A stretch of DNA of 64,000 nt, taken from the NCBI RefSeq assembly GCF_000153165.2, contig NC_014472.1, positions 369,501 to 433,500 on the forward strand, given 5' to 3'. Source of the DNA: Maribacter sp. HTCC2170 (GTDB lineage Bacteria; Bacteroidota; Bacteroidia; Flavobacteriales; Flavobacteriaceae). Positions 1 to 64,000 of the stretch are shown one piece after another. Under the pieces are notes generated by a model. That model did not search any database. It saw only the letters and a list, made by a program, of their open reading frames with translations, and was not told the origin of the DNA. The position numbers were made by a program, and so were the translations under genes. The first letter of the stretch is position 1. Every line of letters begins with the position of its first letter.

Positions 1-118
1 CCGCCATTAAACTTCGACTCATGAATTTTTTTAAATTGGGAGCAAAAGATGATATTTTACTGTAAAACTCATTAAAATCATTCTCCTCTTTATGTACGTG
101 TAGTTGTTTTACTAGCAT
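1..118 (-). CDS. 5' part of an unidentified gene cut by the left edge
   Basis: Reading leftwards from an ATG at 118 there are 39 codons without a stop, starting MLVKQLHVHKEENDF and continuing off the edge. The composition is that of a soluble, charged protein; I do not recognise the family. It is divergent from hsp20. A dyad at 189-200 and a TAGTTTTA box at 158-165 (minus strand) lie just upstream in the same arrangement as at nine other promoters here, which supports a real gene. A purine-rich AAAGGAGG (minus strand) at 151-158 precedes a five-codon frame at 138, so the exact start is uncertain. The product cannot be named from 39 residues. Confidence 0.55.
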   Translation of the reverse strand, partial: MLVKQLHVHKEENDFNEFYSKISSFAPNLKKFMSRSLMA

Positions 119-157
119 GGCATTCTATTTTGAAGTTAGCATTAATAATTCCTCCTT

Positions 158-200
158 TAAAACTAAGTTCAAATACCTTCGATAAAAATGATATATATCA
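158..200 (-). promoter_or_regulatory. FNR-like dyad plus -7 box, leftward promoter
   Basis: TGATATATATCA at 189-200 has its centre 33 bp from the centre of TAGTTTTA (minus strand, 158-165; consensus TAnnTTTG with the last base changed). The spacing equals that at the other promoters of this set. It reads toward the gene cut by the left edge. Confidence 0.6.
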
Positions 201-245
201 GTAAATCAATGATCGACCTATTCAAAATCGTAAATAATTGTTAAC

Positions 246-288
246 TGACCTACATCATTTGAAAAGCATAATCACTACTCTATTTTAG
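246..288 (+). promoter_or_regulatory. FNR-like dyad plus -7 box, hsp20 promoter
   Basis: TGACCTACATCA at 246-257 is centred 33 bp upstream of TATTTTAG at 281-288, a one-mismatch TAnnTTTG box. The predicted transcription start is near 291, about 32 nt before the hsp20 ATG at 323. Confidence 0.6.
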
Positions 289-322
289 CTCTCAAATAAT
301 TGTTTAATCTAAAATCAATATC

Positions 323-790
323 ATGTCATTAGTAAAATTTAGAAAAAGAAGACCTTTTGGTAGTCTGGTAACCTCTGATTTTTTTGATATGGAGGATTTC
401 TTTGACAACCGATTTTGGAACCAAGGACTGGTCAATGACAGTTTTTGGAATGGAAGAAAAGGGGAACCGGCCCTAAACATAAAAGAGAACGAAGCTAATT
501 TTGAAATTGAATTGGCCGCTCCAGGTTTTGCAAAAAAAGATTTTGAAATCACGATTGACGATGGGTACTTGAATGTTTCTGCGAAGAAATCTACATCTGA
601 AGAAGAAAAAGAAGATGATTTTACTCGTAGGGAGTTTAGCTACAAGTCATTTGAAAGATCACTGCAATTGCCTGAAAATGTGAAAGAAGAAGAAATTAAA
701 GCTAAATACAAAGATGGCATTCTTAGTTTTAAGTTAGAAAAAATGGAAGAGGCCAAAAAGGCTAAACCAAAAGTAGTTGAGATTGCTTGA
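323..790 (+). CDS. Small heat shock protein, Hsp20/alpha-crystallin family
   Basis: This 155-aa protein is an ATP-independent holdase chaperone of the cytoplasm. An alpha-crystallin domain spans about residues 45-145, with the hallmark segments PALNIKENEANFEIELAAPG, a FTRREFSYKSFERSLQLP stretch and the final A-x-x-x-GIL-like motif (KYKDGILSFKL). The N-terminal arm is rich in Phe/Trp/Asp, as in other bacteroidotal Hsp20s. It stands alone and diverges from the gene at the left edge. The upstream dyad and -7 box place it with the stress promoters of this window instead of a sigma-32-type control. Family assignment is secure; the client range is unknown. Confidence 0.95.
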   Translation: MSLVKFRKRRPFGSLVTSDFFDMEDFFDNRFWNQGLVNDSFWNGRKGEPALNIKENEANFEIELAAPGFAKKDFEITIDDGYLNVSAKKSTSEEEKEDDFTRREFSYKSFERSLQLPENVKEEEIKAKYKDGILSFKLEKMEEAKKAKPKVVEIA

Positions 791-897
791 ATCTCATTTG
801 TTTATGAATGCCTTCTTATCTGATCTTAAAGCGTCCATGTATTGTAGGGGTTAGATTTGGGGGCATTCCCCTTTTGGTAAAATATTGCTAGAACAGA

Positions 898-1674
898 TTA
901 GGAATCACCCAAAAGAACTGACACCATATCTTCTGTCAAAGCCTCATTCGCCGCTTTATACCCTAAATCAAAAACAGCATCAATGTCCTTCACAGAGAAA
1001 GTACCATATTTCTTCAAATCTTTTGGACTTATTACCAAATTACAATCCTCGAATTTTTCAATAGATTCATGAGCCGTTTTGATTTTGTAGGCCCTATCCA
1101 AAATGCTAAAAGAATATTTAAGATCATTGATCCTAAGCACCTCAAATGGGTTTACATAAACTCCAACTATAGTATCGCAGGATGTTTTAATTAAATCTAC
1201 AGGAAAGTTATTGAGCGTACCTCCATCTATATAATGTTCACCACCTATCTCAACAGGAGTGAAAACCCCTGGAAAGGCAGCGGATGCCAAAATTGGCCGA
1301 ATCAATTCTCCCGCATCAAAAACCTTTAAAGTACCGGTTAGCAAGTTAGTGGTTGTAATGGCCAGCGGCATCTGTAAAGAGCTGAAATTGTCGTCTACCA
1401 GATAAGATTTAAAACTGTCATATAATTTTTCGGTATCTATGAAGCCCGGTTTATTGCGGGCAAACTTATTTAACTTGAAAATCTGTACCGACTTGAAAAA
1501 ATCCAATATTTCTTCCCACGTATTCCCATTGGCGTATAATGCCCCTACAATGGCACCAGCACTGGCACCGGCAATATGGTTTGGGAAAATACCATGCTCT
1601 TCCAAAGCTTTGATGGCTCCAATATGAGCCACACCGCGAACACCGCCACCAGAAAGGACCAGGCCTATATTCAT
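898..1674 (-). CDS. Patatin-like phospholipase
   Basis: At 258 aa this is a single-domain patatin (RssA-like) serine acyl hydrolase. It has the glycine-rich oxyanion loop GGGVRG (residues 9-14), the nucleophile elbow GASAG with Ser38, and the catalytic-dyad Asp150 in DGG. There is no signal peptide, so a cytoplasmic or membrane-peripheral lipase is expected; the substrate is unknown. It lies 103 bp downstream of the small DUF6327 gene and may be the last gene of the YtxH operon, which reads the same way. The ATG at 1674 leaves the complete beta strand before the GGG loop. Confidence 0.9.
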   Translation of the reverse strand: MNIGLVLSGGGVRGVAHIGAIKALEEHGIFPNHIAGASAGAIVGALYANGNTWEEILDFFKSVQIFKLNKFARNKPGFIDTEKLYDSFKSYLVDDNFSSLQMPLAITTTNLLTGTLKVFDAGELIRPILASAAFPGVFTPVEIGGEHYIDGGTLNNFPVDLIKTSCDTIVGVYVNPFEVLRINDLKYSFSILDRAYKIKTAHESIEKFEDCNLVISPKDLKKYGTFSVKDIDAVFDLGYKAANEALTEDMVSVLLGDS

Positions 1675-1777
1675 ACTTGAAATTTAATATCAAAACTATG
1701 AATATTCCACATTCAGTCTAAAAAAAATATGGGAAGGTTTAAATTTTGTATAGTCGGGAATCAAAACATGGCGCAGA

Positions 1778-2005
1778 CTAACCTGCCAATTGTTTTGCAC
1801 TACGCATTTTTTTTAATTGCCTGAGCACGAGGGTCAAAAGGCTTTTTTGAAGAATGCCCTTATACCCGCCCAGTAAATGTGAAGGAGTTAAATCTGATTT
1901 ACATCTATGTAGATTCAACTTGAAGCTTTCCAGATTTATTTCTCGGTGAAGGCTTAAGATTTTTAATTGCTTATCTATTTCGGAAAATGAGTTATAAGTT
2001 TTCAT
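1778..2005 (-). CDS. DUF6327-like small protein
   Basis: A 75-aa basic protein, beginning MKTYNSFSEIDKQLKILSLH and containing a LTPSHLLGG segment, that matches my recollection of the flavobacterial DUF6327 family, which accompanies YtxH and holin-like genes. Its C-terminal third is amphipathic and basic, and no clear membrane span is present. It starts 2 bp after the stop of the holin-like gene, so it is co-transcribed. The function is unknown; family identity is from memory and moderately sure. Confidence 0.75.
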   Translation of the reverse strand: MKTYNSFSEIDKQLKILSLHREINLESFKLNLHRCKSDLTPSHLLGGYKGILQKSLLTLVLRQLKKMRSAKQLAG

Positions 2006-2007
2006 AA

Positions 2008-2352
2008 TTAATCAAAATAATATTTTGAGAATTTCTTCAACAAAGGTGTGTCCATTTTTTTACGGAAAATATAGCATAGTATGGCAACTACAACATAAAA
2101 TAGTCCCACTATCAGAAATCCGTGGTAGAACTCATTCATCGCATTACCTATGGCATACGCCGCGGTCAATGACAATAAGAATAAAGCCAAAAAGGCAATT
2201 GCCCCTATGACCAATACATGAGTTAAGGAAGTAATTCCTCTCATTGAGGTTTTGAATACTTTCAGTTTGTAGTATTCTTCACTATTCTCAAGATAGGATC
2301 TAATATCGACATCGGCCTCTATTAGATCCTTCTTTAATTCATCAAAAGCCAT
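2008..2352 (-). CDS. Phage-holin-family (holin-X-like) small membrane protein
   Basis: The 114-aa product has a charged N-terminal helix, then two hydrophobic spans (about residues 42-68 and 78-97) and a basic C-terminus. This is the layout of the chromosomal 'phage holin family' membrane proteins found next to YtxH genes. There are no other phage genes nearby, so a lysis role is not implied; a membrane or envelope stress role is inferred from context only. It lies 6 bp downstream of the YtxH gene and 2 bp upstream of the DUF6327 gene in one operon. Confidence 0.75.
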   Translation of the reverse strand: MAFDELKKDLIEADVDIRSYLENSEEYYKLKVFKTSMRGITSLTHVLVIGAIAFLALFLLSLTAAYAIGNAMNEFYHGFLIVGLFYVVVAILCYIFRKKMDTPLLKKFSKYYFD

Positions 2353-2358
2353 AAGAAC

Positions 2359-2688
2359 CTATTTCTGTAGTTGCGTATTTTTCTTTTTCATTTCTTCCAA
2401 TTTACGCTCCAAAGTTGCGATGATATCATCCGCTTTGTAACTCATTGTTGAAATGGTATCTTCTAACTTTTGCTCGAACTCAACTTTCTTTTCCTGAGCA
2501 GTTTTAGTAAGCTCTTCCTTGGCATGCGAGACACGCTCTGCTATTTCGTGCTTTGTCTCCATGGCTTTTTCCTTGATTTTTTTACGGGTTTTCGTCCCTT
2601 TGTCGGGTGCGTACAAAATACCTACCCCTGCCCCTATTGCAGCTCCTGTCAATAAGGCTAACATGATGTTTCCACTATCGTTTGACAT
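2359..2688 (-). CDS. YtxH domain-containing protein
   Basis: This 109-aa protein starts with a short hydrophobic, glycine-rich segment (residues 8-27, ALLTGAAIGAGVGILYAPDK) followed by a TRKKIKEKA motif and a long charged helix, probably a coiled coil, to the end. That is the YtxH (general stress protein) pattern. It is probably membrane-anchored with a cytoplasmic helical tail. It is the first gene of a three- or four-gene operon (YtxH, holin-like, DUF6327, possibly patatin). A perfect 22-bp palindrome and a -7 box directly upstream make it a member of the common stress promoter set. Confidence 0.85.
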   Translation of the reverse strand: MSNDSGNIMLALLTGAAIGAGVGILYAPDKGTKTRKKIKEKAMETKHEIAERVSHAKEELTKTAQEKKVEFEQKLEDTISTMSYKADDIIATLERKLEEMKKKNTQLQK

Positions 2689-2724
2689 GATTCTTGAATT
2701 TTATGGTTCATATTAAATTATACA

Positions 2725-2772
2725 CCAAAGTAATTCAATGAGTCATCACTTGAAATGATTTAAATCATTTCA
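2725..2772 (-). promoter_or_regulatory. 22-bp palindrome (FNR-like) plus -7 box, ytxH promoter
   Basis: The core TGATTTAAATCA at 2756-2767 lies in a perfect palindrome covering 2751-2772. Its centre is 33 bp from that of TACTTTGG (minus strand, 2725-2732), a TAnnTTTG box with one changed base. Transcription is predicted to begin near 2721 and run into the YtxH gene. Confidence 0.65.
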
Positions 2773-2825
2773 AAAAAAAGAGGGTTTCAAAACCATTCAA
2801 TGGGTATTCTTATAACTGTAGTAAA

Positions 2826-4013
2826 TCAGTTTTCAAGCAAATGAAATGCTTGCTTAGCTATTTCCAACTCTTCATTGGTTGGAATAACCAAAACCTTTAC
2901 AATTGAATCTGAAGTATTAATCTCTCGGAGATGGGCTGATTTCCTGGAATTAAACAAATCATCTATTTCTATTTCTAAAAATTGCATTTCATTGCAGACC
3001 ATTTTACGTATCAGTTCAGAGTTTTCCCCAATCCCAGCCGTAAAAATTAGGGCATCAAGACCATTCATAGCGGCCGCATAGGCTCCAATATATTTTTTAA
3101 TTCGATACGCATTCATTTCCAAAGCCAACTTACAAGCGTGATTACCTCTCTCCGCTTCAGACTCAATATCCCTTAAATCACTATAACCGGTCAAACCCAA
3201 CATACCGCTTTCTTTGTTCAACATATTATTCACCTCATCTAAAGAATAACCCAGTTCATTCACCAAATAAAAGACAATAGAATGGTCTATATCTCCACTT
3301 CTAGAACCCATGATCAGTCCGTTCGAAGGTGCGAACCCAAGACTATGATCTACACTTTTTCCATTCTTTACTGCACTTATACTGCAACCATTACCAAGAT
3401 GGATTGTAATTAGCTTTGCATCCTCTCTACCTAAATAATCCGCGGCTCTTTCCGAAACATACTTATGACTAGTACCATGAAAACCATAGAGTTGGATTCC
3501 GTTTTCTTCATAGAACTTATTGGGAATGGCATATTTGCGCACCTTAGTAGGTATTGATTGATGAAATGCCGTATCAAAAACTGCAATCTGTTTTGAATTC
3601 GAGAATATTTGTTCCGCAATTTCAATTCCCAATAGATTATGTGGATTATGTAAAGGTGCTAGGCTGAAATTTTCCTTTATTATTCTTTTCACCTCTTTAT
3701 TCACTAATGTTGTCTCGGAAAACGCATTCCCACCATGAACAACCCTATGGCCCACAGCTTCTATTTCCTCGGTACTTTTTAGAATCCCGTTTTCCACATC
3801 AAGTAAAACATTGGAAATCTTAATCAGACCTTCCTTGTGGTCATTTATCGGCAATTTTTTTTTATGCTTTTTCCCAGAAAGATTAAAAACCAAAACCGAA
3901 TCACGAGATCCAATACGTTCGACCAAGCCACCACAGATCACTTTTTCCTCTGGCATTTCAATTAGTTGGAACTTAATTGAAGAACTGCCCGAATTTAATA
4001 TCAATACCTTCAT
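2826..4013 (-). CDS. ackA: Acetate kinase
   Basis: Acetate kinase (395 aa, normal length) makes ATP and acetate from acetyl phosphate in the cytoplasm. Family signatures are present: NSGSSSIKFQ near the N-terminus, VGHRVVHGG, FDTAFHQS, the nucleotide-binding HLGNGCS and the C-terminal AGIGEN. The ATG is 5 bp after the pta stop, so pta and ackA form one transcript. Linkage to two UspA genes suggests that substrate-level ATP formation or acetyl-phosphate control is tied to stress or oxygen limitation; that link is inference. Confidence 0.97.
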   Translation of the reverse strand: MKVLILNSGSSSIKFQLIEMPEEKVICGGLVERIGSRDSVLVFNLSGKKHKKKLPINDHKEGLIKISNVLLDVENGILKSTEEIEAVGHRVVHGGNAFSETTLVNKEVKRIIKENFSLAPLHNPHNLLGIEIAEQIFSNSKQIAVFDTAFHQSIPTKVRKYAIPNKFYEENGIQLYGFHGTSHKYVSERAADYLGREDAKLITIHLGNGCSISAVKNGKSVDHSLGFAPSNGLIMGSRSGDIDHSIVFYLVNELGYSLDEVNNMLNKESGMLGLTGYSDLRDIESEAERGNHACKLALEMNAYRIKKYIGAYAAAMNGLDALIFTAGIGENSELIRKMVCNEMQFLEIEIDDLFNSRKSAHLREINTSDSIVKVLVIPTNEELEIAKQAFHLLEN

Positions 4014-4018
4014 ATAAG

Positions 4019-6115
4019 TTATTCTAAATCTTGTGCCTGAATTGCAGTAATAATCACAGCGTTAAAGATATCGTCCACATTACAACCTCGGCTTAGGTCA
4101 TTCACAGGTTTGTTAAGCCCTTGTAAAATGGGACCGATTGCTATCGTTCCCGTCTCCCTTTGAACGGCTTTGTAGGTATTGTTCCCTGTGTTAAGATCTG
4201 GAAAAATAAAAACTGATGCCTCACCGGCCACTTGTGACCCTGGCATTTTGGTTTTGCCCACATTTATATCAACAGCTGCGTCATATTGTATTGGCCCCTC
4301 AACCTTTAGATCAGGTCGTTTCTCTTTTACCAATTTGGTTGCATTACGTACTCTCTCAACATCTTCGCCCACTCCTGAACTACCTGAGGAGTATGATAAC
4401 ATTGCGATTTTTGGGTCAATACCAAATGCTTGACTTGTTTCAGCTGAAGATATGGCAATCTCTGATAATTGTTCTGCATCTGGGTTCGGGTTTATGGCAC
4501 AATCACCATAGAGTGTAACCCTATCTTCAAGACACATAAAAAAGACTGAAGAAACCACAGAAACATCTGGTCGTGTTTTTATAAAATGTAATGCAGGAAG
4601 AATGGTGTGTTTTGTAGTATGTATTGCACCCGATACCATGCCATCTGCATAACCTTTATGAACCATCATGGTAGCAAAATATGAAACATCTTCCATAAGA
4701 TCACGGGCCATTGCCAAATTCACATTTTTATGCTTTCTCAATTCATATAGGGTTTCGGAGAATTCATCAAAATATTTAGATTCAGTTGGGTTCTCTATCT
4801 CAATACTATTAAGATCAAGATCTAAATCCATCAGTGATATTTTGTCTGCTATTTGTATTGGGTCACCTAGTAAGGTGATTTCAACGGCATTGGCATCTAG
4901 CAATTGCTTTGTTGCCTTTAATACACGTTCATCCAATCCTTCTGCAAGTACAATTCTTTTTTTATCTGCTTTTGCCCGCTTCAGTAAATTATATTGAAAC
5001 ATTCTAGGTGTAATTCCTTTAGACTTCGATGTTATCAATCTCTTGGCCAGCACTTCCTCAGGTATATATTTTGAAAAGTCCTGAATTGAGGTCATTATTT
5101 TATGAGTGTTCTCCGCATATATCTTCGGTCTGATCGCCCCAATTCGATTTGTTATTGAAAAAGTTCCTTCTTCTACAGAAATTATGGGCACAACGTCTGA
5201 AAGCCCCTCAATAAGCTTGGCAATAGGTTCTTCAGGAATTATTCCCCCGGTTAAAATCATCCCAGATACAGTAGGGTAATTAGCAGATAAATTTGCTTGT
5301 AAGGCTCCAAGAATAATATCGGCCCTATCACCAGGAGTAATTACAAGTCCATCTTTCTTTAAATGGGTGAGGTAATTGCGTAATTGCATGGCCCCTACGC
5401 CAAAATGCCCTGCTTGATTATTTAAATATTTTTCACCAAAGAGAACTTTACCTTCAAGAACATCAACAATTTCTTTTATGGTAGGGTTGCCCAAAACAGG
5501 ATTCATTGGTATTGACCCTACCAATACCTCTTCAGGTATAACTTTTTGCAAACTCTCATTTACCAGCTCTAAATTTTTCTCTTGAACCTTATTGGCAACA
5601 ACCATAAGAACCTCAACACCATGATCCTTAAATGAATCATAGGCCAAGTAGACATTATTTACCAACTCATCCAATGTTTTACCAACACCACTTGTCAATA
5701 TGAGTGTTGGAATACCCAGGTTCTTTGCCATAAGTACATTGATATCCCATTCAATGATCGCTCCTTCTCCAGAAAAGTCCGTGCCTTCAACCAGCACAAA
5801 ATCAAACTGATCTTCTATGCTCTTATATTTTTCTATAATCTTATCAAGAACCTCATCTTCTTTATTCTGATTATTCATCTGAATAACCTCGCTGCGTGTA
5901 AATGCGAACGCGTCTTCATAGGCAATTGGCAAATTAAAATAGGAAATAATGGTTTTTATGTGGTTATCTTTTGTACCATTCGTGTAGTCATCGATAATAG
6001 GTCTAAAATAGCCGACTTTAGCTGCTTTTCCCAATAACATTTGCATTAGACCCAGAGAAATTATTGATTTGCCACTGTTAGGTTCTGTTGTGGCAATATA
6101 AATGGCTTTGCTCAT
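4019..6115 (-). CDS. pta: Phosphate acetyltransferase, long form
   Basis: Pta converts acetyl-CoA and phosphate to acetyl phosphate. This is the long form (698 aa): an N-terminal BioD-like P-loop domain (ATTEPNSGKS, about residues 9-18), a central DRTGG domain (about 210-320) and the C-terminal PTA_PTB catalytic domain (about 375-695, ending near GPILQGLNKPVNDLSRG). The frame opens at a TTG at 6121, but the ATG at 6115 begins directly before the first beta strand and is preferred. It is followed after 5 bp by ackA and preceded by two uspA genes across a 150-bp spacer with its own candidate promoter. Confidence 0.96.
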   Translation of the reverse strand: MSKAIYIATTEPNSGKSIISLGLMQMLLGKAAKVGYFRPIIDDYTNGTKDNHIKTIISYFNLPIAYEDAFAFTRSEVIQMNNQNKEDEVLDKIIEKYKSIEDQFDFVLVEGTDFSGEGAIIEWDINVLMAKNLGIPTLILTSGVGKTLDELVNNVYLAYDSFKDHGVEVLMVVANKVQEKNLELVNESLQKVIPEEVLVGSIPMNPVLGNPTIKEIVDVLEGKVLFGEKYLNNQAGHFGVGAMQLRNYLTHLKKDGLVITPGDRADIILGALQANLSANYPTVSGMILTGGIIPEEPIAKLIEGLSDVVPIISVEEGTFSITNRIGAIRPKIYAENTHKIMTSIQDFSKYIPEEVLAKRLITSKSKGITPRMFQYNLLKRAKADKKRIVLAEGLDERVLKATKQLLDANAVEITLLGDPIQIADKISLMDLDLDLNSIEIENPTESKYFDEFSETLYELRKHKNVNLAMARDLMEDVSYFATMMVHKGYADGMVSGAIHTTKHTILPALHFIKTRPDVSVVSSVFFMCLEDRVTLYGDCAINPNPDAEQLSEIAISSAETSQAFGIDPKIAMLSYSSGSSGVGEDVERVRNATKLVKEKRPDLKVEGPIQYDAAVDINVGKTKMPGSQVAGEASVFIFPDLNTGNNTYKAVQRETGTIAIGPILQGLNKPVNDLSRGCNVDDIFNAVIITAIQAQDLE

Positions 6116-6136
6116 TAGCAATCAGTGTTTAATATG

Positions 6137-6168
6137 CAAATTTAAAATTTTAAGACCGTAAAAAACAA
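6137..6168 (-). promoter_or_regulatory. Candidate housekeeping promoter of pta
   Basis: On the minus strand TAAATTTG (6137-6144) fits the Bacteroidota -7 box TAnnTTTG, and an ATTG lies 21 nt further upstream. No TGAY-N4-RTCA dyad is present at the 33-bp position, so pta-ackA may have a constitutive promoter in addition to read-through from the uspA promoter. Confidence 0.4.
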
Positions 6169-6265
6169 TCTTATTGTAAGTATTGTTTATTGAAGAAAGT
6201 ATATAACTTCCAACGTTAAAATAACATAATAAAACCCTAGATATTATATTAACTATACAATAATT

Positions 6266-7129
6266 TCAATTTGATATCAATGATTGAATTCCTGGTAAAA
6301 TCAAGATTGGTATTTTGGTATGAAAAGCCATTTTTCTAATGACCGATTCTCTTGTTAATTTCTCCAAAAAAGTATGCGGATAGTTTATCAATACAATTAA
6401 ATCAATATCCTCTTTTTTAGAAAAATCATTGACTGCATCAGCTACATTGTTCCACATTTCAACTCGGTGGAATTGATGGTCCAGGCCGTTTAATCGTTTT
6501 GACAATAATTCTTTGTTCTTCTTTTGCATTTCACTCAAAACATACTCCTCAGCAATCTGCAAAACATTTATTTTAGCATTCCAAATAGAAGCCATTTCAA
6601 GTATACTTTGTAAATCTTCTTCACCGATTACGTGGGTGAAATTAGTTGGAAAGACCACTGCATTCAACCTCTTAAAATCATGTTCATCAGGAACCGCCAA
6701 AATTGGGCAGAACCTTATTTTCTTGATCACCCTTACCGTATTACTTCCCATGAATACCTCTTTAGCCCCAGACGCACCTTTAGTGCCCATAACAATAAGA
6801 TCTATTTCTCTTTCAAGGAGCAGCTGGTTGATTGCCTGATCTACATTGTTCGAAACCGAGACCAATTCAAATTCATGGTTTGTTCGTTTATGATTTTGAG
6901 AAAGATATTGTATTGACTTATCTAATTGAATATTTGAGTTCTCAGATAAGGAATCATAAATAACCCCTAACCTTTCCCTGCTTTTTTTTCCCAATAAATT
7001 TGTCATTTTTGGTTCGTAGGTGTTCAATAATATAAAATTGCAATCTACGTTCTCAAATATTTTTAAGGCCGTGAAAATCGCGTTCCACGCGTTATCGGAA
7101 AAATCCGTAGGTAAAATAATATTTTTCAT
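6266..7129 (-). CDS. Universal stress protein, tandem UspA domains (second copy)
   Basis: This 287-aa protein contains two Usp alpha/beta domains (about residues 1-145 and 150-285). The first keeps the ATP-binding signature G-x2-G-x9-G-S/T (GTKGASGAKEVFMGSN) and the opening DFSDNAWNA, so it is an ATP-binding type Usp; the second domain has lost this motif. Usp proteins act in the cytoplasm in survival under starvation, redox or oxygen stress. The gene starts 8 bp after the other uspA, so both share the upstream promoter; they are clear paralogues (shared IPTDFSENAW-like start and GASGAKE). Confidence 0.93.
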   Translation of the reverse strand: MKNIILPTDFSDNAWNAIFTALKIFENVDCNFILLNTYEPKMTNLLGKKSRERLGVIYDSLSENSNIQLDKSIQYLSQNHKRTNHEFELVSVSNNVDQAINQLLLEREIDLIVMGTKGASGAKEVFMGSNTVRVIKKIRFCPILAVPDEHDFKRLNAVVFPTNFTHVIGEEDLQSILEMASIWNAKINVLQIAEEYVLSEMQKKNKELLSKRLNGLDHQFHRVEMWNNVADAVNDFSKKEDIDLIVLINYPHTFLEKLTRESVIRKMAFHTKIPILILPGIQSLISN

Positions 7130-7137
7130 TTCGGCTT

Positions 7138-7992
7138 TTATTTAGAAGAATTGGAATTATCAGGTACCACCAAAAATGGAACTTGTATGTGAAAACCAAT
7201 TTGGTCGATGTTCTGTTTCGTCAATATCCGCTCAAAAAACGAATGGTTTCTGTTCATCATTACCAAAATATCAAAGTCATGTTCTTCTACATATTCAATG
7301 ACGGCTTCTGGCATATAAGAACCCCTTTCTTCTTTAAATTCAAACTTAATCTGTGCAAGACAAAGTGCTAAGAAATCTTTATTCTCCTTCTGAACTTTAC
7401 TTAGCTCATACTCCTCCTTTATATGTAGTACAGTAATCAAGGCATCAAATATTTTCGCTATTTCAATGGCAGTGTACAGTTCCTTCCTATGGTATTTTGA
7501 CTTATAATCCGCAGCAAAAAGTATTTTTTCTATTCGCTTGTATACAAAACCGGCAGGAATCGCCAAAATTGGAACAGTAGCTTTTCGAATAACATGAACA
7601 GTGTTGGTTCCAAGAAATATTTCTTTTGCCCCAGAAGCTCCCTGCGTTCCCATGATAATTAAATCAACACTCTTGCTATGACTCAATTCGGTTATTTCAT
7701 CGGTCAAAACATTGAATGCGGAGACGGTTTCATAAATGTGTTTAGGGTTATTGAAATTAGCCTTAACCTTCTGTAAGGTCATTTCCAGCCCAGACAAAGA
7801 TGCGTCAACACCTTTATCAGCAATAGCACTGAATTCTGGACCTCCAAGCACATAATCCATACGATAAAAAGCAGGGGTATAGGTATGTAAAAAGTAGAAT
7901 GTACAGCGTTCATTTTTTAAAAATTGCAGTGCAAACGAAATGGTATTCCAAGCATTTTCTGAAAAATCGGTGGGAATGAGGATTGTTTTCAT
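7138..7992 (-). CDS. Universal stress protein, tandem UspA domains (first copy)
   Basis: A 284-aa tandem Usp protein beginning MKTILIPTDFSENAWNTISF. The N-terminal domain carries the ATP-binding signature (GTQGASGAKEIFLGTN) and the C-terminal domain (about residues 150-280) is degenerate. It is the promoter-proximal gene of uspA-uspA, with pta-ackA downstream in the same direction. The spacer to the divergent deoC carries two dyads; the left one (8046-8057) is correctly placed for this gene. The coupling to acetate kinase genes recalls anaerobic Usp loci in other bacteria, by analogy only. Confidence 0.94.
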   Translation of the reverse strand: MKTILIPTDFSENAWNTISFALQFLKNERCTFYFLHTYTPAFYRMDYVLGGPEFSAIADKGVDASLSGLEMTLQKVKANFNNPKHIYETVSAFNVLTDEITELSHSKSVDLIIMGTQGASGAKEIFLGTNTVHVIRKATVPILAIPAGFVYKRIEKILFAADYKSKYHRKELYTAIEIAKIFDALITVLHIKEEYELSKVQKENKDFLALCLAQIKFEFKEERGSYMPEAVIEYVEEHDFDILVMMNRNHSFFERILTKQNIDQIGFHIQVPFLVVPDNSNSSK

Positions 7993-8014
7993 GAGAAGCG
8001 GCTTTAGTAATACT

Positions 8015-8057
8015 TAAAATTATGGTCTTTCTAAAAAAAGAACCATGATTTAAATCA
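8015..8057 (-). promoter_or_regulatory. FNR-like dyad plus -7 box, uspA promoter
   Basis: TGATTTAAATCA at 8046-8057 is centred 33 bp from TAATTTTA (minus strand, 8015-8022). The core dyad is identical to that of the ytxH promoter. Start of transcription is predicted near 8011, about 20 nt before the uspA ATG at 7992. Confidence 0.65.
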
Positions 8058-8080
8058 GTCGAGTCCTTGTTTATTTTAAC

Positions 8081-8123
8081 TGACTATTATCATGAAAAAT
8101 CTAAAGGTAGAATCGTATTTTTG
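8081..8123 (+). promoter_or_regulatory. FNR-like dyad plus -7 box, deoC promoter
   Basis: TGACTATTATCA at 8081-8092 is centred 33 bp upstream of TATTTTTG (8116-8123), a perfect TAnnTTTG box. Transcription should start near 8127, giving a leader of about 43 nt before the deoC ATG at 8170. Confidence 0.65.
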
Positions 8124-8169
8124 AATTATATTCCTACTAGTTATTCCTAGTTAAATAATTTCCGATTCT

Positions 8170-8814
8170 ATGCACATCCAAGATTATATTGACCATACCA
8201 TACTTAAGCCCACAGCAACAATTGCCGATATTGAAAAACTATGTAACGAAGCTATTGCACATAAGTTCTTCGCTGTTTGTGTAAACGGCTGTTATGTTAA
8301 ATCTGCCAAAGAATTATTATTGGACAGTTCGGTAAACCTAGCAGCGGTAATAGGCTTTCCTTTAGGGGCCATGAGCACGGAAGCCAAGATTTTTGAATCC
8401 AAGAATTGCGTTGCCAATGGCGCTGATGAAATTGACATGGTTATCAATGTTGGATGGTTAAAATCCGGTAAAACAGATTTAGTTGAACAAGAGATTTCCA
8501 ACATAAAAAAAGCAATTGGAAAAAAGGTTTTGAAAGTAATCATAGAAACTTGCTATTTAACCCATGAAGAAAAAATAAAAGCATGCGAACTTGCTGTTGC
8601 AGCGGGTGCAGACTTTGTAAAGACCTCGACTGGTTTTGGTTCTGGGGGTGCAACCTTGGAAGATGTTAAACTTATGAAAGATGTAGTTGGGCACATGGCA
8701 AAAATAAAAGCTTCCGGTGGTATTAGAGATAGAGCCACAGCTCTTAAATACCTTGCCCTTGGGGTTTCACGAATAGGAACATCCGCAGGGATTACCATCT
8801 CATCAACCGAATAA
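8170..8814 (+). CDS. deoC: Deoxyribose-phosphate aldolase
   Basis: DeoC (214 aa) splits 2-deoxyribose-5-phosphate into acetaldehyde and glyceraldehyde-3-phosphate. The Schiff-base lysine is K151 in VKTSTGFG; the partner lysine K180 precedes ASGG and D89 lies in ADEIDMVIN, so the active site is complete. The start [10 protein letters not shown] is typical of the family. It is followed after 11 bp by deoD, forming a nucleoside salvage operon. It diverges from uspA across a spacer with paired dyads, so nucleoside breakdown appears to be controlled together with the stress genes. Confidence 0.96.
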
Positions 8815-8825
8815 TTAGCGAAACT

Positions 8826-9524
8826 ATGAGCGTACATATTGAAGCCAAAAAAGGAGAAATTGCAGAAACCGTATTAATGCCAGGAGATCCCCTACGTGCC
8901 AAGTGGATTGCAGAAACTTTTTTGAAAGATCCATTTTGTTATAACAAAGTACGTGGAATGTTGGGATACACTGGAACTTATAAAGGCAAAAAAATATCGG
9001 TTCAAGGCAGCGGAATGGGAATCCCATCCGCAATGATCTATTATCATGAATTGATAAATAATTATGGGGTTAAAAACCTAATCCGAGTAGGATCGGCCGG
9101 TTCTTTTCAAAAAAATATTAAAGTACGGGATATAGTTCTCGCCATGGCTGCCTCAACCACTTCAGGAATAAATAACTCACGTTTTATAAATTCTGACTAT
9201 TCCCCAACTGCAAATTTTGATTTATTGTTGAACGCATCCTTATATGCAAAGAAAAATGGAATAAAGATTAAAGCAGGAAATGTTCTTTCTGCGGACGAGT
9301 TTTACGAAGATGACCCTGACGCATACAAACTATGGGCCAAGTATGGTGTTCTTTGTGTTGAAATGGAGGCATCTGGCCTATACACGATTGCCGCTAAATT
9401 CAACGTAAGGGCCTTGGCCATACTCACAATTTCTGATTCATTGGTCACCGGGGAAAAAACGTCATCAAAAGAAAGGGAGACCTCGTTTAATGAAATGGTC
9501 GAGATTGCTTTGAACATTACCTAA
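8826..9524 (+). CDS. deoD: Purine-nucleoside phosphorylase, DeoD type
   Basis: DeoD (232 aa) phosphorolyses purine (deoxy)nucleosides to base and (deoxy)ribose-1-phosphate. Diagnostic pieces of the hexameric bacterial type are the start [23 protein letters not shown] (described in part), the VGSAGS phosphate loop region, VEMEASGLY for ribose binding and ILTISDSL with the catalytic Asp. It sits 11 bp after deoC. A phosphopentomutase (deoB), needed to join the two steps, is not in this window. Confidence 0.95.
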
Positions 9525-9571
9525 TTCAAATACTCAATATTCTATATACACTTACCTTTCAACGACATACA

Positions 9572-9614
9572 TGACCTAGGTCATTTCTTATTAAAGTTAT
9601 TGTCGCCAACTTTA
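9572..9614 (+). promoter_or_regulatory. FNR-like dyad upstream of the DUF2267 gene
   Basis: TGACCTAGGTCA at 9572-9583 is a perfect 12-bp palindrome (14 bp with flanking A/T). At the standard 33-bp distance lies CAACTTTA (9607-9614), which fits the -7 box only at four of six fixed positions, so this is the weakest core promoter of the set although the dyad itself is excellent. Confidence 0.5.
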
Positions 9615-9637
9615 AGTTCAACTTAAAAGAGGATATT

Positions 9638-10090
9638 ATGGCACTTAATTTTAATCAATACGCAACGGAAGGAAATACATTTATAAAAAATTATACCAAG
9701 GAAATGAATCTTGGTGAAGACAAAGACAAAGCGGGTAGAATTCTATCAGCCATTCTTCATGCACTTCGCGATATTATACCTACAGAAGAATCATTACAGC
9801 TTATCGCTCAATTCCCAATGTTCTTAAAGGCCGTCTACGTAAATGGCTGGACCATAAAAAGAGATAGGCCAAGAATAAAACAAATGGCAGAGTTCATTGA
9901 TTTGGTAAGAAAACATGACGGACCATCTGCAATAAACGACTTTGAATATAGCGATGATGTTGCGGAGCAGTACATAGACACAACCTTTATTCTATTAAGA
10001 AAATATATTTCCTTGGGAGAACTGGAAGATATTAGAGATGGTTTACCCAAAGATTTAAAAAGCATGATTTACTCTAATATCATGTTTTAA
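9638..10090 (+). CDS. DUF2267 domain-containing protein
   Basis: The 150-aa protein matches DUF2267: an all-helical acidic protein with NFNQYATEGNTFIKNY near the start and a central LHALRDIIPTEESLQLIAQFP segment. DUF2267 proteins often neighbour stress genes, but their function is unknown. It is probably cytoplasmic. The ATG at 9638 follows AAAAGAGGATATT, a weak Shine-Dalgarno-like run that is uncommon in this group. The WG gene follows after 32 bp in the same direction, so the two are likely co-transcribed from the palindromic promoter. Confidence 0.88.
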   Translation: MALNFNQYATEGNTFIKNYTKEMNLGEDKDKAGRILSAILHALRDIIPTEESLQLIAQFPMFLKAVYVNGWTIKRDRPRIKQMAEFIDLVRKHDGPSAINDFEYSDDVAEQYIDTTFILLRKYISLGELEDIRDGLPKDLKSMIYSNIMF

Positions 10091-10122
10091 AAAAATGAAT
10101 AACATTATTTAAAAATACAGTC

Positions 10123-10764
10123 ATGAAAAATACCATAACATTTCTATCGCTAATATTAATAATACCTGTATTGGCATTGGCACAAACAGTAAATACCGTT
10201 TTTGATGAAGTCGCTCCTTTTAGTGAAGGCCTCGCCGCAGTTCGTATAGAAAACCAATGGGGTTTTATAAATGAGAATGCGGAATTAGTCCTGGATTTTA
10301 GGGATGATTTAGTATGGAACAAAGATGCTGACACCAGTGTACCTGGGGTTTTAGGCATTCGCTATCCAGAATTTAAGAACGGCAGGTGTATGATACAAAT
10401 TCTAAAGGAGGACAGTATCCCATATTATGGGTTTATAGACCAATCTGGTGAAATTATAATTCAGCCTGAGTATTTGAATATTACCCAATTCGACCACGAA
10501 AATGCCATAGGAATTTATGTGCGGAAAGCCTTTCAAGGAAATAATGAAATCAAATTAAAGGTTATAGACTACATTTTTACTGAAGTTGTAGTGAATATCA
10601 GTGGTGAAATAATTTGGCCAATTGCAGAACGGGAACATATTTTAACTGCCAAAAGACGTTATGAAACGCCCGAGTTAAAGGCTAAATTAATAGCAAAAGA
10701 TCTTCTTGTATACAGAACCAAGGATGATAAGTGGGAGACCAAAAAATTGAATATTAGTCTATAA
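10123..10764 (+). CDS. Exported WG-repeat protein
   Basis: A 213-aa protein with a signal peptide (MKNTITFLSLILIIPVLALAQ, cleavage near residue 21). At least two WG repeats follow: PFSEGLAAVRIENQWGFINE and a degenerate copy near YYGFIDQSGEIIIQPEY. WG repeats form beta structures of unknown ligand. The remainder (about residues 125-213) has no motif I know. It lies between the DUF2267 and SDR genes with short spacing (32 and 10 bp). A periplasmic role is likely; nothing shows the partner. Confidence 0.82.
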   Translation: MKNTITFLSLILIIPVLALAQTVNTVFDEVAPFSEGLAAVRIENQWGFINENAELVLDFRDDLVWNKDADTSVPGVLGIRYPEFKNGRCMIQILKEDSIPYYGFIDQSGEIIIQPEYLNITQFDHENAIGIYVRKAFQGNNEIKLKVIDYIFTEVVVNISGEIIWPIAEREHILTAKRRYETPELKAKLIAKDLLVYRTKDDKWETKKLNISL

Positions 10765-10774
10765 AAAACAGAAT

Positions 10775-11536
10775 ATGAATCGCTTAATAAATAAGGTCGC
10801 AATCATTACAGGAGGTGCAGGTGGAATAGGTTTTAGCACGGCTAAAATTTTCATACAAGAAGGAGCTAAAGTTATGTTGGTAGGCCGCACTGAAAGTACT
10901 CTTAGAAAAGCCACATCCGATTTAAATAGCCCCCATGTTCGTTATTGTACTGCTGATGTATCAAAAACAACGGATACCAAACTATATCTACAAGAAACAT
11001 TGGACCAATTTGGCAAAATTGATATTCTATTTGCTAATGCAGGTATAGAAGGCCCTTTCAGTCCTATTGCGGATTACCCTGAAGAAATGTTCGATTCGGT
11101 AATTGCAATTAATTTAAAAGGGGTATGGTTAGGATGTAAATACGGTATTCCTAGACTGAATGATGGAGGAAGTGTGATAATCACATCTTCAGTTGCAGGT
11201 TTAAAAGGTTTTTCTGGCTTAGGGGCTTATACAACCAGTAAGCATGGTGTAATTGGTATCATGCGAGTTGCCGCCCTGGAATCTGCAGTCAGGAATGTCA
11301 GAGTGAATACGATTCATCCCGGGCCAGTGAATACCCGCATGATGAGGGACATTGAAAAGGACATATCACCCGATAATGCTCAAAAAGCGAAAAAAGGATT
11401 TGAAGCCGGAGTACCTTTTGGGCGTTATGCAGAGGCAGAGGAAATCGCCGATTTGGTGTTGTTCCTGGCCTCGGATGAAAGTAAATATATTACAGGTAGC
11501 ACCTATGTCATCGATGGTGGCATGGTAGCTTCATAA
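10775..11536 (+). CDS. Short-chain dehydrogenase/reductase
   Basis: A classical SDR of 253 aa. The NAD(P)-binding TGGAGGIG lies at residues 13-20, NAG at about 90-92, the catalytic Ser in ITSSVAG, and YxxxK as YTTSK (about 150-154), with the final YVIDGG typical of the FabG-like branch. Substrate unknown; the sequence is compatible with an alcohol or 3-hydroxyacyl type. It begins 10 bp after the WG gene and may be the third gene of that operon. There is no terminator between them. Confidence 0.9.
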   Translation: MNRLINKVAIITGGAGGIGFSTAKIFIQEGAKVMLVGRTESTLRKATSDLNSPHVRYCTADVSKTTDTKLYLQETLDQFGKIDILFANAGIEGPFSPIADYPEEMFDSVIAINLKGVWLGCKYGIPRLNDGGSVIITSSVAGLKGFSGLGAYTTSKHGVIGIMRVAALESAVRNVRVNTIHPGPVNTRMMRDIEKDISPDNAQKAKKGFEAGVPFGRYAEAEEIADLVLFLASDESKYITGSTYVIDGGMVAS

Positions 11537-11645
11537 CCGGACTAATATTACTTACAAGATGATTGGGATTAAGTTGAAATCCAAATCCATTTTTTGATGA
11601 AAGCTTTTTTGTTTAAAGCGCAAGAATTTTAGTAGAACCAATACT

Positions 11646-12413
11646 ATGGCTCAATTAAGAATAATAGAGGTAACACCCAAAAATGTTCAAGAAGAAACTC
11701 TCTTCTGCGTAAAGAATATTAAAAACTCTGGATTCAATTGTAAAAAGAGTTGGTTCGAAAAACAATATAAAAGAGGATTACACCTGAAAATCCTTAAAAA
11801 TGGGGAAGACAAAATGATTGGATTCATCGAATATATCCCCGCAACAAATGCTTGGCGACCTATTGAAGCAGAAAAATTTATGTTTATTCATTGTATTGTA
11901 GTGTATTCAAAAAAAGACAGAAACAAAGGTTATGGGTCACTACTTATTCATGAAGTTGAAAAGGACGCTAAACAAGAAGGGCTGGCTGGTGTATGTGTTA
12001 TGACCAGCAAAGGCACTTGGATTGCCTCTAAAGAAATTTTTGAGAATAGTGGCTATGCACAAATTGACAAAAAAGGAAGGTTCGAGCTGCTTACGAAGCA
12101 ATGGGATCCCAAAGCAAATTCACCCAAGTTTATTGACTGGAACGCACAGCAATCTAAACATCAGGGTTGGAATTTGATTTATGCAAATCAATGCCCCTGG
12201 CATGAAAAATCTGTAGCAGCGCTATTGAATACAGCCATGGACTATGACATAGATTTAAAAGTAACTGAACTTAAAACAGCACGGGAAGCGCAAAATGCGC
12301 CCTCTGGATATGGAGTATTCGGTCTCATTCATGATGGAAAACTACTAGAGGATCACTATCTAAGTGCTACCCGCTTCAGGAATATTTTAAAAAAAGAACT
12401 CAAAATTAAATAG
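11646..12413 (+). CDS. GNAT N-acetyltransferase with YoaP-like C-terminal domain
   Basis: The 255-aa protein has an N-terminal GNAT fold (about residues 1-150), with acetyl-CoA motif A as KDRNKGYGSLLIHEVEKDAK, and a C-terminal YoaP-like domain (about 175-253) starting NLIYANQCPWHEKSVAALL. The CPW segment resembles a thioredoxin-like fold with a single Cys. Substrate unknown. It is separated by 109 bp from the SDR gene and converges with the slipin gene. A near-match dyad at 11560-11571 lacks a correctly spaced -7 box and was not accepted. Confidence 0.85.
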   Translation: MAQLRIIEVTPKNVQEETLFCVKNIKNSGFNCKKSWFEKQYKRGLHLKILKNGEDKMIGFIEYIPATNAWRPIEAEKFMFIHCIVVYSKKDRNKGYGSLLIHEVEKDAKQEGLAGVCVMTSKGTWIASKEIFENSGYAQIDKKGRFELLTKQWDPKANSPKFIDWNAQQSKHQGWNLIYANQCPWHEKSVAALLNTAMDYDIDLKVTELKTAREAQNAPSGYGVFGLIHDGKLLEDHYLSATRFRNILKKELKIK

Positions 12414-12444
12414 CATCAAGCGTTACGAAACTCACATTACAACC

Positions 12445-13188
12445 CTACTCTTCCCCTTTTTTATTTCTTGGCAAAACTTCCTCAGGGAATGGGAATAGAA
12501 TTGTAGAATTCTTTTCTGCGGCTATATTAGATAATGTTTGATATAACCTTAGCTTTATCGCAGATGGAGATTTATCTATTTGAAGGCCGGCCTCCAGCAG
12601 CTTTGCTGCAGCTTGTTCCTCAGCTTCCGCCAGAATTATTCTGGCTCTTCTTGACCTCTCGGCTTCAGCTTGATTGGCCATCATTCTTCTCATGTTTTCA
12701 GGAAGTTGAATATCCTTGATCTTTACATCAATAATCTCAATGCCCCAATGATGGGTTTCAGTCTCCACAATACTTTTGATATTCTTGCCCATTTCTTCCC
12801 GTTTGGATAAAATGGTATCAAGTTCTACTTTACCACAAACATCTCTAAGGGCTGCTTGTGAGAGTTGGGTAATGGCGAAGGAAAACTCTTCTACCTCCAA
12901 AACGGCCTTTTCTGGATCACTTATCTTAAAAAATACAACACCATCAATACTACAAGGCACATTATCTTCGGTCATAACTTCTTGTGAAACCACATTAATG
13001 GTTATAACACGAATATCTACCACCTGGATGGTTTCAACAAAGGGGATAATCCATCGGAAACCTGGTTGTAATGTTTTCACATACTTGCCGAAACGAAATT
13101 TCAAGGCTCTTTTATATTCAAAGACAATTCTAATTCCCGCCGCAATGAATAAAATGAAAATAATGGAGAACAATACTAATGGATTCAT
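12445..13188 (-). CDS. Slipin / stomatin-like SPFH (band 7) protein
   Basis: From the ATG at 13188 the product has 247 aa: an N-terminal membrane hairpin (PLVLFSIIFILFIAAGIRIV), an SPFH domain (about residues 25-185; RFGKYVKTLQPGFRWIIPF, VVDIRVITINV) and a helical tail rich in Glu/Ala (AEAERSRRARIILAEAEEQA). This is slipin-2-like and would scaffold membrane microdomains. A longer frame opens at 13257, but those 23 residues are polar and lack the family pattern, and a small inverted repeat (13215-13241) lies there instead. No NfeD partner gene is adjacent. Confidence 0.92.
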   Translation of the reverse strand: MNPLVLFSIIFILFIAAGIRIVFEYKRALKFRFGKYVKTLQPGFRWIIPFVETIQVVDIRVITINVVSQEVMTEDNVPCSIDGVVFFKISDPEKAVLEVEEFSFAITQLSQAALRDVCGKVELDTILSKREEMGKNIKSIVETETHHWGIEIIDVKIKDIQLPENMRRMMANQAEAERSRRARIILAEAEEQAAAKLLEAGLQIDKSPSAIKLRLYQTLSNIAAEKNSTILFPFPEEVLPRNKKGEE

Positions 13189-13401
13189 AATGTAGAATTT
13201 ATGTGATGTTTTGTACCGTTTTGGACAATCCAACGGTATCAATAATATGCAAATCATAATGAAATTTGGCTAAGAACTGATAAAACCCAACAAAACCAGA
13301 AGTATGCTTTTAACTTATGTTAGCCAATTAACCATTCTTTTAAAGTTACGAAAAAAACACGGTATAAGAGCTATCACAACACCTCTATTTCAAGCCTTTT
13401 C

Positions 13402-14049
13402 CTACTTGTTTGCATGATCCGTTAGCAATTTTTTATAAAAAGCTAAATCCAATGATACAAACCAAATGATACAGCTTATGAAAGTTATTTTCTGGATTAC
13501 TGGAAGGGCATTAAGAAATATTCCTGTTTCATAGATATAGTAGTTGGTCAAAAAAATTAGAAGGCATATACCCCCATAGATAACAAGTTTAAAATACTTC
13601 TCCATATATAATTCCATAAAACATGTAATAAAAGCAATAACCCCAAAAACACCAGCAATCCGGACCGTAACATCGTGAGTTCCCGAGGACAGAAACGCAG
13701 TAACAATCAAGGACACAATTCCTGATAGCCACATAATATTCTGATTAAAATTCTCCCCGCTAAATAGATTAGGTAAGTAATACCATAGTAACGCAAGGCT
13801 AAAGCAAAGTAACGTCAATGAGGCTATAGCATAATAACGGGCAGGATTAAATTCGCCGTTAATAGCATTTTCATCTAATAGGTCACATAAATAATTGTTC
13901 CAAAAACTAAAACCATTTTGATCGGGCATTAACCATGAACCACCCGGATAGTCCAGGGCGGCCAAAATGTAGAGAATGACAAAGAGCAACATACCAATTA
14001 ATGGTAATAACAAAATCTTGGGCTTAGGAGCTTTAGGCGTGATTTTCAT
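13402..14049 (-). CDS. Polytopic membrane protein (DUF998-like)
   Basis: The 215-aa protein has about six hydrophobic spans (near residues 11-32, 68-90, 100-122, 126-144, 152-170 and 180-205) and a Trp/Asn-rich loop (FSFWNNYLCDLLDENAINGE) after the first. The architecture resembles DUF998-type proteins, though I am not certain of the family. It is the last gene of a four-gene operon (flavin-reductase-like, M20, DUF1611-like, this), 26 bp after the P-loop gene. A transport or permease-like role is possible, but the sequence does not show it. Confidence 0.7.
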   Translation of the reverse strand: MKITPKAPKPKILLLPLIGMLLFVILYILAALDYPGGSWLMPDQNGFSFWNNYLCDLLDENAINGEFNPARYYAIASLTLLCFSLALLWYYLPNLFSGENFNQNIMWLSGIVSLIVTAFLSSGTHDVTVRIAGVFGVIAFITCFMELYMEKYFKLVIYGGICLLIFLTNYYIYETGIFLNALPVIQKITFISCIIWFVSLDLAFYKKLLTDHANK

Positions 14050-14075
14050 GAACTCTTTGTTCAGTGTCCAAATTT

Positions 14076-15095
14076 TTATAAACTGAAACCAGTGGTAGCC
14101 GTTATGATTCGTTTCAATTCTTTAGTTGTTGTTGAATCAATTAAATTCAAGCTTTTAACCTTGCAAAGTTGCTCAACCAATCTTTTGCCTCCCAAAGTAT
14201 TACTTGCAACACCGGTTACAATATTTGGGACAATATCAAAAGCTTTCATCAATCCGTAAACAGCATAGGGGTCAGAGGCACTAAGAACTATACATTTAAT
14301 ATGCTCTCGAAGCCTTTCAATGGCTACATCCCCGTTATACGGTTCCAAAGGTGAGGCACCTATTTCAACAATAGCAATATCCGCTTTATGCAGTTCAATT
14401 CTACTCAATAATTGATTTAATTTTTTCTGGAATTTCTCCTGTGGACAAATAGATGAAGGCAATCCTACATCAACAAAATCATAAATAGCGTCAGCACCAA
14501 CATCCTTTATCGCCAGAATGTCCTTGTACCTTCCTGCCCCGCTAAGTTTGGCCCCAACTACCTTATGACCTGCCTGTTTGAATAAATTTGTAACAATTCT
14601 AGCCGAAGTGGTTTTACCTGCTGACATTGACGTGCCAACAAACAGCACCACAGGTGTTTTGTATGGAAGAGTGAGTATTGGCTTAACAAAACTTTCCATG
14701 GTCAGTTTTTTTGCCCCCCTAAAGGCATGTCCTAAATAAATCACTTGCATCATTTGAGGTATAAAAACTGACTTTGATGTCATTTTACCCAATAATCCAG
14801 CTCCTGTCAATACGGTCATTTTAAGGTCATCTTCAACGTTTCTCCAGGTCCCGGTGGCTTCCAAAGTTGCAAAACGGTCACCTAGGGCTCCAACAATAGT
14901 CTCTCCCCCGATTATCCCACGCATTCTTCCATTTGGCAACTCCAACTTCAAAGTTTCACTTCCTGCATTCACTATTTTACATACCACATAATCCCCAGTT
15001 TCCCATTGTTTCTTTGGTAGTTCTTTCAATTGAAATTCTTTTTCTGCCAAATCAGAAATTCGTGTCAAGGATGTAAATATGTATTTATAGTTCAT
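14076..15095 (-). CDS. P-loop protein of the DUF1611 (DgcN-like) type
   Basis: A 339-aa protein in two parts. Residues 1-140 form a beta-rich domain with a conserved-looking GGETIVGALGDRFATLEATG (62-81). Residues 145-339 are a P-loop domain with Walker A GTSMSAGKTT (154-163, K161), a downstream VGAKLSGAGRYKD and VEIGASPLEP. The P-loop part matches DUF1611, the family that contains DgcN, the D-glutamate N-acetyltransferase of marine D-amino acid catabolism. The N-terminal part is not the usual Rossmann-like DUF1611_N. It lies 12 bp after an M20 peptidase gene. Function is inferred by family only. Confidence 0.72.
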   Translation of the reverse strand: MNYKYIFTSLTRISDLAEKEFQLKELPKKQWETGDYVVCKIVNAGSETLKLELPNGRMRGIIGGETIVGALGDRFATLEATGTWRNVEDDLKMTVLTGAGLLGKMTSKSVFIPQMMQVIYLGHAFRGAKKLTMESFVKPILTLPYKTPVVLFVGTSMSAGKTTSARIVTNLFKQAGHKVVGAKLSGAGRYKDILAIKDVGADAIYDFVDVGLPSSICPQEKFQKKLNQLLSRIELHKADIAIVEIGASPLEPYNGDVAIERLREHIKCIVLSASDPYAVYGLMKAFDIVPNIVTGVASNTLGGKRLVEQLCKVKSLNLIDSTTTKELKRIITATTGFSL

Positions 15096-15107
15096 AATTG
15101 AGCTTCT

Positions 15108-16280
15108 TTAATTCTCCAATGAATCTGACAATAGTAATAATGTTAGCAAGGCTGCTCTTTCTGGTAACTGGTCTAAAAATATAAACTCGTGTAGTGCATG
15201 TGCGCCATCTCCCGTTGTGCCTAGACCATCCAGAGTAGCGGTATATGTACTCGTAGTATTACCATCTGAACCTCCACCGGCAGTAGCTTGTTGCAGTTCT
15301 AAACCCAATAATAAGGCTTTGGTTTTAGCGAGTTGCCATAGTTTCTGGTTTCGAGTTGTACGCTCCATAGGCGGTCGGCCAATTCCTCCCTCAATCTTAA
15401 TTACCACATCAGGAATGCTCGGTTCTAACCCATAAATCTGTTTCGTTATTAATTCTCCGTCTTCTTTATTTTGTACTCTAACATCGATCACAGCCTTACT
15501 CTCAGGTGCCACCACATTCGGAGAAATACCTCCTTGAATGGTTCCAACATTTACTGTTATCCCCTTATCAAAATCGTTCATGGCAAACAATTTTTGTACC
15601 TGGTGTGAAAGTTCTACAATTGCATTTATCCCCTTTCCAGGATCTAAACCAGCATGGGCGGCCTTTCCATTAACCGTTATTGTGAATCGTCCTAATCCTT
15701 TACGGGCGGTTTTCAATTTTCCTTCAAGACCTAAAGGAGGTTCCATAACAAATGTACGTTCGGAAATAATTGATAGTCTCTTGATAATATGCCATGATTC
15801 CCTGCTGCCAATTTCCTCATCAGAATTGATTAGGACTACGGGAGTGAGATGGGATTGCAAAGACATCTCATGAATTGCCTTTAGCGAAAATAATATTTGG
15901 GTCAATCCTGCCTTCATGTCATAAACTCCAGGACCGGTCATCTTACCGTTATTTTCTGAAATAGGCATCTTTAGCAATGTATTCTTTGTCCATACAGTAT
16001 CACAATGACCTAATAATAATTGTAAGTTTTTTTTTCTATCCCTATTTTGCGGTCTGGCATATAAAAATCCGCCAGTATTTTTTCCAGGAACAAAAAGCGT
16101 AAAATATCCAAGAGAGTTCAGTTTACTTTCCAAGAATTCTAGTATTGGTTTTTGTGAATTTGGGTCATCAGATGGGGACTCATATTGGACTAATTTTTCA
16201 AGGAAACCGATCATTTTATCTTTATTTGCCTTGAAATATGCTAAAATCTCCGCTGCTATATTTATGGTCATCGCAATCAT
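15108..16280 (-). CDS. M20 family metallopeptidase, glutamate carboxypeptidase-like
   Basis: The 390-aa enzyme shows the M20A metal-binding set: GHCDTVW (first His/Asp), GPGVYDMKAG (bridging Asp), DEEIGS (catalytic Glu and ligand) and a late HALHE. A dimerisation domain sits at about residues 190-305. It resembles carboxypeptidase G2-like exo-enzymes and N-acyl amino acid deacylases; no signal peptide, so cytoplasmic. The ATG at 16280 overlaps the TGA of the preceding gene by ATGA, which supports this start and translational coupling. It is followed after 12 bp by the DUF1611-like gene. Confidence 0.9.
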   Translation of the reverse strand: MIAMTINIAAEILAYFKANKDKMIGFLEKLVQYESPSDDPNSQKPILEFLESKLNSLGYFTLFVPGKNTGGFLYARPQNRDRKKNLQLLLGHCDTVWTKNTLLKMPISENNGKMTGPGVYDMKAGLTQILFSLKAIHEMSLQSHLTPVVLINSDEEIGSRESWHIIKRLSIISERTFVMEPPLGLEGKLKTARKGLGRFTITVNGKAAHAGLDPGKGINAIVELSHQVQKLFAMNDFDKGITVNVGTIQGGISPNVVAPESKAVIDVRVQNKEDGELITKQIYGLEPSIPDVVIKIEGGIGRPPMERTTRNQKLWQLAKTKALLLGLELQQATAGGGSDGNTTSTYTATLDGLGTTGDGAHALHEFIFLDQLPERAALLTLLLLSDSLEN

Positions 16281-16888
16281 CTTTTAAAGTCCTTAGGAAA
16301 TGGAAAACTGTAGGTATCAGAAATTTTTGCAAAACGACCTGAAGCTATATAAGCCAGCAATGGATTTTCATGCAGCTGTTCCTGTTCGTCTTTTTCGAAT
16401 ACCCTAAGATAATTCTTATGCACATGTGCTGCTTTTATCGTGCCAGAAATGATACAATAATCATCAAAACCGTCGATTATTTTGAATAGTTCACATTCAA
16501 AGAACAAATAAGCATCTTTAATCATTGGCACATCCATTGTGGTTGCCTTGACAATTGGCAATACCTCAATAATTGCATGCGATTTAGAAATCTGTTCAGA
16601 ACGGGGGGATGAGGTTAAAGAGGTGGTTACTATCTGATCTGGTCTCGGAAAACTGACCGAAAATTCCTTGTTTGTCTTCACATTTTGATATGTACCATGC
16701 CTAGGTGTACAAACGAAACCAAAATAATTGCCAAACCCTAAAGGTGTGGCCATGTGTTTTGGCGCAAGATCATACCCCTCTTTTTCCTTAGTGCCAATGA
16801 CAACTAAAGGAGCGACAGTAAAAAAGTGTTCCCAGATAGGCAACCTAACATCCAACGAGATTATATTATCTTTTTGAAGAACATCCAT
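16277..16888 (-). CDS. Flavin reductase-like domain protein
   Basis: A 203-aa protein of the flavin reductase-like (DIM6/NTAB) split-barrel fold: PLVVIGTKEKEGYDLAPKH, the FGFVCTPRHGTYQNVKTN flavin-phosphate segment, and F-S-V-S-F-P. Such proteins bind FMN and serve as reductases or monooxygenase partners. It is the first gene of the operon with M20 (4-bp overlap), DUF1611-like and a membrane protein. A hairpin or operator-like dyad (16954-16972) lies upstream. The specific reaction is unknown. Confidence 0.85.
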   Translation of the reverse strand: MDVLQKDNIISLDVRLPIWEHFFTVAPLVVIGTKEKEGYDLAPKHMATPLGFGNYFGFVCTPRHGTYQNVKTNKEFSVSFPRPDQIVTTSLTSSPRSEQISKSHAIIEVLPIVKATTMDVPMIKDAYLFFECELFKIIDGFDDYCIISGTIKAAHVHKNYLRVFEKDEQEQLHENPLLAYIASGRFAKISDTYSFPFPKDFKR

Positions 16889-16953
16889 GATGTATTACAA
16901 TTGTATTCCACTATCAATAAAAATACAATTCAATACAAAAGGAGGTAATGATT

Positions 16954-16972
16954 TTGGTCAGCTGGTGACCAA
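16954..16972. promoter_or_regulatory. Inverted repeat upstream of the flavin reductase-like operon
   Basis: TTGGTCA and TGACCAA form a perfect 7-bp inverted repeat around GCTGG. It lies between the end of the DUF302 gene and the flavin-reductase-like start (16888). No T-run follows on either strand, so an operator is as likely as a terminator. Confidence 0.4.
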
Positions 16973-17014
16973 CGATAATGGAACCAAACAACTAATTATG
17001 ATTAATTGTGTGCC

Positions 17015-17404
17015 CTACAAATTATCAACTGCTTTTTTTAACTTATTTCTAACCTCATTAGCTATTTCACCAAGGTCTTTATTCTTTATACCCATCATAG
17101 ATACAATAGGGTCTACGGCAGCAACTTCAATACTGCCATTTTCAGTTTCGCGGACAATTACATTACAGGGCAACATCGTTCCAATTTTGTTTTCGGCCAG
17201 TAAGGCTTTATGTGCAAAGGGTGGATTACAAGCACCCAGGATTTTATAATTAGGGAAGTTGATATCCAATTTATTTTTCAATGTCGTTTTAATATCTATT
17301 TCGGTGAGTATACCAAAACCCTCTTCCTTTAAGGCTAGCGTTGTTTTGTCAACTACTTCGTCGAAAGACAAATTAGTAAGTGTTTTGTTGAAATAATAAT
17401 CCAT
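17015..17404 (-). CDS. DUF302 domain-containing protein
   Basis: A 129-aa DUF302 protein: YYFNKTL at the start, then the domain core LKEEGFGILTEIDIKTTLKN, YKILGACNPPFAHKALLAE and IGTMLPCNVIVRE, covering nearly the whole chain. DUF302 proteins occur near stress, metal and sulfur genes; two Cys (in GACNPP and LPCNV) are conserved family positions. Cytoplasmic. Upstream lies 600 bp without a gene but with two near-twin hairpins; one sits about 40-68 nt before this start, possibly within the leader RNA. Confidence 0.88.
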   Translation of the reverse strand: MDYYFNKTLTNLSFDEVVDKTTLALKEEGFGILTEIDIKTTLKNKLDINFPNYKILGACNPPFAHKALLAENKIGTMLPCNVIVRETENGSIEVAAVDPIVSMMGIKNKDLGEIANEVRNKLKKAVDNL

Positions 17405-17443
17405 TTTATTTTATTAAGGTAATCTGTGATACGACCCAAAGCA

Positions 17444-17472
17444 GAAACAGGCACGCTACGCGTGCCCGTTTC
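17444..17472 (-). repeat. 29-nt hairpin, copy 1
   Basis: As minus-strand RNA it folds into a 13-bp stem with loop GUA; all 13 pairs form, one being G-U. The arms begin GAAACGGGCACGC and end GCGTGCCTGTTTC. Read on the plus strand the G-U becomes an A-C mismatch. There is no T-run after it, so it does not look like a terminator. Confidence 0.6.
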
Positions 17473-17630
17473 CTATTAGGAAATCATATTCATCAAAACA
17501 ATCAAACAATTCTTTAAATCACGTTATTACTAAAACAACTTAACCAATTGATTTTTTTGCAAATGACTACATTGACTTCCCAACTATGATCTATACGGTC
17601 TTGCGACAATAAAAATCAATGTCATTAATT

Positions 17631-17855
17631 TTTTAAAAGAAACCGGAACACCTCGTGTCCCGGTTTCCAGAAGATATAAATTCTGCCTAATAAACACTTG
17701 TTGGCAGTTTATTCTCCGAACTTGTTGCCAAGCCATTACAAAAAAACGCCCAGTGCAATGGTATCTTTTATATCTTCATATACAAACCCTTATTACTCCC
17801 CATGAATAACAAGTATGTTTTTCGAATGTCAAATGAACTTTTACTATAACAATTA
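17631..17855 (-). ncRNA. Candidate regulated small RNA
   Basis: A promoter with an FNR-like dyad and perfect TATATTTG box predicts transcription from about 17854 leftwards. There is no gene downstream until DUF302 at 17404. The predicted transcript contains the TTGGCA/TGCCAA stem (17701-17731) and ends at the 13-bp hairpin with a T-rich tail (17639-17667), about 220 nt in all. The alternative is a very long leader of the DUF302 mRNA. Confidence 0.45.
17639..17667 (-). terminator. 29-nt hairpin, copy 2, with T-rich tail (minus strand)
   Basis: As minus-strand RNA, GAAACCGGGACAC pairs over 13 bp with GTGTTCCGGTTTC around loop GAG, with one G-U pair. TTTTAAAAAATT follows immediately. The design (29 nt, 13-bp stem, 3-nt loop, GAAAC/GTTTC ends) is the same as copy 1. 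It is a plausible terminator of the candidate small RNA. Confidence 0.55.
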
Positions 17856-17857
17856 GC

Positions 17858-17900
17858 CAAATATATAATCTGATTTTCTCAAATGAAATGATATAGATCA
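17858..17900 (-). promoter_or_regulatory. FNR-like dyad plus perfect -7 box, leftward
   Basis: TGATATAGATCA at 17889-17900 is centred exactly 33 bp from TATATTTG (minus strand, 17858-17865), a perfect TAnnTTTG box identical to that of mlaE. It faces the gene-free stretch. Confidence 0.65.
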
Positions 17901-18006
17901 GTTCAGGTAATTTTTTTCCATTAGAGCAATTATACATTCCAGACAGGTATAAAAATAAATTAATATAGGTCCTAAATCATTGAATACAAGAAAGTTAAAA
18001 TACTCA

Positions 18007-18987
18007 TTAATCTACTTGACTTTTCTCTTTTCTTTTCTCTATTTTTTTAAAATATCTTCTGGTAAGAAAATTATGCTTCAATGCCTCCATATTTTCATTA
18101 AAGCGACCTGAACCCTCTTCTATATTCCTAATAGTATTCTTTAAGCTTTTTACCAAGACAGTGTCCATAACCAAATAATTCATAGCTCCCTTACCATTTG
18201 TCATATCATCTACAACAACATTCAAGTTTTTGGTTAGTTCATTAATATCGATACTGGATTTTTCCATATTGGAAAGTATGTTTTTCATTTTCACCCCGTT
18301 TAGCGAATCGTTTAACAATACTGCAAAGACACTATCTTCATTGTTGATTTTACTTATCGTTAGGTTTAGTTTCTTAATCATATTGTTAGCTTCATGACTG
18401 GCATTTTTTAAATTTTCAAGAGTTGCTTTTAAGTCACCTGCCATTAAAGTATCATTCAATAATCTACCCATGGTTCCCCGTCCCTTCGTCATGGCTTGTG
18501 TCACTTTTAACAAATTGGCAGTCAAAATTGCTGCATTTTCATTGGTGGTATTCAAAGTACTCAACATGTCCTGAGTCGCAATTCTACTGTAGGATTGCAG
18601 CTTATCACCCTCAACTATTAAAGGTGACGACCCCTCACCCGGGATTATATTAAGAATCATACTCCCCACCAGACCGTCCGATCCAATAGTTGCTATGGCG
18701 TCTTTTCGAATATGGTTCAACATCTTTTTTTCAATTATCATTGAAACTCTTATAGTAGTGTCATTAACCATATCTATAGCTTTTACGGTTCCCACATTAA
18801 TACCAGAGAAACGAACATTATTTCCGTTTTGGAGTCCGTTTGCATTATTGAACACTGCACTGATTGTAAAGGTTTGTCCAAACATGTTCTGTCTGTTACC
18901 AATCAAATAAGCAACGGTTACCAACAGAATGGTTCCGAATACTACAAATACTCCCAATTTCAAGTTTTCTAAAGATGTTTTAGCCAT
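18007..18987 (-). CDS. MlaD family MCE-domain lipid transport protein
   Basis: From the ATG at 18987 (326 aa) the protein has an N-terminal membrane anchor (about residues 9-28), one MCE domain (about 35-115; FSGINVGTVKAIDM, GSDGLVGSMILNI) and a long helical tail. MCE proteins form periplasmic rings or channels moving phospholipids between the membranes. A longer frame to 19122 adds 45 residues that overlap the ATPase gene and lack any pattern. It is the third gene of the operon mlaE-mlaF-mlaD. Transport direction and lipid are not shown by the sequence. Confidence 0.9.
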   Translation of the reverse strand: MAKTSLENLKLGVFVVFGTILLVTVAYLIGNRQNMFGQTFTISAVFNNANGLQNGNNVRFSGINVGTVKAIDMVNDTTIRVSMIIEKKMLNHIRKDAIATIGSDGLVGSMILNIIPGEGSSPLIVEGDKLQSYSRIATQDMLSTLNTTNENAAILTANLLKVTQAMTKGRGTMGRLLNDTLMAGDLKATLENLKNASHEANNMIKKLNLTISKINNEDSVFAVLLNDSLNGVKMKNILSNMEKSSIDINELTKNLNVVVDDMTNGKGAMNYLVMDTVLVKSLKNTIRNIEEGSGRFNENMEALKHNFLTRRYFKKIEKRKEKSQVD

Positions 18988-18991
18988 AATT

Positions 18992-19774
18992 TTATTTTTT
19001 AAAAAATGCCTCGACTTTTGGGTCGGTAGATTTTGATAATTCACTATACGTACCTTCCGCATAATTAATACCATCAACCAGTAAGACCATACGTTCCGAG
19101 ATAACCCGAGCACAATCAACATCGTGGGTAATTATCAATGAGGAGGTTCCGTACTTTTTTTGAATACTTCGCATGAGTTCTATTATTTCCTTTGCCGTAA
19201 TTGGGTCCAAACCACTTGTTGGTTCATCATACAAAATAATTTTAGGCTTTAAAATCAAAGTCCTGGCCAGTGCTACACGCCTCTTCATGCCACCTGACAG
19301 CTCAGATGGCATTAGATCCATAGTGTCTGCCAGACCAACATTTTCAAGTGCCTCCAATACCAATGGCGTCGTATCTACCACACTTCCTAATTTCTCTTTA
19401 TGTCTTCGCATAGGAAACTCAAGGTTTTCACGAACTGTCATAGAATCATAAAGGGCACTCCCTTGAAATAAAAAACCAATATCTGAACGTAATTCGTCCA
19501 AAGTTTTTCTGTCTAGAGTTTTAATCTCCTTACCCATTACCGAGAGGTAACCACTATCTGCTTGCATAAGGCCTACCAGGCATTTAATCATCACAGATTT
19601 ACCAGAACCGGATTTACCCATGACCACAAGGTTTTCACCCTCATGAAGCTTCAAGGAAAAACCATTTAGAACCTTATTATTTCCAAAGCTTTTCCTTAGA
19701 TCACGAATGTCTATAACTGGTTTATTCCCAATTACCACGGATGTTTTTTTCAATATTTTCTCTTTTTCCAGCAT
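18992..19774 (-). CDS. ABC transporter ATP-binding protein, MlaF type
   Basis: The ATPase of the Mla-like lipid transporter (260 aa). Walker A GKSGSGKS, Q-loop LFQGSALYDSMTV, signature LSGGMKRRVALAR and Walker B IILYDEPTSGLDP are intact. The frame extends to a TTG at 19804; the ATG at 19774 starts directly after the TGA of mlaE (19776-19778) and is preferred, although an ATG at 19786 (11-bp overlap) is possible. It is followed by the MCE gene after 4 bp. Confidence 0.92.
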   Translation of the reverse strand: MLEKEKILKKTSVVIGNKPVIDIRDLRKSFGNNKVLNGFSLKLHEGENLVVMGKSGSGKSVMIKCLVGLMQADSGYLSVMGKEIKTLDRKTLDELRSDIGFLFQGSALYDSMTVRENLEFPMRRHKEKLGSVVDTTPLVLEALENVGLADTMDLMPSELSGGMKRRVALARTLILKPKIILYDEPTSGLDPITAKEIIELMRSIQKKYGTSSLIITHDVDCARVISERMVLLVDGINYAEGTYSELSKSTDPKVEAFFKK

Positions 19775-19775
19775 A

Positions 19776-20558
19776 TCACAAATCATAAAAAATATCAGAT
19801 ACAAAAACTGCTATAAAATCCACAAAAAACAACAGCAGTGATGCCAATACCACGGCGGTATTAGCGGCAACCCCTACACCTGCTGTTCCTTTTTTGCTAT
19901 AATATCCCTTATAACAACCAACTAAACCAATGGTGAATCCGAAGAAAAAGGATTTTATGGTAGCGGGTATTAAATCTCCAAATTCAAGGGCATCAAAAAC
20001 GGTATTGAAATAAAGCTGAAATGAAACATTCCCTTTTAAATTTTCAACCAGGGCCGATCCATATAGCGCAACTAAATCACCAAAAATCACCAATAAAGGG
20101 AGCATAAGAGTTGTTGCCATTATTCGTGTAACTACCAAATATTTAAAAGGATTGGTGCCAGAGACTTCCATAGCATCTATTTGTTCAGTTACCCTCATAG
20201 AACCCAGTTCTGCCCCTATCCCAGAAGCTATTCTCCCGGCACAAATCAATGCAGTTATTACCGGTCCAATTTCCCGCACAATAGAGATACCCACCATATT
20301 GGGCATCCATGAAACAGCCCCAAACTCAATAAGTGTGGGTCTCGACTGCAAAGTGAGTACTAAACCAATAATAAAGCCAGTTACCCCAACTAAAACTAGT
20401 GATCTATTACCCATATTATAGCACTGGCGTAATAGCTCTTTGAACTCATAAGGGGGTTTCAATGCTTCTTTAAAAAAACGCATAGCAAAATTGGAAAGTT
20501 CCCCTATTTCAACAAAGAACTGCCTTAACTTTTGGACGGATTGAATTGTGTATGCCAT
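19776..20558 (-). CDS. MlaE-type ABC lipid transporter permease
   Basis: The permease (260 aa from ATG 20558) has five or six membrane spans and the MlaE core: PALITALICAGRI-like VITALICAGRIASGIGAELGSM, then the coupling-helix EQIDAMEV and a GCYKGYYSKKG loop. It works with the MlaF ATPase and MlaD protein to move phospholipids at the inner membrane. Frames open at 20585, but the -7 box at 20587-20594 puts transcription start near 20584, so the in-frame ATG at 20558 is favoured (20570 is possible). It is under the common FNR-like dyad promoter. Confidence 0.92.
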   Translation of the reverse strand: MAYTIQSVQKLRQFFVEIGELSNFAMRFFKEALKPPYEFKELLRQCYNMGNRSLVLVGVTGFIIGLVLTLQSRPTLIEFGAVSWMPNMVGISIVREIGPVITALICAGRIASGIGAELGSMRVTEQIDAMEVSGTNPFKYLVVTRIMATTLMLPLLVIFGDLVALYGSALVENLKGNVSFQLYFNTVFDALEFGDLIPATIKSFFFGFTIGLVGCYKGYYSKKGTAGVGVAANTAVVLASLLLFFVDFIAVFVSDIFYDL

Positions 20559-20586
20559 CTTCAAATACATTTGAAAAGGAATCAAT

Positions 20587-20629
20587 CAAATATAGTTTCA
20601 ACATAGTTTTTACTAAATGATTTGGATCA
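20587..20629 (-). promoter_or_regulatory. FNR-like dyad plus perfect -7 box, mlaE promoter
   Basis: TGATTTGGATCA at 20618-20629 is centred 33 bp from TATATTTG (minus strand, 20587-20594). The predicted start of transcription (about 20584) decides against the upstream-most start codon of mlaE at 20585. Confidence 0.65.
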
Positions 20630-20657
20630 CCTTCCATGATGTCATTCAATGTTAATA

Positions 20658-20700
20658 TGACCTTGCTCATTTCGTACGTTCTAATGATCAAATAAATTAG
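20658..20700 (+). promoter_or_regulatory. FNR-like dyad (one arm weak) plus -7 box, rightward
   Basis: TGACCTTGCTCA at 20658-20669 (right arm CTCA instead of RTCA) is centred 33 bp upstream of TAAATTAG (20693-20700). Transcription would begin near 20703, 16 nt before the ATG at 20719. It is divergent from the mlaE promoter. Confidence 0.45.
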
Positions 20701-20718
20701 TGCAAAGATCAAAACATC

Positions 20719-20955
20719 ATGAAAACAACTTTTGAAGTACAACAGGCCATTTCCCCTTTGGATGAAAAAGTGATTTTAGAACGATTTCAATTTGGAATGA
20801 ATATTTGGAATGCCAGCGTGAATCCAGAGAATCGACTTATATCTTTTGAGTATTTAAACAGAAATGTACTTGAGACGGTCCGCAGGGAACTTGGTGAAAT
20901 GGGATATCATGTTATCAACAACACCCATGAGTTAGATAAAAACCGTAAGCCTTGA
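20719..20955 (+). CDS. HMA-fold-like small protein without CxxC
   Basis: A 78-aa protein whose pattern of strands and helices (beta-alpha-beta-beta-alpha-beta) follows the heavy-metal-associated domain: KTTFEVQ, helix DEKVILERF, WNASVNPENRLISFEYL, helix VLETVRRELGEMG, YHVIN. The metal-binding CxxC is absent and the protein has no Cys at all, so metal transfer is not expected. It diverges from mlaE and is followed after 21 bp by an L,D-transpeptidase gene. Function unknown; the fold match is by eye. Confidence 0.72.
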   Translation: MKTTFEVQQAISPLDEKVILERFQFGMNIWNASVNPENRLISFEYLNRNVLETVRRELGEMGYHVINNTHELDKNRKP

Positions 20956-20976
20956 AATAATCAAATTATTGACCAA

Positions 20977-21918
20977 ATGTCTAAAAGACTTCGATATACA
21001 TTGACTTTGCTTCTGCTACTTTTGATTACAATTACGATTTCTAAACTGTTGGAAATAAGAAGAGAGAAGAACGCCATCGAACCTATTCTAGATCCAGTTG
21101 TAATAGAAAAAACCATATCTAAAAAGTATGTAACTATCAATGACACCATTCCCATTGCTCGGTATTTTGATTTCATGGATTCATTGGTCGCAGTTCACGA
21201 ATCAAAAACCCCTTACCAACTCTCAGAACATATACTGGTAAAGTCAAATTCTTGGATAATAGATACCTTGGCACACACTGATTATTATAATATGATGCAA
21301 AGGGATTCTTTTGTTTACAATCAGCAAAGAATGATTGTCTTTCAACCAAGAGATAGCATAATTATTCCCGACTCATTGGAAGCGTGTACCATCTCAGAGC
21401 ATTTTGACAAGATTAGAATAGATATAAACTTGCCCGAATACAAGCTACGCGTTTACAAAGACTCACTTCTTTTATCTACATACCCAATAAGAATAGGCCA
21501 GAATAGAATAAAATACTTAAAAATGGGTGACAGGTTCACCGATCTTAGAACAAAACAAGGTAATGGGATGGTAATCGAATATAGGAGAAATCCCGATTTT
21601 TATAATCCAGTAACAGGTACACAATTCTTTAGAACACGTAGGGATGATGGCAAAACAACTTTAATGCCGCAAATACCATGGATAGTTACAGAAATCAATG
21701 GTATTAGGAATGGACAGCTTATTCACCCCACCACAAACCCTAAATCGCTTGGTAAGGCATATTCAAACGGCTGTATTGGTGTCAAAGAATCAGATGCATG
21801 GCGAATTTATTATCAATGCCCGATCGGGACTGAAATTGTTATTCGATACAATTTAAAAGTTATCGATGACAATGGTGCCGAAGTGCTCTTGAAAGACATT
21901 TATCAAATAAGCCCATGA
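20977..21918 (+). CDS. L,D-transpeptidase (YkuD domain)
   Basis: The 313-aa protein has an N-terminal membrane anchor or uncleaved signal (about residues 7-22) and a C-terminal YkuD domain (about 145-300). The catalytic motif is H250...S-N-G-C266-I-G, the usual H-x(n)-[ST]-x-G-C pattern with Asn in place of the more common His. It would form 3-3 crosslinks or attach proteins to peptidoglycan in the periplasm. It probably shares the rightward promoter of the HMA-like gene 21 bp upstream. Confidence 0.88.
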   Translation: MSKRLRYTLTLLLLLLITITISKLLEIRREKNAIEPILDPVVIEKTISKKYVTINDTIPIARYFDFMDSLVAVHESKTPYQLSEHILVKSNSWIIDTLAHTDYYNMMQRDSFVYNQQRMIVFQPRDSIIIPDSLEACTISEHFDKIRIDINLPEYKLRVYKDSLLLSTYPIRIGQNRIKYLKMGDRFTDLRTKQGNGMVIEYRRNPDFYNPVTGTQFFRTRRDDGKTTLMPQIPWIVTEINGIRNGQLIHPTTNPKSLGKAYSNGCIGVKESDAWRIYYQCPIGTEIVIRYNLKVIDDNGAEVLLKDIYQISP

Positions 21919-22000
21919 ACTTAAGTTTCCACTAAAATAAAAACAAACAATAAGTTTTATCTTCAATTACACCTTCCTATATTTGCAGACCAAAATTCAT

Positions 22001-22084
22001 GCGCACGTGGCGGAATTGGTAGACGCGCTAGCTTGAGGGGCTAGTGACCATTAGGTCGTGGAAGTTCGAGTCTTCTCGTGCGCA
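22001..22084 (+). tRNA. tRNA-Leu (GAG)
   Basis: The acceptor arms GCGCACG (22001-22007) and CGTGCGC (22077-22083) pair fully, with discriminator A. The anticodon stem CTAGC/GCTAG encloses TTGAGGG, giving anticodon GAG (reads CUC/CUU). A long class II variable arm (TGACC-ATTA-GGTCG) and TTCGAGT T-loop confirm leucine identity. CCA is not encoded. Confidence 0.95.
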
Positions 22085-22191
22085 CTAAGCACCCGTAAAT
22101 CACAAATGTTTATGGGGTACTAATTTTCCAAAAAAAGAAAAGTGTTTCAAAGCAAATTTCTAAGTGGTTTTGACCAATTGTCATCTAAGTT

Positions 22192-22219
22192 GCTTGTTGA
22201 TTAAGGAAGTTCAACAAGC
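22192..22219 (-). terminator. Possible terminator hairpin after the 83-aa gene
   Basis: GCTTGTTGA and TCAACAAGC form a 9-bp stem with a loop of about 10 nt just past the minus-strand stop at 22222. No clear T-run follows, so the call is tentative. Confidence 0.35.
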
Positions 22220-22221
22220 TA

Positions 22222-22473
22222 TCATAATGATTCAAAACACTTGACATCAAAATCATTGATGTACTTTTCCAAATCACTCCCATCACAAAAAGGCTTGCTC
22301 GATATTGGATTATTAGATAAAGGGTCAGAAACGACCTCGACAAAAAAGCTATGCAGTGAATAGAGGGAATAATTGCACATGGGGGTCTGGATAGTGATCA
22401 AGAATCTCCCATACCCAAAAACCTCGAACCATTGTTCGGGAATCGAAAGTGTTTTGTAATCCTCTATCACCAT
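22222..22473 (-). CDS. Conserved-looking 83-aa protein of unknown function
   Basis: The protein starts MVIEDYKTLSIPEQWFEVFG and has a mixed soluble composition with aromatic residues and a YINDFD segment near the end; there is no signal peptide or membrane span. I do not recognise a domain. It is the only reasonable frame between the tRNA and the TlpA-like gene. A dyad and -7 box of the common type lie directly upstream (22503-22545), giving a leader of about 26 nt, which supports the gene and places it in the stress promoter set. Confidence 0.7.
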   Translation of the reverse strand: MVIEDYKTLSIPEQWFEVFGYGRFLITIQTPMCNYSLYSLHSFFVEVVSDPLSNNPISSKPFCDGSDLEKYINDFDVKCFESL

Positions 22474-22502
22474 AACAGCAAATAAAAATCAGCATCTTAG
22501 TA

Positions 22503-22545
22503 TAAAATTACACACACAATTCTGCGGTAAATATGACAAGTATCA
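22503..22545 (-). promoter_or_regulatory. FNR-like dyad plus -7 box, promoter of the 83-aa gene
   Basis: TGACAAGTATCA at 22534-22545 is centred 33 bp from TAATTTTA (minus strand, 22503-22510), the same -7 sequence as at uspA. The predicted start is near 22499. Confidence 0.6.
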
Positions 22546-22560
22546 TAATTAAAATGATAA

Positions 22561-23121
22561 TTACTTTCTTATAAGTTCATCTAAAAGTTTTCTGATCTTA
22601 TTACTATTCCAATCTGCTACGCCTGTCTCTGCTACAACAATTCTACCCTCTTTATCCAACACATAGGTAGTTGGTATTGTTTTCGATGTCAACAAACTCG
22701 GGGCCTCATCCTTTGAATAATAAACCGGTAAATTATAATCTTTCTTTATCATAAAGGCTGATACTTTTTCAGCTTTATCTTTGGCCACGAACATAAAATC
22801 AACCTTATCGCTATAGTCATCATACAAATTCTGAAAACTTGGCATTTCTGCTATACAGGGTGGACACCATGTAGCCCAAAAGTTAATTACAACAACTTTG
22901 TTTTTGGTACTTTTGAAATTGAAGTTCTGACCTTTGTCATTAACCAATTGCCAATCATAATTTTCTATAGGCATTTGTAGTTCTGGCTTTATAACCGAGG
23001 CGCTAGTCGAAAGTAACCTCCCAACAAACACGCGAGCATGAAAGCCCACTGGGGTAAAAAGAAACAAACCTACCCCAATGAGTAAAGCGATATTAAGCCA
23101 TTGTTTTTTACCTAATTTCAT
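22561..23121 (-). CDS. TlpA-like membrane-anchored thioredoxin-fold protein
   Basis: A 186-aa protein with one N-terminal membrane span (about residues 8-26) and a TlpA/ResA-type thioredoxin domain (about 55-184). The redox motif is WCPPC with C86 and C89, followed by IAEMPSFQNLY, and a cis-Pro loop TIPTTYVLD. It should act as a periplasmic disulfide reductase or oxidoreductase. It lies 7 bp after a paralogue of equal length whose CxxC is broken. The partner proteins are unknown. Confidence 0.9.
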   Translation of the reverse strand: MKLGKKQWLNIALLIGVGLFLFTPVGFHARVFVGRLLSTSASVIKPELQMPIENYDWQLVNDKGQNFNFKSTKNKVVVINFWATWCPPCIAEMPSFQNLYDDYSDKVDFMFVAKDKAEKVSAFMIKKDYNLPVYYSKDEAPSLLTSKTIPTTYVLDKEGRIVVAETGVADWNSNKIRKLLDELIRK

Positions 23122-23128
23122 AATGCCC

Positions 23129-23689
23129 TTATTTGATCAAATTATCCAATAACTCCCTAATTTTACCTGTGTCCCAACTAGCAATATCCTTTTCTTTAAC
23201 AACAATAAATCCATTTTTGTCAATAATATAAGATGCAGGTGGTTCTAAAATTTCAAAAGGTGCTGGTTCTCCAATAATCAAATAAGTAAGAGGAAAATCA
23301 AATTTCTTCAATCTCATAAACTCCTCCACAGGCGCCTTTTCTTCATTGGTAATGATGTAAAAATCCACTTTATCACCATAATCATTATATAATTTCTGTA
23401 TTCCTTTTAATTCTGCTTCGCAGGGCAATCTCCAAGATGCCCAAAAATTAACGAACAACACTTTTCCTTTTGATCGATCTAGATTAAAATAATCCCAGTT
23501 GGGATCTTTTAATTTCCAATTGTAAGATTGCAACTGCTGTCTGGATGATTCTTCAATTATTACAGGAGTACCAGCAAAAATTTGATTGAGAAAAACCTTT
23601 CCAAAATGACCCAAAGGTGTCACAAAAAAAGCCAAAACAAACGCAATAAGCAGAATATTAAGAAGTGTTTTTTTGCTTATTATCATCAT
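23129..23689 (-). CDS. TlpA-like paralogue with degenerate active site
   Basis: Also 186 aa, with a membrane anchor (about residues 8-27) and a thioredoxin-like domain aligned along its length with the downstream paralogue. The active-site segment reads FWASWRLPCEAEL: R87 replaces the first Cys and only C90 remains, so normal dithiol chemistry is impossible. The cis-Pro region (EPPASYIID) is kept. Two ATGs (23689, 23686) can start it. It is the first gene of the pair and may be a regulator, a binding partner or a monothiol variant. Confidence 0.85.
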   Translation of the reverse strand: MMIISKKTLLNILLIAFVLAFFVTPLGHFGKVFLNQIFAGTPVIIEESSRQQLQSYNWKLKDPNWDYFNLDRSKGKVLFVNFWASWRLPCEAELKGIQKLYNDYGDKVDFYIITNEEKAPVEEFMRLKKFDFPLTYLIIGEPAPFEILEPPASYIIDKNGFIVVKEKDIASWDTGKIRELLDNLIK

Positions 23690-23710
23690 ATGGGGTTTTA
23701 TCCAAAACTA

Positions 23711-23741
23711 AAAAACTCCCGATAAAAATCGAGAGTTTTTA
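23711..23741 (-). terminator. Terminator of the aconitase gene
   Basis: On the minus strand ACTCTCGAT pairs with ATCGGGAGT around TTTT and is followed by TTTTTTAG. It lies between the aconitase stop (23789) and the next gene. Confidence 0.7.
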
Positions 23742-23788
23742 TTATTAAAAAGTATATTATTTACACTTAGGCAATTCTAAACCATTGC

Positions 23789-26056
23789 TTAAGCTGCGTT
23801 TTCTCTTTTAATTACGTTCAAAGCTGAACCTTGTTTGAACCAGCCAATCTGTGACTCATTATACGTATGATTTGCAATAATGGTATCTTTAGTACCATCA
23901 GCATGAACAACCTCCAATGTCAAAGGTTTTCCTGGAGAAAAATCAGCAATATCAACAAAGTTGAAAGTATCATCTTCTTGTATTAAATCATAATCCGCTT
24001 CGTTTGCAAAAGTCAAACCTAACATACCTTGTTTCTTAAGGTTTGTCTCATGAATTCGAGCAAATGACTTAACCAGTACTGCAGCTACACCAAGTTGTCT
24101 TGGTTGCATTGCTGCATGTTCTCTAGACGAACCCTCACCATAATTATGGTCACCTACGACAATCGACTTTATATTCTCCGCTTTGTAAGCTCTTTGCGTA
24201 TCAGGAACACCACCATATTCACCAGTCAATTGATTCTTGACGAAATTGGTTTTCTTATTAAAAGCATTAACCGCACCAATCAAAGTGTTATTGGCAATAT
24301 TATCTAGATGTCCACGAAAACGTAACCAAGGTCCTGCCATAGAAATATGGTCTGTAGTACATTTTCCAAAAGCTTTTATCAGTAATTTAACTCCTTGTAA
24401 TTGCTCAGGCTTAATTGGCATAAAAGGTTCTAGTAATTGTAGTCGCTCTGATGTAGGACTAACCTTAACTTCAACTCCTGATCCATCTTCATCCGGAGCC
24501 AAATAACCTGCATCTTCAACAGCGAATCCTTGTGGCGGAAGTTCTATACCCATTGGCTCATCCAATTTTACCTCTTCACCATCTTCATTGATCAATGTGT
24601 CATTCATTGGGTCAAAATCCAACCTACCTGAAATTGCGATTGCCGCTACCATTTCTGGTGAACCGACAAATGCGTGGGTATTAGGGTTACCGTCAGCTCT
24701 TTTAGAAAAGTTACGGTTGAAAGAATGCACAATAGTGTTCTTTTCATCACCTTTTAAGTCACTTCTATCCCATTGTCCAATACAAGGCCCACAAGCATTC
24801 GTAAACACCGTTGCTCCTAAATTTTCAAAAGTTTCCAAAAGCCCATCGCGTTGTGCAGTAAATCTAATCTGCTCGGAGCCAGGGTTGATTCCAAAATCCG
24901 ATTTCGGTTTTATCTTTTTAGCAACAGCCTGTTTGGCGATAGAAGCCGCACGAGATAAATCCTCATAGGAAGAGTTCGTACAAGAACCTATCAATCCCCA
25001 ATCAACTTGAATAGGCCATCCATTTTCTCTAGCCTTAGCTCCCAATTCACCAATTGGAGTTGCCAAATCTGGAGTAAAAGGGCCATTCAAATGAGGTCTT
25101 AATTCATCTAAATTTATTTCTAATACTTCATCAAAATACTGCTCAGGATTGGCATAAACCTCATCATCCGCTGTCAAATATTCTTTGACGGCATTAGCGG
25201 CATCAGCAACTCCATTTCTATCCGTAGCTCTTAAATAACGCTCCATAGATTCGTCGTAACCAAAAGTGGAAGTGGTAGCACCAACTTCTGCTCCCATGTT
25301 ACAGATTGTTCCTTTACCAGTACAGGAAAGGTTTTTAGCACCTTCTCCAAAATATTCTATGATGGCACCTGTTCCTCCTTTTACCGTAAGAATCCCAGCA
25401 ACCTTTAAAATAACATCTTTAGCAGAGGTCCATCCAGATATGTTACCTGTCAACTTAACCCCAATCAATTTAGGAAATTTCAGTTCCCAAGCCATTCCTG
25501 CCATAACATCAACTGCATCTGCCCCACCAACTCCAATGGCAACCATCCCGAGGCCACCTGCGTTAACGGTATGCGAATCAGTTCCAATCATCATTCCTCC
25601 TGGGAAAGCATAATTTTCCAATACTACTTGATGAATAATACCTGCACCTGGTTTCCAAAAACCAATACCGTATTTATTGGAAACAGATTCCAAGAAATCA
25701 AAAACTTCAGCACTAGTAGTGTTTGCTACTTTTAGATCAGCTGCAGCTCCCGTCTTTGCCTGAATCAAATGATCACAATGTACTGTGGTTGGCACTGCTA
25801 CTTTAGGCTTTCCTGCTTGCATAAATTGCAATAGGGCCATTTGCGCGGTAGCATCTTGACAGGCTATACGGTCCGGAGCAAAGTCTACATAGTCTTTACC
25901 TCTAACAAATGCCTTTGAAGGGGTACCTTCCCACAGATGGGAATATAAAATTTTCTCAGATAGGGTAAGTGGTTTACCAACTATGTCACGAGCCTTATCA
26001 ACCCGGCTAGCCATTTTCGCGTAAACACTTTTAATCATCTCGATATCAAATGCCAT
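23789..26056 (-). CDS. acn: Aconitate hydratase
   Basis: A 755-aa aconitase of the mitochondrial-like type, isomerising citrate to isocitrate in the TCA cycle. The three [4Fe-4S] ligands are in SCTNSS and [16 protein letters not shown] and the swivel-domain [14 protein letters not shown]-like [14 protein letters not shown] are present. It stands alone, flanked by a terminator downstream. The ATG at 26056 starts the usual MAFDIEMIK. The upstream 170 bp show no dyad of the stress type. Confidence 0.96.
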
Positions 26057-26228
26057 ATGATGAAATATTTTGGTTTAAGTAATTCAGCGAATTTAGTAAA
26101 ATCCAAGGGGCAAATAAAATTTTTACACCAGGATTACTGCCATTTTGATAATTTGACAAATACCAGCCTATACTTTTGTAAAAATCTTGAAATTACCTTA
26201 GATAAACGGTTCAGTTTACATTGAGGTT

Positions 26229-27182
26229 CTAGAACAATTTATAAACAATATCCTCTTCAGTAACACCCTCTGCCTCAGCCTTGTAGTTCTTAATGATTCG
26301 ATGTCTAAGAATTCCCATTGCCACGGCTCGAACGTCTTCTATGTCCGGAGAGAATTTTCCATTTATGGCTGCATGCGCCTTCGCTCCCAATATCAAGTTT
26401 TGTGAAGCTCGCGGTCCTGCTCCCCAATCCAAATACTCTTTAACAAAATCTGGAGATGATTCGAGGTTTGGTCTAGTGTTGTTCACTAAAGTAACAGCGT
26501 AGTTGACAACATTATCCGGCACTGGTATGCGACGAATCAAATGTTGAACTTCTAATATTTCTTCAGCATTGAATAGGCTATTGAGTTTGACCGTATCATC
26601 TGATGTTGTTGCTTTAACAACCGCAATTTCCTCTTCAACAGAAGGGTATTTGAGTTCTATGGCAAACATAAAACGGTCTAACTGTGCTTCTGGCAAAGGA
26701 TAAGTACCTTCTTGCTCTATGGGGTTTTGTGTGGCCAACACAAAATAAGGTAGTTCTAGTTTATGCTGCTTACCGGCAATGGTCACTGCCCGTTCCTGCA
26801 TTGCCTCAAGCAAAGCCGCTTGGGTTTTAGGTGGGGTTCTGTTTATTTCATCTGCTAAAATGATATTGGAAAAGACGGGGCCTTTAATAAACTTGAAATT
26901 TCGATTTTGGTCTAAAATTTCGCTTCCTAAAATATCACTGGGCATTAAATCTGGAGTGAACTGTATCCTCTTAAAATCGAGTCCCAAAGTTTGTGCTATG
27001 GTATTCACCATCAAAGTCTTTGCCAATCCTGGAACACCTATCAACAATGAATGCCCGCCTGTGTAAATAGATAATAAAATAAGATCAATAACGTCTTTTT
27101 GACCAATTATGACTTTGGCAATCTCTTGCTTTAAGGCAACATGTTTTTTAACAAGGTCATTTATGGCGGCTACATCTGACAT
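26229..27182 (-). CDS. MoxR family AAA+ ATPase
   Basis: The 317-aa ATPase has Walker A GVPGLAKT, Walker B ILADEINR, the sensor ATQNP and the MoxR signature LPEAQLDRFMF. MoxR proteins act as chaperones for VWA-domain partners, usually in maturing complexes; the partner genes are not in this window. The frame extends to a TTG at 27200, but the ATG at 27182 (MSDVAAINDL) starts 2 bp after the PPIase stop and is preferred. It is the last gene of the lipoprotein-PPIase-moxR operon. Confidence 0.93.
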   Translation of the reverse strand: MSDVAAINDLVKKHVALKQEIAKVIIGQKDVIDLILLSIYTGGHSLLIGVPGLAKTLMVNTIAQTLGLDFKRIQFTPDLMPSDILGSEILDQNRNFKFIKGPVFSNIILADEINRTPPKTQAALLEAMQERAVTIAGKQHKLELPYFVLATQNPIEQEGTYPLPEAQLDRFMFAIELKYPSVEEEIAVVKATTSDDTVKLNSLFNAEEILEVQHLIRRIPVPDNVVNYAVTLVNNTRPNLESSPDFVKEYLDWGAGPRASQNLILGAKAHAAINGKFSPDIEDVRAVAMGILRHRIIKNYKAEAEGVTEEDIVYKLF

Positions 27183-27184
27183 TT

Positions 27185-28636
27185 CTATTCTTTTACCCAA
27201 TTATTGGCAAAATCACAGCCCTTATTCGATTCATTTACGCTAATGTAAGTTTCATCAATATGCTCACTCATCCACTTTTTTATCGCATTATATTGCTTTT
27301 CGGTAAGTGCCAACTGTTGAATTTTTGTATAGTCTTTCGCAAAGTCGGCCACATGCTCATCGTACCTATTGGTAATATTGAGCAATTTGTATTTTGGGCC
27401 GCCACCCCTTGGATCCTGCTCTAGTATCGGATGGGAAATCTCATTATCTTTAAGGGTCCTTACTTGATTATAAAGCGCTGGGTCCATTTTGGTCAACTCA
27501 AATCTTGAATCATAAGTAATAGGATTTCTTAAAAGTCCACCATCAAATTTGGTTTCTTTTTCATCAGAAAAATTTCGTGCAGCATCGGCAAAAGAATACT
27601 TGCCTTCTTCAATATGTTTACGTATTGAATCCAATTCGGTTTTTGCCTCGTCCAATGATTCCTGTGAAATCTCTGGGGTAATCAAAATATGGCGTAAGTC
27701 AAGTTCTTGCCCCCTGATTTTTTCGATATAAATAAGATGGAAACCGAACATGGTTTCAAAAGGTTCTGAAACCGCGCCTTCTTGCATGCTAAATGCAACA
27801 TCTTTAAAAGTTTTGTCAAAACCTGTATCCTTGGTAATACTATAAAAACCACCTTTTGACTTTGAACCAGGGTCTTGTGAATATAGTATTGCCTTTACGC
27901 TAAACTTTGCATCGTTATCCTCAACATCTGCTTTTATTGCACTCAACTTATCAATAACCTTCTGTTTTTCAATTTCCGTTGCTTTGGGTTGCTTTACAAT
28001 TTGTGAAATCTCCATTTCAGCCCCAAAAACAGGCCGCTCATCCTCTGGGATTTTATTGAAAAACTGACGCACTTCTTCTGGTGTAATCTCAATTTCGGAA
28101 ACAATACTACTCTGCATTTTTTCCGAAAGCATCCTTAACTTATTAATTTTATTAATGTCCTCTCTTAAGCTAGCTTCATTTTCTTTTTTATAAAACTTCA
28201 GCAATTTAGCCATAGAACCCATCTGTGCAACGAAAGATTGTATTTGTCTCTCAGTGGTCAAACTTACCTCATCATCTGAAACCAAAAGACTATCTTGAAC
28301 TGCTTGATGTGCATAAAGGCGATCTTCCATCAATTTACCCAAAAGCCCACACCTAGTTATGTCTTCGGTCATTGCTCCTTGGCTTTTGAGATCAATGAGC
28401 GTTTTTTCAATATCAGATTCCAAAATAACATAGTCCCCTACTACAGCAGCGATACCATCCAATTTTAATTTTTTGAAATTACTCACGGAGTCTTTCTTGA
28501 TACCCATATCGGCCTGAAGTTCTGGCTCTGGTGGTTCAATTTGTGTATCTGGGATTTGCTCAGTCACCTGGGAAACCACTACACTAGTAATAAATAGAAA
28601 TGATAATAATGCTTTAATCTTTTTTGTCTTGTACAT
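27185..28636 (-). CDS. SurA-like periplasmic peptidyl-prolyl isomerase
   Basis: The 483-aa product (from ATG 28636) has a signal peptide, a SurA-like N-terminal chaperone region (about residues 55-200; DGIAAVVGDYVILESDIEK) and two parvulin-type segments (about 210-320 and 320-430; FGFHLIYIEKIRGQELDLRHILI). It should help outer-membrane protein folding. An ATG at 28669 would lengthen the N-terminus by 11 basic residues. It overlaps the upstream PPIase-like lipoprotein gene and precedes moxR by 2 bp, a common flavobacterial arrangement. Confidence 0.9.
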   Translation of the reverse strand: MYKTKKIKALLSFLFITSVVVSQVTEQIPDTQIEPPEPELQADMGIKKDSVSNFKKLKLDGIAAVVGDYVILESDIEKTLIDLKSQGAMTEDITRCGLLGKLMEDRLYAHQAVQDSLLVSDDEVSLTTERQIQSFVAQMGSMAKLLKFYKKENEASLREDINKINKLRMLSEKMQSSIVSEIEITPEEVRQFFNKIPEDERPVFGAEMEISQIVKQPKATEIEKQKVIDKLSAIKADVEDNDAKFSVKAILYSQDPGSKSKGGFYSITKDTGFDKTFKDVAFSMQEGAVSEPFETMFGFHLIYIEKIRGQELDLRHILITPEISQESLDEAKTELDSIRKHIEEGKYSFADAARNFSDEKETKFDGGLLRNPITYDSRFELTKMDPALYNQVRTLKDNEISHPILEQDPRGGGPKYKLLNITNRYDEHVADFAKDYTKIQQLALTEKQYNAIKKWMSEHIDETYISVNESNKGCDFANNWVKE

Positions 28637-29507
28637 AGACTTCGAATTCTTTTTCTTTAATAGCTTCATCTATAATCTCGGTTTCCAACCTTCGAATATA
28701 GTCCAACTTTCTGCGGTTTAGTAGTACCTGCTTAATAGAGGGTTCAATATATGACAACGGAGCAATATCGTTGATTTCGAGTACCCCGGTAATCTTTGCC
28801 AAATATACCCCTAATGAATCCTGCAATTCAAAAAATTGTGATTTTTTTAAGTATCTATTCTGATTTTCAAGGGTCAACGGTGGGATTTCCTCTCGAACCC
28901 GCGAAGCACTCACCCATATTGAATCGTTAAAATTGAGCTTTTTAAATTGTACGCCAATAGAATCCAAATAGGTAACATCATCATCATCAAATTTTTTGAG
29001 TTTACTTATGACAGTTTCCTTATTCAGAAATTGCAATGGTAATTCTATAAACCGTAGGCTTATTATCTTTTCTTTTAACTTAAAGTTCTCTTTTTCTTTT
29101 TTATAAAACCCTTCCATTTGAGATTGGCTAACAACAGTGTCACTGCCCTGTTGAACAAGCGCTTCTTTATAGGCTCTAGTGTACAAGTCAGTTCTGTAAG
29201 TATTAACCAAAGCATCAAATTCGGCAAGCTTATCTTCAGATAGATTGATTTTGGACTTAGAAAGTAATAACTGTTTTGAGGCCCAATTATTAATATAACC
29301 AGTAACCAAAGAGGTACTGTCTTCTTTGGTCATGCCCTCGGTTAAAAAAGGAACAACATCTTCTTTATACAAATAGCTTTCCCCTACTCTGGCGATTGGG
29401 CCTTCACCTGAATTATCTTTCCAGACGGAATTGCATGCCACAAAGAAAAATGCCATGAACACCCATGAAAATTTATTGAATAGTGACTTTTTTAACCTAA
29501 AAAACAT
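28614..29507 (-). CDS. PPIase-like periplasmic lipoprotein
   Basis: A 297-aa protein with a lipoprotein signal (hydrophobic stretch ending FFFVACNSVW, lipid-modified Cys near residue 25). The rest is helical, with PIARVGESYLYKEDV resembling the N-terminal strand of SurA-type proteins and an IEPSIKQVLLNRRKLDYI segment near the end; no clear parvulin catalytic domain. It is the first gene of the operon with the SurA-like gene (overlap) and moxR. A chaperone role alongside the downstream PPIase is inferred. Confidence 0.82.
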   Translation of the reverse strand: MFFRLKKSLFNKFSWVFMAFFFVACNSVWKDNSGEGPIARVGESYLYKEDVVPFLTEGMTKEDSTSLVTGYINNWASKQLLLSKSKINLSEDKLAEFDALVNTYRTDLYTRAYKEALVQQGSDTVVSQSQMEGFYKKEKENFKLKEKIISLRFIELPLQFLNKETVISKLKKFDDDDVTYLDSIGVQFKKLNFNDSIWVSASRVREEIPPLTLENQNRYLKKSQFFELQDSLGVYLAKITGVLEINDIAPLSYIEPSIKQVLLNRRKLDYIRRLETEIIDEAIKEKEFEVYVQDKKD

Positions 29508-29619
29508 CCCGCAAAAATAACAATTACTTCATGTTAAACAAGTTATATATGCTTTCATTAACACATTTTTGGCGACCGCAAACAATATTTATTACATTAG
29601 TATTGCAAAGTTTGAAAAG

Positions 29620-30075
29620 ATGAAATACACCACCGAAATTTTGATTGATTTGCCCTTGAACGAATTCATAAAAAAATTGGATAATCCTGACAACATGAAA
29701 CATTGGCAAAAAGGTCTCGTAAAATACAACATCATTTCTGGAGCACCTGGTCAAGAAGGAGGGAAAATGGAGTTACGATATCAAATGGGCAAGCGAAAGA
29801 TTGTAATGGTGGAAACCATACTTAAAAGAAATCTGCCCTATGAATTTCATACCACTTATGATACCAAGGGGGTTCATAATGTTCAAAAGAACTATTTCAA
29901 GGAGATTAGTGCCAGCCAAACTAAATGGATTTCAGAAGCTGAGTTTCAATTTTCAGGCTTTATGATGAAATTAATGGCATTTTTTATGCCAGGTGCTTTT
30001 AAAAAGCAATCTTTGAAATACCTAAAGGATTTTAAAGCATTTGCCGAAAAAGGTGTTTCCGTCGCTAATTCATAA
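29620..30075 (+). CDS. SRPBCC-fold protein
   Basis: From the ATG at 29620 the protein has 151 aa and begins MKYTTEILIDLPLNEFIKKL, typical of START/SRPBCC ligand-binding proteins (beta strand, then helix, then WQKGLV). A hydrophobic C-terminal helix (FMMKLMAFFMPGAFKKQS) completes the fold. Ligand unknown. A longer frame from 29569 adds 17 residues without pattern and overlaps the divergent promoter region. It precedes an 80-aa unknown by 18 bp. Confidence 0.85.
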   Translation: MKYTTEILIDLPLNEFIKKLDNPDNMKHWQKGLVKYNIISGAPGQEGGKMELRYQMGKRKIVMVETILKRNLPYEFHTTYDTKGVHNVQKNYFKEISASQTKWISEAEFQFSGFMMKLMAFFMPGAFKKQSLKYLKDFKAFAEKGVSVANS

Positions 30076-30093
30076 TTCAATAGACCATTATCT

Positions 30094-30336
30094 GTGCATA
30101 GAAAAATCAAGCTTATTTGGGACTTTAGAGGTCCTGCCGCAAGTAAAACTGCGGAACACCATGAGAAACACTTGAAAGAATACATTGCCATTGAAAAACT
30201 GACTTTGGATATAACAGGGTTTCAAGACATTAATGAAATGTATAGTATAGCCTTTATGGTTGTTGAGGAGGCTGACATGATTGCAGTTCGCGATGCATTA
30301 AAACCCCATCGCGGAGAAGTATATAGCGATCAATAG
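30094..30336 (+). CDS. Conserved-looking 80-aa protein of unknown function
   Basis: Starts with GTG at 30094. The protein (IKLIWDFRGPAASKTAEHHE near the start, FQDINEMYSIAFMVVEEADM in the middle, ending PHRGEVYSDQ) looks like a compact ferredoxin-like fold and is familiar to me from flavobacterial genomes, but no named domain is recognised. It lies between the SRPBCC and serine-hydrolase genes with short gaps (18 and 17 bp), so it is probably co-transcribed. Confidence 0.75.
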   Translation: MHRKIKLIWDFRGPAASKTAEHHEKHLKEYIAIEKLTLDITGFQDINEMYSIAFMVVEEADMIAVRDALKPHRGEVYSDQ

Positions 30337-30353
30337 AATTGATAAAACCCTTT

Positions 30354-31496
30354 ATGATCAAAAATCAACTTACAATATTTCTGGTTTTTTGCATAACAAT
30401 TTCTTGCGCTGAGAAAAGTGTGATAAAAAACCCTATTGAATATGCCCTTACCTCTGAAAACATAAATATTAAAAGGGTCGTGGACAGTTTGGAACAATAC
30501 GAGGTTCAAATTAAGCTATCCCAAATCAACCGTGTAAAGGATAGTATCATCTTTAAAGATTATGATTTTCAGGTTGATGAAAGCAATTATTTTTATCCTG
30601 CCAGTACGGTGAAATTCCCAATCGCCGTTTTGGCAATGGAAAAATTAAATAAATTGGATTCAATTGACATGAATACCAGATTTTATGTGGAAGGAGATTC
30701 CATTGAAACCACATTCGCAAATGATGTTTCTAAAATTTTTGCCGTAAGTGATAATCTAGCAAACAACAGATTATTGGAATTTATAGGTCAAGATGCAATT
30801 AATAAGAATTTAGAGTTAAAAGGAATTACTCCGGTAAGGATTGCTCATAGGCTTTCTACCGAAAATGCTGATGAGATCACTACTAAACCTTTAATCGTTT
30901 ATTTAAATGATAGCACAACAGCCTCGATAAATGGTACAATCAATACATCAGCTAAACCACTTGAAATAAAAAGAACCGAAAAAGGTATAGGCTATTATGC
31001 CGAAGACTCTCTAATGACAGGCCCTTTCAGTTTTGCATTAAAAAACTATTATCCCATCAATGCACAACATTCGGTTCTCAAACGAATGATTTTTCCGGAA
31101 GTCTTTAATGAAAATGAACGATTCAATTTAAATGATGAACAGCGTGAATTCATCCTTGAAGCCATGCATACTTTACCCAAGAACGTTGGTTATGACCCTA
31201 TAGAATATTACGACAGTTATGTTAAGTTTTTAATGTTTGGTGATAGTAGGGAAAATATGCCGGAAAATATTAAGGTTTATAATAAGGTGGGATATGCATA
31301 TGGAACCTTGACTGATTGTGCCTATATTCTTGACGCCAAGAACAATATAGAATTTATGCTCACCACTACTATTTTAGTAAATAAGGACGGCATTTTCAAC
31401 GATAATGTTTATGAGTACGAGGACGTTGGTATTCCATTCCTTGCCGAATTAGGAAGGGTTATTTACAAATACGAACTCAAAAGAAAGAAAAAATAG
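30354..31496 (+). CDS. Class A beta-lactamase-like serine hydrolase lipoprotein
   Basis: The 380-aa product (ATG 30354; a TTG at 30339 is less likely) has a lipoprotein signal ending ITISCAEKS. The beta-lactamase/transpeptidase-like fold shows S-x-x-K as STVK in YPASTVKFPIAV, SDN in VSDNLANNRLLEF, and KVG where KTG is usual. The Thr/Ser of KTG is replaced, so efficient beta-lactam hydrolysis is doubtful and a different hydrolase role is likely. It probably sits on the inner leaflet of the outer membrane or in the periplasm. rluF follows after 9 bp. Confidence 0.82.
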   Translation: MIKNQLTIFLVFCITISCAEKSVIKNPIEYALTSENINIKRVVDSLEQYEVQIKLSQINRVKDSIIFKDYDFQVDESNYFYPASTVKFPIAVLAMEKLNKLDSIDMNTRFYVEGDSIETTFANDVSKIFAVSDNLANNRLLEFIGQDAINKNLELKGITPVRIAHRLSTENADEITTKPLIVYLNDSTTASINGTINTSAKPLEIKRTEKGIGYYAEDSLMTGPFSFALKNYYPINAQHSVLKRMIFPEVFNENERFNLNDEQREFILEAMHTLPKNVGYDPIEYYDSYVKFLMFGDSRENMPENIKVYNKVGYAYGTLTDCAYILDAKNNIEFMLTTTILVNKDGIFNDNVYEYEDVGIPFLAELGRVIYKYELKRKKK

Positions 31497-31505
31497 GCGG
31501 ATCTG

Positions 31506-32243
31506 ATGACACAAAAAGAGACAAGAATAAACAAATATTTAAGTGAAGTAGGCTACTGTTCCCGGCGGGCAGCTGACAAACTAATTGATCAGGGAAGAGT
31601 TACCATAAATGGTAAAGTACCTGAAATGGGCACTAAAATTATATCGGGCGATGAGGTTCGCGTAGATGGTGAGTTGATTTCAGAACCAAAAGAGAAACCT
31701 GTTTACCTTGCGTTCAATAAACCCATCGGAATTGTATGTACTACAGACACAAGGGTTGAAAAAGACAATATCATTGATTTTATTAATTATCCGAAACGTA
31801 TCTTCCCTATTGGCCGTTTAGACAAGCCTAGTCAAGGGCTGATTTTTTTAACAAATGATGGGGATATAGTAAACAAGATTCTACGTGCCCGAAACCATCA
31901 TGAAAAGGAGTACTTAGTAACTGTAGACAAACCCATCAATAAAAAATTTTTGGATCAAATGGCAAGTGGTGTTCCCATTTTAGACACTGTTACAAGAAAG
32001 TGCGAAATTACCGAAGTGAATAAATACCAGTTCAAAATTATTCTTACCCAAGGTTTAAATAGACAAATTCGTCGCATGTGTGAATACCTAGGTTACAATG
32101 TGAAAAAGTTGAAACGAATTCGTATAATGAATGTAAAACTGGACATGCCAATAGGAAAATGGCGTAATCTGACCAATTCAGAATTACAAGAAATTAATCG
32201 ATTGGTTTCAGGTTCATCCAAAACCCACAACAAGATTAAATAA
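31506..32243 (+). CDS. rluF: 23S rRNA pseudouridine synthase, RluF-like
   Basis: A 245-aa RsuA-family enzyme with an N-terminal S4 RNA-binding domain (about residues 7-65) and a synthase domain. The catalytic Asp lies in [18 protein letters not shown], and the [14 protein letters not shown] and [13 protein letters not shown] segments match RluF (target U2604 in E. coli 23S rRNA) more than RluB. Cytoplasmic. It follows the serine hydrolase gene after 9 bp. Confidence 0.88.
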
Positions 32244-32312
32244 ATATCATAACCAAATTGACAAGAAATTCACTTCTAAACGACAAATTAAAAAGATGTT
32301 TAGAAGGTATCA

Positions 32313-32355
32313 TGATATTAGTCATTGCCGATTAGAAAATTGTTATCAATCTTTG
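32313..32355 (+). promoter_or_regulatory. Weak candidate of the FNR-like dyad promoter type
   Basis: TGATATTAGTCA at 32313-32324 has AATCTTTG (32348-32355), a -7 box with one mismatch, at the standard 33-bp distance. It would drive the carboxypeptidase-like domain protein with a leader of about 135 nt. This single isolated case could be chance. Confidence 0.3.
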
Positions 32356-32493
32356 CACGAAATTGGTGCATTCCGTTTCAAAAACTAGGTCTGCGCCAAC
32401 ATTTTATAAGCTATTTTTTAACAGCTTATGTCGCTAATTATCATTAACTTAGATAAAATCAATATTAAAGATTCAATATTAAAATTATCAATC

Positions 32494-33825
32494 ATGACGA
32501 ATAAACTCTTTCAAGGAACCAATAAGATGTATTCTGCAATTATTCTTGCGATACTATTTATTGGAATGGCCGGTATTCCCAATGCATCGGCTTTTTTTCA
32601 AGATGAACAGGAACAAGAAATAAACTTTAAACAGTATAAGGGTGAAATAAGAGATGCAGACAATAAAAAACCCTTGGTGTTCGCTACCTTAACGGTTGAA
32701 GGGACCAATATCAGTACTATTTCCAATACAGAGGGAGAATTCGCCCTGAAAGTTCCAAAAGATATGAGTGAAGGGAACGTCTTGATATCTTTTTTAGGAT
32801 ATAAAACCAAGTTGTTACCATTGGCACAGTTTAAAGATGGTAACAATAAAATTTATATGGACATCTCAATTGTTGAATTGTCTGAAGTAAGTCTGAGTAT
32901 CCCTACCAATGCGGAGGGCCTGGTGAGAGAAACTTTAAAGAAAAGAGGGCAAAATTATTTTGATGACCCAACATTAATGACCGCCTTTTACAGAGAGACC
33001 ATTAAAAAAAGGAAAAGGAATGTCTCACTTTCCGAAGCAGTAGTAAATATATATAAGACCCCTTACACATCGAGCAGAAAAGATGCCGTACAGTTATATA
33101 AAGCTCGAAAAAGTACGGATTACAGCAAATTGGATACAATTGCCCTTAAACTTCAAGGAGGTCCTTTTAATGCCCTATTTGTAGACATAATGAAGTATCC
33201 TGAATATATTTTCGCAGATAATTCATTGAACAAGTATGATTTTAGTTTTGACCGTTCTACTAAAGTAAAGGACAGGCAAATTTTTGTTGTTAATTTTATT
33301 CAAAAACCATCTGTTCACGAGCAATTATATAAAGGTAAATTATATATAGATGCTGAAAACAAGATATTGACCAGTGCCATTTACGCTTTGAACATTACAA
33401 ATAAACATGAAGCTTCTAAGCTATTCGTGAGAAGAAAACCAAGAAATGCCAAAGTATGGCCAAACGAGGTTGCTTATAGGGTTGATTATCGAGAGAAAAA
33501 CGGAAGATGGTATTACGGCTATAGCAATGTACTCTTGGAGTTTAAAATTGATTGGGATAAAAAGTTATTTAATTCTGTATATAGCATGACCTGTGAAATG
33601 GCTGTAACCGATTGGGAAAAGAATCTATCTAACGAAATGCCAAAATCCAAAGAGCGAATAAAAACTTCTATTATTTTAGGTGATGAAGCCATAGGTTTTG
33701 CGGATCCTGATTTTTGGGGTGAATATAATATTATTGAACCTGAAAAATCTATAGAATCAGCGATTAAGAAAATTCAACGACAACTTAAAAAATCTAAAAC
33801 TCGTGGAGGCACTTCTGCTCCTTAA
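32494..33825 (+). CDS. Exported protein with carboxypeptidase-like regulatory domain
   Basis: From the ATG at 32494 the product has 443 aa with a signal peptide (cleavage after ASA, near residue 35). Residues about 50-130 form a CarboxypepD_reg-like beta-sandwich (YKGEIRDADNKKPLVFATLTV, ISFLGYKTKLLPL). The rest (about 150-440) is a beta-rich region with many Lys/Tyr/Arg, as in flavobacterial DUF5686-like surface proteins; I cannot name it firmly. It likely resides in the periplasm or outer membrane. It ends at a strong bidirectional terminator. Confidence 0.8.
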   Translation: MTNKLFQGTNKMYSAIILAILFIGMAGIPNASAFFQDEQEQEINFKQYKGEIRDADNKKPLVFATLTVEGTNISTISNTEGEFALKVPKDMSEGNVLISFLGYKTKLLPLAQFKDGNNKIYMDISIVELSEVSLSIPTNAEGLVRETLKKRGQNYFDDPTLMTAFYRETIKKRKRNVSLSEAVVNIYKTPYTSSRKDAVQLYKARKSTDYSKLDTIALKLQGGPFNALFVDIMKYPEYIFADNSLNKYDFSFDRSTKVKDRQIFVVNFIQKPSVHEQLYKGKLYIDAENKILTSAIYALNITNKHEASKLFVRRKPRNAKVWPNEVAYRVDYREKNGRWYYGYSNVLLEFKIDWDKKLFNSVYSMTCEMAVTDWEKNLSNEMPKSKERIKTSIILGDEAIGFADPDFWGEYNIIEPEKSIESAIKKIQRQLKKSKTRGGTSAP

Positions 33826-33846
33826 AAAGGATTTCGTCTAAATGAA

Positions 33847-33880
33847 AAAAGCGTCCTGATTTTACAATCAGGACGCTTTT
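33847..33880. terminator. Bidirectional terminator
   Basis: AAAAGCGTCCTGATT pairs with AATCAGGACGCTTTT around TTAC. The A- and T-rich flanks allow termination on both strands, between the carboxypeptidase-like gene (plus) and recQ (minus). Confidence 0.85.
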
Positions 33881-33900
33881 CATTTATACCAATGAGTAAA

Positions 33901-36111
33901 TTAGTTTGCCACCTCACTAATAAACTTTAATCTATAAAGTCTTAAATCTTCGTATTCGTATTCGCCATCAAACTCTTCCATTGCCTCTTCTAAATCATCT
34001 GTTTCGGCTTCCAAGAAATAATCATGAATTTCTTCTTGCTGGTCTTCATCCAAAACCTCATCAAGATAATAACCAATATTCAATTTTGTTCCGCTATAGA
34101 CTATTTGTTCCATCTCTTTGATTAGTTCTGGAATCTCGAGTCCTTTGGCAGAGGCTATATCCTCCAGGTTCAATTTTCTATCAACATTTTGAATTATATA
34201 GAGTTTCAAACCTGAATTGGCTCCAGTACTTTTTACGACCAAATCGTCCGGGCGTAAAATATCATTCTCCTCAACATAGACGACAATGGCATCAACAAAA
34301 GGTTTGCCATATTTTTTTGCCTTGCCTTCCCCTACCCCATAAATATTTAACATTTCCTCCATGGTAATAGGATATTTCAATGCCATATCATCCAATGATG
34401 GATCCTGGAATACAACAAAAGGGGGAACACTAAGTTTATCTGCTTGGGATTTACGAAGAGATTTCAAAATCTTCAATAGTTTAACATCGGAAACCCCTCC
34501 TTTGGATGCACTCACAATTGCTTCATCTCTTTCCTTACTATACTCATGATCTTTGGTCATCATAAAGGAAGTTGGATTTGATAAAAACTCTTTTCCTTTT
34601 TCTGTAATATGTAGAATTCCGTACTGTTCTATTTCCTTTTTAAGAAGCCCGGCAACCAAAACTTGTCTAATTAGGGCCATCCAATGATTCTCGGTCTGAT
34701 TTGAACCGATACCGAATACAGATTTTTCATTAGCCTTATGTGAAGAAACCAGGGCATTCACCTGTCCTGTAATTGTTTTTACAATTTCTTTGGATTTGAA
34801 TTTTTCGCTTGTCTCTTCAACAGTTCGTAAAAGCTTTAAAACTTCATCCTTCGCTTCTTGCTTTTCTTTTGGGTTGCGGGTATTATCATCCATAGCTGCC
34901 CCATCTCCATTGACCTCATCAAATTCTTCCCCAAAATAATGGAGCATAAATTTTCTTCTTGACATCGAGGTTTCTGCATAGGCCACAACTTCTTGAAGTA
35001 AGGCATTTCCAATTTCCTGTTCCGCAACAGGTTTACCCGACATGAATTTTTCAAGTTTTTCAATATCCTTATAAGAATAAAAGGCCAAACAATGCCCTTC
35101 ACCACCATCACGACCTGCACGACCGGTCTCTTGATAGTAACTCTCAATACTTTTGGGAATATCATGGTGAATCACAAAACGAACGTCTGGTTTATCTATT
35201 CCCATTCCAAAGGCAATGGTAGCAACAACCACATCTACATCCTCCATCAAAAACATGTCTTGATATTTTGAACGGGTCTTGGCGTCGAAACCAGCGTGAT
35301 AAGGAACAGCACTTACTCCATTTACTTGTAAAACCTGAGCCAATTCTTCAACGCGCTTTCTACTAAGACAATAAACAATTCCAGATTTACCAGAATTCTG
35401 TTTCACGAAGCGAATAATATCTGAATCTACATTCGCTGTTTTGGTCCGAACCTCATAAAACAAATTGGCTCTATTAAATGAGGCCTTAAAAACCTTAGCA
35501 TCAGTAATACCCAGATTTTTAATGATATCCTCTTGTACTTTAGGAGTAGCAGTTGCAGTAAGACCAATTATTGGGATGCTATCACCCAAACGAGCAACGA
35601 TAGTTCTTAAATTTCTATACTCTGGCCTAAAATCGTGGCCCCACTCAGAAATACAGTGGGCTTCGTCAACGGCCACAAAAGAAATTCCAGCCGACTTTAA
35701 AAACTCAATATACACCTCTTTAGTCAAAGATTCCGGAGCAACGTATAACAATTTGGTAATCCCATTTGTTATATCCTCTTTTACCTGTTTCACCTCAGTC
35801 TTATTCAAAGAAGAATTCAATACATGGGCAATACCGTACTCTGAAGATATTCCTCGAATGGCATCGACCTGATTTTTCATTAAAGCAATTAAAGGAGATA
35901 CGATAATCGCCGTCCCATTTTGCATCAAAGCAGGTAATTGATAACAGAGTGATTTTCCACCTCCTGTTGGCATTATCACAAAGGTATTCTTACCCTGGAC
36001 AATGTTCTTGACGACTTCTTCCTGAAGCCCCTTGAATTGGGAAAAACCAAAATACTTTTTTAACGAGGCATGCAAATCAATTTCGTTAAGCCCCATTCCA
36101 TGTTTCACCAT
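33901..36111 (-). CDS. recQ: ATP-dependent DNA helicase RecQ
   Basis: At 736 aa this is a full RecQ: helicase motif I PTGGGKSLCYQLPAL, DEAH in AVDEAHCISEWGHDFRP, motif VI QETGRAGRDG, an RQC region (about residues 420-525) and an HRDC domain (about 565-635; MTMEEMLNIYGVGEGKAKKYG in part). An acidic tail rich in Glu/Asp (about 690-725) follows. It unwinds recombination and stalled-fork structures. It is divergent from kdsD, and the gene order recQ-kdsD-tatC-lptB is usual in Flavobacteriaceae. Two starts (MVKHG, MGLNE five residues on) are possible. Confidence 0.96.
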   Translation of the reverse strand: MVKHGMGLNEIDLHASLKKYFGFSQFKGLQEEVVKNIVQGKNTFVIMPTGGGKSLCYQLPALMQNGTAIIVSPLIALMKNQVDAIRGISSEYGIAHVLNSSLNKTEVKQVKEDITNGITKLLYVAPESLTKEVYIEFLKSAGISFVAVDEAHCISEWGHDFRPEYRNLRTIVARLGDSIPIIGLTATATPKVQEDIIKNLGITDAKVFKASFNRANLFYEVRTKTANVDSDIIRFVKQNSGKSGIVYCLSRKRVEELAQVLQVNGVSAVPYHAGFDAKTRSKYQDMFLMEDVDVVVATIAFGMGIDKPDVRFVIHHDIPKSIESYYQETGRAGRDGGEGHCLAFYSYKDIEKLEKFMSGKPVAEQEIGNALLQEVVAYAETSMSRRKFMLHYFGEEFDEVNGDGAAMDDNTRNPKEKQEAKDEVLKLLRTVEETSEKFKSKEIVKTITGQVNALVSSHKANEKSVFGIGSNQTENHWMALIRQVLVAGLLKKEIEQYGILHITEKGKEFLSNPTSFMMTKDHEYSKERDEAIVSASKGGVSDVKLLKILKSLRKSQADKLSVPPFVVFQDPSLDDMALKYPITMEEMLNIYGVGEGKAKKYGKPFVDAIVVYVEENDILRPDDLVVKSTGANSGLKLYIIQNVDRKLNLEDIASAKGLEIPELIKEMEQIVYSGTKLNIGYYLDEVLDEDQQEEIHDYFLEAETDDLEEAMEEFDGEYEYEDLRLYRLKFISEVAN

Positions 36112-36307
36112 TTATTTTCTTAAATCAATGACTATGAGTCATCTACCAATTATTTATATAAGTTAAGGCGTTTTATCCAAGCACACAAATAGTTCTTAAA
36201 TATCCTTAAAAAACTTAAACTATTCTATAAAGTTAAGTTTATGTAATTTTGTAAACTTAAATATAATACAATCTTTTAGGATTACAATTCTTAACAATAA
36301 TTATACA

Positions 36308-37273
36308 TTGAACAATTCCGAAACGATTCTTAATCTAGCCAAAAAAACTATAGAGACCGAAAGTCAAGCTATTGGCAATCTGGCAAGTTTACTTGATGGC
36401 AATTTCTCCAAAACGGTGGAAAGTATATTAAATTCAAAAGGTAGGGTTGTCATAACCGGAATTGGTAAAAGTGCAATTATTGCAACCAAGATTGTAGCGA
36501 CTTTGAATTCAACAGGCACACCTGCGATTTTCATGCATGCTGGTGATGCCATTCACGGAGATTTAGGAACCATACAAGAAGATGATGTGGTCATTTGTAT
36601 TTCCAAAAGTGGTAATACACCCGAAATAAAAATGTTGGTCCCCTTAATTAAAAGAGGGAGTAATATATTGATTGGAATGACGGGTAATATAAGTTCATTT
36701 TTAGCACAACAAGCTCATTTTAATTTAAACACCTTTGTTGAAAAAGAGGCCTGTCCAAACAATCTAGCTCCGACCACCAGTACCAGCGCACAATTGGTAA
36801 TGGGTGACGCATTGGCCATTTGTTTGTTAGAACTAAAAGGATTCAGTAGTAAAGATTTTGCAAAATATCACCCTGGAGGTGCTCTTGGCAAACGCCTCTA
36901 CCTTACGGTTGATGACATTGTACAAATCAACGCTAAGCCACAAGTTAGTCTGGACACCGACGTTCGAAAAGTCATCGTTGAGATTTCTGAAAAAATGTTG
37001 GGTGTTTCTGCCGTTATACATGAAAATAAAATTGTTGGAGTGGTCACCGACGGAGATATTCGCCGTATGTTGAATAAGTATGACAGTATAAATGGATTGA
37101 CGGCAAAAGACATCATGACTTCAAACCCAAAAACTGTTGATGTTAGCAAACTTGCCGTTGTGGCACTTGAATTAATGCAGGATAAAGGAATTTCACAACT
37201 ACTGGCCGTTAAGGATGACGAATATAAGGGTGTGGTACATTTACATAATCTAATAAACGAGGGCATATTATAA
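36308..37273 (+). CDS. kdsD: Arabinose-5-phosphate isomerase (KpsF/GutQ family)
   Basis: The 321-aa enzyme interconverts ribulose-5-phosphate and arabinose-5-phosphate, the first step of Kdo synthesis for LPS. An SIS domain (about residues 30-175; VITGIGKSAIIATK, SKSGNTPE, PTTSTSAQL) is followed by two CBS domains (about 205-320). No ATG fits the N-terminus; TTG at 36308 is used. A perfect -7 box TAATTTTG lies at 36244-36251. It overlaps tatC by one base (TAATG). Confidence 0.93.
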   Translation: MNNSETILNLAKKTIETESQAIGNLASLLDGNFSKTVESILNSKGRVVITGIGKSAIIATKIVATLNSTGTPAIFMHAGDAIHGDLGTIQEDDVVICISKSGNTPEIKMLVPLIKRGSNILIGMTGNISSFLAQQAHFNLNTFVEKEACPNNLAPTTSTSAQLVMGDALAICLLELKGFSSKDFAKYHPGGALGKRLYLTVDDIVQINAKPQVSLDTDVRKVIVEISEKMLGVSAVIHENKIVGVVTDGDIRRMLNKYDSINGLTAKDIMTSNPKTVDVSKLAVVALELMQDKGISQLLAVKDDEYKGVVHLHNLINEGIL

Positions 37274-38115
37274 TGGCGAAAAAGAAGAATACGAAGCCTC
37301 ATAACGAAATGTCGTTTTTGGATCATTTGGAAGAACTCCGCTGGCATTTAATACGCTCAGTTTTTGTTGTTGTTATAATAGGGTGTATTGCTTTTGTCAT
37401 GCGCGAATTCATTTTCGACACGATATTATTTGGCCCTAAGAAAATGGATTTCCCTACTTATCGCTTTTTTTGCAAAGCTGCCACCTTTTTGGGTTTTGAT
37501 TCTGCTTTCTGCGCCGACAAACTACCATTTACAATACAAAGTCGTCTAATGGCTGGGCAATTCTCTGCCCATATTTGGACCTCGATTTGGGCAGGATTCA
37601 TCATAGGTTTTCCATATGTATTATATGAGATGTGGAAATTTATTAGTCCAGGACTGTATGAAAAAGAGCGAAAAAATTCGAGAGGTTTTATTCTTATTGC
37701 ATCCTTTCTTTTCTTTTTAGGTGTCTTGTTCGGTTACTATGTTGTTGCGCCATTGTCCATAAACTTTTTAGGGACCTATCAAGTCAGTGCAGAGGTTACG
37801 AATGAATTCGATTTGGCTTCTTACGTGGCCACTGTTAGGTCTGCTGTTATCGCTTGTGGAGTTTTGTTTGAACTACCTATAATAATATTCTTCTTGACAA
37901 AAGTCGGATTGATTACTCCCGAAATAATGAAAAAGTATCGTAAGATTGCTCTTGTCATTGTTCTGATTTTATCAGCGGTAATTACTCCTCCAGATGTGGC
38001 AAGTCAGATAATCGTTGCAGTACCGGTATTAATTCTTTACCAAATAAGTATTTACATTTCTAAAATGGTGCTAAAACGTGAAGCCAAAAAAGAGGCTAAA
38101 CTTAAAAAAGGTTAA
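37273..38115 (+). CDS. tatC: Sec-independent protein translocase TatC
   Basis: TatC (280 aa) is the polytopic receptor for twin-arginine signal peptides in the inner membrane. The N-terminal MSFLDHLEELRWHLIRS motif is diagnostic, and six membrane spans can be placed; FEAPIIIFFL-like FELPIIIFFLTKVG and the PPDVASQ loop near the C-terminus are also family features. A 30-residue insertion after the first span (FGPKKMDFPTYRFFCKAATF) is seen in other Bacteroidota. The ATG overlaps the kdsD stop. The Tat-type oxidoreductases at 48 and 62.7 kb would use this system. Confidence 0.95.
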   Translation: MAKKKNTKPHNEMSFLDHLEELRWHLIRSVFVVVIIGCIAFVMREFIFDTILFGPKKMDFPTYRFFCKAATFLGFDSAFCADKLPFTIQSRLMAGQFSAHIWTSIWAGFIIGFPYVLYEMWKFISPGLYEKERKNSRGFILIASFLFFLGVLFGYYVVAPLSINFLGTYQVSAEVTNEFDLASYVATVRSAVIACGVLFELPIIIFFLTKVGLITPEIMKKYRKIALVIVLILSAVITPPDVASQIIVAVPVLILYQISIYISKMVLKREAKKEAKLKKG

Positions 38116-38197
38116 AAAACCGTGAATAAGAATCCATTGCCCAGTTATTAGATCTAGATTTGAGGTAATAATTATTGGGTAATATACGGATCCGAGT

Positions 38198-38938
38198 ATG
38201 AAGCTAAGAGCAGAAAACATTATGAAAGCCTATAGAGGGCGCCAAGTAGTGAAGGGCATTTCTTTGGAAGTGAACCAAGGCGAGATTGTAGGGCTATTAG
38301 GTCCAAACGGTGCCGGTAAAACTACTTCATTCTACATGATTGTGGGTCTCATAAAACCCAATAGCGGAAATATTTTCTTGGATGATATGGAAATCACAAA
38401 ATTTCCGATGTATAAACGAGCTCAAAATGGTATTGGTTATTTGGCACAGGAAGCATCGGTTTTCCGGAAACTTAGCATTGAAAAAAATATATTGAGTGTA
38501 TTGCAATTGACCAACCTAAGTAAGAAAGAGCAGCTCATGAAAATGGAGTCTCTTATCGAGGAATTTGGTTTAGGTCATATTCGAAAAAATAGAGGAGATT
38601 TACTTTCAGGTGGTGAACGACGTAGAACTGAGATTGCTCGTGCACTTGCCACTGACCCAAAATTTATTTTACTTGATGAACCCTTTGCTGGTGTGGATCC
38701 TGTGGCCGTCGAAGACATTCAGCGTATTGTCGCCCACCTTAAAGACAAAAATATTGGTATTCTCATAACAGACCATAATGTTCAGGAAACATTGGCGATT
38801 ACCGAACGATCGTACTTAATGTTCGAAGGAGGGATTTTGAAATCTGGTGTACCTGAAGATTTAGCCGCGGATGAAATGGTACGCAAGGTATATCTTGGGC
38901 AGAATTTTGAGCTACGTAAGAAGAAGTTGGATTTTTAA
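38198..38938 (+). CDS. lptB: LPS export ABC transporter ATP-binding protein
   Basis: LptB (246 aa) drives extraction of LPS from the inner membrane together with LptFG. Walker [11 protein letters not shown]-loop [14 protein letters not shown] (LptB-type), signature [15 protein letters not shown] and Walker [13 protein letters not shown] are all intact. It lies 82 bp after tatC and next to the Kdo-pathway gene kdsD, in keeping with an envelope-biogenesis cluster. Confidence 0.95.
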
Positions 38939-38942
38939 TTCA

Positions 38943-39701
38943 TCAATTGTTTTTCACTCCCATTGTACCGACTAAAGAACTTAAAACATAAAAAGTGATT
39001 ATCGCAGGCACTGCCAAGAACTTCATGGTCATAAGAAGTACCAAACTCACTATTATAAAAATGTAACGTTGAGAGTTTTCCTTGAAACTCCAATTCTTGA
39101 ATTTCAAAGAAAACAACTCAATCTTCGAATTCAATAAATAGGCACTTAAAATAGTTACCCCAATAAGAAACCATTGGTTCAAAATAATTCCGTTCAACAA
39201 ATCATTACTGTGATACAAAAGAATCAAAGGCAAAGAAAGAATCAATAAGGCATTTGCCGGTGTCGGTAAACCAATGAAAGAACTGACTTGATTTTCATCT
39301 ATGTTGAACTTGGCCAAACGATATGCCGAGGCTAAAGTGATTAAAAACCCAAAAAATGGTAGTGGCGCAACTTTAAGCCCTACCCAAAAAGTATCATTCG
39401 CTGCCTGCGAAGACAAATCCACATTCCATCCACCGGTCATAGACATTCCCAATAGTTGGAACATTACAATTCCAGGAACAAGTCCACTCGTCACCATATC
39501 TGCCAACGAATCCAATTGTAAGCCTAAATCGCTCTTTACATTGAGCAATCTTGCAGCCAATCCGTCAAAAAAATCAAAAATAATTCCAAGAAGAACGAAA
39601 AATGCGGCAAGCTCTAATTGATTAAGTACCGCAAACACCGCAGCAATACTTCCGCATAACAAATTCATTAAAGTAATCAGATTGGGAATATGGCGTTTCA
39701 T
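38943..39701 (-). CDS. pssA: CDP-diacylglycerol-serine O-phosphatidyltransferase
   Basis: From the ATG at 39701 (252 aa; MKRHIPNLITLMNLLCG) the protein has the CDP-alcohol phosphatidyltransferase motif D-G-x2-A-R-x8-G-x3-D-x3-D as FFDGLAARLLNVKSDLGLQLDSLAD and about seven membrane spans. It makes phosphatidylserine, the precursor of phosphatidylethanolamine. The frame to 39794 adds 31 residues lacking the family pattern. It converges with lptB, with only 4 bp between the stops. Confidence 0.92.
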   Translation of the reverse strand: MKRHIPNLITLMNLLCGSIAAVFAVLNQLELAAFFVLLGIIFDFFDGLAARLLNVKSDLGLQLDSLADMVTSGLVPGIVMFQLLGMSMTGGWNVDLSSQAANDTFWVGLKVAPLPFFGFLITLASAYRLAKFNIDENQVSSFIGLPTPANALLILSLPLILLYHSNDLLNGIILNQWFLIGVTILSAYLLNSKIELFSLKFKNWSFKENSQRYIFIIVSLVLLMTMKFLAVPAIITFYVLSSLVGTMGVKNN

Positions 39702-39800
39702 TGGTAGTCGTTTATGTAAAAATAAGACAAATTTCCATGAATTGTTTTCGTCCCACAATTTATTCAGATATTTGCGAGTGAACATTATTGACAAGGAATT

Positions 39801-40991
39801 ATGTGGTTAAAAAAGTTATTTTTCTTCTTTACGTTTTTGTTTTCACTTGCGATTTACTCACAAATACCTGAGCTGTCGCCATTGTCAAAAATAAGTGTGC
39901 TTACCTGTGGGTCAGGCGATCAGTTATATTCTACGTTTGGCCATAGTGCATTTCGGGTTCAAGACAAGGCGGTCGGAATTGATGTAGTATATAATTATGG
40001 AGTTTTTGACTTTAGATCAAAAAACTTTTATGGGAAGTTTGCGAAGGGAAAGTTAGATTACACCTTGGCCAGACAACAGTATTCAAATTTCATTCGTGAA
40101 TATAAATATGATCAACGCTGGGTGAATGAACAGCAACTTGAACTAACGCAATTGGAACGAAATGAGTTGTTTAAATTTTTAGAGAACAACTATCTCCCAG
40201 AAAACAGGGCCTATCAATATGATTTTTTCTATAATAACTGTTCAACCAAAATTTGGGATGTTTTAAAGAATGTATTCGGAAATAGATTATCAATAGACGA
40301 AAATTACCTGCAAAAACAGTTTACCCATCGAGAGCTCATACACCAGAACATGCCAACAAATTCATGGTCTGCTTTTGGTATTGATTTGGCCTTAGGGGCA
40401 GTAATCGATGATATGGCAACACCAAAGGAACATATGTTCTTGCCTTCATACATAATGCAGCAATTGAATACTTCTTTATTGGACTCTGAAGCCATAGCAC
40501 CTCAGCAAATAGCTATTTATAAACCTACGCCAATAGAGAATACAAACAACTTTTTTCTAACACCGCTTTTTTGGTCATTGGTTTTAATGACAATCGTTTT
40601 TGTTGTCACTTACTTCGATTTCAAGAAAGCAAAAAGAAGCGGGTGGCTGGACTTTAGTCTATTATTATTCACTGGAGTTGCAGGAGTAATTATCTTTTTT
40701 CTTTGGTTCTTAACCGATCATACGGCAACTGCAAGCAACTATAATATATTATGGGCCTTCCCTCTAAATTTAAATCTTGCCTTTTTTGTTTGGCGAGTTA
40801 AACCTTTTTCAAAGTTGATTGAGTGGTATATTCTAATCCTCCTCTTCTTTTTAGTGGTGACAGCAATAATATGGTTACTAGGAATCCAAATATTTTCACC
40901 TGTAATTATTCCAATTCTACTGGCACTTGTAGCTAGGTATACATTTTTATATTTCAGCAATAGAAATCAAAATTCCCAAAAATCTAAATGA
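39801..40991 (+). CDS. DUF4105 domain-containing membrane protein
   Basis: A 396-aa protein with a signal peptide (cleavage near IYSQ), a periplasmic DUF4105 domain (about residues 25-180; ISVLTCGSGDQLYSTFGHSAFRV, DFFYNNCSTKIWDVL) and four or five C-terminal membrane spans (about 250-390). The conserved Cys/His residues in GHSAF and NNCSTK resemble an NlpC-like hydrolase core; activity is unproven. The ABC-F gene overlaps its stop by ATGA, so the two are translationally coupled. Confidence 0.88.
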   Translation: MWLKKLFFFFTFLFSLAIYSQIPELSPLSKISVLTCGSGDQLYSTFGHSAFRVQDKAVGIDVVYNYGVFDFRSKNFYGKFAKGKLDYTLARQQYSNFIREYKYDQRWVNEQQLELTQLERNELFKFLENNYLPENRAYQYDFFYNNCSTKIWDVLKNVFGNRLSIDENYLQKQFTHRELIHQNMPTNSWSAFGIDLALGAVIDDMATPKEHMFLPSYIMQQLNTSLLDSEAIAPQQIAIYKPTPIENTNNFFLTPLFWSLVLMTIVFVVTYFDFKKAKRSGWLDFSLLLFTGVAGVIIFFLWFLTDHTATASNYNILWAFPLNLNLAFFVWRVKPFSKLIEWYILILLFFLVVTAIIWLLGIQIFSPVIIPILLALVARYTFLYFSNRNQNSQKSK

Positions 40992-42868
40992 ATCTACTTT
41001 CAGTTGAAAACATAGCAAAATCTTATGGCGAACTTGTACTTTTTGACAATCTTTCTTTCGGGGTCAACAAAGACCAGAAAATAGCCCTGATTGCAAAAAA
41101 TGGAGATGGAAAAACATCTATCCTCAATATTCTTTCTGGCAAGGACACCCCAGATTCTGGTCTAGTTAATTACAGGAAAGGTGTTCGAGTGTCTTTTTTG
41201 GAACAGGAACCGGCTATGAATCCAGACTTAACAGTTGAAGAAACCATTTTTGCTTCAGACAATGATGTTCTCAAGGTTATTCTTGCATATGAGAGAGCTT
41301 TGGAAAACCCAGAGGATGAAGAAGTCTATCAAAAGGCTTTCGAAGCCATGGACCGCTTTGATGCTTGGGACTTTGAGACCCAATACAAACAAATCCTGTT
41401 TAAACTAAAACTAGAAGATATCCATGCAAAGGTAGGGTTGCTTTCAGGTGGTCAAAAAAAGCGTCTGGCCCTGGCAAATGCGCTCATAAATAGACCTGAT
41501 TTATTGATTTTGGATGAACCCACCAACCATCTTGATTTAGAAATGATCGAATGGTTGGAGCATTATTTTGCTAAAGAAAACATGACCTTGTTCATGGTTA
41601 CCCATGACCGTTATTTCTTAGAACGCGTATGTAACGAAATCATTGAACTTGATGGCGGCAAATTATACCCATACAAAGGCAATTATTCATATTATCTTGA
41701 AAAGAAAGAAGCCCGAATTGAACAAGAAAATGTTGAACAGCATAAATCCAAGTTACTATTCAAAAAGGAATTGGCTTGGATGCGTAGACAACCTAAAGCC
41801 AGAACTACAAAATCAAAATCCAGAATCGATGATTTTAAGGTAATCAAAGAGAAAGCCCATCAACGACGAAAAACACATGAGGTTCAGCTGGAAATTAATA
41901 TGGAACGTATTGGGAGTAAAATCCTGGAGTTACATAAGATATCAAAATCATATCCCGATAAACCCATTTTAAATCAGTTTGAATATACCTTCACCAAAGG
42001 TGAACGTATTGGTATTATTGGGAAAAACGGAACTGGCAAATCAACTTTCCTGAATATACTATCTGGAAATGATCAACCCGATGGTGGTAAAGTTGTTGTT
42101 GGTGACACAATAAAATTCGGTTACTATACACAGAAGGGAATTACCATAAAGCAAGGGCAGAAAGTCATAGATGTTATACGCGAGTTCGGAGACTATATTC
42201 CGTTAAAGAAAGGACGGCAAATATCCGCGCAACAACTTTTGGAACGTTTTCTCTTCGATAGAAAAAAACAATATGATTTCGTAGAAAAGTTAAGCGGTGG
42301 TGAGCGTAAACGGTTGTATTTATGCACTGTCTTAATCCAGAATCCAAATTTTTTGATTTTGGATGAACCAACAAACGATCTTGATATTGTCACCTTAAAT
42401 GTTTTGGAAAGTTTTCTATTGGATTTTCCTGGTTGTCTTCTTGTTGTTTCCCATGATCGTTATTTTATGGATAAGATTGTTGACCATCTCTTTGTTTTTA
42501 GAGGAAATGCCGTGATTGAAGATTTTCCTGGCAATTATTCTGATTTTAGGGCGTATGAGGATAGCAAGGTGTTAGAAAACAGAGCAGATAAAGGTAAAAC
42601 CTCAGAGAATAATTTAGCAAAAAGTCCTTGGAAAGAAACCGATAGTTCCGCAAAGCTTTCCTATCTAGAACAAAAAGAGTACAAATCACTGGAAAAAGAA
42701 ATTCAAAAATTAGAGAAAAAAAAAGAGGAAGTTCAAAACAATTTTACAAAAGATGGTCTTACAGGTGAAGATATAGATGCTTTGTCAATTGAGCTTAAAG
42801 AAATAGCTGAAGCCATTGAAACAAAAACCGAGCGCTGGTTCGAATTATCGGCTATAATGGAAGGATAA
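40988..42868 (+). CDS. ABC-F family ATPase
   Basis: The 626-aa protein has two ABC domains without membrane spans: Walker A AKNGDGKTS (first) and GKNGTGKST (second), signatures LSGGQKKRLALA and LSGGERKRLYLC, and the P-site tRNA-interaction linker between them (about residues 230-315; basic, KARTTKSKSRIDDF). A C-terminal coiled coil (about 555-620) resembles Uup. ABC-F proteins act on ribosomes in translation or resistance. Coupled to the DUF4105 gene by ATGA. Confidence 0.93.
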   Translation: MNLLSVENIAKSYGELVLFDNLSFGVNKDQKIALIAKNGDGKTSILNILSGKDTPDSGLVNYRKGVRVSFLEQEPAMNPDLTVEETIFASDNDVLKVILAYERALENPEDEEVYQKAFEAMDRFDAWDFETQYKQILFKLKLEDIHAKVGLLSGGQKKRLALANALINRPDLLILDEPTNHLDLEMIEWLEHYFAKENMTLFMVTHDRYFLERVCNEIIELDGGKLYPYKGNYSYYLEKKEARIEQENVEQHKSKLLFKKELAWMRRQPKARTTKSKSRIDDFKVIKEKAHQRRKTHEVQLEINMERIGSKILELHKISKSYPDKPILNQFEYTFTKGERIGIIGKNGTGKSTFLNILSGNDQPDGGKVVVGDTIKFGYYTQKGITIKQGQKVIDVIREFGDYIPLKKGRQISAQQLLERFLFDRKKQYDFVEKLSGGERKRLYLCTVLIQNPNFLILDEPTNDLDIVTLNVLESFLLDFPGCLLVVSHDRYFMDKIVDHLFVFRGNAVIEDFPGNYSDFRAYEDSKVLENRADKGKTSENNLAKSPWKETDSSAKLSYLEQKEYKSLEKEIQKLEKKKEEVQNNFTKDGLTGEDIDALSIELKEIAEAIETKTERWFELSAIMEG

Positions 42869-42881
42869 TAATAAATCCAAA

Positions 42882-43385
42882 ATGCTCTACAAAATCTTCT
42901 CATATTTAAAATTTATTTTCACGGCGACCAACCAGCACGGAGTTCATTCTCCGTTCATTTACAATTTCGTTACGAAATGTCTGTATAAAAAATCTAAATT
43001 CAAACACCCCAAAACTTTTAGGGTTTTACTTGAAAGTTGCTCATATTTCAATGTGAAGAAAATAAGTATCATCCCAAAAAATATGCATGTTCAAAGTTTG
43101 ATAAAAAATACATACCCTCAAATAGATTTTAATGAGCAACCATATGATATCATTTATATGGATTTGCCAAATACCAAAATGTTCAACGGTATACTCAAAA
43201 ATAGATTATACCATAATAATAGTATGCTATTGGTTAAAAACATATACCAAAGTAAAGACAGTTCGCAATCTTGGGAATTAATTAAGAGTAATGTCGAAAT
43301 CACGGCTTCTATAGATATGTTTCATTGCGGGGCTTTATTCTTTAGACAAGAACAAACAAAAGAACATTTTAAGATTAGAATATAA
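42882..43385 (+). CDS. Short SAM-methyltransferase-like protein
   Basis: The 167-aa protein opens with YKIFSYLKFIFTATNQHGVHSPFIYNFVTKCLY, the start (described in part) of a flavobacterial class I methyltransferase-like family. Later, YDIIYMDLP matches the post-II strand. The glycine-rich SAM-binding motif I that should lie near residue 60 is missing, and the chain is shorter than its relatives as I remember them, so it is probably not an active methyltransferase. It lies 13 bp after the ABC-F gene. Confidence 0.65.
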   Translation: MLYKIFSYLKFIFTATNQHGVHSPFIYNFVTKCLYKKSKFKHPKTFRVLLESCSYFNVKKISIIPKNMHVQSLIKNTYPQIDFNEQPYDIIYMDLPNTKMFNGILKNRLYHNNSMLLVKNIYQSKDSSQSWELIKSNVEITASIDMFHCGALFFRQEQTKEHFKIRI

Positions 43386-43439
43386 ACTCTTAACTTTAGT
43401 TACTGAACTCGTCTAAGATTATTCATTAAATTAAATAAC

Positions 43440-43589
43440 ATGGAATATCCCATATATACGGTTCTCGGTGTACTTTTTGTAATATATCTTTTTATTACGA
43501 TTTACAATAGAAAAAAATCCAAAAGAAGAAGATCAAAAAAATTCATGGATGGATACGAACGTCAAGATCGAAAATCCAACAATGAATAA
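43440..43589 (+). CDS. 49-aa single-span membrane peptide
   Basis: An ATG at 43440 opens a 49-codon frame: a hydrophobic helix (residues 4-22, PIYTVLGVLFVIYLFITIY) then a strongly basic tail (NRKKSKRRRSKK) and a polar end. The positive-inside pattern suggests a real small inner-membrane protein. It lies 54 bp after the methyltransferase-like gene and 18 bp before the adenosyltransferase gene. Function unknown. Confidence 0.6.
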   Translation: MEYPIYTVLGVLFVIYLFITIYNRKKSKRRRSKKFMDGYERQDRKSNNE

Positions 43590-43607
43590 AAAACCGTAGA
43601 AAATAGA

Positions 43608-44183
43608 ATGAAGATATATACAAAAACTGGAGATAAAGGCACAACCGCACTCTTTGGTGGAACAAGGGTTTCTAAACATCATATTAGAATTGATAGTTAT
43701 GGCACCATCGATGAGTTAAATGCTTGGCTAGGATTAATTCGGGACCAAGAAATCGATGAGCGTTCCAAGAATACGCTTGCCATCACCCAAGACAAACTCT
43801 TTACGGTTGGGGCAGTTTTGGCAACCGATCCTGAAAAAGCAGTTCTAAAAAGTGGAAAAGAACGCCTTAACATACCCAAAATAGACAATACTGACATTGA
43901 ATTATTGGAAAAGGAAATGGATGCGATGAACAAGTCATTACCTCCCATGACCCATTTTATTCTTCCTGGAGGTCACACTACTGTGTCATACTGTCATATT
44001 GCCCGCACAGTTTGTCGAAGAGGCGAGCGCATGGCCACCCAACTTTTCGAGAAAGAACCTTTTGATGACAATGTATTATCTTACATCAATAGACTTTCGG
44101 ACTACCTATTTGTCTTGGCACGAAAATTGTCTAAAGATTTAAAAGCAGAAGAAATCAAGTGGATTCCTGAAAAAAAAGGCTAA
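43608..44183 (+). CDS. Cob(I)alamin adenosyltransferase, PduO type
   Basis: A 191-aa ATP:cob(I)alamin adenosyltransferase. TKTGDKGTTALFGGTRVSKH at the N-terminus binds ATP, and RTVCRRGER plus YINRLSDYLFVLAR near the C-terminus are family signatures. It makes adenosylcobalamin for AdoCbl enzymes such as methylmalonyl-CoA mutase. It is the last clear gene in the short plus-strand series that starts with the DUF4105 gene. Confidence 0.95.
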   Translation: MKIYTKTGDKGTTALFGGTRVSKHHIRIDSYGTIDELNAWLGLIRDQEIDERSKNTLAITQDKLFTVGAVLATDPEKAVLKSGKERLNIPKIDNTDIELLEKEMDAMNKSLPPMTHFILPGGHTTVSYCHIARTVCRRGERMATQLFEKEPFDDNVLSYINRLSDYLFVLARKLSKDLKAEEIKWIPEKKG

Positions 44184-44297
44184 TAAATACCGATTTTCTT
44201 CGTTATCAAACTATTAAAGCAGAAATAATAGAAAAATATCTTGGGTATATCAGGATAAAAATTACTTTTGCAAAAATTATAAATATATTTTATTACC

Positions 44298-44522
44298 ATG
44301 TATTGGACATTAGAACTAGCATCTTATTTAAGCGATGCACCTTGGCCAGCTACCAAAGACGAGTTAATCGATTATTGTATTAGAACCGGAGCCCCTTTAG
44401 AGGTTGTGGAAAATTTACAGGCAATGGAAGAAGAAGGTGGAGAAATTTATGAGTCCATCGAAGAGATTTGGCCCGATTACCCAACAGAAGAAGATTACCT
44501 CTGGAATGAGGATGAATATTAA
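44298..44522 (+). CDS. DUF2795 domain-containing protein
   Basis: The 74-aa acidic protein (MYWTLELASYLSDAPWPATKDELIDYC...) matches the small DUF2795 family found throughout Flavobacteriaceae. It is soluble and helical with a very acidic C-terminus (YPTEEDYLWNEDEY). Its role is unknown. It is followed by a terminator at 44541-44567. Confidence 0.85.
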   Translation: MYWTLELASYLSDAPWPATKDELIDYCIRTGAPLEVVENLQAMEEEGGEIYESIEEIWPDYPTEEDYLWNEDEY

Positions 44523-44540
44523 TAACAGTATCAAAAAAAC

Positions 44541-44567
44541 AAAAAGTCTCCTCGGAGGCTTTTTTTT
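44541..44567 (+). terminator. Terminator of the DUF2795 gene
   Basis: AAGTCTCC and GGAGGCTT form a short stem around TC with one mismatch and are followed by seven or more T. Confidence 0.75.
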
Positions 44568-44816
44568 ATGATTTTATTACCACTGCCTACCCAAGAAAAA
44601 AGAAGAAAATAGTATTCAAAATGTTAACTTCGCAGGGAAAAGAAAAACCAAGGGTAAGTTCTCGGTAATTTTGGCAGTTAAATAAGTCATTTCCCAATAA
44701 TTCATAGTATGGAATGCCTTTTGCTCTACCCAGGCATTGACCTTGCAAAAAAATATAAAAGTCTTTAAAGTTCAAAGAACCATGTTCGGGTAACTTTCAA
44801 TATAATATTAGAAAAT

Positions 44817-47800
44817 ATGAGTTTCTTAAATTCAGTACTAAAGGCGTTTGTCGGTGACAAATCGAAAAAAGATGTAAAGGAATTACAACCAATTCTCAAT
44901 CAAATAAAATCATTTGAAACAGCTTTGGAGAATTTGAGCATAGATGAATTACGTGCCAAAACTTCCGAATTCAAGGCAAGACTAAAAAATGACAGCCAAG
45001 ATCTCGATGACAAAATTGCTGAGTTGAATGATAAAGTCCATGCGTCAACAGATATTGACAAGAATGAGGAAATTTATGCTGAAATAGATAACCTTAAAGA
45101 AGAGTCATATAAAATATCTGAAGATACATTAAACGATATCTTACCTGAGGCATTTGCTGTAGTTAAGGAAACAGCGAAAAGGTTCGTCGCCAATGAAACA
45201 CTTGAAGTTACAGCTTCAGAATTCGACAGAAAAATATCTGGCGCTAAAGATTACGTGACCTTAGATGGTGATAAGGCCGTATGGAAAAATTCATGGGATG
45301 CTGCGGGGAAAGAAGTAACATGGGACATGGTACACTACGACGTACAGTTGATAGGTGGTATTGCGTTGCATCAAGGTAAAATTGCCGAAATGCAAACAGG
45401 AGAGGGTAAAACCTTGGTCGCTACCCTGCCAATGTATCTAAATGCGCTTTCAGGCCATGGAGCCCACTTGGTAACCGTTAATGATTATTTGGCAAAAAGG
45501 GATAGTGCTTGGATGGCCCCAATTTTTGAATTCCACGGACTGTCGGTAGATTGCATAGACCACCATAAACCTAATTCTGAAGGGCGTAGGGCAGCTTACA
45601 ATGCCGATATCACTTATGGTACAAATAATGAATTTGGATTTGACTATTTGCGTGACAATATGGCCCATACACCAAAAGATTTGGTTCAAAGGCCCCACCA
45701 TTATTCCATTGTTGATGAGGTGGATTCTGTTTTAGTCGATGATGCACGTACACCACTAATTATTTCAGGACCCGTTCCCGAAGGTGATCGTCATGAATTT
45801 AATGAACTCAAGCCTAAAGTTGGTGATATCGTTCAAAAACAAAGGCAACATTTAACCGGGGTTTTAGCTGAGGCGAAAAAGGCCATTGCTGCCGATGACG
45901 CAAAGGAAGGTGGTTTTTTATTGCTCCGTGTTTACAGAGGTTTACCTAAAAACAAAGCACTTATCAAATATTTAAGTGAAGAAGGGGTGAAACAACTGTT
46001 ACAGAAGACCGAGAACTTCTATATGCAAGACAACAACCGCGAGATGCCTAAAGTAGATGAGGATCTTTTATTCGTTATTGATGAAAAAAACAATCAGATT
46101 GAACTTACGGATAAAGGTGTAGACTATATTTCTGGAGAGCAAAATAGAGATTTCTTTGTGATGCCCGATATTGGTGGGGAAATAGCCAAAATTGAAAATC
46201 AAGGTCTTGAAATTGAAAAGGAGGCTGAGCTAAAGGAAGAACTTTTTAAAGATTTTACAGTAAAAAGTGAGCGCATTCATACCATGAGCCAATTGTTGAA
46301 GGCATATACTCTTTTTGAAAAAGATGTAGAGTATGTGGTTATGGATAACAAAGTAATGATCGTTGATGAACAGACAGGCCGTATTATGGATGGTCGTCGT
46401 TATTCAGACGGTTTACACCAAGCTATCGAAGCTAAAGAAAATGTAAAGATCGAGGCGCTGACTCAAACCTTCGCCACAGTTACTTTACAGAACTACTTTA
46501 GAATGTACAAAAAATTGTCTGGTATGACAGGTACTGCGATTACTGAAGCTGGGGAATTTTGGGAAATCTACAAGTTGGATGTAATGGAAATTCCAACAAA
46601 CCGGCCTATCGCCAGAGATGATAGAAACGATTTGATCTATAAGACCAAGCGTGAAAAATATAATGCAGTTATAGACGAAGTAACGAAGTTATCACATGCC
46701 GGAAGACCCGTACTAATAGGTACCACTTCAGTTGAAATATCGGAGTTATTATCGCGGATGCTGAACATTCGAAAGGTACCTCATAATGTACTTAATGCCA
46801 AGTTACATAAAAAAGAAGCAGACGTAGTAGCTGAGGCAGGTTATGCCGGCATTGTTACTATAGCAACGAATATGGCTGGTCGTGGTACTGATATTAAACT
46901 TTCCGATGAAGTTAAAAAAGCAGGCGGTTTGGCCATTGTCGGTACAGAACGACATGATTCTAGACGTGTAGACAGGCAGCTAAGAGGTCGTTCGGGTCGT
47001 CAAGGTGATCCTGGAAGTTCACAATTCTATGTGTCCTTAGAAGATAACCTTATGCGTTTATTCGGTTCTGACCGTGTAGCTAAAATGATGGATAAAATGG
47101 GCTTGGAAGATGGAGAGGTGATCCAGCATTCCATGATGACCAAATCAATAGAACGTGCTCAGAAAAAAGTTGAGGAAAACAACTTTGGGGTACGTAAACG
47201 ATTACTGGAATATGATGATGTTATGAATGCCCAACGTGAGGTTGTTTACAAAAGAAGACGTCACGCCTTGCAAGGAGAACGTTTAAAGGTAGATATTGCC
47301 AATATGGTCTATGATACTTGTGAGGTCATCACAGATACCAACAAAGCGGCCACTGATTATAAAAACTTTGAATTTGAATTGATTAAGTATTTCTCAATTA
47401 CCTCTCCAATAACTGAAAAAGAATTTGAGAAACTGCCAGTTAAGGAAATTTCAAATACCATTTACAAAACCGCGTATGAATATTATCAGGAAAAGATGGA
47501 GCGCAATGCGGCCACTGCCTTTCCGGTAATCAAAAAAGTATATGAAGATAACTCGAATAAGTTTGAGCGAATCGTTGTTCCGTTTACCGATGGTATAAAG
47601 AGTTTGAATGTTGTAACCAATCTAAAGGATGCTTATGATTCTGACGGAAAACAATTAGTGACCGATTTTGAAAAGAACATAACACTTGCAATAATTGACG
47701 ATGCTTGGAAAACCCATTTGCGTAAAATGGATGAATTGAAGCAATCTGTTCAGTTGGCCGTGCATGAGCAAAAAGACCCCCTTTTAATCTATAAATTCGA

Positions 47801-48179
47801 AGCTTTTGAACTATTCAAGGGCATGATAGATAAAGTGAACAAAGAAGTTGTCTCTTTCCTTTTCAAGGGAGAATTACCAACTGAAAATCCGAATGAAATC
47901 CAAAATGCAGGTAATGTCAGAAGGCCAAAGGAAAACTTACAGACCAGTAAAGAGGAAATTCCCAATAGTGATGAGTTGGCGGCACAAAATAGAGCTGCAG
48001 GTCAAACACAAGGACAAAGGCCTGCCGTTACTGAAACTATTGTAAGAGAAAGACCAAAAATTGGTCGAAACGAACGTGTGACTATCAAAAATGTTATGTC
48101 TGGTGAAAGTAAGACAGTCAAATACAAACAAGCTGAACCTTTAATTGATAAAGGGGAATGGGTTTTGACTGAAGATTAA
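44817..48179 (+). CDS. secA: Preprotein translocase ATPase SecA
   Basis: SecA (1120 aa, long form usual in Bacteroidota) drives export through SecYEG. Walker A is MQTGEGKTLVA (about residue 190), DEVDSVLVDDARTPLIISG is motif II, ATNMAGRGTDI and RQLRGRSGRQGDPG lie in the second nucleotide-binding domain. Inserts at about residues 65-110 and 330-500 explain the length. The C-terminus (KTVKYKQAEPLIDKGEWVLTED) lacks the zinc-binding Cys cluster of E. coli SecA. The 250-bp leader region holds a small inverted repeat (AATGCC/GGCATT, 44713-44738). A terminator follows. Confidence 0.97.
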   Translation: MSFLNSVLKAFVGDKSKKDVKELQPILNQIKSFETALENLSIDELRAKTSEFKARLKNDSQDLDDKIAELNDKVHASTDIDKNEEIYAEIDNLKEESYKISEDTLNDILPEAFAVVKETAKRFVANETLEVTASEFDRKISGAKDYVTLDGDKAVWKNSWDAAGKEVTWDMVHYDVQLIGGIALHQGKIAEMQTGEGKTLVATLPMYLNALSGHGAHLVTVNDYLAKRDSAWMAPIFEFHGLSVDCIDHHKPNSEGRRAAYNADITYGTNNEFGFDYLRDNMAHTPKDLVQRPHHYSIVDEVDSVLVDDARTPLIISGPVPEGDRHEFNELKPKVGDIVQKQRQHLTGVLAEAKKAIAADDAKEGGFLLLRVYRGLPKNKALIKYLSEEGVKQLLQKTENFYMQDNNREMPKVDEDLLFVIDEKNNQIELTDKGVDYISGEQNRDFFVMPDIGGEIAKIENQGLEIEKEAELKEELFKDFTVKSERIHTMSQLLKAYTLFEKDVEYVVMDNKVMIVDEQTGRIMDGRRYSDGLHQAIEAKENVKIEALTQTFATVTLQNYFRMYKKLSGMTGTAITEAGEFWEIYKLDVMEIPTNRPIARDDRNDLIYKTKREKYNAVIDEVTKLSHAGRPVLIGTTSVEISELLSRMLNIRKVPHNVLNAKLHKKEADVVAEAGYAGIVTIATNMAGRGTDIKLSDEVKKAGGLAIVGTERHDSRRVDRQLRGRSGRQGDPGSSQFYVSLEDNLMRLFGSDRVAKMMDKMGLEDGEVIQHSMMTKSIERAQKKVEENNFGVRKRLLEYDDVMNAQREVVYKRRRHALQGERLKVDIANMVYDTCEVITDTNKAATDYKNFEFELIKYFSITSPITEKEFEKLPVKEISNTIYKTAYEYYQEKMERNAATAFPVIKKVYEDNSNKFERIVVPFTDGIKSLNVVTNLKDAYDSDGKQLVTDFEKNITLAIIDDAWKTHLRKMDELKQSVQLAVHEQKDPLLIYKFEAFELFKGMIDKVNKEVVSFLFKGELPTENPNEIQNAGNVRRPKENLQTSKEEIPNSDELAAQNRAAGQTQGQRPAVTETIVRERPKIGRNERVTIKNVMSGESKTVKYKQAEPLIDKGEWVLTED

Positions 48180-48203
48180 TAATCTCTGTTACGAGTTCTT
48201 TAT

Positions 48204-48231
48204 ATGGCGACCAAATGGTCGCCATTTTTTT
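48204..48231 (+). terminator. Terminator of secA
   Basis: ATGGCGACCA pairs perfectly with TGGTCGCCAT and is followed by six or seven T. Confidence 0.9.
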
Positions 48232-48272
48232 GATTAAAATTCAATATCTTTAGAAGAATCAAACTTTTCAAG

Positions 48273-49667
48273 ATGAATACCACTAGACGTAAGTTCCTTT
48301 CCTCAATAAGTATGCTGGCGGCCTCAACCGCAATTCCTTTGCACGCTTTCAATTTCGGAAAATCAAAAAAGCTTAAAATAGCGCTCATAGGAACGGGAAT
48401 CCGAGGTACATCCTTCTGGGGTAAACGACTTGTTGATGAGTATTCTGATATTTTAGAGTTTGTTGGACTTTGTGACATCAATCCAGGGCGATTGGCGTAT
48501 GGAAAAAAATACATAGGGGCCTCCTGCCCTACTTTTACAGACTTTGAGAAAATGGTACATGACACCAAACCAGACTTGGTAATAGTTACCACCAAGGATT
48601 CGACCCATCATGAATTTATCATCAAAGGTTTGGAAATGGGATGTGATGTACTTACAGAAAAACCTTTGACAACAGATGAAAACAAATGCCAGGCAATCTT
48701 GGATGCTGAAAAAAAATCAAACAAAAACCTGATTGTTGGTTTCAATTATCGATGGAGTCCCTACGCCACAAAAATCAAAGAATTATTGGCGAACAAATCT
48801 ATTGGAAAACTAGTTTCTGTTGATTTTCATTGGTATTTAAATACGTATCATGGTGCTTCATATTTTAGACGTTGGCATGGGCAAATGAACAGTGGAGGTT
48901 CATTATGGGTTCATAAAGCCACACATCATTTTGATCTTTTGAATTGGTGGATCAACTCTGAACCCAATGAGGTTTTTGCCTATGGTGATTTGGAGTTCTA
49001 TGGGAAAAATGGAGATTTTCGAGGTGAAAATTGTCGTAATTGCAATCATAAAAAAAACTGTGATTTCCACTGGGACATTACCAAAGACAAAAGGTCAATG
49101 CAATTATATGTAGACCATGAGGAACATGATGGTTATATTAGAGACAATTGTCTTTTTCGAAATGAAATAGATATTTATGATAAAATGTCTGCTCAAGTAA
49201 AATATACCAACAACACTGTTCTTAATTATTCACTTACCACATATTCGCCCTTTGAAGGGTGGCGTGTTTCTTTTAATGGCACTGAAGGTAGAATTGAAGC
49301 CTGGCAAGACATCCCATATAACAAACAAATGACCATTAGTGAAGCTGAAAAGCATACCAAGGAAATGGAACAAACCAATTCTGAGGAAAAGCAATATGAA
49401 CCATTGATTTTGCATAAACTATGGTCAAAACATGAGACAATTAAGGTGGGCATGGAGAAAAGTGGCCATGGTGGTGGTGATAAAAGACTTCATGACAAAA
49501 TTTTTGTAAATCCAGACATGGCTGATGCTTACGGAAGAACTGCCGGAGTTAGGGATGGAGCTATGTCGATACTCATTGGTGTAGCCGCTCGACGAAGTAT
49601 TGAAAAAGGATCTCCTATAAAAATTAGTGACCTAACCGATCTTGAACCAAGAATCAGTAGAGGGTAG
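48273..49667 (+). CDS. Tat-exported Gfo/Idh/MocA family oxidoreductase
   Basis: The 464-aa protein has a twin-arginine signal (TTRRKFLSSISMLAASTAIP), a Rossmann domain (KIALIGTGIRGTSFWG, about residues 35-50; TEKPLTTDENKC with the catalytic-type Lys) and a C-terminal Gfo/Idh/MocA domain with NYRWSPYATKIKELL and HKATHHFDLLNWW. A Cys-rich insert (NCRNCNHKKNC) could bind a metal. The cofactor would be preloaded in the cytoplasm. Substrate is probably a sugar or polyol. It stands alone between the secA terminator and the histidine kinase. Confidence 0.9.
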   Translation: MNTTRRKFLSSISMLAASTAIPLHAFNFGKSKKLKIALIGTGIRGTSFWGKRLVDEYSDILEFVGLCDINPGRLAYGKKYIGASCPTFTDFEKMVHDTKPDLVIVTTKDSTHHEFIIKGLEMGCDVLTEKPLTTDENKCQAILDAEKKSNKNLIVGFNYRWSPYATKIKELLANKSIGKLVSVDFHWYLNTYHGASYFRRWHGQMNSGGSLWVHKATHHFDLLNWWINSEPNEVFAYGDLEFYGKNGDFRGENCRNCNHKKNCDFHWDITKDKRSMQLYVDHEEHDGYIRDNCLFRNEIDIYDKMSAQVKYTNNTVLNYSLTTYSPFEGWRVSFNGTEGRIEAWQDIPYNKQMTISEAEKHTKEMEQTNSEEKQYEPLILHKLWSKHETIKVGMEKSGHGGGDKRLHDKIFVNPDMADAYGRTAGVRDGAMSILIGVAARRSIEKGSPIKISDLTDLEPRISRG

Positions 49668-49864
49668 CATCTTTTGTGGACTTTCATAACCAGATAATAC
49701 CTAATTTTATTAAAGAGTTTAACTTTCCCATCATTTTATCGACATCCATTTGGATTTAACCGTAAAACATAACTAGTTTTACGGTACCGAGCATAGTTTT
49801 TATTAAAACAATATTTTGTAGGATGTTGTTTTATTTAAATGAGGCTAAATAATTAACCTAAAGT

Positions 49865-51079
49865 ATGTCTGAAACCGCGATTAATCAAGAGCGATTGAAT
49901 GATAAAATTAAATTGGTCTTAAAGGTCAATTATTTTAGTTCTGCACTTGCTTTATGTTTTGGGATAGCTTGTTACTTTTTATTAGGTATTACGGAGATAA
50001 TACCTTACGCATTTATAGCTTTTGGTATAGCTAATTTGATTAATACCTTTTTATTTCAAAAGCATAAATCCTTAACAACAACATATAACATCACCTCTGT
50101 ACTTGCACTTATCAGCACTTTGATCATAACATTATACAGTGGGGGTATTTCCAGTCCATTTATTTTCATTTTGGCACTTATTGTATTTGCAGGTTATGTA
50201 ACTACCAGAAAATACGGGCAGATTTATTTAAACTTAATTTTCTTTCTGATAATATTGGTTTATTCACAAAGCCTTCCCGAATTTAGTTTTACACACAATG
50301 TTATTCCTTCAGAATCGCTAGATGTTTTTGGCTTGTGCAGTGTGCTTTTTGCTGTTTATCTTCTTGGCCATGTTTTTGGAAAAAACCTCTTGCGCACGCA
50401 CCATGCCCTATATAGATCAAAAAACCAATTGCAAAAAAGAATTAATGAAAAGGAGACACTTTTGAAGGAAGTGCACCATCGTGTAAAAAACAATCTTCAG
50501 ACCGTATCTAGTTTGTTAAGCCTACAAACGAGGAGTATAGAGGATGATAAAATGAAAAATATCATTAAAAGTAGTCAGAACAGGGTCATTTCCATGGCAA
50601 TGGTTCATGAGATGCTATATATGCGGGATGATTTATCTAAGATTGAGTATAAAACATATGTAAAAGAACTAAGCGAATATCTGATACGCTCATTAAAAGG
50701 AGCGGAGAACAACATAACGCTTAACATAGATATTGCTGATATAAAATTGGGGATTGATACTGCAATTCCCTTAGGTTTATTAATCAATGAAGCTATTACA
50801 AACGCTCTTAAGTATGGAATTGTTGACGATAATGAAGGTGAAATAAATATCGCTATTAAAAAAGAACCCAATAACGAATACGTATTGAATATTGGTGATA
50901 ACGGTATTGGATTCGATGATACAATAGATCATAAAACCACAAAGTCATTAGGATTAAAACTAATACACAACTTGGCACGCCAATTAAAAGGTTCTATAAG
51001 CAAGGACCATTCCAAAAAAGGCACGAATTACATTGTAAAATTTACTGAAGTTGGGCAAGAATTTCGCTCAATCGTTTAA
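49865..51079 (+). CDS. Membrane-bound HisKA_2-type sensor histidine kinase
   Basis: A 404-aa kinase with about six membrane spans (residues 20-180) and no extracellular domain, then a HisKA_2 phosphoacceptor box (KEVHHRVKNNLQTVSSLLSL, His204/His205) and a GHKL ATPase (NEAITNALKYG, GDNGIGFDD, SLGLKLIHNLARQLKG). HisKA_2/HWE kinases often sense light or general stress and pair with distant response regulators. No response regulator lies nearby. The signal is unknown. Confidence 0.92.
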   Translation: MSETAINQERLNDKIKLVLKVNYFSSALALCFGIACYFLLGITEIIPYAFIAFGIANLINTFLFQKHKSLTTTYNITSVLALISTLIITLYSGGISSPFIFILALIVFAGYVTTRKYGQIYLNLIFFLIILVYSQSLPEFSFTHNVIPSESLDVFGLCSVLFAVYLLGHVFGKNLLRTHHALYRSKNQLQKRINEKETLLKEVHHRVKNNLQTVSSLLSLQTRSIEDDKMKNIIKSSQNRVISMAMVHEMLYMRDDLSKIEYKTYVKELSEYLIRSLKGAENNITLNIDIADIKLGIDTAIPLGLLINEAITNALKYGIVDDNEGEINIAIKKEPNNEYVLNIGDNGIGFDDTIDHKTTKSLGLKLIHNLARQLKGSISKDHSKKGTNYIVKFTEVGQEFRSIV

Positions 51080-51181
51080 GCTGATAATTAATCAACATCA
51101 CCTTCAACATTCGACATGAAAAGCGAATGGGGTTTTGGTTATATTCCCTATATTTAAACGACTAATTCAAAATACCCATCC

Positions 51182-53701
51182 ATGTTTAAGAGATTACTCC
51201 TTTTGTTGCTGTTTTGTGGCTCTACACTTTACGGCCAAGATTATTTTTTTAAAAAATTCCATCCTTTTAGCTCAGAAATTCCATCTCCGGAGCAATTTTT
51301 GGGTTATGGTATTGGTGAACATCATACGCGACATGACTTAATAGTGGCCTATTTAGAAAAGCTAGCAGAAGTTTCCGATAGGGCATCTATTCATTACTAC
51401 GGAAAGACACACGAAGGTCGAAAATTGGTGATTCTTACAATCACAAGTCCTGACAACTTATCAAACCTCGACAATCTAAAACAACAACATTTGGCATTTA
51501 CCAATCCCAATGACAATGTCTCTAATTATGATGACATCCCAATTTTTATCAATCTTGCTTATAATGTGCATGGTAATGAGCCTTCAAGTTCAGAAGCAGC
51601 CTTATTAACGGCTTATACATTCGCTGCATCAAACAATCCAGAAATTTTAAACTATTTGAATAATGCTGTGATTTTTGTTGATCCTACGATAAATCCTGAT
51701 GGTCGAGATAGACATACGCAATGGGCAAACACCTACCAAGGTAATCCTAATGTTGCGGATCCACAGGATGCCGAACATAATGAATATTGGCCTGGAGGGC
51801 GTACGAACCACTATTGGTTCGATTTAAACCGCGACTGGCTTTTAGGTATAAATCCCGAAAGTAGAGGTAAATTGACTTGGTACCATGAGTGGTATCCGAA
51901 CGTTGTTACCGATTTTCATGAAATGGGAACCCAAAGCTCTTATTTCTTTGAGCCTATGAAAGAAAATGGTTCATTGAACCCAATCATGCCCAAAGAAAAT
52001 TATAGAGATTTAAATGATATGTTCGGAGCACAATTTGCGAAAGCCTTGGACAGTATAGGCTCTTTTTATTTTACAAAAGAAGTTTTTGACGGTACTTACC
52101 CTGGCTATGGCTCTTCATACCCAGACTTGCAAGGGGGATTGGGGTTGTTGTTTGAACAGGCCAGCTCTAGAGGACATAAGCAAACAACGGCTTTCGGGGA
52201 AATCACTTTTCCGTTCACGATACGTAATCAATACACCTCAAGTATCACAACGGTAAAAACAGCTGTCAAGAACAAGGCGTATATGCGAAAGTATCAACAA
52301 GAATTTTTTAAAAGTGCAATTACCAAATCTTCTAAGAGTAAGATAAAGGGATACACTTTTGGTGATGCCCATGATCAAAATAGAAATAAGGCTTTCATTG
52401 ATAAATTGCTCTTACATAAGATAGATGTGTATAAATCGGGGAATAAATTCGTGGTACCGACGAAGCAACCACAATACAGAATGGTACAGACCATGTTCGA
52501 AACCTATTCTAAATATAGAGACAGTGTTTATTATGATGCTTCCGCCTGGTCTGTAGGTAACTTTTACAACATGAAGTACCGACCAGTCACATCATTGAAC
52601 ATAGGAGACAAAATCACAACAACCGATAACCTTGTGAAGGTTTCCCCAATCCAAAAATCCAATTATGCCTATATAGTTGACTGGGATGATTACAATGCTC
52701 CTGCAGCACTCAATTACCTTCAAACAAATGGTTTAACAGTTTCCTCCTCATTTAAGCCATTCACTGCAAAAGTTGGTTCAAACTCAAAATCTTTTAACTA
52801 TGGGGCGTTGGTAATACCGGTAAGTCTTCAAAAGAAGGATGCAAACACCGTATTTCAGCTTGTTCAAAAAGTGCAAAAAAAATACCAAGTCCCGGTCTTT
52901 GGCGTGAATTCTGGGTATAGCTTAAAAGGCATTGACCTTGGAAGTAGTTATGTTTCCCCGCTTAAAAAACCAAAAGCAGCCATGCTCATTGGTGAGGGAG
53001 TTCGCTCTTATGAAGCTGGTGAAGTATGGCATTTACTGGATACTCGAGTTCATATGCCAATTACAAAAATCCCAATGCGAAATTTTAACAAAGCCAGTTT
53101 GGACAAATACAAGACCTTGGTAATGGTATCTGGTAGGTATAGTTTTACAGAAAAACAATTGGCCAAAATCAAATCTTGGGTGAGCAAAGGCAACACATTG
53201 ATTACAATTGGCACAGCCACCAAATGGGCAGTGGACAAGAAATTGGTAAAAGAAGAATTAACTAAAAAAGAAAAAGACACCACAGCAATAGCTGTTCGAA
53301 AACCCTATGTTGATGCTCGTGAAAATCTAGGCAAAGAAAGTGTTGGGGGTATTATTCTCAAAGTGGATATAGACACCACCCATCCCCTGGCCTTCGGATA
53401 TCATGACTCTTCTATTCCTGTTTATAAGAATAATACAGTATGGTTGGCGCCTAGCAAAAATGAATATGCCACTATTGGTAAATATTCGAGTAATCCTCAT
53501 ATAGACGGGTTTGTCACGAAGAAAAACATGGAAGAAAACCTAAAACCATCCGCCTCATTGGTGGTGAGCAAAGTTGGGGGTGGTAGAGTTGTTTTATTTG
53601 CGGACAATCCTAATTTTAGAGGGTCGTGGTATGGCACAAATCGACTATTCTTAAATGCTTTGTTTCTAGGTGATAAAATAAGAATTCCGTCAAGAGATTA
53701 A
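51182..53701 (+). CDS. Exported M14 family zinc carboxypeptidase
   Basis: At 839 aa the protein has a signal peptide (LLLLFCGSTLYGQ), an M14 peptidase domain (about residues 60-370) with zinc ligands HGNE in YNVHGNEPSSSEA, WFDLNRDWL, DFHEMGTQSSYFFEP, and a C-terminal region (about 400-830) with a class I glutamine amidotransferase-like character and Tyr/Gly-rich strands. It likely degrades peptides in the periplasm or at the surface. An amidohydrolase gene follows after 36 bp in the same direction, suggesting a joint transcript. Confidence 0.9.
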   Translation: MFKRLLLLLLFCGSTLYGQDYFFKKFHPFSSEIPSPEQFLGYGIGEHHTRHDLIVAYLEKLAEVSDRASIHYYGKTHEGRKLVILTITSPDNLSNLDNLKQQHLAFTNPNDNVSNYDDIPIFINLAYNVHGNEPSSSEAALLTAYTFAASNNPEILNYLNNAVIFVDPTINPDGRDRHTQWANTYQGNPNVADPQDAEHNEYWPGGRTNHYWFDLNRDWLLGINPESRGKLTWYHEWYPNVVTDFHEMGTQSSYFFEPMKENGSLNPIMPKENYRDLNDMFGAQFAKALDSIGSFYFTKEVFDGTYPGYGSSYPDLQGGLGLLFEQASSRGHKQTTAFGEITFPFTIRNQYTSSITTVKTAVKNKAYMRKYQQEFFKSAITKSSKSKIKGYTFGDAHDQNRNKAFIDKLLLHKIDVYKSGNKFVVPTKQPQYRMVQTMFETYSKYRDSVYYDASAWSVGNFYNMKYRPVTSLNIGDKITTTDNLVKVSPIQKSNYAYIVDWDDYNAPAALNYLQTNGLTVSSSFKPFTAKVGSNSKSFNYGALVIPVSLQKKDANTVFQLVQKVQKKYQVPVFGVNSGYSLKGIDLGSSYVSPLKKPKAAMLIGEGVRSYEAGEVWHLLDTRVHMPITKIPMRNFNKASLDKYKTLVMVSGRYSFTEKQLAKIKSWVSKGNTLITIGTATKWAVDKKLVKEELTKKEKDTTAIAVRKPYVDARENLGKESVGGIILKVDIDTTHPLAFGYHDSSIPVYKNNTVWLAPSKNEYATIGKYSSNPHIDGFVTKKNMEENLKPSASLVVSKVGGGRVVLFADNPNFRGSWYGTNRLFLNALFLGDKIRIPSRD

Positions 53702-53737
53702 TCAAACCATTTCTAATACTAAATACAACCAATACAA

Positions 53738-55303
53738 ATGAAAAATGTAAGATTTATATTAGCTGTAATATTTTTGTGGTGTATGAACATTACTGCACAA
53801 AGCGCTGCAGGAGATGGTCCTCACACCCAACTGATTATTAGAGGAGTAATGCTTATTAATGGAAATGGTGCACCGCCACAGGGACCCATAGACATTGTGG
53901 TCGAGAATAACATAATAAAAAAAATTCAGGTCGTGGGTTATCCTGGCGTGGCCATTAAGGATTCTAGCAGGCCAAAATTGAAAGCCGGTGGAAAAGAACT
54001 TGATTGTACTGGCATGTATTTATTGCCTGGATTTGTTGATATGCACGGGCACATTGGCGGAACCTCACAAGGCGCTGATTCTGAGTACGTATTTAGATTA
54101 TGGATGAGTCATGGTATTACCACTGTTCGTGAGCCTAGCGGCCGTGGAGTTGATTACACATTGGATTTAAAGCGAAAAAGTGCTAAGAACGAAATTGTAG
54201 CGCCACGCATATTGGCTTATACAGGATTTGGTCAAGGAAACGGCGGTCCAATTACAACTGCTGAGATGGCACGCGAATGGGTACGTGATAATGCAAAAAA
54301 AGGCGCAGATGGTATAAAGTTTTTTGGGGCTGAACCAGAAATTATGGATGCGGCTCTGCGAGAAAATAAAAAGTTAGGACTCCGTTCTGCTTGTCACCAT
54401 GCACAACTGAATGTTGCCCGTTGGAATGTTTTACATTCTGCAAGAGCAGGATTAACTAGTATGGAGCACTGGTACGGTTTGCCAGAGGCTTTATTTGAAG
54501 ATAGGACCATTCAGAACTATCCGTTGGACTATAATTATAACAATGAGCAGCACAGATTTGAAGAAGCCGGTCGTTTATGGAAACAGGCTGCTAAACCATA
54601 TTCCGAGCATTGGAATGCTGTTATGGATGAGCTTTTGGCCTTAGATTTCACCTTAGACCCTACCTTTAATATTTATGAGGCCAGTCGCGATCTACAACGT
54701 GCTAGAAGGGCTGAATGGCATGAAGAGTATACCCTGCCATCGCTCTGGGAGTTTTATCAACCAAGTAAAATTTCACACGGATCTTACTGGCACGATTGGG
54801 GTACAGAGCAAGAAGTGGCTTGGAAAGAGAACTATAGATTGTGGATGACCTTTGTAAATGAGTATAAAAATCGCGGTGGTCGTGTAACTGCAGGATCTGA
54901 TTCTGGATTTATTTTTCAACTGTATGGCTTTGCCTATGTGCGCGAATTGGAACTATTACGTGAGGCAGGTTTCCATCCCTTGGAGATTATTCGTTCAGCA
55001 ACACTTAATGGTGCAGAAGCTTTGGGTATGGGAGATAAAATAGGAAGTGTTACAGTTGGTAAGTTTGCAGATTTTGTTGTGGTTGAAGAGAACCCGCTAA
55101 AGAACTTAAAAGTGTTATATGGAACAGGCGCAGTTAAACTGACTGAAGATAACGAAGTAGTACGTGTAGGTGGTGTTAAATACACTATTAAGGACGGTAT
55201 AGTTTATGATGCCAAGGCTTTGTTAAAAGAAGTTAAAGAAATGGTCGATACCGAAAAGAAAAATAAACACTATAAGATTTTACAACCAGGTATCAAGGAG
55301 TAG
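53738..55303 (+). CDS. Exported amidohydrolase family protein
   Basis: The 521-aa enzyme has a signal peptide (ending NITAQ) and a metal-dependent amidohydrolase barrel: HGHIGG for H-x-H in GFVDMHGHIGG, KFFGAEPE around the bridging site, CHHAQLN, and TAGSDSGF for the C-terminal Asp. The composite beta-sandwich is formed by residues about 30-85 and 440-500 (GKFADFVVVEENPL). It is imidazolonepropionase/dipeptidase-like in type. Together with the M14 peptidase 36 bp upstream, it suggests breakdown of peptides or cyclic amides. A strong terminator follows. Confidence 0.9.
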   Translation: MKNVRFILAVIFLWCMNITAQSAAGDGPHTQLIIRGVMLINGNGAPPQGPIDIVVENNIIKKIQVVGYPGVAIKDSSRPKLKAGGKELDCTGMYLLPGFVDMHGHIGGTSQGADSEYVFRLWMSHGITTVREPSGRGVDYTLDLKRKSAKNEIVAPRILAYTGFGQGNGGPITTAEMAREWVRDNAKKGADGIKFFGAEPEIMDAALRENKKLGLRSACHHAQLNVARWNVLHSARAGLTSMEHWYGLPEALFEDRTIQNYPLDYNYNNEQHRFEEAGRLWKQAAKPYSEHWNAVMDELLALDFTLDPTFNIYEASRDLQRARRAEWHEEYTLPSLWEFYQPSKISHGSYWHDWGTEQEVAWKENYRLWMTFVNEYKNRGGRVTAGSDSGFIFQLYGFAYVRELELLREAGFHPLEIIRSATLNGAEALGMGDKIGSVTVGKFADFVVVEENPLKNLKVLYGTGAVKLTEDNEVVRVGGVKYTIKDGIVYDAKALLKEVKEMVDTEKKNKHYKILQPGIKE

Positions 55304-55329
55304 AGTATCAAAGGACAATTGAAAAAATC

Positions 55330-55365
55330 AACACCCTTTCACAAATTTGTGAAAGGGTGTTTTAG
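55330..55365 (+). terminator. Terminator after the amidohydrolase gene
   Basis: A perfect 32-bp palindrome (arms AACACCCTTTCACAAA and its complement, 55330-55361) is followed by TTAG. The arm ending in T makes it able to terminate in the rightward direction. Confidence 0.85.
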
Positions 55366-55378
55366 TTATTATAAAAAC

Positions 55379-55489
55379 TTATCTCTGTGATGGAACTTTT
55401 ATTGGCTGTAAAAAACCTTTTGTTTTTGGAAAAACAATACCATTCACAATAAATAAAGCTATAGGAATCAATAAAATAAAAAGTATCAT
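55379..55489 (-). CDS. Possible 36-aa hydrophobic peptide
   Basis: An ATG at 55489 opens a 36-codon frame with a hydrophobic span (residues 2-20, ILFILLIPIALFIVNGIVF) and a short basic tail (PKTKGF...VPSQR). It lies 50 bp after the stop of the 85-aa secreted protein gene in the same direction. Short hydrophobic frames arise easily in A/T-rich DNA, so it may be spurious; a small membrane or toxin-like peptide is possible but unsupported. Confidence 0.3.
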   Translation of the reverse strand: MILFILLIPIALFIVNGIVFPKTKGFLQPIKVPSQR

Positions 55490-55538
55490 AATAAGTAGGT
55501 TTTAGGGAGCGCCTATTAATAGGCAATGATTAATTTTT

Positions 55539-55796
55539 TTATGTCAATTTTGGTCTGTCTTTTTTTGTAGTGAACGCCAAAGCTTTCTTTACACGCGAGT
55601 TTTTGAATTTGTATAAACGTGCAACACTTTTTTCAGAACCAATCTTAATTTCTTTAGTATTGTTAATAGTGATAACCCCACTATCCAAAACAACATCCAT
55701 TTTAATAGGCTCCAATGTATCATTTGTTTCAGTGTTTTGTGCGAATGCCGTTAGGCCGAAAAAAAGAATAAAGATTAAAGTGAAAATAGCTTTCAT
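55539..55796 (-). CDS. Small secreted protein with basic C-terminal motif (paralogue A)
   Basis: An 85-aa protein with a signal peptide (MKAIFTLIFILFFGLTAFAQ). The mature part is about 65 aa: an acidic N-terminal half and a basic C-terminal motif ARLYKFKNSRVKKALAFTTK followed by KDRPKLT. That motif recurs in the paralogue at 56177-56440. I do not know a named family. Export to the periplasm or surface is likely; the strongly basic end could bind nucleic acid, LPS or a protein partner. Confidence 0.75.
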   Translation of the reverse strand: MKAIFTLIFILFFGLTAFAQNTETNDTLEPIKMDVVLDSGVITINNTKEIKIGSEKSVARLYKFKNSRVKKALAFTTKKDRPKLT

Positions 55797-56176
55797 TACA
55801 TCGATTTGGGTTACATAAATTTAACGCCAATCGATGCTTTGGAGAGCTCGTAAAACGGTGAAAAGCCCCTATTTTTCGGTTATCGGGAAAAATTTGGATT
55901 AAGTGCAGAAAAAGCTCGACAAACGTTTTGAACTTCCAAAACCACTTGCCGAGACTATATGTAGTTAATCGGTATTTGTAAGTGTATTTTTACAGTGTTG
56001 TGGTTATATAATGTACGTAACTGCACGGTTACAAAACAATATTGCACAGTTTTGAAATAGTATTATTCTTAACCATAATTTGTACCGAAAAAAATAGAGA
56101 TAAATGTAGAGAGGAGCATGTATTTTAAACAGTGCTTTTGATTACTCCAAAAGTTTTAAAAATAATTACAATAAAA
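55797..56176. other. 380-bp spacer with 21-bp-spaced direct repeat
   Basis: There is no credible open frame. The spacer holds ACTGCACGGTTACAAA (56020) and ATTGCACAGTTTTGAA (56041), whose TGCAC cores are exactly 21 bp apart, plus scattered related pieces such as ACAGTG at 55992 and 56129. It lies upstream of the 85-aa secreted protein gene. Confidence 0.5.
56020..56057 (+). repeat. Two direct repeats with a 21-bp period
   Basis: TGCACGGTT (56022) and TGCACAGTT (56043) repeat with a spacing of two helical turns. Half-sites ending in GTT with this period resemble LytTR-type response regulator sites, although the match to the published consensus is partial. Confidence 0.4.
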
Positions 56177-56440
56177 TTAAGCCAATTTTGGTCTATCCCT
56201 TCTTGTAGTAAAAGAAAGGGCTCTTTTGATTTTGGTATTCCGGTATTTATAAATACTTGCCATTTTATCTCTTGGCTGCCTAAATCTATGGGGCAAAAAA
56301 TCTTGTTGTGCAGTAATAGTTACATTAGCTAATGCGAAACCCTTTTCTGTTGTACTTATTTTACCCGCTGGACGATTGTTGTGGGCATGGGTCACAAGGA
56401 CCATACATAAAAATAGGGGTACAAAGAAAAGGGTTCGCAT
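56177..56440 (-). CDS. Small secreted protein with basic C-terminal motif (paralogue B)
   Basis: An 87-aa protein with a signal peptide (MRTLFFVPLFLCMVLVTHA) and a mature part of about 68 aa. The C-terminus ASIYKYRNTKIKRALSFTTR followed by RDRPKLA aligns position by position with paralogue A, with conservative exchanges (K/R, S/T, V/I), while the N-terminal half of the mature part differs. Such a pattern suggests selection on the tail. It is read toward paralogue A but separated from it by 380 bp; an array of six TTTATCGA elements lies just upstream. Confidence 0.75.
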   Translation of the reverse strand: MRTLFFVPLFLCMVLVTHAHNNRPAGKISTTEKGFALANVTITAQQDFLPHRFRQPRDKMASIYKYRNTKIKRALSFTTRRDRPKLA

Positions 56441-56782
56441 AGTTAATAGTTGGTTTGATTCATAGTGATAACTTACAACTTCTACTTCACCTATCTTTTA
56501 TTTCGATAAAAGGTTCTATTTTTACGATAAAGTGCTATTTTATCGACGAAATACATGTTTTAATCGAAGAAATCCACTTTTTATTAACACACTTTATCGA
56601 TGTTTTTAATCCTTTCATCGGTTTTAAATGTAGAATCAAAAACCAATAAATGGTTTTTTCTACCTATTAAGGTTCAATTTTCCTACAACCATCAACCTAA
56701 ATAATCGTTCTTTAACCAAAAAATTTTAATGAGAGTAATGCTTTTTTGAGTTTTGCATTTACCAATCCCAAATTGTTGACCA
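56441..56782. other. 342-bp divergent spacer with phased repeats
   Basis: The spacer separates paralogue B (minus) from the 193-aa exported protein gene (plus). It has no credible frame and holds six copies of a TTTATCGA-like element in three pairs. Confidence 0.6.
56499..56624. promoter_or_regulatory. Array of six TTTATCGA-like elements, 21-bp phased pairs
   Basis: Counting the C of each TCG (or its complement), the copies lie at 56504, 56525 (both inverted, CGATAAA), 56544, 56565 (TATCGACGAAAT, AATCGAAGAAAT), 56598 and 56619 (CTTTATCGAT, CTTTCATCGG). Within each pair the distance is exactly 21 bp, two helical turns, as expected for dimeric binding on one DNA face. Confidence 0.55.
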
Positions 56783-57364
56783 ATGAAACCTACAATAACT
56801 GTATTCCTATTATTTTTAGGCCTTAGTTTATTGCAAGCGCAAAAGAATTCAGGTAAAATATGTTTTAAAGATGGTCGTTGCCTAAGTGGCCTTATCCAAA
56901 TAAAAGGGAACAAAGTATTATTTCGCACTTCCAAAAGTGATCCTAAAAAGGTTTTCAATTTCGAAAAAGTGCACTCATTTAATTACAGTAATCGTAAAAG
57001 GGCTTCTTTTTCATTTGAATATGTTCCCATAAAGAAACAGGGAAAACCACAGATCTTACAAGTTATCGTGAGCGGTACCGTAAAACTATACAAGCAAAAC
57101 AATGCTAGCTTTAGTATGAATGACGGTATTGGCAACTATAAAGACACCTCGACCTATTATCTTAAAAAAGGCAATGAGCAAACCGCCACGTTATATGTGG
57201 CTTTTGGTTATATTCCTAAGACGAATTTTAAAAAAGTTTCCTTTCTATACTTTAAAGATTGTTTAGACCTTGTCAACCGAATAGATCGAAATGAATTTAA
57301 AAAAGAAGATTACAAAGAGATTATAGAATTCTATAATACCAATTGTGGAGAAATCAGTCTTTAA
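56783..57364 (+). CDS. Exported protein of unknown function, 193 aa
   Basis: A signal peptide (TITVFLLFLGLSLLQAQ) precedes a mature part of about 175 aa that is basic and beta-rich (CFKDGRCLSGLIQIKGNKVLF, VFNFEKVHSFNYSNRK) with two Cys near the start and one near the end. I do not recognise the family. It diverges from the small secreted protein B across the repeat-bearing spacer. The sulfatase gene follows, its proper ATG 35 bp after this stop. Confidence 0.72.
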   Translation: MKPTITVFLLFLGLSLLQAQKNSGKICFKDGRCLSGLIQIKGNKVLFRTSKSDPKKVFNFEKVHSFNYSNRKRASFSFEYVPIKKQGKPQILQVIVSGTVKLYKQNNASFSMNDGIGNYKDTSTYYLKKGNEQTATLYVAFGYIPKTNFKKVSFLYFKDCLDLVNRIDRNEFKKEDYKEIIEFYNTNCGEISL

Positions 57365-57399
57365 AATTCTTATTTTTAGCGGAAGACAAATCAGCCAAG

Positions 57400-58806
57400 A
57401 TGAGATTTAGCCCAACACATTTATTCTTACTTGTTTTATCCATTGTTTTTCTTTGGTCCTGTGGTGATAAAAGAATTCGAAAGCCGAATATTGTTCTTAT
57501 AAATATTGATGACCTAGGGTATAAAGATGTGGGTTTTATGGGTAGTGAGTATTATGAAACTCCAAATATTGATATCCTTGCAAAGGCTGGAATGATTTTT
57601 ACCAATGGTTATGCAGCCGCATCAAACTGCGCACCGAGCAGGGCATCATTAATGACGGGTAAATGGACACCAAGACATGGGATATATACAGTGAATTCAT
57701 CTGAACGGGGAAAATCAAAAGACCGAAAAATTATTCCCAGCACCAATACCAGCACCTTATCAAAAGAAAGCATGGTCCTTCCAGAGGTTTTACAATTAAA
57801 CAACTATAAAACGATTCATGCCGGTAAGTGGCACTTGAGTGAATCTCCTCTAGACTATGGCTTTGATATAAATATTGGAGGCGGACACAACGGGCATCCA
57901 AAAAGCTACTACCCACCCTATGGTAATGTAAAACTAAGAAGCCCAAATAAGGAATACCTCACGGATTTGATTGCACGACAAACAATTGAAGTGTTGAACA
58001 AAACGATTGAACCCTTTTTTCTAAATTATGCACCTTATGCCGTACATACGCCGATTCAACCTGTAGATAGTATACTATCAAAATACAATAGAAAAACAGC
58101 TTGGAAAGGTCAAAACAATGCCAAATATGCCACCATGGTTGAGAACCTTGATCGCAATATCGGTCTTCTTATAGCTGCATTGAAAGATAATGGGCACTAT
58201 AAAAACACCTTGATTATTTTCACGTCAGATAACGGAGGATTATATGGCATCACCAAACAGCAACCGCTTAGAGCAGGAAAAGGAAGTTATTATGAAGGTG
58301 GCATTCGAGAGCCTTTTTTCTTCATGTGGAATGACAAAATCAAATCTAACACTAAAAGCAATGTACCTATTTCACATTTAGATCTTTTTCCAAGCATTGT
58401 TGAAGCCGCAGGGATAAGTTATAATGAGACGTCTTTAGATGGGAATAGTCTACTACCCATACTAAAACAAGAATCCACTAAACTAAAACGACCATTATTT
58501 TGGCATTTTCCTATTTATTTGGAGGCCTACAACCAAAATGACAATGAAAATCGGGATTCGCTATTTAGAACACGTCCTGGATCTGTCATACGGGAAGGCG
58601 ATTGGAAATTGCACTATTATTTTGAAAATAATGAAATGGAACTGTATAACCTGACGTACGATGTTGGTGAACGCAATAATCTAATAAACACGCATCCCAA
58701 AAAAGCCAAAGTACTGCTACAACAGTTAAAAGCTTGGTGGAAAGAGACTTCAGCACCAATACCCGAACAATTGAATCCAGAATACGCTAGCTTATCTGAA
58801 GATTAA
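57400..58806 (+). CDS. Lipoprotein sulfatase (S1 family, Cys type)
   Basis: From the ATG at 57400 the product is 468 aa with a lipoprotein signal (Cys21 in FLWSCGDK). The formylglycine signature is C77-A-P-S-R in NCAPSRASLMTGKWTPRHG; metal ligands lie in NIDDLGY and TSDNGG. It would remove sulfate esters from polysaccharides or glycans at the surface. Oxidation of C77 needs a formylglycine-generating enzyme, not seen here. The frame to 57343 overlaps the previous gene and adds no signal peptide. Confidence 0.92.
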   Translation: MRFSPTHLFLLVLSIVFLWSCGDKRIRKPNIVLINIDDLGYKDVGFMGSEYYETPNIDILAKAGMIFTNGYAAASNCAPSRASLMTGKWTPRHGIYTVNSSERGKSKDRKIIPSTNTSTLSKESMVLPEVLQLNNYKTIHAGKWHLSESPLDYGFDINIGGGHNGHPKSYYPPYGNVKLRSPNKEYLTDLIARQTIEVLNKTIEPFFLNYAPYAVHTPIQPVDSILSKYNRKTAWKGQNNAKYATMVENLDRNIGLLIAALKDNGHYKNTLIIFTSDNGGLYGITKQQPLRAGKGSYYEGGIREPFFFMWNDKIKSNTKSNVPISHLDLFPSIVEAAGISYNETSLDGNSLLPILKQESTKLKRPLFWHFPIYLEAYNQNDNENRDSLFRTRPGSVIREGDWKLHYYFENNEMELYNLTYDVGERNNLINTHPKKAKVLLQQLKAWWKETSAPIPEQLNPEYASLSED

Positions 58807-58830
58807 GAACCAACTCAATCAATTAACGCT

Positions 58831-59208
58831 TTATGACAACCGCCAAGGAGGATTTTTCCTATTCTCCCCACCATAAAAAAGAATCAGGTTATTGCCATCC
58901 AAGTCCTTTAAACGAGCTTCTCGCCAAAGCCACCTTCTGTCTGAGGGCATTTCCTTAAATTCGATTCCATTTACACGTAATTCATCCACCTGAGCATCTA
59001 AATCATTACATTCAAAATAAATGTAAACGCCATCACCTTTTGGTAATTCTTTAACTAAATGAATAGAAAAGGTCGAATCCCCGTCTGGGCATTCAAATCG
59101 TGCATAATGTGGTAAGGCCTCAACAATTAACTTTAACCCTAATTTCTTATAGAAAGGAATTGATTTTTCCAAGTCTAAAGAGGGTACAGTTACCTGATTA
59201 AGGTTCAT
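58831..59208 (-). CDS. VOC (glyoxalase-like) family protein
   Basis: A 125-aa VOC-fold protein with two beta-alpha-beta-beta-beta halves: LNQVTVPSLDLEKSIPFYKKLG and GVYIYFECNDLDAQVDELR, then LKDLDGNNLILFYGG. Candidate metal ligands are the His/Glu at the strand ends. Reaction unknown. It overlaps the upstream 68-aa gene by ATGA, so translation is coupled. Confidence 0.88.
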   Translation of the reverse strand: MNLNQVTVPSLDLEKSIPFYKKLGLKLIVEALPHYARFECPDGDSTFSIHLVKELPKGDGVYIYFECNDLDAQVDELRVNGIEFKEMPSDRRWLWREARLKDLDGNNLILFYGGENRKNPPWRLS

Positions 59209-59411
59209 TTTTTAACCTTATCCAAAATTTTTCCTTTACTTATTTCGCCAATAACGACAACATCTTTAGATGCTTCATATTCTTTAATGGCCATAAGCAT
59301 TTGTTCCTTAGTGTCTCTTCGTATTTTAACACCAGCCTTGGAACCTCTATTTCTAATTTCTATATAAAATCCGTCTCTTAATTCAGTCGGTTTTGTTGCG
59401 GGTCTACCCAT
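59205..59411 (-). CDS. Conserved-looking 68-aa protein of unknown function
   Basis: A basic soluble 68-aa protein starting MGRPATKPTELRDGFYIEIR and ending EISKGKILDKVKK. The RDGFYIEIRN and VKIRRDTKEQMLMAIKEYE segments suggest a small beta-alpha domain; no named family is recognised, though I recall similar flavobacterial proteins. It forms a two-gene unit with the VOC gene (4-bp overlap at 59205-59208). The 290 bp upstream contain nothing I can assign. Confidence 0.75.
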   Translation of the reverse strand: MGRPATKPTELRDGFYIEIRNRGSKAGVKIRRDTKEQMLMAIKEYEASKDVVVIGEISKGKILDKVKK

Positions 59412-59701
59412 AATAATAATTATAATCTATGTTAATGATTGTGTTTTCTTTTTCATCAATTATCACGCCACATCTCAGTAGTCGTAAAAATATATGTGAA
59501 ACATACAGTAAAACCTATATAAAACATAACAATTTCTGAATTAGTTATTAAGTTTTCATGAACAAACGCCCTATTTATGCTAATTTTAAGATAGTTATAA
59601 CATAAATGAAACCTATTAAGTAGAAATTCAGCTTTGATTTAGTACAACTGCAAAACATTTCTATAACTTCTTGACTGAATTTCCGTTTATTAAAAACGCT
59701 T

Positions 59702-60424
59702 ATGGTTATTAAAGAAAAAATATTTTACAAGGACGCCTCTTATAATGAATTTGAGGGGGTCATAGTTTGGGATGATTCAAATAAAAATGTCAGACCTGGT
59801 ATTTTGATTTCGCATATGTGGAGTGGGCAAACTGACTTTGAAATTGAAAAAGCAGTGGAATTGGCCAAATTGGGATATGTAGGATTTGCCATCGATAATT
59901 ACGGAAAAGGACGAAGAGCCAATGGCCCTGAAGAAGCTCAAAAACTGATGGATGAATTAGATGGTAAAAGGCCCATAATACAGGAAAGAATGTTAATGGC
60001 GGTAGATACTCTGAAAAACCATAAAGCCGTGGACGCTTCTCGAATTGGAGCTATAGGTTTTTGCTTTGGTGGCAAATGTGTGTTAGATCTTGCCAGATCG
60101 GGAACGGACGTTTCCGGTGTTGTTAGCTTTCATGGACTTCTAGACCCACCTCCCTCCCATCCAGAAAAGAAAATAAAAAGCTCCGTACTCGTTTTACATG
60201 GTTGGGAAGACCCAATGGCATTGCCAGATGACATGGTTAAACTTTCTCATGAATTAAACAAATACCAAGCTGACTGGAATATTCATGTATATGGTCATAC
60301 GGGACATGCTTTTACCAATCCCAAAGCAAAATTCCCAGAAAAAGGATTGTTTTTTGAGCCAAAATCCAATAAACGCTCATGGAATGCAATGAAGTATTTT
60401 TTTAATGAGATTTTTAAAAATTAA
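59702..60424 (+). CDS. Dienelactone hydrolase family protein
   Basis: The 240-aa alpha/beta hydrolase has its nucleophile in GFCFGGKCV (Cys in place of Ser, as in dienelactone hydrolases: G-x-C-x-G), the Asp in HGWEDPMALPDDM and the His in GHTGHAFTNP. No signal peptide; cytoplasmic. The natural substrate is unknown. It precedes msrA by 85 bp in the same direction. Confidence 0.92.
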   Translation: MVIKEKIFYKDASYNEFEGVIVWDDSNKNVRPGILISHMWSGQTDFEIEKAVELAKLGYVGFAIDNYGKGRRANGPEEAQKLMDELDGKRPIIQERMLMAVDTLKNHKAVDASRIGAIGFCFGGKCVLDLARSGTDVSGVVSFHGLLDPPPSHPEKKIKSSVLVLHGWEDPMALPDDMVKLSHELNKYQADWNIHVYGHTGHAFTNPKAKFPEKGLFFEPKSNKRSWNAMKYFFNEIFKN

Positions 60425-60509
60425 CCTAAAAAAATATTAACACATTTTAACGAAAATGGCAGTAAGTAAATTCAAGAATCATCAACAAAGCTTAAAACTT
60501 AAATCAAGT

Positions 60510-61187
60510 ATGTATAAAATCACCCTTTTGGCTTTTGCCATTTTGTTTTCGATTAGTTGTGAATCCAAAGTAAAAAACAGCATTAAAGATACCGCTAAAA
60601 GCAATGTTGAAAAACCTGTAAAACTTTCATTAAACGATTTACAAGAATATGAAGTCGCTTATTTTGCGAGTGGATGTTTTTGGTGTGTTGAAGCAATTTA
60701 TGAAGACGTAATTGGTGTGAAAGAAGTTATCTCTGGCTATTCTGGAGGTACTGAGTCCAATCCCACATATGAGCAAGTTGGTCGTGGATTAACGAGTCAT
60801 GCAGAAGCAGTCAAAGTATTTTACAACCCAAAAGAGATCGATTTCAAAACTTTGGTTAAAGTGTTCTTTGGCTCTCACGACCCTACAACCTTAAATCGTC
60901 AAGGTCCTGACCACGGACCGCAATACCGCTCTATTGCTTTTTATTCCAATGAATCTGAGAAAAAAATCATTGAAGAATATATAGCTCAATTAAAGAATGA
61001 GGAGGTATACAGCAGTCCAATAGTAACGCAAGTCGAAAAATTCGTAAAGTTCTATGATGCGGAAGATTATCATCAAGATTATGAAAGACTGAATCCAAAC
61101 AATCCGTATATAATTAATATTTCTATTCCCAGATATAAAAGGTTTCAGGCAAAATACCCTGAGTTAATGAAAAAATCAGGACATTAG
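60510..61187 (+). CDS. msrA: Peptide methionine sulfoxide reductase MsrA, lipoprotein form
   Basis: From the ATG at 60510 (225 aa) the protein has a lipoprotein signal (Cys17 in FSISCESK), then an MsrA domain with catalytic Cys56 in GCFWCVEAIY, GYSGGTESNPTYEQV and DHGPQYRSIAFY. It repairs methionine-S-sulfoxide, here outside the cytoplasm. The longer frame to 60456 adds 18 residues before a signal that would then be internal. A terminator follows the stop. Confidence 0.93.
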   Translation: MYKITLLAFAILFSISCESKVKNSIKDTAKSNVEKPVKLSLNDLQEYEVAYFASGCFWCVEAIYEDVIGVKEVISGYSGGTESNPTYEQVGRGLTSHAEAVKVFYNPKEIDFKTLVKVFFGSHDPTTLNRQGPDHGPQYRSIAFYSNESEKKIIEEYIAQLKNEEVYSSPIVTQVEKFVKFYDAEDYHQDYERLNPNNPYIINISIPRYKRFQAKYPELMKKSGH

Positions 61188-61215
61188 ATGCCCCTGACTT
61201 TATAACAAAATCTTC

Positions 61216-61246
61216 AAAAGCGACATTATTTGGTCGCTTTTTTTTA
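61216..61246 (+). terminator. Terminator of msrA
   Basis: AAAAGCGAC pairs with GTCGCTTTT around a short loop and is followed by six or more T. Confidence 0.8.
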
Positions 61247-61295
61247 TTTATGGACTTAAGCCTTTATCTTTAATAGCTTAATCCATCACTTAAAA

Positions 61296-62681
61296 ATGAA
61301 ACTACCAAAAATCTATCGCTTTAATCTTCTTTACCTATTAATCGGATTTTTACTTTTCAGTTGCTCACAAACCAAAAAAGACAACACGCCTTGGGTAGAA
61401 ATCTTTGATGGAGAAACATTAAATGGGTGGACCCAAAAAGGTGGAGAGGCCAATTACACCGTTCGAGAGGGATCTATTGTTGGAAGTACCATTCATGATA
61501 CACCCAACTCATTTATGACCTCTGACAAAATGTATGGCGATTTTATTTTGGAACTGGAGTATTTGGTTGATTCCACTATGAATTCAGGCATTCAAATACG
61601 TAGCAACAGCTACCCTCACTATATGCATGGCAGGGTGCACGGCTATCAAATAGAAATAGACCCATCAGACCGCGCCTGGAGTGCAGGCATCTATGATGAG
61701 GGAAGAAGAGGTTGGTTGAACAACCTTATTGATAATCCTGATGCGCAAAAAGGTTTCAAGCAAAATGATTGGAACCATTATCGTATCGAAGCTATTGGTG
61801 ATACTCTAAAAACGTGGATCAACGGGATTCCCGCAGCTCATTTGATAGACGATAAAACAGCAAGCGGCTTTATTGGATTACAAGTTCACAGCATTGGAAA
61901 AGATAAAAAAGAAGGAACCGAAATTATCTGGAAAAACATCAAAATACTTACAGATAGCTTGTCAAAATACTCCAAAACAACACCATTAGAACCGATAATA
62001 ACAACAAACAAAGTTGCTGTTGACGAAATAAAAAACGGATGGCAAATGCTTTGGGATGGAAAAACCACAAATGGATGGAGGGGTGCTCGCCTAGATGAGT
62101 TTCCAGAGAACGGTTGGGAAATAACCAATGGCATATTGACCGTTCTTCCTTCTGGAGGAGAAGAATCTGCAGCAGGAGGAGATATTGTAACTAAAGAAGT
62201 TTATGGTGATTTTGAACTCAAGGTGGATTTTAAAATCACTGAGGGCGCCAATAGCGGAATAAAGTATTATGTAGATACTGATTTGAACAAGGGACCAGGT
62301 TCTTCAATCGGATTAGAATATCAAATTTTGGATGATGCTCGTCACCCAGATGCTAAAAAGGGAAATCATGAGGGTAGTCGTACAGTAGCATCTCTTTATG
62401 ATTTAATACAGGCCGCAACAGATAAACCTGTCAATCCTATTGGGGAATGGAATACTGCCCATATTATTTCGAAAGACAACCAAGTCGAACACAGGCTTAA
62501 CGGAATGACAGTTTTAAAATATGAACGTAAAAGCGATTCCTATAAAAAATTGGTGTCTGAAAGTAAGTATGTGAAATGGCCCAATTTTGGAGAAGTTGAA
62601 AAAGGACACATTTTATTGCAAGACCATGGGGATCGAGTAAGTTTCAAGAATATCAAAATAAAACCAATCATTAAAAAATAA
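61296..62681 (+). CDS. Double DUF1080 (3-keto-disaccharide hydrolase) lipoprotein
   Basis: A 461-aa lipoprotein (Cys near residue 23 in LLFSCSQTKK) with two DUF1080 domains (about residues 30-215 and 250-458). Each starts with the family pattern: IFDGETLNGWTQKGGEANYTV and LWDGKTTNGWRGARLDEFP; the second has ITEGANSGIKYYV and EYQILDD. DUF1080 members cleave 3-keto-glycosides, in the periplasm. It is followed after 3 bp by a Gfo/Idh/MocA oxidoreductase, which fits a pathway that first oxidises a sugar at C3. Confidence 0.92.
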   Translation: MKLPKIYRFNLLYLLIGFLLFSCSQTKKDNTPWVEIFDGETLNGWTQKGGEANYTVREGSIVGSTIHDTPNSFMTSDKMYGDFILELEYLVDSTMNSGIQIRSNSYPHYMHGRVHGYQIEIDPSDRAWSAGIYDEGRRGWLNNLIDNPDAQKGFKQNDWNHYRIEAIGDTLKTWINGIPAAHLIDDKTASGFIGLQVHSIGKDKKEGTEIIWKNIKILTDSLSKYSKTTPLEPIITTNKVAVDEIKNGWQMLWDGKTTNGWRGARLDEFPENGWEITNGILTVLPSGGEESAAGGDIVTKEVYGDFELKVDFKITEGANSGIKYYVDTDLNKGPGSSIGLEYQILDDARHPDAKKGNHEGSRTVASLYDLIQAATDKPVNPIGEWNTAHIISKDNQVEHRLNGMTVLKYERKSDSYKKLVSESKYVKWPNFGEVEKGHILLQDHGDRVSFKNIKIKPIIKK

Positions 62682-62684
62682 CCA

Positions 62685-64000
62685 ATGACCACACGAAGAG
62701 ATTTTATCAAGAAAACCACTGCAGGGTCTGCGGCGGTAACCTTAGGCGGACTGGTTTTGCCCAATATGAGCTATGGCAATGTATTAGGCGCCAATGACCA
62801 TTTAAACTGTGCCGTTATTGGTATACGTAGTAGAGGAAAAGCACATGTAAAAGCTATTCATGCTGACCGCAATGCCAAAGTGCTATATAGTTGCGATGTT
62901 GATGACGTAATTCTTGAAGAGCATAATGCATGGTGCCAAGCAAATATTGGTTACGTTCCAAAGGTTGAGAAAGATTTTAGAAAGATTCTGGATGATAAGG
63001 AAGTTGATGTAGTATTCATTGCAACCCCTGAACATTGGCATGCGCCAATGGCCATTATGGCCTTACAGGCTGGTAAGCATGTTTATGTTGAAAAGCCTTG
63101 TAGCCATAACCCATATGAAAACATTCTTTTAGTGGCCGCACAAAATAAGTATGGGAAAAAAGTACAAATGGGCAATCAACAACGTTCAGCCCAGACCTCA
63201 ATAAGAGCAATTGAAGAGATAAATGCTGGGGTCATAGGTGAAGTATATAAGGGAGAGGCATACTACTCAAACAATCGTGGTTCGATTGGAATTGGAAAAA
63301 AGACTGAGGTACCAAAAACCTTAGATTGGAATTTATGGCAGGGACCTGCTCCCAAAACAGATTACAAAGACAATATTCATCCCTATAATTGGCATTGGTT
63401 CAGAAATTGGGGAACAGGGGAAATTCACAATAACGGAACACATGAAATTGATATTTGTCGTTGGGCGCTTGGGGTTGATTTACCAGAAAGTGTAACTTCT
63501 TTTGGTGGTAAATATACTTATCAGGATGACTGGGAATTTGTGGATAATCAGCAGGTAACCTATCAATTTAAAGATAATAAATTCATAACATGGACTGGAC
63601 ATAGTAGAGGAATCATGAAACCAGAAAGACCAGGTAGAGGTATAACCATTTATGGAAGCAAAGGTTCTATTGAACTGAGCAGAAATTTCTATAAATTATA
63701 TGGTTTGGATGGTAAACCAATCAAGTTGGAATACGAACAAAATAAAAGCGCAACTACCAATACCAGAGGAGAAGGAGGTTTAGATGTAAACCACGTCGGA
63801 AATCTCTTCGATGCCATCCGCAAAGGCACATCATTACAATCAGACATAAATGATGCGAGTATTTCGACCATGCTCTGTCATTTAGGGAATATGGCTCAAG
63901 ATGCCGGTGAAACTTTAAAAATAGACTCGACCACTGGAAAAGTATTGAACAACGAAAAGGCAATGAAAAGTTGGAAAAGAGAATACCAAAAAGGTTGGGA
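62685..64000 (+). CDS. Tat-type Gfo/Idh/MocA oxidoreductase, cut by the right edge
   Basis: An ATG at 62685, 3 bp after the DUF1080 stop, opens a frame of 438 codons that continues off the window. It starts with a twin-arginine signal (MTTRRDFIKKTTAGSAAVTL), then a Rossmann domain (NCAVIGIRSRGKAHVKAIHA) and the catalytic-type VEKPCSHNPYE. The C-terminal domain has NWHWFRNWGTGEIHNNGTHEIDICRW, typical of this exported subfamily. With the DUF1080 protein it likely forms a 3-keto-sugar pathway. The C-terminus (nearly complete by usual length of about 440-450) is missing. Confidence 0.9.
   Translation, partial: MTTRRDFIKKTTAGSAAVTLGGLVLPNMSYGNVLGANDHLNCAVIGIRSRGKAHVKAIHADRNAKVLYSCDVDDVILEEHNAWCQANIGYVPKVEKDFRKILDDKEVDVVFIATPEHWHAPMAIMALQAGKHVYVEKPCSHNPYENILLVAAQNKYGKKVQMGNQQRSAQTSIRAIEEINAGVIGEVYKGEAYYSNNRGSIGIGKKTEVPKTLDWNLWQGPAPKTDYKDNIHPYNWHWFRNWGTGEIHNNGTHEIDICRWALGVDLPESVTSFGGKYTYQDDWEFVDNQQVTYQFKDNKFITWTGHSRGIMKPERPGRGITIYGSKGSIELSRNFYKLYGLDGKPIKLEYEQNKSATTNTRGEGGLDVNHVGNLFDAIRKGTSLQSDINDASISTMLCHLGNMAQDAGETLKIDSTTGKVLNNEKAMKSWKREYQKGW

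Follow-up and report, generated by a model that had tools for sequence, protein, structure and literature searches.

What reads a dyad of the form TGAYN4RTCA that recurs at one fixed distance from promoter -7 boxes? The question is raised by a stretch of 64,000 nucleotides of Maribacter sp. HTCC2170 (the window), for which a sequence-only reading had listed ten such dyads. The explanation favoured here, which we consider probable, is that the dyads are putative binding sites of Crp/Fnr-type dimers, which would act from a class II position (centre at -41.5) as activators at promoters of the Bacteroidota primary sigma factor, and that together they would form a conserved low-oxygen regulon read by two proteins, referred to below as (a) and (b).

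All ten dyads begin at the bases first listed, each with its box centre exactly 33 bp away, and the box grades were as listed too (Table 1), as was the weakness of the dyad at 20658 (TGACCTTGCTCA, one mismatch to TGAYN4RTCA). The site at 189 does serve a gene, whose start lies about 40 bp from the box, and the site at 16949 stands 30 bp before its gene. For the site at 17889 the nearest co-directional ORF of at least 60 aa (129 aa, 17015-17404) is 454 bp away. Judged by spacing, the two Usp genes, Pta and AckA would form one operon, and the true start of MlaE is probably further in than 20585. The Pfam search gave no match for the 78-aa and 83-aa ORFs. The match at 32313, 73 bp before its gene, is the least certain of the window sites.

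Table 1. Dyad-box sites of the window and the genes that they precede (box grades as mismatches to TAnnTTTG).
Site	Strand	Dyad	Box	Gene(s)
158..200	-	189-200	158-165, one mismatch	232-aa ORF immediately to the left of the window
246..288	+	246-257	281-288, one mismatch	Hsp20, 323-790 (Pfam HSP20, 3.7e-25)
2725..2767	-	2756-2767	2725-2732, one mismatch	YtxH, 2359-2688 (Pfam), and ORFs behind
8015..8057	-	8046-8057	8015-8022, one mismatch	Usp, 7138-7992; behind it Usp, 6266-7129, Pta, 4019-6121, AckA, 2826-4013 (Pfam)
8081..8123	+	8081-8092	8116-8123, perfect	DeoC-like, 8170-8814; phosphorylase, 8826-9524 (Pfam)
9572..9614	+	TGACCTAGGTCA	9607-9614, two mismatches	DUF2267, 9638-10090 (Pfam)
16918..16960 (unlisted)	-	16949-16960	16918-16925	flavin-reductase-like, 16277-16888 (Pfam)
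17858..17900	-	17889-17900	17858-17865, perfect	
20587..20629	-	20618-20629	20587-20594, perfect	MlaE, 19776-20585; ABC ATPase; MlaD (Pfam)
20658..20700	+	weak, one mismatch	20693-20700, one mismatch	78-aa ORF, 20719-20955
22503..22545	-	22534-22545	22503-22510, one mismatch	83-aa ORF, 22222-22473
32313..32355 (unlisted, one-mismatch match)	+			CarboxypepD_reg-domain gene, 32428-33825 (Pfam)

The window contains 13 exact dyads, and ten of them have a box with at most one mismatch at a gap of 23 when both orientations are taken; no other gap between 5 and 59, taken singly, yields more than two. These ten comprise eight of the listed sites and the two unlisted ones, 16949 (-) and 32313 (+). In 100 dinucleotide shuffles of the window the same pattern, dyad-N23-TAnnTTTG with at most one mismatch, occurred 0.26 times on average and at most twice. 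The box matches the -7 element of the primary sigma promoter, TAnnTTTG, and it stands out at gap 23 only. Across the whole genome, 72 matches were found against 9 for the reversed pattern, and 16 perfect dyad-box pairs against none reversed; gap 23 accounts for 16 of the 33 perfect pairs over gaps 8-38. A genome scan at chance level had been named as the outcome that would refute the observation; the counts obtained therefore do not refute it. Perfect copies occur in all 26 family genomes examined (240 in total, 5 reversed), and the loci of 80 (a) orthologues hold 294 matches with none reversed; in their gap profile, gap 23 has 293 and each other gap from 5 to 44 has 1-24. In several other genomes, one-mismatch matches outnumber reversed ones only modestly (for example, 22 vs 14 in G064, 20 vs 8 in G084 and 30 vs 12 in G057). 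A purely compositional origin in AT-rich intergenic DNA was considered, the components of the pattern being short and AT-rich, but it was rejected as virtually impossible, contradicted by the shuffles, the reversed-pattern counts and a gap profile with one prominent gap, both genome-wide and across the 80 loci. The regulon is not peculiar to the stress island: its sites are genome-wide and family-wide.

In Flavobacterium johnsoniae promoters (PMC6847099), the -7 element runs from T-12 to G-5 and the start often lies 4-5 nt beyond. Counted from the -7 element with this published numbering, each of the ten listed dyads would be centred at -41.5. Class II Crp/Fnr-dependent promoters have their dyad centred at about this position, where it overlaps the -35 region, and the geometry is in line with the earlier proposal that Crp/Fnr-family proteins bind here as class II activators. 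The half-site proposed with it, FNR TTGAT, had to be revised. Among 62 intergenic sites, position -1 is A in 55%, C in 35% and T in 2%, and position +12 is T in 82%; therefore, the half-site is (A/C)TGAY. An FNR-like TTGAN5TCAA with a variable gap to the box was also tried and set aside, having five perfect matches in the genome and none in the window. Its scarcity agrees with the (A/C)TGAY logo obtained later.

The genes behind the sites point to oxygen. Genome-wide, sites stand before ccoI, ccoS-ccoNO, napDA, nos, hemN and PFOR genes, whose regulation from these sites is a prediction; the presence of these classical FNR/FixK targets (cbb3, NapA, NosZ, HemN, PFOR) supports the suspected low-oxygen theme. 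Further targets are Usp and Hsp20 genes and, elsewhere in the genome, an S30AE hibernation-type factor, which together with the window genes fits "dormancy-like" as a label. Two distinct oxygen sensors of the Crp/Fnr family probably read the sites and would activate respiration and stress genes at low oxygen.

The first candidate, (a), is an FNR-like protein of 233 aa encoded beside the cbb3 genes and amid sites. In 75 of 80 orthologue loci a dyad upstream of (a) is directed toward the divergent gene, and in 60 of the 80 it also faces (a); sites occupy the next operon position in 74 and lie downstream of (a) in 77. The oxygen-labile [4Fe-4S] cluster of E. coli FNR is held by C20, C23, C29 and C122. 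By alignment, C9, C12 and C111 of (a) are the equivalents of C20, C23 and C122, but the four-Cys set of E. coli is incomplete: the C29 position is N18 in (a), and most orthologues have N, S or T there. A different cysteine, C58, is kept in 29 of the 30 best orthologues; from the jelly-roll topology, it presumably lies on the strand adjacent to that of C111. C9, C12, C58 and C111 are the predicted ligands of an oxygen-labile Fe-S cluster in (a). In FnrP, the ligand equivalents are cysteines 14, 17, 25 and 113 (PMC4771820). The E. coli pairing of an ExxSR helix with TTGAT is likewise absent, the recognition helix of (a) being E-S-A-I-R (ExxxR type) and T being rare at position -1. An AF2 model of (a) from 46 close orthologues was poor (pLDDT 64.6, pTM 0.43) and was left out of the evidence; Foldseek placed Crp/Fnr chains first with it, at TM below 0.5.

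The second candidate, (b), joins Response_reg, cNMP_binding and HTH_Crp_2 domains in one polypeptide and adjoins the gene for a FixL-like PAS kinase, by which it is predicted to be phosphorylated. The recognition helix E-x-x-[IS]-R and the receiver Asp are conserved in 20 of 20 (b) homologues. The best PDB matches of the kinase PAS domain are FixL (8.3e-14), with the heme His and a downstream Arg aligned; heme binding is a prediction. A similar PAS domain was detected at E<=1e-3 in 14 of the 20 (b) loci, some matches being without one or both FixL residues; in the other six no PAS match was found within the DNA examined around the locus. Usp genes number 5-21 in the 15 family genomes with (b) and 4-9 in the 11 without it (p 0.007, a value that ignores kinship among the genomes).

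The recognition-helix Glu of CRP and FNR contacts TGA. Three other Crp-like proteins of the Maribacter sp. HTCC2170 genome (2859955, 2875360 and 3609894) lie near sites and sulfur-type genes, and 2875360 has a site before it, but all three carry V where CRP and FNR have this Glu; recognition of the dyads by one of them, or by some unrecognised factor, is very unlikely.

That one regulator serves all sites, as the sequence-only reading had it, finds no support: both ExxxR-helix proteins fit, and the element persists in (a)-only and in (b)-only genomes, the inner bases differing between the two. Sorting whole sites into A, B and mixed types proved too crude, 36 of 72 being mixed, and half-sites were used instead. 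The first inner base (position 4) is A in 117/178 (66%) half-sites of (a)-only genomes and in 18/100 (18%) of (b)-only genomes, a contrast reached in 0 of 20000 label permutations; these classes leave out genomes with both regulators and four unclear ones (G002, G088, G226, G234). Two genomes whose homologues have none of the four Cys (G012 and G095) were counted apart (4/32 A). The preference is weaker in more distant (a)-only genomes (11/28 A), and a second FNR-like protein is encoded in at least three of these genomes that have (a) but not (b) (G021, G198, G202). A site was present in 14 of the 15 genomes searched, with none in G122.

Control of all sites by (a) alone, the base differences merely tuning affinity, would suit its position amid sites beside cbb3 and the 2-17 perfect elements in the 11 family genomes that lack (b) at E<=1e-40. 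It is nevertheless unlikely, as the three family genomes that lack (a) at E<=1e-15, receiver-Crp-length frames aside (G053, G130, G230), keep the element, cco, hemN, nos, Hsp20 and Usp being among the genes that it precedes, with A at position 4 in only 7/32 half-sites against 106/150 in the (a)-only family genomes. The converse, with (b) as the sole class II activator and (a) acting elsewhere or competing at the same sites, agrees with this retained regulon and with the site and Usp gene that directly follow (b) in G000, G053 and G230; the persistence of the element in the 11 genomes without (b) and the dyad between (a) and its divergent gene make it very unlikely.

With two readers, as favoured here, (a) would prefer TGAYA-N2-TRTCA and drive mainly respiration, and (b) would prefer TGAY(T/C)-N2-(A/G)RTCA and be the likelier activator of the window stress island (Usp, Hsp20, YtxH, Pta-AckA, DUF2267, Mla). 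By inner base the window sites look (b)-like: A occupies 7/24 half-sites, a set partly chosen by the earlier reader, against 64/94 elsewhere in the genome, in a contrast that leaves out 10 own-genome sites within ORFs and the second orientation of five shared dyads. Without the two weak listed sites the window count is 7/20 (p 0.0098). Sites in the Usp cluster next to (b) are of mixed type (9/14 A), and in relatives A prevails (141/154) at the site that lies downstream of (a) and serves a Usp gene in Maribacter sp. HTCC2170; therefore, the assignment of stress genes to (b) is a tendency only.

A broader reading is tentative, and we rate it just short of an even chance: the low-oxygen response of Bacteroidota would follow one rigid grammar, the dyad at -41.5 before TAnnTTTG, common to two independent oxygen sensors, a C58-ligand FNR and a one-step FixL-to-receiver-Crp relay, with one inner base pair picking the sensor; where a lineage lost a sensor, its orthologous cco, hemN and nos promoters would have been rewritten at that base with the geometry kept. 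An Fe-S ligand of FNR would then have left the N-terminal loop for a beta-strand, at C58. In the open-licence literature, most subscription journals lying outside this search, no paper was found on such a low-oxygen regulon in Bacteroidota, nor on a C58-type FNR or a FixL/receiver-Crp pair in them, and oxygen regulation in this phylum seems little described. Its members are of importance as degraders in the sea and in soil, and as N2O reducers. These results offer a grammar from which promoters can be predicted in a phylum that departs from E. coli in this respect, name two regulators, one with a putatively displaced Fe-S ligand testable by a single residue change, and provide a natural experiment in cis-regulatory turnover.

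Among known Crp/Fnr proteins, a MalR-like member in Flavobacteriales MAGs was predicted to sense carbon (PMC8510549). Both studies concern Flavobacteriales Crp/Fnr homologues; here the sites, and the genes that they serve, suggest oxygen for (a) and (b), and the MalR-like protein may be another paralogue. FNR, ANR and FnrP (E. coli, Pseudomonas, Paracoccus), oxygen-labile Fe-S activators of class II promoters, share with (a) the Crp/Fnr family, the site geometry and the targets cbb3, nap, nos and HemN. The FNR of A. fischeri is among its closest PDB sequence relatives, and FNR and (a) are alike in the C-x2-C motif, the strand Cys (C111, FNR C122) and the helix E and R. They differ in that conserved C58 replaces a cysteine at the C29 position, in Ile for the Ser of ExxSR, and in the half-site, (A/C)TGAY instead of TTGAT, with TAnnTTTG as partner promoter. 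With the rhizobial FixL-FixJ-FixK system (b) has in common a FixL-type PAS kinase adjoining the regulator, together with Crp/Fnr-type dyads that precede cbb3 and denitrification genes. Rhizobia use a separate FixJ (receiver-LuxR) and FixK, whereas receiver and Crp/Fnr are one polypeptide in (b), so the FixJ-to-fixK transcription step would be unneeded. The mycobacterial DosR/DosS-DosT system governs a hypoxia regulon of Usp, Hsp20-like and metabolic genes with heme kinase input. The hypoxia theme, kinds of target and predicted heme kinase input are similar here, a likeness for which no homology is claimed; unlike (a) and (b), DosR is of the NarL/LuxR type, and its sites are different.

The ten dyads (TGAYN4RTCA) listed in the sequence-only reading were all found where it had placed them in the window, each with the centre of a -7-like box (TAnnTTTG) exactly 33 bp away, a gap of 23 bases, and with the mismatch counts it had reported. 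The observation is correct and the pattern is stronger than had been claimed. The window holds 13 exact dyads and, with both orientations considered, a box with at most one mismatch was detected at gap 23 in 10 cases, whereas no other gap between 5 and 59 had more than 2; in 100 shuffles the combined pattern appeared 0.26 times on average, with a maximum of 2, versus the 10 observed. The genome scan that the reading had proposed was run on 3,868,304 bases and yielded 72 elements at up to one mismatch versus 9 for the reversed pattern. Gap 23 accounted for 16 of the 33 perfect pairs at gaps of 8 to 38 in this genome, and 62 of the 72 dyads were located outside called ORFs of at least 80 aa. Five single dyads (C1:1101389, 1110275, 2054028, 2345305 and 3596717) are flanked by boxes at gap 23 in both directions, so that a single dimer bound there could drive a pair of divergent promoters.

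The class II position of Crp/Fnr regulators corresponds to a dyad centre at about -41.5. According to PMC6847099, the -7 element of F. johnsoniae spans -12 to -5, frequently lying 4 or 5 nt ahead of the start. By this numbering the box centre is at -8.5 and the dyad centre at -41.5; judged by geometry relative to the box, the dyads would sit at the class II position, as had been proposed. The claimed FNR half-site, TTGAT, was not recovered: the logo of 62 intergenic sites was (A/C)TGAY, four mostly A/T bases and RTCAT, and the outer T required by FNR was present just outside TGA in 2% of them, so the half-site differs from that of FNR.

The genes behind the sites bore out in kind the suggested low-oxygen theme, which is drawn from the named targets, several first genes being without a Pfam match (8 of the 40 scanned or slightly more, the regulator and kinase apart). 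Among them are ccoI (E1-E2 ATPase) and ccoS-ccoNO of a cbb3 cluster, a nap operon (NapD-like and NapA, the latter above its NCBIfam cut-off), a nos operon with Sec-dependent NosZ and a divergent Rrf2 gene, hemN, PFOR, a second POR-type enzyme and PPDK, together with an RseC-RnfC operon, a molybdopterin oxidoreductase, sulfide/sulfur-type enzymes, PPK2, an S30AE protein, an EF-G-like GTPase and several Usp genes. The targets in the window are Hsp20, YtxH, Usp-Usp-Pta-AckA, DeoC-phosphorylase, DUF2267, MlaE-ATPase-MlaD and a flavin reductase. A perfect dyad-box pair at 17858-17900 of the window faces about 450 bp (17405-17857) with neither an ORF above 50 aa nor an Rfam family at threshold, possibly a small RNA or leader. 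A tRNA gene at 22001-22084, close to where the stress island ends, is a possible insertion point.

Perfect matches were present in 104 of 247 Bacteroidota genomes and in all 26 genomes of the same family, own included (240 matches versus 5 reversed); at one mismatch the excess over the reversed pattern was modest in some other genomes (22 versus 14 in G064, 20 versus 8 in G084). The 80 best of a larger number of loci with orthologues of (a), an FNR-like protein, came from Maribacter, Muricauda/Allomuricauda, Zobellia, Eudoraea and others. They gave 294 matches at up to one mismatch versus 0 reversed, with 293 boxes at gap 23 and 1 to 24 at each other gap from 5 to 44. A site faced the divergent gene upstream of (a) in 75 of these 80 loci (ccoI, an identity taken from the own genome alone), and the same dyad also faced (a) in 60; further sites occurred 2-4 kb upstream, at ccoS in the own genome (74 of 80), and downstream of (a) (77 of 80).

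A search of the own genome with HTH_Crp_2 gave six matches, one being a GntR-like protein below the cut-off. An ExxxR helix, as expected from its contacts for a TGA half-site, was present in two of the five Crp/Fnr-like proteins, (a) and the receiver-Crp fusion (b). The other three (C1:2859955, 2875360 and 3609894) have a different recognition helix, and sulfur-type genes near them also bear the element. FixL was the first PDB match (8.3e-14) of the PAS domain of the kinase next to (b), and the heme-binding His and downstream Arg, both with functional roles in FixL, were aligned. At E<=1e-3, 14 of 20 (b) loci encoded a similar PAS, in some cases clearly FixL-like and in others lacking one or both residues; the remaining 6 gave no match within the DNA examined. 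In three genomes (L301, L310 and L069) a site and a Usp gene directly follow the receiver-Crp gene, which suggests that the regulator feeds its own stress array by a short path.

Candidate regulators in the own genome and sites in a genome with (b) and without (a)
Feature	Genome	Coordinates	Description or sequence
Regulator (a)	own	1083769-1084470	233 aa, beside cbb3
Regulator (b)	own	3494094-3495155	receiver-cNMP-HTH_Crp fusion; in line with PAS histidine kinase, beside Usp genes
Site before ccoS	G053, (b)-only		TGATTAAGATCA
Site before hemN	G053, (b)-only		TGATTTATATCA
Site before nos operon	G053, (b)-only		TGATTTTAATCA

The proposal of one regulator is most likely wrong, as genomes with (a) and without (b) at E<=1e-40 and genomes with (b) and without (a) both keep the element but favour different bases at the first inner position of the half-site. 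In perfect sites this base was A in 117 of 178 half-sites from 16 (a)-only genomes and in 18 of 100 from 14 (b)-only genomes (Fisher 6e-15; 0 of 20000 with genome labels shuffled). Within the family the values were 106/150 and 7/32, and more distant (a)-only genomes had A in just 11/28. At the two cco-position sites of the best 80 (a) loci, A was found in 138/150 and 127/148 half-sites. The own genome encodes both regulators, and A occupied 7/24 half-sites in the window versus 64/94 elsewhere (p 8e-4), or 7/20 without the two weak sites of the sequence-only reading (p 0.0098). From this low content of A, the stress island resembles a subset of (b) type. Against an assignment of stress genes to (b), the sites of the Usp cluster adjacent to (b) are of mixed type (A in 9/14), and relatives had A in 141/154 half-sites at the position downstream of (a), where the own genome has a Usp gene behind the site.

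The computation establishes where the elements lie, their spacing, excess and conservation, the target genes, the residues, and how base preference varies with regulator content. We infer that (a) and (b) would bind the dyads and activate the promoters, with (a) carrying an Fe-S cluster that has C58 as a ligand, the PAS kinase binding heme, and oxygen as the signal. A survey of mainly open-access literature, with few subscription journals, yielded no paper that describes this promoter element, an FNR of C58 type or a pairing of FixL with a receiver-Crp protein for Bacteroidota; PMC8510549 assigns Flavobacteriales Crp/Fnr homologues to carbon sensing.

In (a), C9, C12, C58 and C111 were all conserved in 29 of the 30 best orthologues and all missing from the remaining one. 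When aligned to A. fischeri FNR, C9, C12 and C111 correspond to the ligands C20, C23 and C122, whereas C29 falls on N18 of (a) and C58 on an Ala of FNR. Among 65 homologues, 54 had C9, C12 and C111. Of these, 43 carried C58 and lacked a third N-terminal Cys within 8 residues, the reverse held for 7, both features were present in 3, and 1 had neither. C9, C12 or C111 was missing from the remaining 11, of which 5 had a different set of N-terminal Cys and lacked C58, 2 had C58 and C111 only, and 4 had none of the four. In the tree, a branch with full support separates the 12 sequences with a third N-terminal Cys and without C58 from all others, so that there was one split rather than many independent swaps. 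A second FNR-like lineage in relatives (L224, L229-L232, L237 and L238), canonical-looking with three N-terminal Cys and without C58, is present together with the C58 type in some genomes. Family f2 homologues of (a) (L104, L206 and L208) lack all four Cys, and the sites in the f2 genomes G012 and G095 have (b)-like inner bases (A in 4/32), often with TAAA after the dyad. The simplest reading of the alignment is that C58 would take the place of C29 as a ligand in (a). NO may be a co-signal, by analogy with known FNR proteins including FnrP. The ligand set of FnrP is given in PMC4771820, and the cavities of FNR/CRP proteins are reviewed in PMC12937710.
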